Virus record (IMG/VR): IMGVR_UViG_3300047667_000579
Location: 1-31,396 of that record
Strand: one strand, 5' to 3'
Length of the DNA stretch: 31,396 bases
DNA from: a virus
The translations under genes were made by a program, and so were the position numbers. This document shows positions 1-31,396 of the stretch, piece after piece; position 1 is the stretch's first letter, and each line of letters starts with the position of its first letter. A model generated the notes under the pieces. It saw only the letters and a list, made by a program, of their open reading frames with translations. It was not told the DNA's origin and did not search any database.

Positions 1-3
1 TAA

Positions 4-318
4 ATGGAAGAAATACTTGAAAAAATATCGGATTTAATCGAAACTTATGAAAGCGGATTATGGCAAAGTGTAGAGAATTTAAGAGTAATGCAAAGAGAAC
101 TTTCTGCTAATATTTATTATCTTACAAAACATAACATAGAAGCTTTTAATAAATGGAACGGAATAATTCATAACGAATCAACTAGCCATGCAAAAGCTGT
201 AACAAAAGCAAACTATGAAGTTCCAGAATTAAGAATGAGCAGAAAGATTTTAGAAACGGCAAGAGGTGTAAGCATTGCAATGAATAGCGAATTATCAATA
301 TTAAAAAAAGAATCATAA
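4..318 (+). CDS. Small phage protein, unknown function
   Basis: A 104-residue, charged, soluble and probably mostly helical protein with no signal peptide or membrane segment and no domain I recognise. Its ATG directly follows a TAA at bases 1-3, which is probably the stop of a gene outside the window, so it sits inside a polycistronic early operon. The next gene starts 3 bases after its stop. The position beside nucleotide-metabolism and replication genes suggests an early role, but this is inference only. Confidence 0.7.
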   Translation: MEEILEKISDLIETYESGLWQSVENLRVMQRELSANIYYLTKHNIEAFNKWNGIIHNESTSHAKAVTKANYEVPELRMSRKILETARGVSIAMNSELSILKKES

Positions 319-321
319 ATT

Positions 322-804
322 ATGGGAGATAGTGTAGGCAAATTTTACGAAAAGCAATTAGAGAAAAAAAATAGTCAGAGTGCTGATGCAATTTATGAGG
401 AAATAATGGAAGAAAATTTAAGACTTAAACAATCTTTATTATTTAGCGAGAAAAACGAGGAGAGACAAAAGATAGTTGAGCAAAATGGAAACGACGGGTT
501 GCACTATGAAGCCGAACAAAGAAAAGCAACGCCTGTTTTTAGCGGTGTTTTAAAATATTTCCCCGATGCAATTAAAGAAGTATCTAAATGTAGTTTAGCG
601 GGTCAAAAACAGCACAACCAAGGCGATAAATTATACTGGGATAAAGATAAGAGTACAGATAATTCAGATTCAGCAGTAAGACACCTTATGGATCACGAAG
701 AAAACCCAATTGATACAGACGGAGTTTTACATTTAGCTAAATTTGCGTGGCGAGCATTAGCTACTTTGCAAATTTATTTAGAAAAAAGTAGGTTGGTTAA
801 ATAA
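322..804 (+). CDS. DUF5664 / MazZ-like dATP/dGTP diphosphohydrolase domain protein
   Basis: A 160-residue protein. Residues about 1-55 are charged and helical. Residues about 66-152 match the DUF5664 (dATP/dGTP diphosphohydrolase) pattern: a PDAIKEVS helix, then SAVRHLMDH (117-125), then DGVLHLAKFAWRALA (133-147), the conserved helix pair of this all-alpha NTP-PPase-like family. In diaminopurine phages the homologue MazZ removes pyrophosphate from dGTP or dATP. Here the likely role is shaping the deoxynucleotide pool, and a MazG-like gene lies 3.4 kb downstream. No PurZ-like gene is visible in the window, so modified-base synthesis is not claimed. The family call is from motif recognition. 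Confidence 0.7.
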   Translation: MGDSVGKFYEKQLEKKNSQSADAIYEEIMEENLRLKQSLLFSEKNEERQKIVEQNGNDGLHYEAEQRKATPVFSGVLKYFPDAIKEVSKCSLAGQKQHNQGDKLYWDKDKSTDNSDSAVRHLMDHEENPIDTDGVLHLAKFAWRALATLQIYLEKSRLVK

Positions 805-811
805 ATAACAC

Positions 812-819
812 TATATTTG
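812..819 (+). promoter_or_regulatory. Bacteroidota-type -7 box TATATTTG
   Basis: TATATTTG lies 17 bases upstream of the ATG at 837, in the only sizeable gap between the first genes. It matches the TAnnTTTG -7 consensus of Bacteroidota housekeeping promoters. The -33 element is weak: the nearest TTGG (793-796) is only 15 bases away rather than 19-21. Confidence 0.4.
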
Positions 820-836
820 TACTTTAAATAAATAAT

Positions 837-1031
837 ATGGAAGATACTTACACAATTACACACGCTTACCATACAGGATGGTTAAGAAATAGGCATACAG
901 GAATGTCTCAATACAGCAAATCATTTAAGAGCGTACCCCTTGCGGAAAAATGGTTTGAGAATTACGGAAAAAAGATAGAACAAATATTTGATCGTAAATT
1001 AATATTAATAAAAAGAAAGGTTTTAAACTAA
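837..1031 (+). CDS. Small phage protein, unknown function
   Basis: A 64-residue, basic protein rich in aromatic residues (YHTGWLRNR, WFENYGKK). No known domain and no membrane segment. It is the first gene after the TATATTTG box at 812-819, and the next gene starts 5 bases after its stop. The basic charge would allow nucleic-acid binding, but there is no motif to support that. Confidence 0.6.
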   Translation: MEDTYTITHAYHTGWLRNRHTGMSQYSKSFKSVPLAEKWFENYGKKIEQIFDRKLILIKRKVLN

Positions 1032-1036
1032 AAGAC

Positions 1037-1759
1037 ATGAAAGACAGTAGAAAAAATTTTATTAAGCAAGCGCATGAAGCTGCTTGTAGTCAATGGAAAA
1101 AAAACATTGAGGACGAATTCCCTAAATTATTTAAACAAGTAGGGGATACACTTATTCAACAAGCTAAAAAAAGAGGCTTTAAAGAAGGGGTTCAGTTTAT
1201 TGATGTAGTTGATGGTAGGTTAGAGGTTGTTAATGGAGATAGATATAAATACTATCCTGCTATAGATTCACTTACTTTAAATCATGATCGTATTTACAAA
1301 AATGGTAAATGGGCGGAAATAATTAAAGAACCTATTGTGAAAGAAGAGAAAGCAAATGGTTGGTATAAAGACAAGACATCAAAAAATTGGTGTATGTTTT
1401 TTGAAAACGGAATTATGAAGTATGGTGTAGATATTATTGGAAAATGGAAAGAAAATTTATCTCATAATTATACATTAAGAGTTGGTGACTACAAATCAAC
1501 CGATAAAGAAGTAGAAGAAGCACTTATTAAAGAGGCTAAAAAGATAGGTTTTAAAGAAGGGGTTCAATTTAAGAGTGCTTGGAATCAGAGTTCAATATGT
1601 GATTTTAAAGGAATGTATTTTGATATAAAAAATAATAGTTTATCTTCTGGTGATTGTCATAATGAATGTATTTTTCAAAACGGTGTTTGGGCAGAAATAC
1701 TAGAAACCATCACAAAAGAACAAGCCGAAAAAGAACTAGGTAAAACAATAATCAATTAA
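1037..1759 (+). CDS. Internally duplicated phage protein, unknown function
   Basis: A 240-residue protein with an internal repeat. IQQAKKRGFKEGVQF (about residues 39-53) returns as IKEAKKIGFKEGVQF (about 161-175), and NGKWAEIIKE (about 88-97) returns as NGVWAEILE (about 217-225). Each half therefore has a helix, a GFKEGVQF turn, a variable stretch, and a final GxWAEI strand. The region between is rich in Trp and Tyr. I recognise the GFKEGV / WAEI pattern as recurring in Bacteroidota phage hypothetical proteins, but no function is known to me. It is followed by another small gene with the usual AATTATG start. Confidence 0.7.
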   Translation: MKDSRKNFIKQAHEAACSQWKKNIEDEFPKLFKQVGDTLIQQAKKRGFKEGVQFIDVVDGRLEVVNGDRYKYYPAIDSLTLNHDRIYKNGKWAEIIKEPIVKEEKANGWYKDKTSKNWCMFFENGIMKYGVDIIGKWKENLSHNYTLRVGDYKSTDKEVEEALIKEAKKIGFKEGVQFKSAWNQSSICDFKGMYFDIKNNSLSSGDCHNECIFQNGVWAEILETITKEQAEKELGKTIIN

Positions 1760-1770
1760 ATAAATAAATT

Positions 1771-1998
1771 ATGATTACATCGAAGATTGTAGAAAACAAA
1801 GAATCAAGCAATGAGTTTCCAAAGTTAATGAGATCAGTAAAAAATGGTTTAATTGTCTTATTTACAAGTAAATCTATTGGAACCGTATTAAGTGTAAGTA
1901 TCGGCAGCATGCATAAACTTGGAGATTTTTCTGAATTTTGGACTTCAAAGTGTTTTGAAGATTTTACAGGAGAATTAATATTAAAAAACAAAAATTAA
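1771..1998 (+). CDS. Conserved small phage protein, unknown function
   Basis: A 75-residue protein that appears to be beta-rich, with an N-terminal EFPKLM segment, GLIVLF and a C-terminal W-x(6)-F-x-D-F pattern. It resembles a recurrent family of short Bacteroidota phage proteins (EFPKLM, then IVLF, then a FEDF-like end). No membrane segment. Start chosen at the AATTATG context, 11 bases after the previous stop. Function unknown. Confidence 0.65.
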   Translation: MITSKIVENKESSNEFPKLMRSVKNGLIVLFTSKSIGTVLSVSIGSMHKLGDFSEFWTSKCFEDFTGELILKNKN

Positions 1999-2001
1999 AT
2001 T

Positions 2002-2304
2002 ATGAAAAACACACCTTATTTAAAGAGTTATTCAAAAAACGGATTAGTTTCTAATCCAATAACAAAAGAACAACCGTATTTAAATGTATTTAAAACAGCT
2101 AAAAATTTAAGAGACGAATTAAAAGAATCTAAAAATAACTCTAAATCATTTAGGATAGTTATAACTAATTTAGGCAAAGGTTTGTTTATGAAAGTTAAGT
2201 TTAAAAGAGTTATTTTTGAGAATTTTGTTTATCAATTAAGAAGTAACAAAGTAAAAAGAAAGTATAAAACAGTTTTAAATCAAATAGTATCATATAGTAA
2301 ATAA
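2002..2304 (+). CDS. Small basic phage protein, unknown function
   Basis: A 100-residue, strongly basic, lysine-rich protein with no recognisable domain. It begins 3 bases after the preceding stop with AAATTATG. The charge is compatible with nucleic-acid or phospholipid interaction but proves nothing. It lies directly upstream of the SSB-like gene. Confidence 0.6.
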   Translation: MKNTPYLKSYSKNGLVSNPITKEQPYLNVFKTAKNLRDELKESKNNSKSFRIVITNLGKGLFMKVKFKRVIFENFVYQLRSNKVKRKYKTVLNQIVSYSK

Positions 2305-2313
2305 ATAAATAAT

Positions 2314-2664
2314 ATGGAAGTAGTAGGTAAAATTAAATTATTAGGAGACGTTCAAGTTATTGGAGCGAAAGGTTTCCAAAAAAGAGAATTAGTAGTAACA
2401 ACAGATGAACAGTATCCTCAAATGATTATGATTGAATTTGTGCAGGATAAATGTGATTTGTTAAACAATTATAAGGTTGGGCAAGATGTAAAGGTATCAA
2501 TCAATTTAAGAGGTCGTGAATGGATTAATCCGAAAGGCGAAGCAAAGTATTTCAATCAGATACAAGGATGGCGTATTGAAAGCAGTACGGCACAAGCTAA
2601 AGCAACTCCCCCAGTTGTGCAGGCTACTCTAATTGATGACGCTCCAGACGACCTTCCTTTCTAA
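2314..2664 (+). CDS. DUF3127 OB-fold, SSB-like protein
   Basis: A 116-residue protein matching the DUF3127 family. Residues about 1-90 carry the characteristic MEVVGKIKLLGDVQVIGAKG start, then FQKRELVVTTDEQYPQ, IMIEFVQDKCDLL and INLRGREWINPKGE, a small OB-fold-like domain. A Pro/Ala-rich linker leads to an acidic tail ending DDAPDDLPF, the same kind of C-terminus that bacterial SSB uses to recruit replication and repair proteins. The likely role is binding single-stranded DNA during phage replication. The next ATG follows its stop with no gap. Family assignment is strong; the SSB role is inferred from the tail. Confidence 0.85.
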   Translation: MEVVGKIKLLGDVQVIGAKGFQKRELVVTTDEQYPQMIMIEFVQDKCDLLNNYKVGQDVKVSINLRGREWINPKGEAKYFNQIQGWRIESSTAQAKATPPVVQATLIDDAPDDLPF

Positions 2665-2895
2665 ATGAGTTCCCTCAAGATTATAGAAACATTCTTTTCA
2701 GACTATAACTTTGAAGAGAATGTTTTAAAATTAAATAGCTGTACAGATATAACCGATTTACAGAAATTTGTTAACTCACAAATACATTTATTAAAAAATA
2801 ATAGTGGTAAAAAGGTTTATTTACCGTATTTTTACAGACTAGAACAAGTATATTTAAAACTAAAGAACAATGAAAAAATTAACAAAAAAAAGTAA
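2665..2895 (+). CDS. Small phage protein, unknown function
   Basis: A 76-residue protein with a lysine-rich C-terminus. It starts immediately after the TAA of the SSB-like gene and its 3' end overlaps the next gene by 26 bases, as expected in a compact early operon. The LQKFVNSQI and LPYFYRLEQVY segments look helical. No domain recognised. Confidence 0.6.
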   Translation: MSSLKIIETFFSDYNFEENVLKLNSCTDITDLQKFVNSQIHLLKNNSGKKVYLPYFYRLEQVYLKLKNNEKINKKK

Positions 2896-3064
2896 AAAAG
2901 AACTAGAACTTATTTTAGAAAAGATAGGAGGTATATTAATTAAGACAATGTTAGGTTTAAAAATACCAAAAATTATAACTACAAATTTTATACACGGTAA
3001 TAGCATTTATAAATTAACTTTTGAGAAGATAAACAATGACGCAGGAGCAGAAAAATTACAGTAA
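2870..3064 (+). CDS. Small basic phage protein, unknown function
   Basis: A 64-residue, lysine-rich protein with a central hydrophobic stretch (IGGILIKTMLGLKIPKII) that could be amphipathic or weakly membrane-associated. It overlaps the preceding gene by 26 bases and the following gene by 29 bases, which is long for this region and lowers confidence, but the frame is open and the ATG sits in an A-rich context. Confidence 0.5.
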   Translation: MKKLTKKSKKELELILEKIGGILIKTMLGLKIPKIITTNFIHGNSIYKLTFEKINNDAGAEKLQ

Positions 3065-3296
3065 ATCTTTAATTTTAATAGATATGTTGATTGAAAATAT
3101 TGACGACATTAAAGAAAATTTAACACCAGAGATGAAATTAATTAGGCGAGATTTAGACAGCCTCCAAGATAAAATCATTCCTTTAGTTGATGAGATTTAC
3201 AAAAACAAGTTTGTAAGAAAAAGCACGTTTTATCAAATACTTCAGGAAAAGTTTAATTACAATTTAGATAGAGAATTAAAAAGATATAAAAAATGA
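3036..3296 (+). CDS. Small helical phage protein, unknown function
   Basis: An 86-residue protein, apparently all-helical and charged (LIENIDDIKENLTPEMKLI, then DSLQDKIIPLVDEIY), ending in a basic KRYKK. It may form a short coiled coil. Its stop overlaps the next start as ATGA, indicating translational coupling. No known family. Confidence 0.6.
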   Translation: MTQEQKNYSKSLILIDMLIENIDDIKENLTPEMKLIRRDLDSLQDKIIPLVDEIYKNKFVRKSTFYQILQEKFNYNLDRELKRYKK

Positions 3297-3520
3297 CAGC
3301 AAAAGAAAAAGCAAACGAATTAGGTAATAAATTTTATAACGGAAGTTTTTTTGATTACAGTAAAGAAGAACATTTAATAGAGGTAAAAAGAGCGAAAAAA
3401 TGTGCAATAATTTGTGTAAATGAATTATTAGACACGATACCTTACATAAATAATACACAATCTGAAGTAAATAAAAGAATTTATTACATGGATGTGCGTA
3501 CAGAAATAAACAATCTATAA
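3293..3520 (+). CDS. Conserved small phage protein, unknown function
   Basis: A 75-residue protein with the pattern MTAKEKANELGNKFY, then KRAKKCAIICVNELL, then a C-terminal YYMDVRTEINNL. This layout recurs in short proteins of many Bacteroidota phages and prophages (a KEKA start, a KxCA-hydrophobic-VDE helix and a final W/Y-x(3)-VxxEIxxL). The function is not known to me. It is coupled to the previous gene by ATGA and to the next by a zero-base gap. Confidence 0.65.
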   Translation: MTAKEKANELGNKFYNGSFFDYSKEEHLIEVKRAKKCAIICVNELLDTIPYINNTQSEVNKRIYYMDVRTEINNL

Positions 3521-3943
3521 ATGATTACAATACAAAAAATAAAAAAGACTTTAGAATCTAAATTAGATATAAAATGTTTGTCTATTGAGTCAAGGAAAAG
3601 ACACATAGTCTATGGAAGGTTTGTAGGGTTTAAATTGTGCAGTGAATTAACCGAAAATGGACTTACTGAAATAGCTTTAGAATTTGGAAAAGTTAATCAC
3701 GGGACAGTTATTAATGGTTTAAATCAATTTGATACATTTAAAAATCAACCTTTTTTTAAACAATATTTAGAAATTTACATGGATTTGTTCAAGTTATTTG
3801 AGCCAAAAAAAAGTGTCGAGTCTTTAAAACTTTGTCTTGACAATGCTATAAATGATATTTTATGGGAAAAACAAAAGAATCCAGAAATTGATTATTCATT
3901 TTTAGCAAAATCTATAAATGATTTAACTTTAGTAAATGATTAA
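3521..3943 (+). CDS. DnaA domain IV-like DNA-binding protein
   Basis: A 140-residue protein. Residues about 5-75 resemble the DnaA C-terminal origin-binding domain: a basic helix with SRKRHIVYGRFVGFKLC, then SELTENGLTEIALEFG, then the signature turn NHGTVINGL (59-67), equivalent to the D-H-S/T-T-V-I signature of DnaA. There is no AAA+ ATPase domain, so it cannot act as a complete DnaA. Residues 76-140 are helical and unrecognised. The likely role is recognising a phage origin or a DnaA-box-like operator, or interfering with host initiation. It overlaps the HNH gene by 8 bases. Confidence 0.7.
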   Translation: MITIQKIKKTLESKLDIKCLSIESRKRHIVYGRFVGFKLCSELTENGLTEIALEFGKVNHGTVINGLNQFDTFKNQPFFKQYLEIYMDLFKLFEPKKSVESLKLCLDNAINDILWEKQKNPEIDYSFLAKSINDLTLVND

Positions 3944-4232
3944 ATATAAAAAAGTTTACTTGAATGCATTAGGGTTTGATGAGTGCGACTTTATACCGTG
4001 TGAAATAAGCGGATTATTAGGTGTAGATTTACATCACATAATAGGCAGGGGGAAAAAAGGAGAAGACAGAGTAGAAAATTTAATGTGCTTAACTCGTGAA
4101 TACCACATTAAATACGGAGACAAAAAGAAATACATGGTTTATCTTTTAGTTACGCATAGACACTATCTATACACTAAAGGAGTGCAATTTGATAATGATT
4201 GGTTTGAAGAAAAAATAAATTTTTACGAATAA
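3936..4232 (+). CDS. HNH endonuclease-like protein
   Basis: A 98-residue protein with an HNH-like core: PCEISG (21-26), VDLHHIIGRG (30-39, with H33/H34), a loop with KKGEDRVENLMCL containing N48, and the final EYHIKYGDKK with H57. This fits the H-N-H metal and catalytic triad, but the structural Cys pair of many HNH proteins is reduced to C22 and C51. Small HNH proteins in phages often assist packaging or recombination; near replication genes it may process DNA. It starts 8 bases inside the end of the DnaA-like gene. Confidence 0.7.
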   Translation: MIKYKKVYLNALGFDECDFIPCEISGLLGVDLHHIIGRGKKGEDRVENLMCLTREYHIKYGDKKKYMVYLLVTHRHYLYTKGVQFDNDWFEEKINFYE

Positions 4233-4243
4233 AAAATATAATT

Positions 4244-4597
4244 ATGGCAGAATTTAAAGAGTTAAACAATAGAGTTATTACTTGGGCGAAAAATAAAGGC
4301 ATCCTGCAAAAAGCAACACCATTAGCACAAATGGGTAAAACCATTGAGGAAGTAGAAGAAACAAGAGACGCATTAATAGCACAAGCAAATAACCTCCAGC
4401 GTTACATTAATTCAAAAGGAGTTGAGAAAGACACCAGAGAAGAAATTATAGATGGGTTTGGTGATATATTAGTTACGATTCTGATAGGTTGTAAGATGCA
4501 ACATGTAAACCCTTTAGAGGCTTTAGAATTAGCTTTAAATATCATAGAGAAAAGAACAGGTAGAATGATTAACGGAACATTTGTAAAAGATAATTAA
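4244..4597 (+). CDS. MazG-like nucleotide pyrophosphohydrolase
   Basis: A 117-residue all-alpha NTP-PPase-type protein. The metal-binding residues are in place: E35-E36-x-E38-E39 in KTIEEVEETRD, and E67-x-x-D70-x3-D74 in EEIIDGFGDILVTI. This is the EExxE...ExxD arrangement of MazG-like enzymes, which hydrolyse NTPs or dNTPs to the monophosphate and pyrophosphate. The C-terminus ending in ALNIIEKRTGRMINGTFVK is typical of phage MazG-like proteins. A role in dNTP pool control, or in lowering starvation signalling as proposed for phage MazG, is plausible. It is adjacent to a nuclease gene with no gap. Confidence 0.8.
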   Translation: MAEFKELNNRVITWAKNKGILQKATPLAQMGKTIEEVEETRDALIAQANNLQRYINSKGVEKDTREEIIDGFGDILVTILIGCKMQHVNPLEALELALNIIEKRTGRMINGTFVKDN

Positions 4598-4879
4598 ATG
4601 ACATATTCACGAGTAGATAGTAATCAAAAATACATTGTAGACGGTTTAAGAAAGTTTGGCGCTACGGTGCTACATACACACACTTTAAAGAACGCATTTG
4701 ATGTTTTGGTAGGATACGGAGGTAAAGATTTTATAATAGAAATAAAGGACGGTAAGAAACCACCAAGTCAAAGAAAGTTAACGCCCGGGGAATTGAAGTT
4801 TAAAAATGAGTGGAAGGGGTCGGAGTATTATATTGTGATGAGTTTGGAGGAAGCGATAAGAATAATTGTAAATAAATAA
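4598..4879 (+). CDS. VRR-NUC-type PD-(D/E)XK nuclease
   Basis: A 93-residue single-domain nuclease of VRR-NUC type. The N-terminal helix (VDSNQKYIVDGLRKFGATV) precedes the catalytic strand AFDVLVGYGGKDFIIEIKDG, giving D35 and the E48-x-K50 pair, followed by the conserved basic loop KKPPSQRKLTPGELKF. Stand-alone phage VRR-NUC proteins are thought to cut branched or flapped DNA. It starts immediately after the MazG stop. Confidence 0.8.
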   Translation: MTYSRVDSNQKYIVDGLRKFGATVLHTHTLKNAFDVLVGYGGKDFIIEIKDGKKPPSQRKLTPGELKFKNEWKGSEYYIVMSLEEAIRIIVNK

Positions 4880-4898
4880 AATTTAAAATAAATAAATT

Positions 4899-5048
4899 AT
4901 GGATACAATAATAATATGGACGTTGTTAATTTTTATAAATGGGATTGCTGCCTATTTTAACTATAAATGTAAAAGCTATAAGACAGCTATGTGTTCTTCC
5001 TTTATGTGTGGTTGGTCGGTAGTTTATTTAATACATGAATTTATTTAG
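4899..5048 (+). CDS. 49-residue membrane microprotein (paralogue of the one at 8427)
   Basis: Translating from the ATG at 4899 (context AAATTATG) gives 49 residues. A hydrophobic N-terminal helix (MDTIIIWTLLIFINGIAAYF) is followed by NYKCKSYK and a second hydrophobic stretch with CSSFMCGWSVVYLI, so it probably spans the inner membrane twice with a short basic turn. It has the same length and layout as the protein at 8427-8576, including YFNYK and an S-x(1,2)-F-x(2)-x-W-x-V-Y-x-L-I second helix. Function unknown. Confidence 0.65.
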   Translation: MDTIIIWTLLIFINGIAAYFNYKCKSYKTAMCSSFMCGWSVVYLIHEFI

Positions 5049-5090
5049 TAAAAATTATTAAAATAAACATTAAAACCTATTTTTAATATT

Positions 5091-5168
5091 ATTAGTAAGG
5101 CAAATACACAATGCATTGGTGTAACTCGAAAGAGAAAAGAGGCGCAACTCCTCGCTTGCTTTACTAAT
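5091..5168 (+). ncRNA. Candidate structured RNA closed by a 13-bp stem
   Basis: Bases 5091-5103 pair with 5156-5168 over 13 consecutive positions with one G-U. Inside are three possible hairpins: TACAC 5105-5109 with GTGTA 5119-5123; CTC-GAAA-GAG 5125-5134 with a GNRA loop; and GAGG 5139-5142 with CCTC 5150-5153 around a 7-base loop. The result is a cloverleaf-like multi-branch fold, clearly richer in G+C than the flanking AT-rich sequence, and it lies in a gene-free gap. It is not a tRNA: no 7-bp acceptor stem, no TTCRA arm. The strand is inferred from the flanking genes. Confidence 0.5.
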
Positions 5169-5237
5169 TTTATTAATTATGTAATTAAATAACAATAAAT
5201 AGCTTTAATTAAATTAATAGTTGTAACTTGCCCTGAT

Positions 5238-5756
5238 ATGTTAGAACATTTAGCTAAAAAAGACAGTCTATGGCGTGAAGTAGCGTTTAGATTTACAAGT
5301 AATAGAGACGAAGCAGACGAATTAGTACAGAAAATGTATATGCGTATGCTGCAATACAAGATAAAGCCTGAAAATATTGATGATAACTTTGTCAAGGTGG
5401 TCATGCACAATCTATTTAAGGATAGTAAGAAGAAGCCAAAGTATAAACAGGAGTATTGCAACACGTTTAGTGAAAGCTTTGCAGACAACGACTCTGAAGA
5501 CTCTGATTTTACTTACTTTAATCATCTTATTACAGATGAGCCAGTAGACGAATGTCATAAGGAAAACTATTATCGTAATAGATTGAAGATTCTATCAGCC
5601 AAAGAAAAAGAGATTATGACCTTAAGCTATGACTTTTCTTTAAGACAGGTAGGCGAGATTCTAAATATGAATTACGCAACTGTTAATAGAAAGATTGAAG
5701 AGATTAGAGTTAAAATATTAAGAGATAAATACAGTAAAGATTATGGACGAAGATAA
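5238..5756 (+). CDS. Sigma-70 family (ECF-like) RNA polymerase sigma factor
   Basis: A 172-residue protein with a region 2-like N-terminus (about 8-60: LWREVAFRFT, then RDEADELVQKMYMRML and a VKVVMHNLFKD helix matching the core-polymerase-binding part) and a clear region 4 helix-turn-helix at about 119-162 (LSAKEKEIMTLSYDFSLRQV, then GEILNMNYATVNRKIEEIR). An acidic linker (FADNDSEDSDF) joins them, and region 3 is absent, as in ECF sigma factors. A phage-encoded sigma would redirect host RNA polymerase to phage promoters; a shared non-host promoter-like sequence precedes three late units in this window. Its 3' end overlaps the next gene by 14 bases. Confidence 0.8.
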   Translation: MLEHLAKKDSLWREVAFRFTSNRDEADELVQKMYMRMLQYKIKPENIDDNFVKVVMHNLFKDSKKKPKYKQEYCNTFSESFADNDSEDSDFTYFNHLITDEPVDECHKENYYRNRLKILSAKEKEIMTLSYDFSLRQVGEILNMNYATVNRKIEEIRVKILRDKYSKDYGRR

Positions 5757-5967
5757 CGCAATACCATTAGATACTTTTTTAGATGACATTAAGTCAGACG
5801 AAATACAGGTTCTAGCACTTGAATTAGTTGTAGACTATAGTAAGGGTTTGACCTCTGTAGATAGCTTGTACGAATCAGGTCAGGAAGCTTTAGATTTAGA
5901 GTTCTACAATTTAGTTGAGAGCGTTAACCGTGCGGTAAAAGCAATAAATATAATATACAAAATTTAA
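5743..5967 (+). CDS. Small acidic phage protein coupled to the sigma factor
   Basis: A 74-residue, acidic, probably all-helical protein (LDTFLDDIKSDEIQVLALEL, then YSKGLTSVDSLYESGQEAL). No known domain. It starts within the last 14 bases of the sigma gene, so the two are very probably translated together. An acidic partner next to an ECF-like sigma could be an anti-sigma or co-regulator; that is only a guess from position and charge. Confidence 0.6.
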   Translation: MDEDNAIPLDTFLDDIKSDEIQVLALELVVDYSKGLTSVDSLYESGQEALDLEFYNLVESVNRAVKAINIIYKI

Positions 5968-5970
5968 AAC

Positions 5971-6408
5971 ATGATAGAAGTAGCAAGAAAAATAGTAGAA
6001 TACGCTTTTAGAAATAAAGCTGATTTAGCAGGTAAGCCATACATGGGGCATTTAAACAGATTAGAGGAAAAGTTAAAAAACAAAAACGAAGAAATTAGAA
6101 CCGTTGCTTTATTACACGACTTACTAGAAGATTGCCCTGATTGGAATAAAGAAGTTTTAAAGTGCTTCTTTTGGAGTAGTGTTGTAAATGCTGTTGACGC
6201 AATGACTAAACGTAAAGGCGAAAAGTATGAAGATTATATTAATAGAGTACAATCCAATAGATATGCCACAGTTGTTAAAATTGCTGATTTAGAAGACAAC
6301 ATGGATATTACAAGACTTAAAGAGCTAACGGATAAAGACGTTGTTAGGTTAAAAAAATATTTAATTGGTTATCATTTTTTAACAGGTAACAATGATCCAA
6401 TAACATAA
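5971..6408 (+). CDS. MESH1/SpoT-like HD-domain hydrolase (possible ppGpp hydrolase)
   Basis: A 145-residue HD-domain protein. The four metal-binding positions of the RelA/SpoT hydrolase domain are present: H27 in GKPYMGHLNRL, H49-D50 in VALLHDLLEDCPDW, and D106 in VVKIADLEDNMD. The AMTKRKGEKYEDYINRVQSN segment, about residues 77-96, matches the conserved substrate-binding helix of this family. It lacks the synthetase, TGS and ACT domains of full RSH enzymes and is slightly shorter than MESH1. The expected reaction is removal of the 3' pyrophosphate from (p)ppGpp, or a related nucleotide, which would relieve the host stringent response during infection. The substrate is inferred. Confidence 0.8.
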   Translation: MIEVARKIVEYAFRNKADLAGKPYMGHLNRLEEKLKNKNEEIRTVALLHDLLEDCPDWNKEVLKCFFWSSVVNAVDAMTKRKGEKYEDYINRVQSNRYATVVKIADLEDNMDITRLKELTDKDVVRLKKYLIGYHFLTGNNDPIT

Positions 6409-6424
6409 TATACAAATATAAGTT

Positions 6425-6574
6425 ATGGAAACATTATTAAAATTATTACGAGACTCTTATGATTTGCAAAATGATAACCCTGAATTAAGCGCATACTGGC
6501 ACTTACAAAGTTTAAGGTCTTCTATTAAATATGAGATTACTAAATTAGAAATAAAAAACAAAGATAAATTATGA
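6425..6574 (+). CDS. 49-residue phage protein, unknown function
   Basis: Translation from ATG 6425 (AAGTTATG context) gives 49 residues beginning METLLKLLRDSYDLQNDN and ending EIKNKDKL. It looks helical and charged, with no membrane segment. The stop overlaps the next start as ATGA (6571-6574). Its last codons coincide with the A-rich leader AAAAACAAAGATAAATT, which also precedes the gene at 8128, so the leader appears to be maintained for the downstream start. Confidence 0.6.
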   Translation: METLLKLLRDSYDLQNDNPELSAYWHLQSLRSSIKYEITKLEIKNKDKL

Positions 6575-7164
6575 TTACAAGCATATCAAAAGAATTAAAT
6601 AGTATTGAGATACCTTTTTTTAAGGGTGAAGTTAGTATGCTTGCATTTGATTTAAGCGATTTAAAAACCTTACCAATAGAATTTAGAAACACGGCAAAAC
6701 AAATGGTTAAAAACTTACCCAATCAATTCGGTCAGGCATTCTTAACCGTGCATGGAGCATTTGTAAAAAAATATAAAACTTTAAGACGTGGAGCACCTCA
6801 CATTGACGGTAACTATTTAAAAGAAGTTTCTTCATGGGGTAGCGGTGGTGGTAATGGTTGGAAGGTTGGCGAGAATGGAGTTAAACTAACAAGTAAAGAA
6901 CATGCTGTATCTTACGAAAGTAAAAAAGGAGGTATGTTAATTGCGTCTAACTACTCTGCTTGTAAAGGATGGCATGGTATATTTAACGATAAAGCAAAAG
7001 AAGGAGGCGATTGTAGCCACTTAAAATTAAATGATGGCTTTATGTTAGATGCTAACAAAGTTTATTACGGCAACTCTCAATTTATACATGAAAGCTTGCC
7101 TTTAGATAAAGATATACATAGGGTAATGTATAGAATCACTTTACCTATTAACCATGAATTTTAA
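6571..7164 (+). CDS. Possible 2OG-Fe(II) dioxygenase-like protein
   Basis: A 197-residue protein. RRGAPHIDGNYL supplies an H77-x-D79 pair. The C-terminal QFIHESLPLDKDIHRVMYRI supplies a distal H173 followed by arginines (R184, R188). This HxD...H...R order is that of the double-stranded beta-helix 2-oxoglutarate/iron dioxygenases. A Gly-rich loop (WGSGGGNGWKVG) and a core strand (GMLIASNYSACKGWHG) lie between. Phage enzymes of this fold hydroxylate DNA bases, proteins or small molecules; nothing here shows the substrate. Assignment rests on spacing of the triad only. The gene is coupled by ATGA to the preceding 49-residue protein. Confidence 0.5.
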   Translation: MITSISKELNSIEIPFFKGEVSMLAFDLSDLKTLPIEFRNTAKQMVKNLPNQFGQAFLTVHGAFVKKYKTLRRGAPHIDGNYLKEVSSWGSGGGNGWKVGENGVKLTSKEHAVSYESKKGGMLIASNYSACKGWHGIFNDKAKEGGDCSHLKLNDGFMLDANKVYYGNSQFIHESLPLDKDIHRVMYRITLPINHEF

Positions 7165-7176
7165 CATTAAAACAAC

Positions 7177-7202
7177 AACTAATTAAAACAAACAAAATTA
7201 TG
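7177..7202 (+). repeat. A-rich translation leader, repeated before several genes
   Basis: The run CTAATTAAAACAAACAAAAT plus TATG precedes the gene at 7200. Close copies precede 7404 (from 7386), 8427 (from 8404) and, inside a longer frame, 7740 (from 7719). Weaker relatives precede 8606 and 8819. A second type, AAAAACAAAGATAAATTATG, precedes 6571 and 8128. In Bacteroidota, which make little use of Shine-Dalgarno pairing, such A-rich leaders assist initiation; here they look like part of a duplicating gene cassette. Confidence 0.6.
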
Positions 7203-7376
7203 AAATACATAATAGACAATTTAAGAAATGATGCGGATTACAGAAAAACAATGAAAGGTACAACAGCACCATCACAGTGGCTTGAAAGTAATACTCAAAA
7301 AGAATGGGATGCTAGAGAGAAGCAAATAATAAAAGATCTTTATAAAGCTGCTAGAATTTTAGAGGCTACTTTATAA
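7200..7376 (+). CDS. 58-residue phage protein, unknown function
   Basis: Translation from ATG 7200, directly after the repeated A-rich leader, gives 58 residues (MKYIIDNLRNDADYRKTMKG, then a helical, charged C-terminus with WDAREKQIIKDLYKAARIL). Soluble, no domain recognised. The leader is the main support for this start. Confidence 0.6.
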   Translation: MKYIIDNLRNDADYRKTMKGTTAPSQWLESNTQKEWDAREKQIIKDLYKAARILEATL

Positions 7377-7403
7377 TTTAACATAACTAAAACAAACAAA
7401 ATT

Positions 7404-7631
7404 ATGGGAATAACAATAATATTAGGATTAGCAATTTGGTACTTAATAGGAATGTATAGTTTTTATTACTGGTGGACAAAGGATAACGATATAAATACAG
7501 ATCCAGAACTATTATGTTTATGGATGGCTACTGGATTGCTAGGTGTATTAAATTGGTTTGTAGGAATGAGTATACATAACGGAGAACCAATTAAAGGCAA
7601 GTATAGAACGTTATTTAAAAAGAGAGAGTAA
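7404..7631 (+). CDS. Small two-helix membrane protein
   Basis: A 75-residue protein with two hydrophobic segments: about 2-24 (ITIILGLAIWYLIGMYSFYY) and about 38-56 (LCLWMATGLLGVLNWFVGM), separated by an acidic loop (DNDINTDPE), ending in a basic tail (KGKYRTLFKKRE). By the positive-inside rule the tail is probably cytoplasmic. It is preceded by the A-rich leader and its stop overlaps the next ATG by one base (TAATG). Function unknown. Confidence 0.7.
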   Translation: MGITIILGLAIWYLIGMYSFYYWWTKDNDINTDPELLCLWMATGLLGVLNWFVGMSIHNGEPIKGKYRTLFKKRE

Positions 7632-7939
7632 TGTTATCAATAAATGATCCATACAGTTCAGCAACATCAAGTCAAAAAAGTGATGCCAAAAAATTTATTA
7701 ATAAAAAATTAAAATTAAGGATTAAAACAAACAAAATTATGTTCGGATTAAACACGAAAAGAAAAATCTTATTACTAGAAAAAGAGAATGAAATATTATC
7801 AGATAGATTAGAACAAATTACTAAACACTTAAAAATAAATTTAAGACCTAATTTTTATGAAATAAGTAGCTTTATAGGTCTTGAGTCTTACGATCAATTA
7901 AGAAGAAAATACAGAAGTACTTCAGTAGATAAGTTGTAA
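7631..7939 (+). CDS. Small coiled-coil protein, possible in-frame fusion; alternative start 7740
   Basis: The full frame gives 102 residues, with ATG 7631 overlapping the preceding stop (TAATG). At 7719-7742 the frame runs through a copy of the A-rich leader (read as RIKTNKIM), ending at an ATG at 7740 that would start a 66-residue protein. That shorter product contains a charged coiled-coil segment (KRKILLLEKENEILSDRLEQ) and a C-terminal NLRPNFYEISSFIGLESY. Either start may be used, or the frame may be two former genes joined by loss of a stop. Function unknown. Confidence 0.55.
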   Translation: MLSINDPYSSATSSQKSDAKKFINKKLKLRIKTNKIMFGLNTKRKILLLEKENEILSDRLEQITKHLKINLRPNFYEISSFIGLESYDQLRRKYRSTSVDKL

Positions 7940-7959
7940 TAAATAAAACAAAATAAAAT

Positions 7960-8100
7960 ATGAAACAAAACTTTAAGCAAAGAGAATACTTATTAGACTC
8001 TATGGATTGTAATATAAATTTAAGATTATCCTTATACGAATCTATTAAATACAAAAGCTTTAAAGAAAAACTATTGGCGTTTTTAAATAAGTGGTATTAA
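7960..8100 (+). CDS. 46-residue phage protein, unknown function
   Basis: From ATG 7960 (AAAATAAAATATG) a frame of 46 residues runs to TAA at 8098-8100: MKQNFKQREYLLDSMDCNIN, then an amphipathic, lysine-rich end (KSFKEKLLAFLNKWY). No homologue recognised. Support is the start context and the fit into the gap between neighbours. Confidence 0.5.
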   Translation: MKQNFKQREYLLDSMDCNINLRLSLYESIKYKSFKEKLLAFLNKWY

Positions 8101-8127
8101 TATATTTAATAAAAACAAAGATAAATT

Positions 8128-8388
8128 ATGAAAGTAGTAAGATTTGAAAACAATAAATTTGGAGTAAGAGTTGGAAACTGGTTAAGTGGTTATAAGTTTT
8201 TAAGTAAAAATAAAATTCAATTTAAGGCATTTACTGATGTTGAAAATTACTGTCAATTTAAAAGTATAGGTGAGGCGGTTAATCTTCTTGATGTAAGAAA
8301 AATAAATTATACAGTTTTAAAAAAGGTTAATAATTTTAACGCTATAGTTAGTAAAAAAAACTTAAAAATATTTCAAACACTTGACTAA
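8128..8388 (+). CDS. Small phage protein, unknown function
   Basis: An 86-residue, basic, probably beta-rich protein beginning MKVVRFENNKFGVRVGNWLS. The start (FExNKFGVR, then a position of Tyr and Lys) resembles short phage proteins built on a single small beta sheet, but no named family fits. The leader AAAAACAAAGATAAATT is the same as that of the gene at 6571. Confidence 0.6.
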   Translation: MKVVRFENNKFGVRVGNWLSGYKFLSKNKIQFKAFTDVENYCQFKSIGEAVNLLDVRKINYTVLKKVNNFNAIVSKKNLKIFQTLD

Positions 8389-8426
8389 AATTAATACAAT
8401 AACAACTAATTAAAACAAACAAAATT

Positions 8427-8576
8427 ATGGAAGTAGTATTTTGGATATCATTAAGTTTTTTAAATGCAATATCTGTTTATTTTAACTATAAAGAGAAAAA
8501 CCACAAAATGACTATATCATGTTCTTTTCTTTTTGCTTGGTGCGTATATTTTTTAATACGTGTTCTTATGATGTAG
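8427..8576 (+). CDS. 49-residue membrane microprotein (paralogue of the one at 4899)
   Basis: ATG 8427 follows a copy of the A-rich leader. The 49-residue product has a hydrophobic start (MEVVFWISLSFLNAISVYF), the turn NYKEKNHKM, and a second hydrophobic helix with SCSFLFAWCVYFLI. Length and layout match the protein encoded at 4899-5048, including the shared YFNYK at the same position. Probably two membrane spans; function unknown. Confidence 0.65.
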   Translation: MEVVFWISLSFLNAISVYFNYKEKNHKMTISCSFLFAWCVYFLIRVLMM

Positions 8577-8605
8577 TTAAACACAATTTTACAACAAACA
8601 AGATT

Positions 8606-8794
8606 ATGGAAGAATTTATAGAAAAATACGGAACTGAAGTTTTAGAAGAATTATTTGACATATTAAACAATAAAGATGATAAGTATAGATACAATGAATG
8701 TGATGATGATTTATGTGATGCAGAAGATTGTAGTTTAAATAAGGCTTTTAAAATGTATTTAAAATACAGGAGTGCTTTACAAACATTAAAATAA
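8606..8794 (+). CDS. Small acidic phage protein, unknown function
   Basis: The frame is open from 8519, but the start at 8606 is preferred: it follows AACAAACAAGATTATG, a close relative of the repeated leader, and a start at 8519 would lie inside the preceding microprotein gene. The 62-residue product is acidic (MEEFIEKYGTEVLEELFDIL, then ECDDDLCDAEDC), with three cysteines in the acidic stretch that could bind metal. No known family. Confidence 0.6.
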   Translation: MEEFIEKYGTEVLEELFDILNNKDDKYRYNECDDDLCDAEDCSLNKAFKMYLKYRSALQTLK

Positions 8795-8818
8795 TAACTA
8801 ATTAAAGAGAATGAAATT

Positions 8819-8962
8819 ATGGATCAATTGCCTTTAGATTTTAACTTGGTTATGGTATTGTATGACCTTGATGAATTATTAACTTTATTAGAAACTGATG
8901 TTGAAAAATGGCAATGGTTAATAGATGAACTAAATAAACAATTAAAAGAACAGATTGAGTAA
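8819..8962 (+). CDS. 47-residue acidic helical protein, unknown function
   Basis: ATG 8819 follows CTAATTAAAGAGAATGAAATT, a diverged copy of the leader. The 47-residue product (MDQLPLDFNLVMVLYDLDEL, then TDVEKWQWLIDELNKQLKEQ) is acidic and probably a helical hairpin. It is the last gene before the late promoter-like sequence at 8969. Confidence 0.55.
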   Translation: MDQLPLDFNLVMVLYDLDELLTLLETDVEKWQWLIDELNKQLKEQIE

Positions 8963-8968
8963 TTTTAC

Positions 8969-8998
8969 AACAAAACCCCAAAAATTAAGTTATAAATA
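8969..8998 (+). promoter_or_regulatory. Late promoter-like motif, copy 1 (upstream of packaging genes)
   Basis: AACAAA (8969-8974), a 12-base spacer, then AAGTTATAAATA (8987-8998). The same two blocks with the same 12-base spacing occur at 13710-13739 and 25913-25942, each time at the head of a rightward late unit. The distance from AACAAA to TATAAATA fits a -35/-10 pair, and the boxes differ from the host-type TTTG/TAnnTTTG. It lies 50 bases before the ATG of the candidate small terminase. Confidence 0.6.
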
Positions 8999-9048
8999 AG
9001 TAACAAGGTGTTAAAATTATAATTTGAATAAACAATACTTTTTTCAAT

Positions 9049-9351
9049 ATGAAAGATACAAGGGGAGGCAAAAGAGAAGGAGCTGGAAGAAAAACTAAAG
9101 TCGACGAAGAAAAAGTTAATAATATAATGCTATCAGCGATGGCTAAATTCTTTAACGTAAAAGGTGACGACAAAGCAAAGCAAGCGTTTGCAATGGACTT
9201 GCTAGAATTTGAACGTGGTAAAATGTTTATCGCTGAACACATTTTCGGCAAGCCTAAAGAGATCATTGAGAATATTAACCACAATATTGAACACGACTTA
9301 ACTGAAGAGGCTATAAAGTTGATTAATAAAGAGTTGGAAAATAAGTATTAA
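9049..9351 (+). CDS. Candidate terminase small subunit
   Basis: A 100-residue protein opening with RGGKREGAGRKTK, the basic GGxREGAGRK motif found at the N-terminus of many phage small terminase subunits and related DNA-binding proteins. The rest is helical, with an IAEHIFGKPKE segment and an acidic C-terminus. It sits about 950 bases upstream of TerL, separated only by a zinc-ribbon microprotein and a methyltransferase, and is the first gene after the late promoter-like motif. A DNA-recognition role in packaging fits, but the motif alone is not decisive. Confidence 0.6.
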   Translation: MKDTRGGKREGAGRKTKVDEEKVNNIMLSAMAKFFNVKGDDKAKQAFAMDLLEFERGKMFIAEHIFGKPKEIIENINHNIEHDLTEEAIKLINKELENKY

Positions 9352-9381
9352 AACATAAAACTATGAAAAAATACGTAATTC

Positions 9382-9412
9382 TTGGATAATTAATATAATT
9401 GTTGTATATTTG
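9382..9412 (+). promoter_or_regulatory. Bacteroidota-type promoter TTGG-N19-TATATTTG
   Basis: TTGG at 9382-9385 and TATATTTG at 9405-9412 are separated by 19 bases, matching the TTTG/TAnnTTTG consensus. Bases 9387-9421 are repeated exactly (35 bases) in the opposite orientation at 25856-25890, ahead of the other methyltransferase unit. It should drive the zinc-ribbon protein and methyltransferase independently of the late promoter. Confidence 0.7.
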
Positions 9413-9434
9413 TTGAAAATAATAATTATAAATT

Positions 9435-9560
9435 ATGAAAAAAAATTGGGGTTTTAAACACAAACATAATTACGAGGTAAATACTTGTGAAGATGATGAA
9501 AACAAAATTTATATATGCACGGAATGCGGTAATGTTAAATTAGATAAACCTAGAAAATGA
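9435..9560 (+). CDS. Zinc-ribbon-like microprotein
   Basis: 41 residues from ATG 9435 (AAATTATG). Contains KHKHNYEV, then C18, and C29-T-E-C-G-N-V, so a single CxxC with an additional Cys and His residues, compatible with a small zinc-binding fold. The stop overlaps the methyltransferase start as ATGA (9557-9560), so the two are translationally coupled. Function unknown; possibly an accessory of the methyltransferase. Confidence 0.6.
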   Translation: MKKNWGFKHKHNYEVNTCEDDENKIYICTECGNVKLDKPRK

Positions 9561-10285
9561 TAGATTTAAGATTAGGCGATTGTCTTGAGGTAATGAAAAC
9601 ATTCGCGGATAATAGTATAGACGCTATAATTACTGACCCACCATACGGAACTACTGCTTGTAAGTGGGATAGCGTTATTGATTTTAAATTGATGTGGGAG
9701 CAGTTAAACAGGATTATAAAACCTAATGGGGCAATAGTTTTATTTGGTAGCGAGCCTTTTAGTAGTGCTTTAAGAATGAGTAATATTAAGAATTATAAGT
9801 ACGATTGGATTTGGAAGAAGCCAAAAGGAACAGGGCATTTAAACGCTAAAAGAATGCCTATGAATGACGTAGAAACTATTAGCGTTTTTTATATAAAGCA
9901 ATGTACTTACAATCCACAATTTACAGAAGGTAAACCATATAAATCTAAAAGCGGAAAAAGTAGTTTTGATGGTTATGGAAAAGATAATAGAAAAGGAAAT
10001 GACAATAAAGGTAAAAGATACCCTAAAAGATTGTTAGAGTTTAATGTAGTTGAAAGAAACACAGTACACCCAACACAAAAACCATTACCATTATTAGAAT
10101 ACTTAATTAAAACCTACACCAACGAAAACGAAACTATTTTAGACTTTACAATGGGAAGCGGTTCGACAGGACTAGCAGCAAAGAATTTAAATAGAAACTT
10201 TATAGGAATAGAAATGGATAGCGCATATTTTAGTATTGCTGAAAACAGAATTAATAAAAGTGATTTGTTTAGTTTAAATAAATAA
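9557..10285 (+). CDS. DNA (adenine) methyltransferase, beta-class N4/N6 type
   Basis: A 242-residue amino-methyltransferase. Motif IV DPPYG is at 27-31 and comes first; the AdoMet-binding FTMGSGSTG is at 197-205, preceded by HPTQKPLPLLEYLIKTY (171-187). This order is that of the beta class, which methylate adenine N6 or cytosine N4. No restriction gene lies beside it, so it is probably an orphan phage methylase protecting its DNA from host restriction. The C-terminal 60 residues are nearly the same as in the methyltransferase at 24798-25730. It is coupled by ATGA to the zinc-ribbon protein. Confidence 0.9.
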   Translation: MIDLRLGDCLEVMKTFADNSIDAIITDPPYGTTACKWDSVIDFKLMWEQLNRIIKPNGAIVLFGSEPFSSALRMSNIKNYKYDWIWKKPKGTGHLNAKRMPMNDVETISVFYIKQCTYNPQFTEGKPYKSKSGKSSFDGYGKDNRKGNDNKGKRYPKRLLEFNVVERNTVHPTQKPLPLLEYLIKTYTNENETILDFTMGSGSTGLAAKNLNRNFIGIEMDSAYFSIAENRINKSDLFSLNK

Positions 10286-10301
10286 TCATTAACCCCCGTG
10301 A

Positions 10302-11708
10302 ATGACAAATGAAGAAAAGGTTTTAAAATTAAAATGCGAAGGTAGTCTATTATTTTACGCCCGATACATTTATAAGGAAAACCATAATAGAAAATTTATA
10401 CTATCAAATCACTTCGAGAAAATCGCTGAATATTTAGAGGCTGTTTATCGAGGTGAGATTTCACGTCTAATAATTAACATGCCACCAAGGTATGGCAAGA
10501 CAGAACTAGCAATTAAAATCTTTGTTAGTTGGTGTATTGCAAAGAATAACGCCTCTAAATTCTTACACTTATCTTACAGCGATGCATTAGCATTAGACAA
10601 CTCCTCACAGACAAAAGAATACATCCAGAGCGAACCATACCAAAGGCTCTGGCAAATGACTCTTAAAAAGGATGCGCAATCTAAAGGTAAGTGGTTCAAT
10701 GAGTTTGGCGGTGGTATGTATGCGACGTCTTCAGGTGGTGCAATTACAGGATTTGGAGCGGGTGTTACAGGGTGCGAAACTTTTAGCGGTGCTATCTTAA
10801 TTGATGATCCGTTAAAACCAGACGACGCTTTTAGTGAGGTTAAAAGAGGTGCTATAAATGACAGATATAATAACACGATAAGATCACGTACAAATGATTT
10901 AGCTGTGGAAGGTGCGCCTTTTAAAACGCCTATTATAGTTATTATGCAACGGTTACATGAAGACGACATGAGCGGGTTTTTGTTAGATGGTGGTTCTGGT
11001 GAAGAGTGGACGCATTTATGTATGCCTGTATTAGACGAAAACAATAAACCTCTTTGGAATGATAAGCATAATTTTAAACAGATCGAGCAAATAAGACAAG
11101 CCGATCGTTATACATTTTCAGGTCAGTACATGCAAACACCATCGCCAGATGAGGGTGGTGAATGGAAGCGTGACTGGTTTCCTATTATAGATCAGTCAGA
11201 AGTACCTAGGGACGTTAAGTGGAATCTTTACATAGATGGAGCATACACAAAAGAAACAAAGAATGATCCAACTGGATTTCAAGTGTCAGGCAGAAGCGGA
11301 AACAATTTATACATCCTGTCTTCAATTGATAAGTATTTGGAGATGCCACAACTAATTAGATTTATTCAATCTTACATCGATGCTTTAAATGTTAAAATAC
11401 ACATTACAAAAGTAGAGCCTAAAGCCAGTGGTAAATCTTTAGTGCAATTAATTCGAAGCCAAACTAGATTAAATGTTACTGAAATTCGTGGAATGTTTGT
11501 AAACACTTCTAAAATAGAAATGGCTAGAGCGTCGTCTTCTTACATACAAAGCGAAAGAGTTATACTTGTAAGGGGTGCATGGAATGAAGCGTTCTTACAT
11601 CAGATAGCGTTGTTTCCAAATGGTAAGCATGATGAGCATGTTGATTTAACCTGCTATTCTGTTGAAGAAAATTTATTACGTTGGAGTCCACCAGCTCATA
11701 TAATGTAA
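10302..11708 (+). CDS. terL: Terminase large subunit (TerL)
   Basis: A 468-residue packaging motor. The N-terminal ATPase has Walker A PPRYGKTE (61-68), Walker B AILIDDP (D168, D169) and the coupling segment IIVIMQRLHEDD (211-222). The C-terminal RNase H-like nuclease begins YIDGAYTKETKNDPTG (D312) and contains VEPKASG (E372) and HDEHVDL (D444/D448). It translocates DNA into the prohead with ATP and cuts concatemers. Length is typical. It lies 16 bases after the methyltransferase and is followed directly by a hairpin terminator. Confidence 0.95.
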   Translation: MTNEEKVLKLKCEGSLLFYARYIYKENHNRKFILSNHFEKIAEYLEAVYRGEISRLIINMPPRYGKTELAIKIFVSWCIAKNNASKFLHLSYSDALALDNSSQTKEYIQSEPYQRLWQMTLKKDAQSKGKWFNEFGGGMYATSSGGAITGFGAGVTGCETFSGAILIDDPLKPDDAFSEVKRGAINDRYNNTIRSRTNDLAVEGAPFKTPIIVIMQRLHEDDMSGFLLDGGSGEEWTHLCMPVLDENNKPLWNDKHNFKQIEQIRQADRYTFSGQYMQTPSPDEGGEWKRDWFPIIDQSEVPRDVKWNLYIDGAYTKETKNDPTGFQVSGRSGNNLYILSSIDKYLEMPQLIRFIQSYIDALNVKIHITKVEPKASGKSLVQLIRSQTRLNVTEIRGMFVNTSKIEMARASSSYIQSERVILVRGAWNEAFLHQIALFPNGKHDEHVDLTCYSVEENLLRWSPPAHIM

Positions 11709-11709
11709 A

Positions 11710-11735
11710 AAACCACTTAATTTAATAAGTGGTTT
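11710..11735. terminator. Bidirectional hairpin terminator after terL
   Basis: AAACCACTTA (11710-11719) pairs perfectly with TAAGTGGTTT (11726-11735) around a 6-base loop, with A- and T-runs on the two flanks. It separates the rightward packaging unit from the converging reverse-strand gene ending at 11801. Confidence 0.75.
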
Positions 11736-11800
11736 GTGTTTTAAAATTCAATAATTGGAACTTGTTTTTGTGCGCTTGTTAGTAGTAATTTATTAAGTCT

Positions 11801-12097
11801 TTATTTTTCATCTCTAAAATATATTTTATATTCGCTTCTGCCATACTGCCATCCTTTTTTAAATTCAAAGCCTTTTTTAGCAAAAGAAGTGTCTAATTTA
11901 ATTACACAACCCTTATCTAGTGCTAAAGATTTTAATTCTAAAAACAAATCAATTAAATCTTTTTTATTTTTTACGTAAGTAGCGCAAACACTATACTCGT
12001 ACAAACAACCATCTTTTGTAAAATTATCTACATTAAAAACACTTTTTTTAATTCCAAATATTTTCACTAAATCTGTTCTTTTTTTAGGTAATTCCAT
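11801..12097 (-). CDS. Reverse-island protein, unknown function
   Basis: A 98-residue basic protein (MELPKKRTDLVKIFGIKKSV start, FELKSLALDKGC-like middle with LDLFLELKSLALDKG, and a C-terminal QYGRSEYKIYF). Mixed alpha/beta by eye; no domain recognised. It is the last gene of the first reverse-strand island and seems to have its own TATCTTTG box at 12122-12129. Its 3' end faces the terL terminator. Confidence 0.65.
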   Translation of the reverse strand: MELPKKRTDLVKIFGIKKSVFNVDNFTKDGCLYEYSVCATYVKNKKDLIDLFLELKSLALDKGCVIKLDTSFAKKGFEFKKGWQYGRSEYKIYFRDEK

Positions 12098-12121
12098 TTT
12101 GTTATGTTTTTAATTATACAC

Positions 12122-12129
12122 CAAAGATA
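12122..12129 (-). promoter_or_regulatory. Bacteroidota-type -7 box TATCTTTG (reverse strand)
   Basis: On the reverse strand TATCTTTG lies 24 bases before the ATG at 12097. No clear TTTG at the right -33 distance. Confidence 0.4.
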
Positions 12130-12179
12130 CAACCAACATTTAGATTAATCGCTACCGTTCGTCGAATAATGTAAATTAT

Positions 12180-12545
12180 TTATAAGTTTTTGTTTAGGTA
12201 TGCATTAATACTTTTTTTAATAGTGTCATCATCAAAATTAAACACAAAATCTCTTTGCAGTAATTTACCGTAATCATTTAGAATTTTATCCCTAACGTCT
12301 ACTGGAATTTCCTTTTCTTTTTTAGCATTAGAGTAAGTATATTTATAAGGATACTCAAAAGTTTTAGAGTCTTCGGTTTCTGAAGGTTTTACGGGTTTTT
12401 TAATCTGCTTAATTTTCCAGTCTAGTTCCGAAATACTTTGACTAATGCGTGAATCTGATTCACTTAAACGACGGATGTTTTGATAGTGCCATTCTATTTC
12501 ACTTTCTAATTCTTTTACTCTCAATTTTAATCTTCTGTTAAACAT
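12180..12545 (-). CDS. Coiled-coil phage protein, tandem paralogue
   Basis: A 121-residue protein. It begins MFNRRLKLRVKELESEIEWH and continues as a predicted coiled coil to about residue 50, followed by a Pro-rich linker (KKPVKPSETEDS), then DKILNDYGKLLQ and a C-terminal INAYLNKNL. The start, the DKILNDYxKLLQ motif and the end are shared with the upstream neighbour at 12549-12866, so the two arose by duplication. Only 3 bases separate them. Function unknown. Confidence 0.7.
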   Translation of the reverse strand: MFNRRLKLRVKELESEIEWHYQNIRRLSESDSRISQSISELDWKIKQIKKPVKPSETEDSKTFEYPYKYTYSNAKKEKEIPVDVRDKILNDYGKLLQRDFVFNFDDDTIKKSINAYLNKNL

Positions 12546-12548
12546 AAT

Positions 12549-12866
12549 TTATAGATTTCTTTTTAATAAGTATTCGTTAATTAAATCAGCAACTGCATTA
12601 GAACTAATAAGTCTTTCTTCTTCGATGTTAAGCGTATTTTTATCTACTTCTTTTTGCAGTAATTTAAAGTAATCGTTTAAAATTTTATCTATAACGTCTA
12701 ATGAAACATCCATTGCTTCTTTTTGTTCATCCACGATATTTTCCATTTCATCCAGTCTATATTTAAATGCTCTATTCCAAGATTCCATTTCACGAACTTT
12801 AAAACTGTTTTTTGTTAATTCGGTTTTTAATTTTTTTACTTGTTTTTTTAATTTTCTGTTAAACAT
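12549..12866 (-). CDS. Coiled-coil phage protein, tandem paralogue
   Basis: A 105-residue protein. MFNRKLKKQVKKLKTELTKN opens a coiled coil (to about residue 60), then DKILNDYFKLLQ and a final LINEYLLKRNL. It shares these landmarks with the downstream gene 12180-12545 but lacks its Pro-rich linker. No membrane segment or catalytic motif. Both begin in the ATTATG context. Confidence 0.7.
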   Translation of the reverse strand: MFNRKLKKQVKKLKTELTKNSFKVREMESWNRAFKYRLDEMENIVDEQKEAMDVSLDVIDKILNDYFKLLQKEVDKNTLNIEEERLISSNAVADLINEYLLKRNL

Positions 12867-12887
12867 AATTTTATTTTTAAGTTAGTA

Positions 12888-13058
12888 TTAAGTTTGATTA
12901 TTAAGAACCATAATGCACCATGATATCAAAAAACTCAAAGCCACGCATCCAAAAAGAATGTAAAACATTGGTCGGCAGTAAATAAACATCATTGTAAATC
13001 CTATTAAACCTATACTTATTAATATAATAATTGCTAATATTTTTTTATTTATTATCAT
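12888..13058 (-). CDS. 56-residue membrane microprotein
   Basis: Read from the reverse-strand ATG at 13058-13056, the frame gives 56 residues: MIINKKILAIIILISIGLIG, a short FTMMFIYCRP, then FYILFGCVALSFLISWCIMV and NNQT. Two strongly hydrophobic helices separated by a short turn, so an inner-membrane protein. It fills an otherwise empty 215-base gap and has a TATATTTG box 15 bases upstream. Function unknown. Confidence 0.6.
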   Translation of the reverse strand: MIINKKILAIIILISIGLIGFTMMFIYCRPMFYILFGCVALSFLISWCIMVLNNQT

Positions 13059-13073
13059 TTTGTTTGTTTTTTA

Positions 13074-13081
13074 CAAATATA
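13074..13081 (-). promoter_or_regulatory. Bacteroidota-type -7 box TATATTTG (reverse strand)
   Basis: TATATTTG on the reverse strand, followed by an A-rich leader with AACAAACAAA before the ATG at 13058. It directly abuts the stop of the gene at 13082. No good -33 element seen. Confidence 0.4.
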
Positions 13082-13390
13082 CTATAAATTATACAACTCG
13101 TTTGCTTTTTGTATTGCTGCTGTTCTTGCTTCTGGTCTTGATCTTTTTTTTCCGCTATAGTTATTAGCAGATTCTACCCACCAATTAAAGGCACTTATCA
13201 TTGAGTCGTAAGAAACAGTTAAGTTAATATCTACACTATCAAAGAAGTCTACATACACTCCGTATCTCATTGCGTTCGGTGTAAATATCCGTTTATTAAA
13301 AAACCTATTGCAAAATGAAGAATCTAATTTTAAATATTTATCCTTAAACCACTTCTCAAAATCTTCCTTGCACTTTCCTGTTAATTCCAT
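13082..13390 (-). CDS. Conserved phage protein, unknown function
   Basis: A 102-residue protein of a layout I recognise from Bacteroidota phages: a MELTGKCKEDFEKWFKDKY start, a central RYGVYVDFFDSVDI, and a C-terminal RPEARTAAIQKANELYNL. The final segment is typical of small phage proteins where the RPEAR helix caps the fold. The biochemical function is not known. It is preceded by two TATATTTG boxes at 13406-13424. Confidence 0.75.
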   Translation of the reverse strand: MELTGKCKEDFEKWFKDKYLKLDSSFCNRFFNKRIFTPNAMRYGVYVDFFDSVDINLTVSYDSMISAFNWWVESANNYSGKKRSRPEARTAAIQKANELYNL

Positions 13391-13405
13391 GTTTTTAGTT
13401 TTTTA

Positions 13406-13424
13406 CAAATATACAACAAATATA
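13406..13424 (-). promoter_or_regulatory. Tandem TATATTTG boxes (reverse strand)
   Basis: Two reverse-strand TATATTTG sequences (13406-13413 and 13417-13424), 3 bases apart, lie 16-34 bases upstream of the ATG at 13390 and just downstream of the hairpin terminator of the preceding reverse gene. Confidence 0.5.
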
Positions 13425-13430
13425 TTTAAA

Positions 13431-13455
13431 AACCCTAACTATTTTAGTTAGGGTT
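13431..13455 (-). terminator. Hairpin terminator between reverse-strand genes
   Basis: AACCCTAACT (13431-13440) pairs perfectly with AGTTAGGGTT (13446-13455) around a 5-base loop. In the reverse direction the stem is followed by TTTAAATA. It ends the transcript of the DUF1737-like gene. The same stem is used at 22814-22837. Confidence 0.75.
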
Positions 13456-13501
13456 GGGTTAATTAATGGGGTTGTTATACGGTTGTTGTACTCAATAAAA
13501 A

Positions 13502-13645
13502 TTATTTATACATCGCTTGCATGTAGTATCCTAATGTTGTGTTAAATGATACTCCTCCAGTTAGCTTAAAACCTAATTCAAAATACTCTTTTACTTTTGT
13601 TTCTAAATCAGGTGATAGATCCTCTGTTAATATTATATAATTCAT
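13502..13645 (-). CDS. DUF1737-like small protein
   Basis: Read from the reverse ATG at 13645-13643, 47 residues: MNYIILTEDLSPDLETKVKE, YFELGFKLTGGVSF, and a final YYMQAMYK. This is the compact DUF1737 layout: a strand, an L-x-x-K-V-x-E-x(4)-G helix and turn, GGV, and a final YxQAM strand. The biological role of the family is unknown. It has its own TATCTTTG box at 13662-13669 and its own terminator, so it is a separate reverse-strand unit. Confidence 0.7.
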   Translation of the reverse strand: MNYIILTEDLSPDLETKVKEYFELGFKLTGGVSFNTTLGYYMQAMYK

Positions 13646-13661
13646 AAATATTTATTTTAAA

Positions 13662-13669
13662 CAAAGATA
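13662..13669 (-). promoter_or_regulatory. Bacteroidota-type -7 box TATCTTTG (reverse strand)
   Basis: Reverse-strand TATCTTTG, 16 bases before the ATG at 13645. It forms one arm of a divergent promoter region whose other arm is the late motif at 13710-13739. Confidence 0.5.
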
Positions 13670-13709
13670 CAATAAATTTACTAATTAACACCAACTATTT
13701 AAATATAGT

Positions 13710-13739
13710 AACAAAAACACTAAATTTAAGTTATAAATA
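13710..13739 (+). promoter_or_regulatory. Late promoter-like motif, copy 2 (head of tail module)
   Basis: AACAAA (13710-13715), 12 bases, AAGTTATAAATA (13728-13739), then CA and the ATG at 13742. The upstream flank (from AATTAACACCA at 13683) is also shared with the copy at 25913, with 3 mismatches in 33 bases. Because the ATG lies only 10 bases after the start of TATAAATA, transcription from this site would give an almost leaderless mRNA. Confidence 0.65.
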
Positions 13740-13741
13740 CA

Positions 13742-14305
13742 ATGAACATAACAATTAAAGTGCCTACGTCTTTCGACGATATAACCATCGAACAGTATCA
13801 AAGATTACACAAGATTAATGAGTCTGGTGTAACTGGTAAAGCATTAGACGACACCATGCTTAAACTATTTACAGGAGTTGATAATGTAGGAGGTATATCA
13901 CAAAAGGATAGAGACAGCTTGCTTAAATCAATTGGAACGGCATTAGTTACGGAGGGTACATTTAAACAACGTTGTAAACTGGGTTCTTTAGATTTGGGAA
14001 TGATACCTAACTTTGATAGAATGTCTAGTGATGAGTATGGAGATCTTATAAAGTATGCTGATGATACTGAAAACTTACATAGATTCATGGCTGTTGCTTA
14101 CCGACCGATTAAACATAAAGACGCATTTAAAAATTATAGTATCGTAAATTATACAAATACTTTTGAGTTAAGTGAGCAAATGAAACAATTACCTTTAAGT
14201 ATAGCAAAAGGGTTTGAGGGTTTTTTTTTGAATTTATCGAACGATTTAGAGCATCATATCCTGAAGTGTACAGCGGAGGAACAAGTGAGGGAAATAGCGC
14301 ACTAG
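13742..14305 (+). CDS. Tail assembly chaperone, short form (gpG-like)
   Basis: A 187-residue protein opening MNITIKVPTSFDDITIEQYQ, the usual start of Bacteroidota phage tail proteins that begin with a small ubiquitin-like strand and the D-I-T-I-x-Q-Y motif. Downstream, at T9G (14221-14230), a -1 shift would leave this frame and enter the one ending at 14472. This is the arrangement of lambda gpG/gpGT, which coat the tape measure before the tail tube forms. The zero-frame tail after the slip site (NLSNDLEHHILKC...) ends at 14305. The gene heads the second late unit. Confidence 0.7.
   Translation: MNITIKVPTSFDDITIEQYQRLHKINESGVTGKALDDTMLKLFTGVDNVGGISQKDRDSLLKSIGTALVTEGTFKQRCKLGSLDLGMIPNFDRMSSDEYGDLIKYADDTENLHRFMAVAYRPIKHKDAFKNYSIVNYTNTFELSEQMKQLPLSIAKGFEGFFLNLSNDLEHHILKCTAEEQVREIAH
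14218..14230 (+). other. Probable -1 ribosomal frameshift site
   Basis: The sequence is GGGTTTTTTTTTG. Zero-frame codons are GGT TTT TTT TTG, so T-TTT-TTG (14224-14230) and T-TTT-TTT (14221-14227) are both perfect X-XXY-YYZ heptamers; G-GGT-TTT overlaps them. The -1 frame is closed by TGA at 14215-14217 and open from there to 14472, so the slip site lies at the very start of the usable window. No strong downstream stem is obvious. Confidence 0.75.
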
Positions 14306-14472
14306 GATACTTTAACAAGTGGGGATTTTATGCGACTGTTTACGATTTAGGGGATGGAGATTTAGAAAAAGTTGATAAGTTATTAAATACAAATATACAT
14401 AAAGTTCATGTTCTTTTAGCAATTAGAAACGACACAATGAAACTAAAACATAAAATACAAAATACGCAATAA
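14218..14472 (+). CDS. Tail assembly chaperone, -1 frame extension (gpT-like)
   Basis: The -1 frame from the slip site reads FEFIERFRASYPEVYSGGTS, then GYFNKWGFYATVYDLGDGDL and HKVHVLLAIRNDTM. The part upstream of the internal ATG at 14266 is clearly protein-like (IERFRASYPEVYSGG), so initiation at 14266 would discard conserved sequence. The fused product from 13742 would be about 243 residues, sharing its first 162 or so with the short form. In lambda the T domain binds the tail tube protein. The 3' end overlaps the next gene as TAATG. Confidence 0.7.
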   Translation, partial: GFFFEFIERFRASYPEVYSGGTSEGNSALGYFNKWGFYATVYDLGDGDLEKVDKLLNTNIHKVHVLLAIRNDTMKLKHKIQNTQ

Positions 14473-14930
14473 TGAGCCATTACACAAAAGTACTTTATTA
14501 CTTTAAAGAATTACTAGAAAGTGATCCTTTAGTAGTTACGGTTACAAATGACGAAGACGGAATGTCATTAAATAAGATGGACTTATTTATGCTTGCTAAT
14601 ATAGAGGTAAATGATTCACCACTGACAAATGGGCAGACAGTTGGATTTGATTGTGTGTTAACCGTTCTTGACATAGTAGACGACAACAAAGAAATTACTG
14701 AAGACAAGTTTTTCAGAAATAATAATGAGGTTGACATTTACAACGAAACTCACGCAGTCATAAATAGATTCTGGACGAAATTAAATCAGGACTTTTTAAG
14801 CCGTGGGATTAAAGCACCTGATAACGGTACAGCAGAAAAGGGAAGATTAGAAACAAAAGATAATGCAATAGGCTGGAGGCTTCCATTTAGTATTCAAATG
14901 CCTAACAATAAATTACATTTAAGCCAATAA
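14472..14930 (+). CDS. Probable tail-completion or minor tail protein
   Basis: A 152-residue protein beginning MSHYTKVLYYFKELLESDPL and ending in GWRLPFSIQMPNN. The FxxLLxxDPLV start, the DIYNETHAVINRFW helix and the closing PFSIQMPN strand fit a family found in the tail operons of Bacteroidota phages. No catalytic motif. Its position between the chaperones and an HK97 gp10-like gene supports a role at the head-tail interface or tail terminus. It starts one base inside the chaperone stop. Confidence 0.6.
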   Translation: MSHYTKVLYYFKELLESDPLVVTVTNDEDGMSLNKMDLFMLANIEVNDSPLTNGQTVGFDCVLTVLDIVDDNKEITEDKFFRNNNEVDIYNETHAVINRFWTKLNQDFLSRGIKAPDNGTAEKGRLETKDNAIGWRLPFSIQMPNNKLHLSQ

Positions 14931-14945
14931 ATAAATAAATAAATT

Positions 14946-15230
14946 ATGAGTACAGAAACATTTAACTTACCAGCAGATAAGACAGCATTTGGTGGTTATG
15001 GTATTAATGAGATTACAAGTTCTGGTGCAGTAGTAACTATTGCATCAGTAGATAGATTTGCAACAATTGAAGCAATCGGAGACACTACTTTTGCATTTAC
15101 AAACGATGCCGACAAAGGCATGTTAACAGCAGCTGCACAAGTATTAAAAGACGGAAAGTTTATGTTTGGTAACTTCCATTCTTTGGTGGTTGCTAGTGGT
15201 AAATTAAGAGTCTACTATACGAAGTCTTAA
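14946..15230 (+). CDS. Small structural protein
   Basis: A 94-residue, beta-rich, Gly/Ala/Thr-rich protein (MSTETFNLPADKTAFGGYGI start; GKFMFGNFHSLVVASGKLRV end). It resembles short virion proteins of Bacteroidota phages with an F-G-G-Y-G start and a VASG-x-x-R-V-Y end, likely a beta-sandwich that trimerises or decorates the particle. Exact site in the virion is unknown. The next gene overlaps its stop (TAATG). Confidence 0.6.
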   Translation: MSTETFNLPADKTAFGGYGINEITSSGAVVTIASVDRFATIEAIGDTTFAFTNDADKGMLTAAAQVLKDGKFMFGNFHSLVVASGKLRVYYTKS

Positions 15231-15745
15231 TGTCTGTAGATGCAGCATTAAATAGATTCGGTAAAGTTGTTGTTAAGGAGGCTAAAACCGCCCTAACGAA
15301 ACAAGACCGCAATGTATCTAAAGAGCTGTATAATTCTATTAGATTTGATTCTAAAGTTTCTAAAAATTCTTTTGAGCTGTCAATTTACATGGCAGATCAT
15401 GGTAAGTTTTTAGACCAAGGTGTAAAAGGTAAATCAAGTTCATTAAAAGCGCCAAACAGTCCGTTTCAATTTGGAAGCGGAACAGGTAAGAAAGGAGGTT
15501 TAACAAAAGGGATTGATAAGTGGGTTCGTGCTAGACGTATTCAGTTCAGAGATAGAAAGAGCGGTAAGTTTATGAGTTTTCAAAACACGGCTTTCTTAAT
15601 TGCTAGAAGTGTTTACCAAAAAGGAACTAAAGAAACCAAGTTCATAACCAAACCTTTTAACGCTGCTTATAAAAATTTACCTGAAGAAGTAGTAAAAGCT
15701 TACGGATTACAAGTGGAGCAATTGTTTAAAAATGTTATTATATGA
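15230..15745 (+). CDS. HK97 gp10-like tail protein
   Basis: A 171-residue protein with the HK97 gp10 / tail completion layout: an N-terminal helix, SKELYNSIRFDSK, the strand FELSIYMADHGKFLDQGVKG (the conserved Y-A-x-F-L-D-x-G-V signature), then a loop rich in Gly, Ser and Lys (SSSLKAPNSPFQFGSG, GTGKKGG) and a helix ending NTAFLIARSVYQKG with G-T. This family joins head and tail in siphoviruses. The stop overlaps the next start as ATGA. Confidence 0.75.
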   Translation: MSVDAALNRFGKVVVKEAKTALTKQDRNVSKELYNSIRFDSKVSKNSFELSIYMADHGKFLDQGVKGKSSSLKAPNSPFQFGSGTGKKGGLTKGIDKWVRARRIQFRDRKSGKFMSFQNTAFLIARSVYQKGTKETKFITKPFNAAYKNLPEEVVKAYGLQVEQLFKNVII

Positions 15746-16809
15746 TTTTAACTAGAAGTCCTTACTATATTACAGTACCTTGGCTAAAAGCTGGAGAGGC
15801 TACTGTTCCTGATAAATATATTTTACAGATATTTGTATGGAATGGAGAAAAGTCTACACCACCAGCTACACCATTATACGAAGAGGAAAATGTTAATCCT
15901 TTAGGTCTTACGGGTTCAATTGATATTAATATTTCTCCTTATGTAAACGACTTGTTTATTACTACTTTAACAAATTACGCTAATACCGTTGCAGCATCTG
16001 CGAACTCTTCTTTATGGGTTCAAACACAAGTTATTTATTACATTTCTGGTGTGGCTCAATCTCCTGACATAGTGGCTACATCTTTAGCTGTTGCAGGTTA
16101 TGGTTACGGAATACAAGGCAAGAATAGCGGTACACCTAGCAATGATTTGTTAGATAGTGCGATATTTGTAAATGTATCTAAAACGACGCAATACAATACA
16201 GCGTTTAAAATATCTGAAACTGATTCGGTTGTAGTTGATGTTACATCAAAGCCAAGCGATAATTTTAATTATACCGTTACGATTCCATCAGATTCAACTG
16301 CTGGCGATTTAGTGAAGAACTTATTTATTAATTGTGCAAACGCAGGAACAGATACATCTTTAGAAATAAAATTAGACACTGTTTTAGTTCAAACTTTACT
16401 TATAAAAGACGAGGCTAGATATACACCTATTGATGTTAATTTTATTAATAAATTTGGGCAGAGACAAACCATTGTATTTTTTAAAGAAGTTATAGACTCT
16501 ATCAAGGTTACTTCAGATTCTTATGAGAGTTCTAACGGTCAACCATCCGACGGCATACATCAAAATGTAGTGTATAACAAAAACGGTGTTTCTGATTTTA
16601 AAGCAAAGACTGGATTTATTGATGCTGAAAACAACGAAGCTATTAAACAATTGTTACTATCTGAAAAAGTTTGGGTTGTTACAGGCGATTTATTTAACCC
16701 TGTTAACGTTTCGAGTTCTGGAGTTGAGTATAAGACCAGACAAAGAAACCGTTTAATTGATTATGACATAGATTTTAATTACGCTTATAACGAATTGAAT
16801 AACGTATGA
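15742..16809 (+). CDS. Tail structural protein
   Basis: A 355-residue beta-rich protein. N-terminal SPYYITVPW and GSIDINISPYVND; the C-terminal half includes INKFGQRQTIVFFKEVIDSI, then GFIDAENNEAIKQLLLSEKV, NPVNVSSSGVEYKTR and NRLIDYDIDFNYAYNELNN. The last segments are strongly conserved in tail operons of Bacteroidota phages, where the protein sits just before the large tail-tip protein, as here. It is probably a distal tail or baseplate component. Overlaps the next gene as ATGA. Confidence 0.7.
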   Translation: MILTRSPYYITVPWLKAGEATVPDKYILQIFVWNGEKSTPPATPLYEEENVNPLGLTGSIDINISPYVNDLFITTLTNYANTVAASANSSLWVQTQVIYYISGVAQSPDIVATSLAVAGYGYGIQGKNSGTPSNDLLDSAIFVNVSKTTQYNTAFKISETDSVVVDVTSKPSDNFNYTVTIPSDSTAGDLVKNLFINCANAGTDTSLEIKLDTVLVQTLLIKDEARYTPIDVNFINKFGQRQTIVFFKEVIDSIKVTSDSYESSNGQPSDGIHQNVVYNKNGVSDFKAKTGFIDAENNEAIKQLLLSEKVWVVTGDLFNPVNVSSSGVEYKTRQRNRLIDYDIDFNYAYNELNNV

Positions 16810-19800
16810 TAACAGCCTTATACATTGGTAACGAAAAATTAGATTTGTTTAAAGATGACAATATTGTTATCAAAAATTCAGTATCTAAAATTGAAGATAT
16901 CACAAAGGTATTTACAGACACCTCTAACAGTTTTAGTGTACCCGCATCAGACAACAACAACCGTATATTTAAACACTTTTACAACGCAAGTATTAACAAC
17001 GCATTTGATGCACGTAAGCTTGTATTAGGCGCTATTTATTTAGACGGATTACATTACAAGAGTGGTAACTTTAAATTGAATAAGGTTATCTTAAAGTCAC
17101 AAAAAGCACACAGTTATTCGTTAGATTTCTTTGGGTTATTAACCGAACTAAAAGAGTTGTTAAAAGACGATAAGCTTTCTAGTTTAAGTGGCTTGTCTTT
17201 TTACAATTTTCCTTTTGATTATGGTACAGTTAAATTTAAATTAATAAACAATAAGACATCATCAACACAGGCAAACATTCCTGTAGTAGGAACAATATTA
17301 AGTCCTAAAAGATACATTTATGACAGTAATACTAGCACAAATAATACTGATTCCTTAAAGAATTTAGCGGACAACAACACGTCTACAAATAGCGGATTAG
17401 ATTGGACTGATTTAAATTTTAGTATTCAGAATTTAACTATTATACAATACATCGAGGATAAATATAATTTAACTTTTAGTCGTGATTTTTTTGGAACGCA
17501 AGCATTTACTGGTTTGTATTTATTGTTAAACGGTGGTAAATCTTTTAACCAATTTTATCAGCAAATAACATTCGATACGAGTGGAGACCCTACGGTTTCT
17601 GGAAATGTAATGTTAAACAATTCTACGTTATTAAACCAAAGAATATTTTTTGATTTAGACGTTAACAATACGACGACTCCTGACTTTGATATAATAGTAA
17701 AATCAGGGAATACAATTATATCAGAAAAAACAAACCCGACTAGAACAAGACCTGGGATTATTTACCGAACAGCAGAATTTCAAAGCTTTAATAATTTAAC
17801 ATTTTTTATACGTTCGAGATCAATTATAAATTATAGCGTAATTATCGTAAGGATTAATTCGAACGACGGAGCAAGCTACACAACCACAACGACAGCAAAA
17901 GATATTTCTGGAGATTTTGACGTGCCAAGTAAAATGCCTGACATAAAAATTATTGATTATTTAAAAGGATTATTTCAGACTTACAAATTAATCGTACGAC
18001 CTAGAGCAAATAACAATCTATACATAACTACTATAAATGATTATTACAGGAATGGAACGATTCGAGACATTACTAAACTTATAGATTTTACAGAAACACC
18101 CGTAACGGTTGGTAAGATGCTGAATGAGATTAACTATAAATTTCAAGAAGGTCAAACTTTATTATCTAAACAATTTAGAAATATAAACGAGGGTATCGAC
18201 TACGGTAATTTAGAAGAAAAGATTTTAGATGATACTGGGGAGTTAATAGATGGTGAGTCATTAGATTATGAATTACCATTTGAGAATATGGTTTACGAAA
18301 GATTAAACGACCTTGATAGTGTGGTTAATTCAAATGTTGTTTATGGATTTCTAGCTAATGATAGTTTAGAGCCGACAACAATTAAACCACATTTACATTA
18401 CGTTAATAATGTTCTTTTAGATTCAAAAATTAAGGTTATAGTAAACGACACAACAACCGAAACTTTAACAAATCTAAACTTACCAAGCCATACTTTAGGG
18501 TATATCGCCCCTCAATTTAGCACGGTGTTTAACGAGGAATTTAATGAGTACAATGGTGAAAGAATTACGAATACTTTGTACTCTAATTACCATAGAGATT
18601 ACATTGATTTAATATTTAACAAAAAGAAAAGAGATTACAATTTTACAATAAAGAATGCACCTTTAGAGCTGGTTAAGAATATAGACTTAAACGATGCGAT
18701 TGTAATTAAAGGGCGTGGATATAGAATTAATGATTTTGACACAAACATCATAACAAGAGATATTAGTTTAAATTTAATTAACTCTTTAAATCAAAGTTTA
18801 ACACCTATAAAATATTACACCGCTGATAATTGTTCAGCTGATTTAGGTATTAATATAGCTGCTTTAGATGTAAATGAATTTTCATGCCCTGTAATATATT
18901 TTAATACATTGCAATCTGGATCGTTTCAAAAAGTTTGCCCTACTGGCTCGACTGGTAACTCTGTAACTTACAGTATTCCCGCAGGAGACTTTTCATCAAC
19001 AATTAGCCAAGCGGCAGCAGATGCAAAGGCAGAGGCAAAAGTTACGGCAAACGGTCAAAATAATGCAAATAGTTTAGGGGTGTGTACTGTAGATTCAACT
19101 GCTCCTACTTTAAATCTTTCTACTGCTGCTTCTCCTTTTTATAGTGAATTTACAAATGAGATTATATTTTCAGTTAACGCAAATACTACAGCGGTTGATT
19201 TAACGACTGACAATTTAGTATGGAGTCAAGTTACATCTTTACCTATTACTATTTCTTCACCAGCAAGAAATGGTTTATTTGACTGGGCAGTATTTTCTAA
19301 TCTTCAAAACGACGTAACATACACCGTTAGATGTGTTGCTACTGGTACAGATGGAACAACTGTAAGTGCTGATTTAAGCGTGCCTGTTGCTGTTACAATA
19401 CCACAGGAAAGTATAACGTTTACGACTAATTTTACTGGGTCGTTAAGTGCATCTGATATTTTAGGAGTTACTTTAACTAATTTAAATTGGACTGTAACAG
19501 GTGGTTTAAGTTCATCGGGAACTTCAAACACTATAAGTCTTTCAGGAAATGTAGGGGGTGCGGTTGTTACTATATTTGCAGGTAATATTGATACTGCACC
19601 AAATTTTAAACTACAATCTAAAAATGTAACAAGTGTTGATATAACAAAAGCGGTAGGTTTAAATAAGGTGCTTCTTACTTCAAATAACTTATCTTCTATA
19701 GATTTAAGTGAAAATACAAGTTTAACTAATGTTACTATTGGTAATAACACAGGTATAACATCGTTAGACTTGTCAAACAATACTGCTTTAACAAGGTTGT

Positions 19801-20126
19801 CATTATCTAATTTGGGTATAACTTCTTTAGATGTGAGCGCAAGTGTTTTATTAGAAGTGATTATTTGCGTTAACACTGACGTAACATCTTTAGACTTAAG
19901 CAGTAATACAGAATTAACGGCTATTGAGGTTTACAATAATAATTTATCAGATTTAAACATTAAAAACACAAATAACACTAATTTAACTATTTTTAGAACA
20001 AATGGAAATTCTAATTTAACTTGTATTTTAGTAGATAACAAAACTTATGCAGATGCAAACTTTGTAAACTCTGCATCGATGGCTTTCGATTCACAAAACA
20101 CTTTTTCAGACACAACATGTCCTTAA
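16806..20126 (+). CDS. Large tail-tip protein with DUF5977 domain and leucine-rich repeats
   Basis: A 1106-residue protein. Residues about 1-690 begin MITALYIGNEKLDLFKDDNI, then EDITKVFTDTSNSFSVPAS, and look like the Bacteroidota phage tail-hub protein (beta-rich, ending ISLNLINSLNQSLTPIKYYT). Residues about 700-760 carry a DUF5977 unit (SGSFQKVCPTGSTGNSVTYS, then AAADAKAEAKVTANGQNNAN, closing C). An Ig/Fn3-like stretch (about 765-920) follows. Residues about 930-1075 are leucine-rich repeats of 20-22 residues (TSLDLSNNTALTRLSLSN pattern). The N-terminal part should anchor it on the tail; the C-terminal repeats probably bind the host surface. Confidence 0.75.
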   Translation: MITALYIGNEKLDLFKDDNIVIKNSVSKIEDITKVFTDTSNSFSVPASDNNNRIFKHFYNASINNAFDARKLVLGAIYLDGLHYKSGNFKLNKVILKSQKAHSYSLDFFGLLTELKELLKDDKLSSLSGLSFYNFPFDYGTVKFKLINNKTSSTQANIPVVGTILSPKRYIYDSNTSTNNTDSLKNLADNNTSTNSGLDWTDLNFSIQNLTIIQYIEDKYNLTFSRDFFGTQAFTGLYLLLNGGKSFNQFYQQITFDTSGDPTVSGNVMLNNSTLLNQRIFFDLDVNNTTTPDFDIIVKSGNTIISEKTNPTRTRPGIIYRTAEFQSFNNLTFFIRSRSIINYSVIIVRINSNDGASYTTTTTAKDISGDFDVPSKMPDIKIIDYLKGLFQTYKLIVRPRANNNLYITTINDYYRNGTIRDITKLIDFTETPVTVGKMLNEINYKFQEGQTLLSKQFRNINEGIDYGNLEEKILDDTGELIDGESLDYELPFENMVYERLNDLDSVVNSNVVYGFLANDSLEPTTIKPHLHYVNNVLLDSKIKVIVNDTTTETLTNLNLPSHTLGYIAPQFSTVFNEEFNEYNGERITNTLYSNYHRDYIDLIFNKKKRDYNFTIKNAPLELVKNIDLNDAIVIKGRGYRINDFDTNIITRDISLNLINSLNQSLTPIKYYTADNCSADLGINIAALDVNEFSCPVIYFNTLQSGSFQKVCPTGSTGNSVTYSIPAGDFSSTISQAAADAKAEAKVTANGQNNANSLGVCTVDSTAPTLNLSTAASPFYSEFTNEIIFSVNANTTAVDLTTDNLVWSQVTSLPITISSPARNGLFDWAVFSNLQNDVTYTVRCVATGTDGTTVSADLSVPVAVTIPQESITFTTNFTGSLSASDILGVTLTNLNWTVTGGLSSSGTSNTISLSGNVGGAVVTIFAGNIDTAPNFKLQSKNVTSVDITKAVGLNKVLLTSNNLSSIDLSENTSLTNVTIGNNTGITSLDLSNNTALTRLSLSNLGITSLDVSASVLLEVIICVNTDVTSLDLSSNTELTAIEVYNNNLSDLNIKNTNNTNLTIFRTNGNSNLTCILVDNKTYADANFVNSASMAFDSQNTFSDTTCP

Positions 20127-20142
20127 CAAATAAAATAAAAAA

Positions 20143-20739
20143 ATGGCAATAGAAATAATAGACGTAGGAACATCAGCAGGAGCTAAAGATGGCGAGATAG
20201 TAAGAAGCGCAATGATTAAATGTAATAACAACTTTGAAGAGCTTTATGATTTACAGGGTTATACAAGAACTTATTGGTTTGATGCGAATGATGCAGGTAC
20301 AACAACAACGCCAATTACTCACAGTGCTGGCTCTACTACAACTTTTTTAACGAATGACGGAGCAGGATCAAGTACTGCCTCATATAATCCAAATTCAAAA
20401 GCAGCTCTTTGGAATACAACCACAAATAAGTTTGATTTTACTAGCTTAAAAATTGGAGATACTGTTGAATTTAGAATTGACGTTGACATAGCACCTGCCG
20501 CAGCACAAGAAATTAATTTAGTTATGGATATAGGCGAGGGAAATGCTGGTGCTTATACCTTAAACGTTAATCACACGTATTTTAAAACGGCGTCATCAAG
20601 CGACCAAATTACCGCAATGTTTAGAGTTTACATGGGAGATGAAATCACTAGAGCAAACCCAGCGAGGTTTAGACTTACATCAATTGCAGCCACAACAATA
20701 ATCGTAAACGGTTGGTTTTATCAAATAACTGAAGTATAA
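20143..20739 (+). CDS. Fibre- or appendage-like virion protein
   Basis: A 198-residue protein. The N-terminal VGTSAGAKDGEIVRSAMIKC with CNNNFEELY is the particle-attachment motif (D-G-x-x-x-R-x-A-x-x-K-x-N-x-N-F-x-E-L-Y) seen in phage tail fibres and neck whiskers. The remaining 160 residues are beta-rich (WFDANDAGTTTTP, FRIDVDIAP, NLVMDIGEG), suggesting a trimeric jelly-roll-like head domain, possibly receptor-binding. Sits between the tail-tip gene and the tape measure. Confidence 0.65.
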   Translation: MAIEIIDVGTSAGAKDGEIVRSAMIKCNNNFEELYDLQGYTRTYWFDANDAGTTTTPITHSAGSTTTFLTNDGAGSSTASYNPNSKAALWNTTTNKFDFTSLKIGDTVEFRIDVDIAPAAAQEINLVMDIGEGNAGAYTLNVNHTYFKTASSSDQITAMFRVYMGDEITRANPARFRLTSIAATTIIVNGWFYQITEV

Positions 20740-20742
20740 GAA

Positions 20743-20886
20743 ATGAAAGATATATTAGACTATTTAATAAACAACGACTTAAAAGGGGTGTCTGATAACG
20801 TAGATATTGCCAAAGGTAAGCACGAAATCGTAACGGATTGGAGCGAAATTAAATATAAAATTGCTAGATTATGGAGGAAAAAGTAA
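20743..20886 (+). CDS. 47-residue protein upstream of the tape measure
   Basis: From ATG 20743 (TAAGAAATG, 3 bases after the preceding stop) 47 residues to TAA 20884-20886: MKDILDYLINNDLKGVSDNV, then KHEIVTDWSEIKYKIARLWR. It overlaps the tape-measure start by 16 bases. Probably helical. No recognised family; its place suggests a tail-assembly accessory. Confidence 0.55.
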   Translation: MKDILDYLINNDLKGVSDNVDIAKGKHEIVTDWSEIKYKIARLWRKK

Positions 20887-22778
20887 TTAAAATAAATGCT
20901 GACACGTCAGACGCAAACAAAGAGATAGCAAAGACTACTAAAGGAGTAGAATCTTTAGGAAAAGAGACGACAGAAACTAATAAAACCATAAAAAAAACAG
21001 GAGAAACCACCGAAAAAGCGGGTAAAACAGGCTCAAAAGGAGTTGGGTTATTATCGAAAGGTTTTAAAGGTTTAGGTACAGCCATGAAAGCTGCGGGAAT
21101 CGGTTTAATTGTTGGTTTAATTGTGTCTTTAGGTGCAGCATTTGCCAATAATCAGAAATTTATTAATGCTTTTAATACAGTTACTGAAACGGTGGGTATT
21201 TTGTTGTCTCAATTAACAACTACTTTAATAAATGTTTTCGAAAGCGTAACGTCTAATAGCAAAAGTTTTGATGCACTTGGTAAAGTAATGAAGGGATTAT
21301 TAACGATAGCGGTAACTCCTTTAAAATTAGCTTTTTTTGGTATAAAATTAGCAATACAACAGGGTCAGTTAGCTTGGGAAGATTCTTTTTTTGGTGGTAA
21401 AGATAAAGATAAAATAAAACAATTAAATTTATCTATTAAAGAGACTAAAGATAATATTTTTGATACAGGAGTTGAAGCTGTTGCTGCTGGTGTTGGAATT
21501 GTTAGTAACTTTGGAGAGGCAATTACAGAGGTTGGAGATATCGCTTCAAAAGTAGTTGAGGAAGTTGGAAAGATTAGCGTAAAATCTGCTTTTGAAACGG
21601 CAAAGTCAAATGTTGCCATAAAAAACAGTGCAATTTTAGCCGTTGCACAACAAACTTTATTATTAGAAAAATTTGATAGATTAGCAGAAAAACAAAGACA
21701 GATAAGAGATGATGATAGTAAAAGTATTTCGGTAAGACAAGCAGCAAACGACCAGCTTTTAATCGAGTTGGATAAACAAGAAAAAGCTCAAATAAGACAA
21801 GCCAATATACAACTAGCTGCTGCAAATGCACAATTTAAAAGAACTGGTTTAGTGGAAGATGAGGCTGCTGCTATTGACGCACTAGCAAACAAAGAAAGTG
21901 TTTTGGCTGCTATTACTGGATTTAAAAGTGAACAAGATATTAATAGAATTGCTTTGAAAAAAGAAGAGATTGAACTAAACGAAAGTATTTCAGATGCAGA
22001 AAAAGAAAGACGTTTAGCGCAATTAGCATTTGAGTCAAGTGAACAAATTGACCCTCTTTTAAAATTAGAAAAACAAAAAGAATCTTTAGAATTAGAAAAT
22101 CAAATTATATTTGAAGATTTAGAACGTAAACGATTATTATTTTTAGAGGGGACACAGGCTAGAGTGGATGCCGAACAAATTTTCTTAACTGAAAAGGAAA
22201 GAATTGATAATGAACTTTTAGCTAATGAACGTCAAACAAAAGAAGAAAGTATAAAGATTGAGCAGTCTTTGGCGGATGCAAAAGAAACTATTAGAAATCA
22301 AAATTTAGATAATATCTCTGGAGGTATTAGATTACTAGCTTCTTTAGGTGAAAAAAGTAAAGCGTTACAAGCTGTTGCTTTAATTGCAGACAATGCTACG
22401 GGTATCGCAAAGAACATTATTAACACACAAGCATCTAACGCAAAGTTAGCACTAGAAGTGCCATTGCCTTTGTTACCCGCTGCATTATTAGCAAATAATA
22501 TAAGGATGGGTATCGGTATTGCTACATCCGTAGCAGCAACCGCAAAAGGTCTATCTGCTTTAGGTAAAGGAGGCGGAGGCGGTGGTTCAGATGTACCTAG
22601 AGGTGGTCAAGAATCTTCAGCACCATCATTTAACCTAGTGCAGGGAACAGATTCAAATCAAATAGCACAAAGTATAAACCAAGGAAACCAAACACCCACA
22701 CAAGCCTTCGTAGTAGGTTCAGCTGTAACATCACAGCAAGAACTTGACGCAAACAAAATAAACATAGGCTCAATATAA
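20871..22778 (+). CDS. Tape measure protein
   Basis: A 635-residue protein. A polar, Lys/Thr-rich start (INADTSDANKEIAKTTKGVE, coiled-coil-like) leads to a glycine-rich hydrophobic span (about 73-92, AAGIGLIVGLIVSLGAAF). Long helical coiled coils rich in Glu, Lys, Arg and Gln occupy about 240-490 (RLAEKQRQIRDD; KQKESLELENQIIFEDLERK). A second hydrophobic, alanine-rich segment (about 500-570) is followed by a glycine-rich linker (GKGGGGGGSD) and a Gln/Ser-rich tail. This order is typical of short tape measures that set tail length and help DNA ejection. Confidence 0.8.
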   Translation: MEEKVIKINADTSDANKEIAKTTKGVESLGKETTETNKTIKKTGETTEKAGKTGSKGVGLLSKGFKGLGTAMKAAGIGLIVGLIVSLGAAFANNQKFINAFNTVTETVGILLSQLTTTLINVFESVTSNSKSFDALGKVMKGLLTIAVTPLKLAFFGIKLAIQQGQLAWEDSFFGGKDKDKIKQLNLSIKETKDNIFDTGVEAVAAGVGIVSNFGEAITEVGDIASKVVEEVGKISVKSAFETAKSNVAIKNSAILAVAQQTLLLEKFDRLAEKQRQIRDDDSKSISVRQAANDQLLIELDKQEKAQIRQANIQLAAANAQFKRTGLVEDEAAAIDALANKESVLAAITGFKSEQDINRIALKKEEIELNESISDAEKERRLAQLAFESSEQIDPLLKLEKQKESLELENQIIFEDLERKRLLFLEGTQARVDAEQIFLTEKERIDNELLANERQTKEESIKIEQSLADAKETIRNQNLDNISGGIRLLASLGEKSKALQAVALIADNATGIAKNIINTQASNAKLALEVPLPLLPAALLANNIRMGIGIATSVAATAKGLSALGKGGGGGGSDVPRGGQESSAPSFNLVQGTDSNQIAQSINQGNQTPTQAFVVGSAVTSQQELDANKINIGSI

Positions 22779-22813
22779 TATCCGACAAAGATTCGCTACC
22801 TTATGGATAAAAA

Positions 22814-22837
22814 AACCCTAACTTAATAGTTAGGGTT
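22814..22837. terminator. Bidirectional hairpin terminator between convergent units
   Basis: AACCCTAACT (22814-22823) pairs with AGTTAGGGTT (22828-22837) around TAAT, with A5 before and TTTT after. It separates the rightward tape measure gene from the leftward second island. The 10-bp stem is the same as at 13431-13455. Confidence 0.8.
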
Positions 22838-22862
22838 TTAAACTTATTGTTATTAGGTATGG

Positions 22863-23027
22863 TTAAAATACGTCAAAGAAACCTCCCCAGTACAGCAAAG
22901 CAATAAAAATTATGTAAACTATTAAAGAGTGATATCCATTTGAAGCTTTTCTTTCTTCTCCATGTTGGGATATATTCATTCCTAAACTTAATGTCATTAA
23001 TCCAAGTAATATAAATTGTGCTATCAT
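22863..23027 (-). CDS. 54-residue membrane microprotein
   Basis: Reverse frame from ATG 23027-23025: 54 residues, MIAQFILLGLMTLSLGMNIS, a polar QHGEERKASNGYHS, then LIVYIIFIALLYWGGFFDVF. Two membrane helices joined by a short basic loop. The GLxxLxLGxxIxxHGxxR and LLYWGGFF segments match a recurrent family of small membrane proteins in flavobacterial phages, function unknown. It is the last gene of the second reverse island, 26 bases before the shared terminator. Confidence 0.7.
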   Translation of the reverse strand: MIAQFILLGLMTLSLGMNISQHGEERKASNGYHSLIVYIIFIALLYWGGFFDVF

Positions 23028-23072
23028 ATTTTATTTATTTATCGTTAAACTTATTATTTTAAAATTAAACAA

Positions 23073-23174
23073 CTATGTTAGTTCAATTATTAAAATCCCT
23101 ACTCCAATTCCAATTACAAACCATCGAAATAACTCTAGTCTATATTTTGATTTCTTTATTAATAATTCTTTCAT
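23073..23174 (-). CDS. 33-residue membrane microprotein
   Basis: Reverse frame from ATG 23174-23172 gives 33 residues: a basic start MKELLIKKSKYRLELFR, then a single hydrophobic helix WFVIGIGVGILIIELT. Probably one membrane span with the basic end in the cytoplasm. Supported by position downstream of a structured element, start context (AAAAAATG) and composition; the small size keeps confidence low. Confidence 0.45.
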   Translation of the reverse strand: MKELLIKKSKYRLELFRWFVIGIGVGILIIELT

Positions 23175-23200
23175 TTTTTATTTATTAAATTATTTTAAAA

Positions 23201-23260
23201 TTAAAGTGGTGCAACCATACTTCACCAGCGACAGTTATAAGTCAGTCACACCTACTTTAA
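23201..23260 (-). ncRNA. Candidate structured leader RNA
   Basis: Bases 23201-23211 (TTAAAGTGGTG) pair with 23249-23260 (CACC, one bulged T, ACTTTAA): 11 pairs with one bulge. The enclosed 37 bases are richer in G+C than the surroundings and contain no open frame. In the 165-base gap between the DUF7448-like gene and a 33-residue microprotein, it would lie in the 5' leader of the latter. The strand is inferred; the opposite strand folds equally. Confidence 0.35.
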
Positions 23261-23339
23261 GGGGGATTGTTTATACTTTAGTTGTTGTTAATATTAAAGA
23301 CTAATAAATTTAGCATTGGGTGTTATACTTAATGTTAAG

Positions 23340-23738
23340 TTAGTACTCGTAATCAACACCAAGCAATATAAAATCTACAGATTCAGAGTAATATCCGTTA
23401 CTTTCTCCATACCATCTAATGTCTACATAGCCTTTAATTGTTGCGAATTTATAGTAAGTCCAAGTACAAGAACCCCATGATTCAGCTTCATTTTCTCGTT
23501 CAATATCTTCTTTAGAAGTTGGTTCGTAGCTAAAAACTTCTTCAGCTTTTAATATTGGATTTCCAACTAAATCCTGCAAGTCACCAACTATATCTTCAAT
23601 AGATACATTTTCACAACAATCTTGTCCGTGATACATTTTATATTGCTTTCCATCTTCGCAAGTAAATATTATCTCATCATTGTCTTTGCTTTCTACTTTG
23701 ACAAGTGTTTTACCAAGCAACTCGTTTAATCTTTCCAT
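23340..23738 (-). CDS. DUF7448-like phage protein
   Basis: A 132-residue beta-rich protein. [11 protein letters not shown], then [40 protein letters not shown], and a C-terminal [20 protein letters not shown] with [11 protein letters not shown]. This motif order is that of a conserved phage family I know as DUF7448; its function is not established. The two adjacent cysteines in QDCCENV are a hallmark of the family. TATATTTG at 23759-23766 is the likely promoter. Confidence 0.75.
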
Positions 23739-23758
23739 TTTTATGTTTTTATTTTCAA

Positions 23759-23766
23759 CAAATATA
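23759..23766 (-). promoter_or_regulatory. Bacteroidota-type -7 box TATATTTG (reverse strand)
   Basis: Reverse-strand TATATTTG followed by TTGAAAATAAAAACATAAAA before the ATG at 23738. A TTTG at 23783-23786 is 16 bases upstream, shorter than the usual spacing. Confidence 0.5.
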
Positions 23767-23800
23767 CTACTTATTTAGTTAACAAACTACACTTTATTAA

Positions 23801-24076
23801 TTAATTTAATTTATCCCAAAATCTTTCATAAACAAAATCTCGTTCGTATTCTTTTAAAAGCAAAAAACTCTTTAAAGCCATTAAAGAACATAGCCTTGTT
23901 TCTTCACATAAATCATCCTCATATTTGCTTTTTTCAGCATCATTTATACAATGCTTTATAGTACCGTCTTCAAGATTACCATCGTCAAAAACAACATGAC
24001 CGTAACCTCCTACACTACCATCTTTTGTATTGTATAAATCATTAATTAATTGTATAGCTTTTTTTATTTTTTTCAT
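23801..24076 (-). CDS. Conserved phage protein, unknown function
   Basis: A 91-residue acidic protein. The middle reads GGYGHVVFDDGNLEDGTIKH with CINDAEKS, matching a recurrent pattern in phage proteins (GG-x-x-H-I/V-V-x-D-D-G-N-x-E-D-x-x-I-x-x-CI), followed by a helical end (CSLMALKSFLLLKEYERDFV). The H, the paired D and the E-D could bind metal, but no enzyme activity is known to me for this family. Confidence 0.7.
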   Translation of the reverse strand: MKKIKKAIQLINDLYNTKDGSVGGYGHVVFDDGNLEDGTIKHCINDAEKSKYEDDLCEETRLCSLMALKSFLLLKEYERDFVYERFWDKLN

Positions 24077-24109
24077 TGTTTATTATTATTATACCTTTGT
24101 TAATATTCA

Positions 24110-24349
24110 TTATTTAAAGAACTTTTTAAATTCAACAAGTCTTAATCCTTCTTCTTTTTGATACTCTGAACTTCCAGTACTTCCAGTTGAAAAACAACTT
24201 TCATAATCTGAATAAACCACTACAGCTGTTTCTGTTTCTGACATTTGAGGAACAAAATCTAAATATAAATTTTCAGCACCTAAAAAATCTTTTACTGTAT
24301 CAAACTCTTTTTTGTTTCTAATTATAATTGATAACCCTTTGTAATTCAT
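24110..24349 (-). CDS. Small phage protein, unknown function
   Basis: A 79-residue protein, probably alpha/beta: MNYKGLSIIIRNKKEFDTVK, then strands and a Ser/Thr/Gly-rich turn (CFSTGSTGSSEYQKEEG) and a final VEFKKFFK. No known domain. Begins in the ATTATG context. Neighbours are other small reverse-strand genes. Confidence 0.6.
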   Translation of the reverse strand: MNYKGLSIIIRNKKEFDTVKDFLGAENLYLDFVPQMSETETAVVVYSDYESCFSTGSTGSSEYQKEEGLRLVEFKKFFK

Positions 24350-24361
24350 AATTTATATTTT

Positions 24362-24568
24362 TTAATTCCACAATTTATTATCACACATTTTTAACAGCCT
24401 CTCTAAATCTTCAATGTCTTTTTTATAGTCACAACTTAAACCACATCTTACATCTTTGTAGATTTCCTCACGTTGTAAATTTAACGCTTGTTTTAAAATA
24501 CACTTTTCGTCTTCAGAAAATAATTGAGTGAACAGATATATTTTAAATCTGTTAAATAACTTTAGCAA
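24362..24568 (-). CDS. Small phage protein with TTG start
   Basis: A 68-residue protein whose only upstream start is TTG (24568-24566, reverse strand); the next ATG would leave 8 residues. The leader ACAACAACTAAAACTAAAAT is of the usual A-rich type, which supports the TTG. The product has a hydrophobic N-terminal helix (LKLFNRFKIYLFTQLF) and then an EDEKCILKQALNLQREEIY helix, with four cysteines. No family recognised. Confidence 0.55.
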   Translation of the reverse strand: MLKLFNRFKIYLFTQLFSEDEKCILKQALNLQREEIYKDVRCGLSCDYKKDIEDLERLLKMCDNKLWN

Positions 24569-24611
24569 AATATTTTAGTTTTAGTTGTTGTTAATGTTTT
24601 ATATAATAAAA

Positions 24612-24788
24612 TCATATTACTTGTAGACACCAAATACGTATAAGGTCTATAACACTTCCGCATACAACAACGGCGTAGGGTTTACCGTCCGCAGCCACTA
24701 CGTAACCATCAATATATCCTATATCACCTTTTTTATGCTGTCCCTCTCTTGGTGTTTGAATTACTTTTACTTTTGTTTTGTTATTCAT
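24612..24788 (-). CDS. Small SH3/KOW-like beta-barrel protein
   Basis: Reverse frame from ATG 24788-24786: 58 residues. KVKVIQTPREGQHKKGDIGY, then IDGYVVAADGKPYAVVV and a short hydrophobic tail. The pattern (V-x-V, K-x-G-D-x-G-Y-I-D-G-Y, P-Y-A-V-V-V) is that of a small SH3/KOW-type barrel, a layout common in short phage proteins that probably mediate binding. Its gene begins 9 bases after the methyltransferase stop. No exact family or function assigned. Confidence 0.6.
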   Translation of the reverse strand: MNNKTKVKVIQTPREGQHKKGDIGYIDGYVVAADGKPYAVVVCGSVIDLIRIWCLQVI

Positions 24789-24797
24789 AATTTTATT

Positions 24798-25730
24798 TTA
24801 CTGTTTTTTTACAGGACTAATTCTTTCACAGGCTATATTAAAATATGCGCTATCCATTTCAATACCTATAAAGTTACGGTTTAAATTCTTTGCTGCTACA
24901 CCAGTACTTCCAGAACCCATAGTTAAATCAACTACCAAATCATTTTCATTGCTAAAAGTCTTTATTAAATCTTCTAATAGTAATACAGGTTTTTGTGTTG
25001 GGTGGTAATTATTTCTATCTCGTTTAAATTCAAAAACATTACTTTTATATTTATCACCTTCTTTTAAATTAAAAGTACTTGAAAATTCATTTTTATAATT
25101 ATTATGTATCTCTTCTAAATAATCAAAATCTTTAAAATCTTGCATTTCTTTAATTTTAAAATACTTAATAATATCATTGTAAGTTTCTAAAGTACATAAA
25201 TCAAATTGAGAACTTTTAAATCTAAAAACGTGGTCGCTTCTTTGACCAACTACATCAATAATGTATTTTTTAGTTCCACCAATAAATTCAAACACTTGTT
25301 TAAAATAAGGTCTTAAAGGGTGCAGTCCTTCAAATTCATTATTTTTACTATAAATTAAAATATCTTCTGTTTTATAAAGTAGTGCTTTTTTACTTCTCAT
25401 AAAACTACCTAAAGTATCTTTTAACCATATTGCTCTATAATTAAAAGGAAGATTAGGTATTGCACTATTCATTAATTTATTTGTAAATGGCTCTTGTGCA
25501 AATAAAATCATTTTACCGTTTTTACGCAGTATTCTATTTGCAATTTCCATTATTTTATCAGTAGGTATAATGTTATCCCATTCGTGCTTTTCTTTGCCTT
25601 GGTGGTATATTCCGCTATCGCTTTGACCTTCCATTGTGCCATAAGGTAAATCCGTGAGAATTAAATCAACGCTTCCACTTTCTATTTTATCGCTTTCAAT
25701 TAAGCAATCTCCTTTGTATAATTTTATCAT
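24798..25730 (-). CDS. DNA methyltransferase, beta-class N4/N6 type, DLPYG variant
   Basis: 310 residues from ATG 25730 (an upstream ATG at 25739 adds 3 residues). 25730 is preferred because it forms ATGA with the upstream stop and gives the usual MIKLYKGDCL start. Motif IV is DLPYG (27-31) rather than DPPYG. After a long target-recognition insert (about 120-235) come HPTQKP (243-248) and MGSGSTG (271-277). The last 68 residues are close to those of the methyltransferase at 9557-10285, but the middles differ, so target sequences should differ. Probably protects phage DNA from host restriction; no nuclease partner is nearby. Confidence 0.85.
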   Translation of the reverse strand: MIKLYKGDCLIESDKIESGSVDLILTDLPYGTMEGQSDSGIYHQGKEKHEWDNIIPTDKIMEIANRILRKNGKMILFAQEPFTNKLMNSAIPNLPFNYRAIWLKDTLGSFMRSKKALLYKTEDILIYSKNNEFEGLHPLRPYFKQVFEFIGGTKKYIIDVVGQRSDHVFRFKSSQFDLCTLETYNDIIKYFKIKEMQDFKDFDYLEEIHNNYKNEFSSTFNLKEGDKYKSNVFEFKRDRNNYHPTQKPVLLLEDLIKTFSNENDLVVDLTMGSGSTGVAAKNLNRNFIGIEMDSAYFNIACERISPVKKQ

Positions 25731-25849
25731 AGTTTGCATTTTTCACATTGTCTTATACATTTAATTATTTCGTCACCTGTTTCCTCTGCTATTTGTACAG
25801 TTTCATCATAACAGTAAAAAGGCTTAACATTATTATATGTAATATTCAT
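25727..25849 (-). CDS. 40-residue Cys-rich microprotein
   Basis: Reverse frame from ATG 25849-25847: MNITYNNVKPFYCYDETVQI, then AEETGDEIIKCIRQCEKCKL. Cysteines at 13, 31, 35 and 38 could bind zinc (C-x3-C-x2-C at the end). Its stop overlaps the methyltransferase start as ATGA, which parallels the zinc-ribbon/methyltransferase pair at 9435-10285. First gene after the reverse promoter at 25856-25890. Confidence 0.6.
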   Translation of the reverse strand: MNITYNNVKPFYCYDETVQIAEETGDEIIKCIRQCEKCKL

Positions 25850-25855
25850 AATTAA

Positions 25856-25890
25856 TATTTTCAACAAATATACAACAATTATATTAATTA
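25856..25890 (-). promoter_or_regulatory. Bacteroidota-type promoter, repeat of the one at 9387-9421
   Basis: This 35-base reverse-strand sequence, including TATATTTG at 25865-25872, is an exact copy of 9387-9421. It directs transcription leftward into the Cys-rich microprotein and methyltransferase. The TTGG of the other copy is not conserved here. Confidence 0.65.
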
Positions 25891-25912
25891 ACACCACTTA
25901 TTTAAAAATAGT

Positions 25913-25942
25913 AACAAATTAGCAATTTTTAAGTTATAAATA
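25913..25942 (+). promoter_or_regulatory. Late promoter-like motif, copy 3 (head of portal module)
   Basis: AACAAA (25913-25918), 12 bases, AAGTTATAAATA (25931-25942), then CA and ATG 25945, exactly as in copy 2 at 13710. Preceded by AATTAACACCACTTATTTAA, also shared with copy 2. Back to back with the reverse promoter at 25856-25890, forming a divergent region. Confidence 0.65.
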
Positions 25943-25944
25943 CA

Positions 25945-26250
25945 ATGAAGATACTGTTACCAAGTTTAACGACACACACGATTAATACACGAACTAGATT
26001 CGATCCTACGGGTACTTTGAGTTTAGCTATAACCAAAGACGTAACTGGCGTTGTGACTACTGTTACACCTACTTATGTAATCGTGAACGACGTTATGTCG
26101 CTAACTTTTGATTTAACAGGATTAGAAAGCGAAAGATTTACGGTAAAATTAACAGAAGGTACAACAATCATTTATAGGTGTAAATTATTTTTTACAGCAC
26201 AAACACCGCAAGATTATAAGATAACATTAAACGAATTCATTTATGCCTAG
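25945..26250 (+). CDS. Small structural-module protein
   Basis: A 101-residue, beta-rich, Thr-rich protein (MKILLPSLTTHTINTRTRFD start; TIIYRCKLFFTAQTPQDYKI near the end). The final IxYRxKxFxT and YKI strands recur in short proteins next to portal genes of Bacteroidota phages. Probably a virion or head-assembly component. Its ATG may be nearly the first codon of the mRNA, given the motif just upstream. It overlaps the portal start by 8 bases. Confidence 0.6.
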   Translation: MKILLPSLTTHTINTRTRFDPTGTLSLAITKDVTGVVTTVTPTYVIVNDVMSLTFDLTGLESERFTVKLTEGTTIIYRCKLFFTAQTPQDYKITLNEFIYA

Positions 26251-28243
26251 TAATAATACAGATTTTCACTACGTAAATTTTAATAAATATACTAGAAAAC
26301 CAGTTAGAGAGGACGAATTTATGAACCGTGTATTTAACGGGCATGACAATATAAACTACACCTACATAATTGATAGGTATAACGGCTCAACTACTAACAA
26401 GGCGGTAAACAATGCTTATATTAAGTTAGCGTATGGTCGTGGTTTAGGTATTCATGGTAAACCTGAAGACGATCCTAAAATCAAGGAGTTTTTAGAAATC
26501 ATGAATAAAACTTGTCTTAAAAATGTATTAAAAGACAATCAAATTTTAAGTGAGCGTTCTTATCAGATTCACCGACAAACTGGAGACAAAGGTAAGATAG
26601 CTAAATTAGAGCATATAGACAAATCAAAAGTAATACCTAGCATAGTAGATGACGAAGGCGTAATAAGGTCTTATTGGTACTCTCTGAACTGGTTAAAACA
26701 GTACGATCCGAAATATAGACCTGTTCAATATCCTGCCTTTCCTTTTGGAGCTGATTTTGACTTTGAATTGCCAGAAATTTATGTGGGTAAAGAGTACCAA
26801 ATAGGCGAAGAAAATTATTTTGCAAAACCTGATTATGACGCTTGTCTGCAATACGCAGAACTAGAAGAGGAAATTAGTAATTACTACGTTTCGCACGTTA
26901 AAAATGGTTTAAGTTTTGGAACGATTGTAAACGTACCAAACTCTAACGGCTGGGACGACGCAATGAAACAAAAGTATAAGGCAGATGTGTTAGGTGATGG
27001 CGCTGGAAGTTCAAACGCTGGTAGAATTGTTTTTGCGTTTTTGGATTTTGATAGTGATCCTACAAGTATTGAAAACGTAGAAAATAATACAGCGCACGAA
27101 CAATGGGGATTCTTATCTAAAGAGGCAACAGAAAAGATATTAGCGGGTCATTTATGCCCTTCACCTTCTTTGGTTGGTATTAGTGCAGTTACTGGATTTA
27201 GTTCGAAAGCTGAAGAAATGGATACAATGGAGCAGCAACTTTTAAAAAGAATTATTGCGCCAAAGCAAGATCAAGTTTTAGACGACATTTCTGAAATAAT
27301 GGAATATTTTAAATTAGATTTTACAGGCTTGTATTTTCGACCACTTACAGAGATTGAAGGGGAGATGGAAGAGGCTAATATTTTAAACGAAAATGAAGAC
27401 GGAAGCGAGGCTACAATTGTAGTGCCTGTTGATGAAGACACGTTAAAAGCACAAGCTTCTTTGAGAGGTTCGGTTGGTGGTGTTACTGGAATTTTAGGAA
27501 TACAAACATCAGTAAGTGAAGGTAAGACAGATTTTAAATCAGCGGTTACTATATTAATGGAAATTTACGGATTTTCAGAGGAGGTTAGTATTAAATTACT
27601 TGGCAGTCCTGATTTAGAAGAGGAAACTGAACCTATTTCTTTTGAAAAAAAAAAATCTGATTTAGACTTATTTTTACAATTAGGAGAGGATGAAGATTTA
27701 GAAAATTTTGATATTGTTGATGAAAATGAAGTTGATTATGATGAAGAGGATAAATTAGAATTAGTTAAAACGGGTACGGCAAGACCAAACAGTAAAAGTT
27801 CACAAGATAGAAAAGATTTTGTTGTAAGATATCGTTATGTTGGAAGAAGTTCAGCACAAATGAATCCTAAAAATGACCGTCCTTTTTGTATTAAAATGAT
27901 GGCTGCGAATAAGGTTTACAGAAAAGAAGATATTACGCAATTAAAGACTAAAATTGTAAATACTGTTTATACAAATAAAGACGGGCGAAGTGTTGGTTGG
28001 GGCCCGAATGGTGCAAAAACTTATTCGATTTGGTTATACAAAGGAGGTGGTAATTGTCACCACAAATGGAATAGAGTAATTTACTTAAAGAAAGGAAATA
28101 GTGTTGATGTAAACAGTCCTTTAGCTGAAATTATAAGCACTAGCAAAGCAAGAAGAGAGGGGTTTAAATTGGAAACAAATAATACAAAAGTGAGCGTAGA
28201 GCCAAGAAACATGACTAACGAAGGATTTTTAAAACCAAGATAA
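26243..28243 (+). CDS. Portal protein with C-terminal extra domain
   Basis: A 666-residue protein. The N-terminal about 400 residues are a Bacteroidota-type portal (YTRKPVREDEFM; DRYNGSTTNKAVNNAYIKLA; ISNYYVSHVKNGLSFGTIVN; LSKEATEKILAGHLCPSPSL). Residues about 405-455 hold LRGSVGGVTGILGIQTSVSE and MEIYGFSEEVSIKLLG, a conserved helical segment. An acidic linker (about 490-515) leads to a C-terminal domain (about 525-650) with FVVRYRYVGRSS, RPFCIKMMAANKVYRKEDI and KGGGNCHHKWNRVIY, which resembles the Cys/His domain found in phage head morphogenesis proteins. The portal forms the DNA entry ring. Confidence 0.85.
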   Translation: MPSNNTDFHYVNFNKYTRKPVREDEFMNRVFNGHDNINYTYIIDRYNGSTTNKAVNNAYIKLAYGRGLGIHGKPEDDPKIKEFLEIMNKTCLKNVLKDNQILSERSYQIHRQTGDKGKIAKLEHIDKSKVIPSIVDDEGVIRSYWYSLNWLKQYDPKYRPVQYPAFPFGADFDFELPEIYVGKEYQIGEENYFAKPDYDACLQYAELEEEISNYYVSHVKNGLSFGTIVNVPNSNGWDDAMKQKYKADVLGDGAGSSNAGRIVFAFLDFDSDPTSIENVENNTAHEQWGFLSKEATEKILAGHLCPSPSLVGISAVTGFSSKAEEMDTMEQQLLKRIIAPKQDQVLDDISEIMEYFKLDFTGLYFRPLTEIEGEMEEANILNENEDGSEATIVVPVDEDTLKAQASLRGSVGGVTGILGIQTSVSEGKTDFKSAVTILMEIYGFSEEVSIKLLGSPDLEEETEPISFEKKKSDLDLFLQLGEDEDLENFDIVDENEVDYDEEDKLELVKTGTARPNSKSSQDRKDFVVRYRYVGRSSAQMNPKNDRPFCIKMMAANKVYRKEDITQLKTKIVNTVYTNKDGRSVGWGPNGAKTYSIWLYKGGGNCHHKWNRVIYLKKGNSVDVNSPLAEIISTSKARREGFKLETNNTKVSVEPRNMTNEGFLKPR

Positions 28244-28734
28244 TGGCAGAATTACTATTTATAACGCCCCAAGAATTAGTTAGTGCTACTTTAGTAGGCG
28301 GTAATGTTGACGTAAACAAATACGCAAGTGTTATTTTAGAAACTCAATTACGAGTTATAGAGCCACTTTTAGGCACGTTGTTATATGACAAGATTTCGGC
28401 AGATATAATAGCAAATACGCTTACGGGTTTATATTTGGAATTATTCAATGACTATATTAAACCGATTACAAAATATGAAAGTTGTGCAGGATTTATAGCC
28501 ATATCTAATTACTCTTTAACAAATAGCGGTGTATTAAAAAATTCTCCAGAGGGGTCAGAAGTTGTTTCTAAAGCTGAAGTAAGCGGATTAAGTGAGAATT
28601 ATAGTTCAATCGCTCAAATGTACGTGGTTCGTTTTAATAAATGGATTGACAAAAATACATTAACAGAATATCAAGTAGATCAAAATGAAGTAAACGCTAT
28701 AAAAGTTAATGTTAATAACGGTTGGTACTTTTAA
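28243..28734 (+). CDS. DUF6712-like head-tail adaptor
   Basis: A 163-residue helical protein. The start LLFITPQELVSATLVGGNVD with KYASVILETQLRVIEPLLGT, then LYDKISAD and LYLELFNDYIKPI, matches the family I know as DUF6712, which sits after portal genes in Bacteroidota phages and probably plays the adaptor/head-completion role of HK97 gp6-type proteins. It starts one base inside the portal stop (TAATG). Confidence 0.75.
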   Translation: MAELLFITPQELVSATLVGGNVDVNKYASVILETQLRVIEPLLGTLLYDKISADIIANTLTGLYLELFNDYIKPITKYESCAGFIAISNYSLTNSGVLKNSPEGSEVVSKAEVSGLSENYSSIAQMYVVRFNKWIDKNTLTEYQVDQNEVNAIKVNVNNGWYF

Positions 28735-28737
28735 AAT

Positions 28738-29196
28738 ATGGATTACAGCAGATTAAGACAAGACGATAACAGCCAAGGAGGAACAGAAAGCATTTACATT
28801 TTTGAGTTCGTAAAATATACACGATCTCAAATTACTGTTGTGAATGACTTTTTAACCGTGTTTCCTGCAACAACTATTTATAAAATCGAAGCTGATGCTA
28901 TTTCTTTTGACGAAGATGTAACCGATTCATACGAGCAAAAATTATCATTTCAAGTTAACAAAATATTGAGCAGCGATAAGTTTAAAAATTTAGCTCTGCA
29001 AGATTTTAGGGCAATAATTAAAGATAATAACAACAATTTAAGACTGATAGGATTGCAAACTGGATTGAGCGGTAATTTTACAAAAACACTAGGTACAAAT
29101 TTATCAGATTTTAATGGTTATAACTTTAATTTTACCACAAAAGAAGAGAATACTGCGACGTATTTAACGGATTTGTCTTTGTTTACGATAGGTTAA
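28738..29196 (+). CDS. Probable major tail (tube) protein
   Basis: A 152-residue beta-rich protein. It has strands SIYIFEFVKYTRSQITV, TIYKIEADAISF, KLSFQVNKILS, a helix, AIIKDNNNNLRLIGLQTGLS and a final FTTKEENTATYLTDLS. This layout (I-K-D-x-N-x-x-R-L-x-G-x-x-x-G followed by a G-Y-N-F strand) is typical of tail-tube-like proteins in Bacteroidota phages. Its place between adaptor and fibre supports it. A minor tail protein is the alternative. Confidence 0.6.
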   Translation: MDYSRLRQDDNSQGGTESIYIFEFVKYTRSQITVVNDFLTVFPATTIYKIEADAISFDEDVTDSYEQKLSFQVNKILSSDKFKNLALQDFRAIIKDNNNNLRLIGLQTGLSGNFTKTLGTNLSDFNGYNFNFTTKEENTATYLTDLSLFTIG

Positions 29197-29223
29197 TATA
29201 AAATAGATTAATAATATAAAAAT

Positions 29224-31396
29224 ATGTTAGGATTAGGTTTAAATTTACAACGACAAAGAGGCTCTAGTTTATCTATAAGCGCAGCGTTTGATTTTAATTG
29301 GAAAACTGATAACGTAGGTACAAGTAACGACAATCAAGCGACTTTACCTTTTATAATTTCAGCGTCTTTAGACTGCGTTGTAACTTGGGGAGATGCTGAT
29401 GGCTCAACTACTACATTAAATTCAGCAAGTTCTGCTGGTGATTTGACACATACATATTCAGACGGAGCAGGAACTAAAAGAATATCAATATCAGGAACAG
29501 GAATCAATGGTCTTAAATTCAATGACGGAGGGGATAAATTAAAGATATTAGGTGTTTCTAGCGTTGTTGATTTAGACATAACAGAAGACTCTACTTTTAG
29601 CGGTTGTGCTAACTTAACTTGGACTGCAAATACAGCTCCAACGATAACATCAACTAATTTAAGTAGTACCTTTCAAGGATGTTCTAGTTTTAACGGAAAC
29701 ATAAGTAACTGGGATGTCAGCAGCGTTATTAATATGAATAGCATGTTTAATTCAGCGACTGTTTTTAATCAAAATATAAGTGCATGGAATCTTGTAAGTG
29801 TTACAAGTATGTCTAACATGTTTGAAAGCGCAACATCTTTTAATCAGCCTTTAAATAGTTGGAATGTTGGTAGTGTTACTAATATAAATAGTATCTTTAG
29901 TTTAGCTTCAGCTTTTAATCAGCCGTTAAATAGTTGGAATGTAAGCAATGTACTTAACATGGGTCTTGTTTTCAATAATTCAACATCTTTTAACCAAAAC
30001 ATTAGTACTTGGGATGTTAATCAAGTAACTGAATTTAGTAATTTTATGACAGGTGTTACTTTGTCTACAGCAAATTACGATTTAATTTTACCAGCATGGA
30101 ATTCACAAGGGGCGATGTCGTTCAGTGGAACGGTTAATTTCGGATTAAGTAAATACACAGGAGGCGGAGCAGTAGCAACGGCACATTCGGGTCTTATAAC
30201 CAAATGGGGTGCAATAACAGATGGAGGTATAGCGCCAAATAACGCATTTGAATTCACATGGAAAACTGATAACGTTGGAACATCAAATGATAATCAAGCG
30301 ACATTACCGATAACAATATCTGCGGATTTAGATTGTGTAGTTACATGGGGTGACGCTGATAATTCAACCACCACGCTAAACGCTAGTAGCTCAATAGGAG
30401 ACTTAACACATACTTATAGCGGAGGAGCAGGAACTAAAAATATTTCTATTTTAGGAACGGGAATTAATGGGTTTTCTTTTAACAATGTTGCTGACAAATT
30501 AAAAATACTAGAAGTTTCAAATGTTGGTAATTTAGATATAACGGAAAATTCAATGTTCTTTGGATGTACTAATTTGACATGGACGGCTACAGATGTACCA
30601 ACTATTACTACAACTAATTTATCAAATACTTTTAAAAATTGTTCTAACTTTAATTCAAATATAAGTAACTGGGACGTTAGTAGTGTTGTTAATATGTCTG
30701 AAATGTTTAGTGGCGCTTCCATTTACAACCAAGTATTAAACAGTTGGAATGTTGGAAGTGTTACGGATATGGCTGATATTTTTGCAGGAACTTCCGCATT
30801 TAATCAGCCTTTAAATAGTTGGAATGTGGGCAGCGTTCTAAATATGAATGGTATGTTTAGTAATGCAACCTCATTTGACCAGAATATTAGTGTATGGGAT
30901 ATTAACCAAGTCACTAATTTTACTAATTTTATGATAGGGGCGACTTTATCAACAACGAATTACGACCTTCTTTTACCAGCTTGGGATGCACAAGGAGCAA
31001 TGTCATTTAGTGGTACGGCTCACTTTGGATTTAGTGCATATACAGCAGGCGGAGCAGTAGCTACGGCACACGCAAGCTTGACGACTAAATGGGGCGCAAT
31101 AACAGATGGAGGAGCAATAAACGGAAGTTTTGATTTCACTTGGAAAACTGACAATGTAGGAACAAGTAATGACGATCAAGCAACATTACCTATAACAATT
31201 TCAGCGGGTTTAAATCTAGTTGTAACTTGGGGAGACACTGACGGATCTACAACAAGTTTAAATTCCGCAAGTTCTGCGGGGGATTTAACACATACATATT
31301 CTGGAGGAGCAGGTACAAAGAGTATTTCAATATCAGGATCAGGAATTAATGGATTTTCTTTTAATAACGGTGGAGATAAATTAAAAATATTACAAG
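29224..31396 (+). CDS. Giant BspA/DUF285 modular surface protein, 3' end outside the window
   Basis: Open from ATG 29224 to the window end (over 720 residues). After a short start (MLGLGLNLQRQRGSS), it is built of large tandem modules. Each begins FDFNWKTDNVGTSNDNQ, then a PKD-like part (VVTWGDADGSTTTLN, LTHTYS), an SGTGING turn, and then 25-residue BspA/DUF285 repeats (NWDVSSVINMNSMF, SATSFNQPLN). BspA-like proteins are surface adhesins of Bacteroidota and other bacteria. In a phage tail operon the likely role is a fibre or receptor-binding appendage. No signal peptide, as expected for a virion protein. Confidence 0.75.
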   Translation, partial: MLGLGLNLQRQRGSSLSISAAFDFNWKTDNVGTSNDNQATLPFIISASLDCVVTWGDADGSTTTLNSASSAGDLTHTYSDGAGTKRISISGTGINGLKFNDGGDKLKILGVSSVVDLDITEDSTFSGCANLTWTANTAPTITSTNLSSTFQGCSSFNGNISNWDVSSVINMNSMFNSATVFNQNISAWNLVSVTSMSNMFESATSFNQPLNSWNVGSVTNINSIFSLASAFNQPLNSWNVSNVLNMGLVFNNSTSFNQNISTWDVNQVTEFSNFMTGVTLSTANYDLILPAWNSQGAMSFSGTVNFGLSKYTGGGAVATAHSGLITKWGAITDGGIAPNNAFEFTWKTDNVGTSNDNQATLPITISADLDCVVTWGDADNSTTTLNASSSIGDLTHTYSGGAGTKNISILGTGINGFSFNNVADKLKILEVSNVGNLDITENSMFFGCTNLTWTATDVPTITTTNLSNTFKNCSNFNSNISNWDVSSVVNMSEMFSGASIYNQVLNSWNVGSVTDMADIFAGTSAFNQPLNSWNVGSVLNMNGMFSNATSFDQNISVWDINQVTNFTNFMIGATLSTTNYDLLLPAWDAQGAMSFSGTAHFGFSAYTAGGAVATAHASLTTKWGAITDGGAINGSFDFTWKTDNVGTSNDDQATLPITISAGLNLVVTWGDTDGSTTSLNSASSAGDLTHTYSGGAGTKSISISGSGINGFSFNNGGDKLKILQ
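29287..30246 (+). repeat. BspA protein module 1 (320 codons)
   Basis: First large module: PKD-like part, then five 25-residue DUF285 repeats, then a LILPAWNSQGAMSFSGT closing part ending TKWGAITDGG. Repeats again from 30247. Confidence 0.8.
30247..31128 (+). repeat. BspA protein module 2 (294 codons)
   Basis: Second module with the same order of parts but four DUF285 repeats. The 26-codon shortening relative to module 1 is accounted for by one missing 25-residue repeat. A 29-base segment at 30799-30827 is identical to 29839-29867 in module 1, exactly 960 bases apart. Confidence 0.8.
31129..31396 (+). repeat. BspA protein module 3 (partial)
   Basis: Third copy of the FDFTWKTDNVGTSNDDQ start and PKD-like part, cut by the window end before its DUF285 repeats. 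Confidence 0.8.

Follow-up and report, generated by a model that had tools for sequence, protein, structure and literature searches.

The window analyzed here, a stretch of 31,396 nucleotides from a virus record (IMGVR_UViG_3300047667_000579), carries three rightward copies of a bipartite motif at the heads of its packaging, tail, and portal blocks. These are very probably promoters used by RNA polymerase when it is loaded with an ECF-type sigma factor that the phage itself encodes, and together they would form a late switch. We infer from sequence that this sigma factor recognizes the motif, and late timing and the exact transcription start are proposed on the same basis. Early genes and leftward cassettes would be transcribed from host sigmaA promoters of the TAnnTTTG type, and the phage sigma factor, made early, would redirect the host core polymerase to GTAACAA/AGTTATA promoters. 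These would stand at the start of each of the three blocks and probably also of a fourth one (head protease and capsid) beyond the window, with tail and portal transcription starting at, or ∼1 nucleotide from, the start codon to give leaderless mRNAs.

Three copies of the motif in the window

5238 to 5756, + strand: ECF-type RNA polymerase sigma factor gene, 172 aa (region 2, disordered linker, and region 4; PHROG 1740 RNA polymerase sigma factor, 2e-9)
8966 to 8994, + strand: weak copy of the putative late promoter, 54 nt 5' of terS (TACAACAA-N12-TAAGTTATA; 14.2 bits)
9049 to 11708, + strand: packaging block with terS, a small gene, a DNA methyltransferase (PHROG 67), and terL (PHROG 38, 3.6e-88)
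9382 to 9412, + strand: host-type (sigmaA) promoter TTG..TATATTTG of a small gene/methyltransferase cassette within the packaging block, ATG 22 nt downstream
13707 to 13735, + strand: putative late promoter of the tail block (-35 AGTAACAA at 13707-13714, -10 AAGTTATA at 13728-13735; 33.2 bits), kept 5' of the homologous gene in relatives
13742 to 22778, + strand: tail block from T1 to a tape-measure-like protein, opening with an ATG 6 nt past the -10 element (synteny in G002, G003, G009, G015, G016, and G019)
25865 to 25872, - strand: host-type -7 box TATATTTG of a divergent leftward cassette, adjoining the phage-type promoter
25910 to 25938, + strand: putative late promoter of the portal block (-35 AGTAACAA at 25910-25917, -10 AAGTTATA at 25931-25938; 32.7 bits), kept 5' of the homologous gene in relatives
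25945 to 31395, + strand: portal block with P0, portal (PHROG 33693, 1e-82), a DUF6712 protein (2.5e-16), and others, opening with an ATG 6 nt past the -10 element

As the first-pass annotation had reported, a scan of the window returned exact matches to AACAAA-N12-AAGTTATAAATA at three + strand positions, 8969-8998, 13710-13739, and 25913-25942. For this strand, base composition predicts ∼6e-5 chance matches (1e-5 for the - strand). With up to three mismatches allowed, four matches were observed against a mean of 0.81 in shuffles. Contig G001, which is 100% identical to window bases 1-8561 (8,561 bp), adds 12,847 bases upstream from the same phage and ends inside a gene akin to the head-protease gene of relatives. 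No further exact copy was found in the window or in this 12.8-kb extension, and a profile scan of the extension gave no additional promoter site.

The sites head the packaging (terS at 9049), tail (13742), and P0-portal (25945) blocks, the placement originally claimed for them. At 13742 and 25945, the ATG lies just 6 nt past the conserved TATA, compared to 54 nt for terS. The terminase site is weak and was not seen at that spot in relatives, a difference that the earlier reading had missed. Its left element TACAACAA is a poor match to AGTAACAA, and it scores 14 bits against 33 at the other window sites, with a null rate for the profile of ∼1 per Mb at 14 bits. No packaging-block site was recognizable in the sigma-bearing relatives G002, G009, G015, G016, G019, and G020. 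In the window, ∼3.3 kb of small genes lies between the sigma gene and terS, and the packaging-block site directly precedes terS rather than lying within the sigma gene, as a site does in four relatives. This copy is weak, window specific, and atypical, yet aptly placed.

The other promoter-like boxes in the window are mainly of the TAnnTTTG type, in agreement with the earlier reading, and are clearest at leftward cassettes, 15 to 24 nt 5' of the ATGs. The late motif was not seen at internal late genes or early genes of the window.

The sigma factor belongs to the ECF family

The product of the gene at 5238-5756 had been called an ECF-like sigma factor, and both profile and fold comparisons bear this out. 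A profile of 19 homologues matched ECF sigma factors in the PDB, with the 1h3l sigma factor as the best hit (7e-5), followed by SigE (1e-4), SigL (2e-4), and SigW (8e-4). With Pfam, regions 4 (r4_2) and 2 of the window protein were below the cut-off, and region 2 was found in 10 of the 19 homologues. The AlphaFold model shows a confident region-2 helical bundle and a region-4 helix bundle, with a disordered linker at residues 67 to 99. A Foldseek search with this model gave SigL (6dv9_F), SigE, and SigH of M. tuberculosis as top hits at a probability of 1.00, with SigW of B. subtilis also near the top; whole-chain TM scores were low (∼0.3) because the model leaves the orientation of the two domains uncertain.

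The protein consists of regions 2 and 4 with a linker between them and lacks sigma3 and region 1.1, which corresponds to the ECF (group 4) layout. The proposed promoters also follow the layout of this group, being bipartite with an AAC-containing -35 element and a spacer of ∼16 to 17 bp (GTAACAA ... AGTTATA, at a fixed gap). An AAC is a usual feature of the -35 element in ECF promoters. Scanning the window against Rfam and for tRNAs gave no hits, which leaves the structured stretch 5' of the sigma gene without a match.

The motif and its geometry are conserved in related phages

Contigs found via TerL, portal, and sigma homologues share a gene order of sigma, terS, terL, tail genes, tape measure, head protease, P0, and portal. 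The family motif can be written [A]GTAACAA-N6-(A/T)6-TTAGTTATA, usually 5 to 8 nt 5' of an ATG, and it is placed alike in related phages, at the tail block, the portal block, and the head-protease gene. The limits first drawn for the motif therefore had to be changed, as relatives show a -35 core of GTAACAA and the trailing AATA is not conserved. Since the head-protease gene of relatives has its own site, a fourth site is predicted just before this gene, in the phage stretch outside the window.

In six relatives, we located the DNA 5' of the tail-block and P0 homologues by synteny, without use of the motif, and found a bipartite element at every one, laid out as AGTAACAA, ∼12 bases, TTAGTTATA, 5 to 7 bases, and ATG. 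In one of these phages, G009, the right half is altered to ACTCTTAA. The portal proteins of the relatives, where present, are 33 to 64% identical.

The spacing was also assessed blind, by scanning 2.9 million viral contigs for AGTAACAA-N{10,14}-TTAGTTATA, the gaps of 10 to 14 serving as an internal control. Among the distinct sites inspected, 18 of 28 with a 12-nt gap lay at gene starts versus 2 of 38 with other gaps (Fisher p=2.3e-7), the gene-start association being found only at the 12-nt gap. A scan of the viral contigs for exact AACAAA-N12-AAGTTATAAATA gave 12 matches, the string being too specific, and the generic loose pattern AACAA-N15-GTTA was dropped as it fails to discriminate.

In a profile built from 31 sites, GTAACAA and AGTTAT are invariant because the search imposed them, but the six consecutive spacer positions before AGTTATA, largely unimposed by the search, are A or T only. 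Scanning with this profile gave one to four sites per relative, located before the tail block, the head-protease gene, and P0/portal, or within T6 and the sigma gene. Among the 43 distinct sites that score at least 12 bits, an ATG follows the TATA by 5 to 8 nt in 30, the exceptions being at 15, 19, 28, and 54 nt or intragenic. A conserved noncoding element close to block boundaries might also be where a phage repressor or regulator binds as to an operator, or a site for DNA packaging or replication. We find this scarcely credible, as the consensus has no obvious dyad symmetry and is always oriented toward the downstream late gene, and as the -35/-10 geometry, with its neighboring ATG, is that of a promoter.

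The intragenic sites, which have no start codon of a long open reading frame close downstream, lie in the 3' part of T6 in four related contigs and in the linker region of the sigma gene, 5' of terS, in G003, G027, G028, and L142. The linker peptides vary (VTISDNYSY, VTNDNIISYS, and VTKEDNFSY) while the DNA motif persists, which suggests that selection may act on the DNA, although the peptides share a V-T...S-Y pattern.

The motif occurs with the sigma gene and varies with the genome

The proposal that the motif would accompany the sigma gene in related phages held. All related contigs that cover the place 5' of the terminase have an ECF-type sigma gene there, and an iterative search of all contigs returned 22 distinct sigma homologues, all in contigs of this phage family. 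All examined sigma-bearing relatives in which the tail or portal start is covered carry the motif or a lineage variant of it there. This argument uses contigs found by protein similarity (G002-G004, G009, G015, G016, G023-G026, G041, G042, and P12024S); others (G019-G022, G027-G033, and G037) had been collected for carrying the motif and would be circular here. Conservation of the motif in relatives lacking the sigma factor, which the first-pass annotation had named as evidence against its reading, was not encountered: 11 relatives that share TerL only have no sigma homologue by iterative search, and their ∼370 kb holds a single weak 11-bit site. In a search of 84,980 genomes for the sigma factor, only one contig, from a MAG, had both the sigma gene and the tail genes, and the sequence before the tail block there, ...GTCGTTATATTGGTATG, fits the promoter rule.

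Co-occurrence alone is also expected of any two inherited features in one phage family, and the co-variation of sites within genomes is the stronger argument. In lineages with diverged sigma factors, the sites of one genome agree with each other in the right half of the motif and depart there from the sites of other phages. G009 has ACTCTTAA at two sites, G023 has CATTATA/CATATTATA at three, and the cultured Nonlabens phage P12024S has AAAACAAA...CGTTAAT at six clear sites at late genes. Site similarity was 0.77 within genomes compared to 0.63 between them (permutation p=5e-4, for hand-collected sites from related genomes). Such within-genome agreement of the -10 element is the pattern expected if the putative reader of the motif is encoded in the same genome.

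These data also bear on the idea that the promoters are read by a host sigma factor, either sigmaA or a host ECF factor, or are the target of a different phage activator, in which case the phage sigma factor would control something else. ECF promoters with a CGT -10 box are known from a Flavobacterium host (PMC9723704) and resemble the CGTTAAT of P12024S. The motif is nevertheless unlike TAnnTTTG, tracks the phage family rather than behaving as a general host signal, is missing from the TerL-only relatives that lack the phage sigma factor, and has -10 variants that differ between phages and match within each, all of which makes this idea very improbable.

Probable promoters abutting the start codon

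At most sites, the -10 element lies ∼5 to 8 bp from the start codon, as is the case for promoters of leaderless mRNAs. The start codons themselves are backed by conserved N termini of the homologues (MKxxxxIPxxxxDITxxQYQ and MKxxxPxxTxHxI...). In phage 7-11, transcription by the phage sigma factor starts 6 to 9 bp from the promoter element (PMC8948821), and in Deinococcus, a -10 box 6 to 7 bp before the ORF gives a leaderless mRNA (PMC12340547). Given these distances and a -10 element 6 nt from the ATG, little or no leader is expected on the tail and portal mRNAs, and we predict that most late mRNAs of this phage family are leaderless. Leaderless mRNAs make up 5.5% in flavobacteria (PMC9723704), and 5' UTRs shorter than 10 nt account for 3.7% in B. 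thetaiotaomicron. It is a tentative suggestion, and one that we regard as rather doubtful, that a phage family uses a dedicated sigma factor to express its whole late program from leaderless mRNAs, in a phylum where such messages are rare. If true, the sigma switch would also change the mode of translation initiation, to AUG at the 5' end, setting late phage mRNAs apart from those of the host. Leaderless late mRNAs would further bear on how ribosomes that do not use Shine-Dalgarno sequences start on phage messages.

The short distance to the ATG could instead mean that late genes are preceded not by a promoter but by a signal for translation initiation or in the mRNA leader, with its AT-rich stretch aiding ribosomes in a phylum without Shine-Dalgarno use. 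The -10-like half is indeed about as far from the ATG as a ribosome-binding site would be, and A/T-rich sequence is favored upstream of Bacteroidota genes (PMC3160421). However, internal late genes and early genes lack the element, its -35 half lies 33 to 36 nt upstream at a fixed spacing, and copies within coding sequence (the sigma linker and T6) have no nearby start of a long ORF, while another is 54 nt from terS. Together with the co-variation of sites within a genome, this makes a translation signal very improbable.

Comparison with known systems

The nearest known system is that of Salmonella phage 7-11 (PMC8948821), in which gp47, a phage-encoded ECF-like sigma factor with regions 2 and 4, was identified as a late sigma factor by experiment. 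As here, bipartite late promoters are found at several late blocks (GTAAtg-16-aCTA, with a -35 element starting GTAA) and a stem-loop lies 5' of the sigma gene. Phage 7-11 is, however, an unrelated phage of Enterobacteria, and its -10 element is aCTA instead of AGTTATA. Alignment of gp47 with the sigma family described here gave an hhalign probability of 88% at ∼16% identity, which reflects general sigma similarity only. Phage phiEco32 gp36 likewise redirects the host polymerase to late genes, but from middle/late promoters with a single element (tAATGTAtA), and it has neither a recognizable region 4 nor a -35 element to read (PMC8948821). With these phages, the present one shares a phage sigma gene and a recurrent nonhost promoter-like element at late blocks. 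Descent from 7-11 or phiEco32 was rejected since gp47 is distant and portal and sigma searches of phage records match Flavobacterium and Nonlabens phages only.

T4 late promoters, read by gp55, have a TATA-like box at the -10 position but no -35 element and depend on gp33 and the gp45 clamp (PMC2988020), whereas here the -35 element is strict and the sigma factor has a region 4. A T4-late reading of the sites (TATAAATA) was rejected because the -35 element AGTAACAA is conserved at the synteny-located sites and in the profile. The TAnnTTTG box of Flavobacterium sigmaA promoters (PMC9723704) recurs at the leftward cassettes and some other genes of the phage, and the ECF promoters of that host have a CGT box in the -10 element; the late motif, in contrast, lacks TAnnTTTG and adjoins the ATG, whereas the share of leaderless mRNAs in that host is low. 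The ORF-adjacent -10 motif of Deinococcus-Thermus, ∼6 to 7 bp 5' of the ORF, is similar in position but is read by the housekeeping RpoD of the host (PMC12340547) and not, as proposed here, by a phage ECF sigma factor with a strictly conserved -35 element.

In the literature searched, we found no earlier account of a sigma-promoter pair in Bacteroidota phages. This is a new instance of a phage ECF sigma factor with late promoters, to which promoters abutting the start codon are added, and it looks like one of the further independent phage sigma/promoter pairs predicted by the authors of the 7-11 study (PMC8948821). Given the conservation of the pair, late operons become predictable from sequence, and the promoters could become tight orthogonal expression parts in Bacteroidota.

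The Nonlabens (Persicivirga) phages P12024S and P12024L, of the genus Inhavirus, encode homologous portal and DUF6712 proteins and a sigma-like protein (gp33 in P12024S), and the promoter sites before their late genes have the same geometry; no promoter description for them was found in the literature searched. They differ in their diverged sites (AAAACAAA ... CGTTAAT). Such co-diverged variants constitute a natural data set on changes in ECF sigma -10 specificity, and P12024S, as a cultured member, allows direct testing of the pair.

Divergent leftward cassettes and methyltransferase genes

The two divergent leftward cassettes have a common upstream region, TTAATTA-ACACCA..TATTTAAA, found at 13640-13707 and 25850-25910. 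These shared regions directly adjoin the predicted phage-type promoters heading the tail and portal blocks. We suggest that the leftward cassettes are insertions at late-block boundaries, bringing host-type (TAnnTTTG) promoters with them.

Two related DNA methyltransferase genes lie in the window, and a third related gene was found in the upstream extension supplied by an overlapping contig:

9557-10285, + strand, N6/N4 DNA methyltransferase
24798-25739, - strand, N6/N4 DNA methyltransferase

Other noncoding elements and a related contig

A multibranched RNA fold (5083-5170, + strand; z=-4.3), with three hairpins closed by a 13-bp stem (ATTAGTAAGGCAA/TTGCTTTACTAAT), is predicted ahead of the sigma gene, at a distance of ∼70 nt, and had no match in Rfam. 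The equivalent position in four contigs of related phages (G015, G016, G019, and L202) carries a different noncoding stretch that is alike among the four.

Several small early genes (7170-8825, + strand) are preceded by the same leader, AACTAATTAAAACAAACAAAATTATG, or by one closely similar to it. Immediately 5' of terS sits TTTGAATAAACAATACT-N-TCAA (9024-9047, + strand), an element kept in the related contigs G002 and G003 and more loosely conserved in G015. It may serve in packaging or as a promoter of the host type.

Sigma and tail genes of this phage family also occur on L253 (CANLAV010000016.1), a contig assigned to a Bacteroidetes metagenome-assembled genome, where the tail block is preceded by GTCGTTATATTGGT|ATG.
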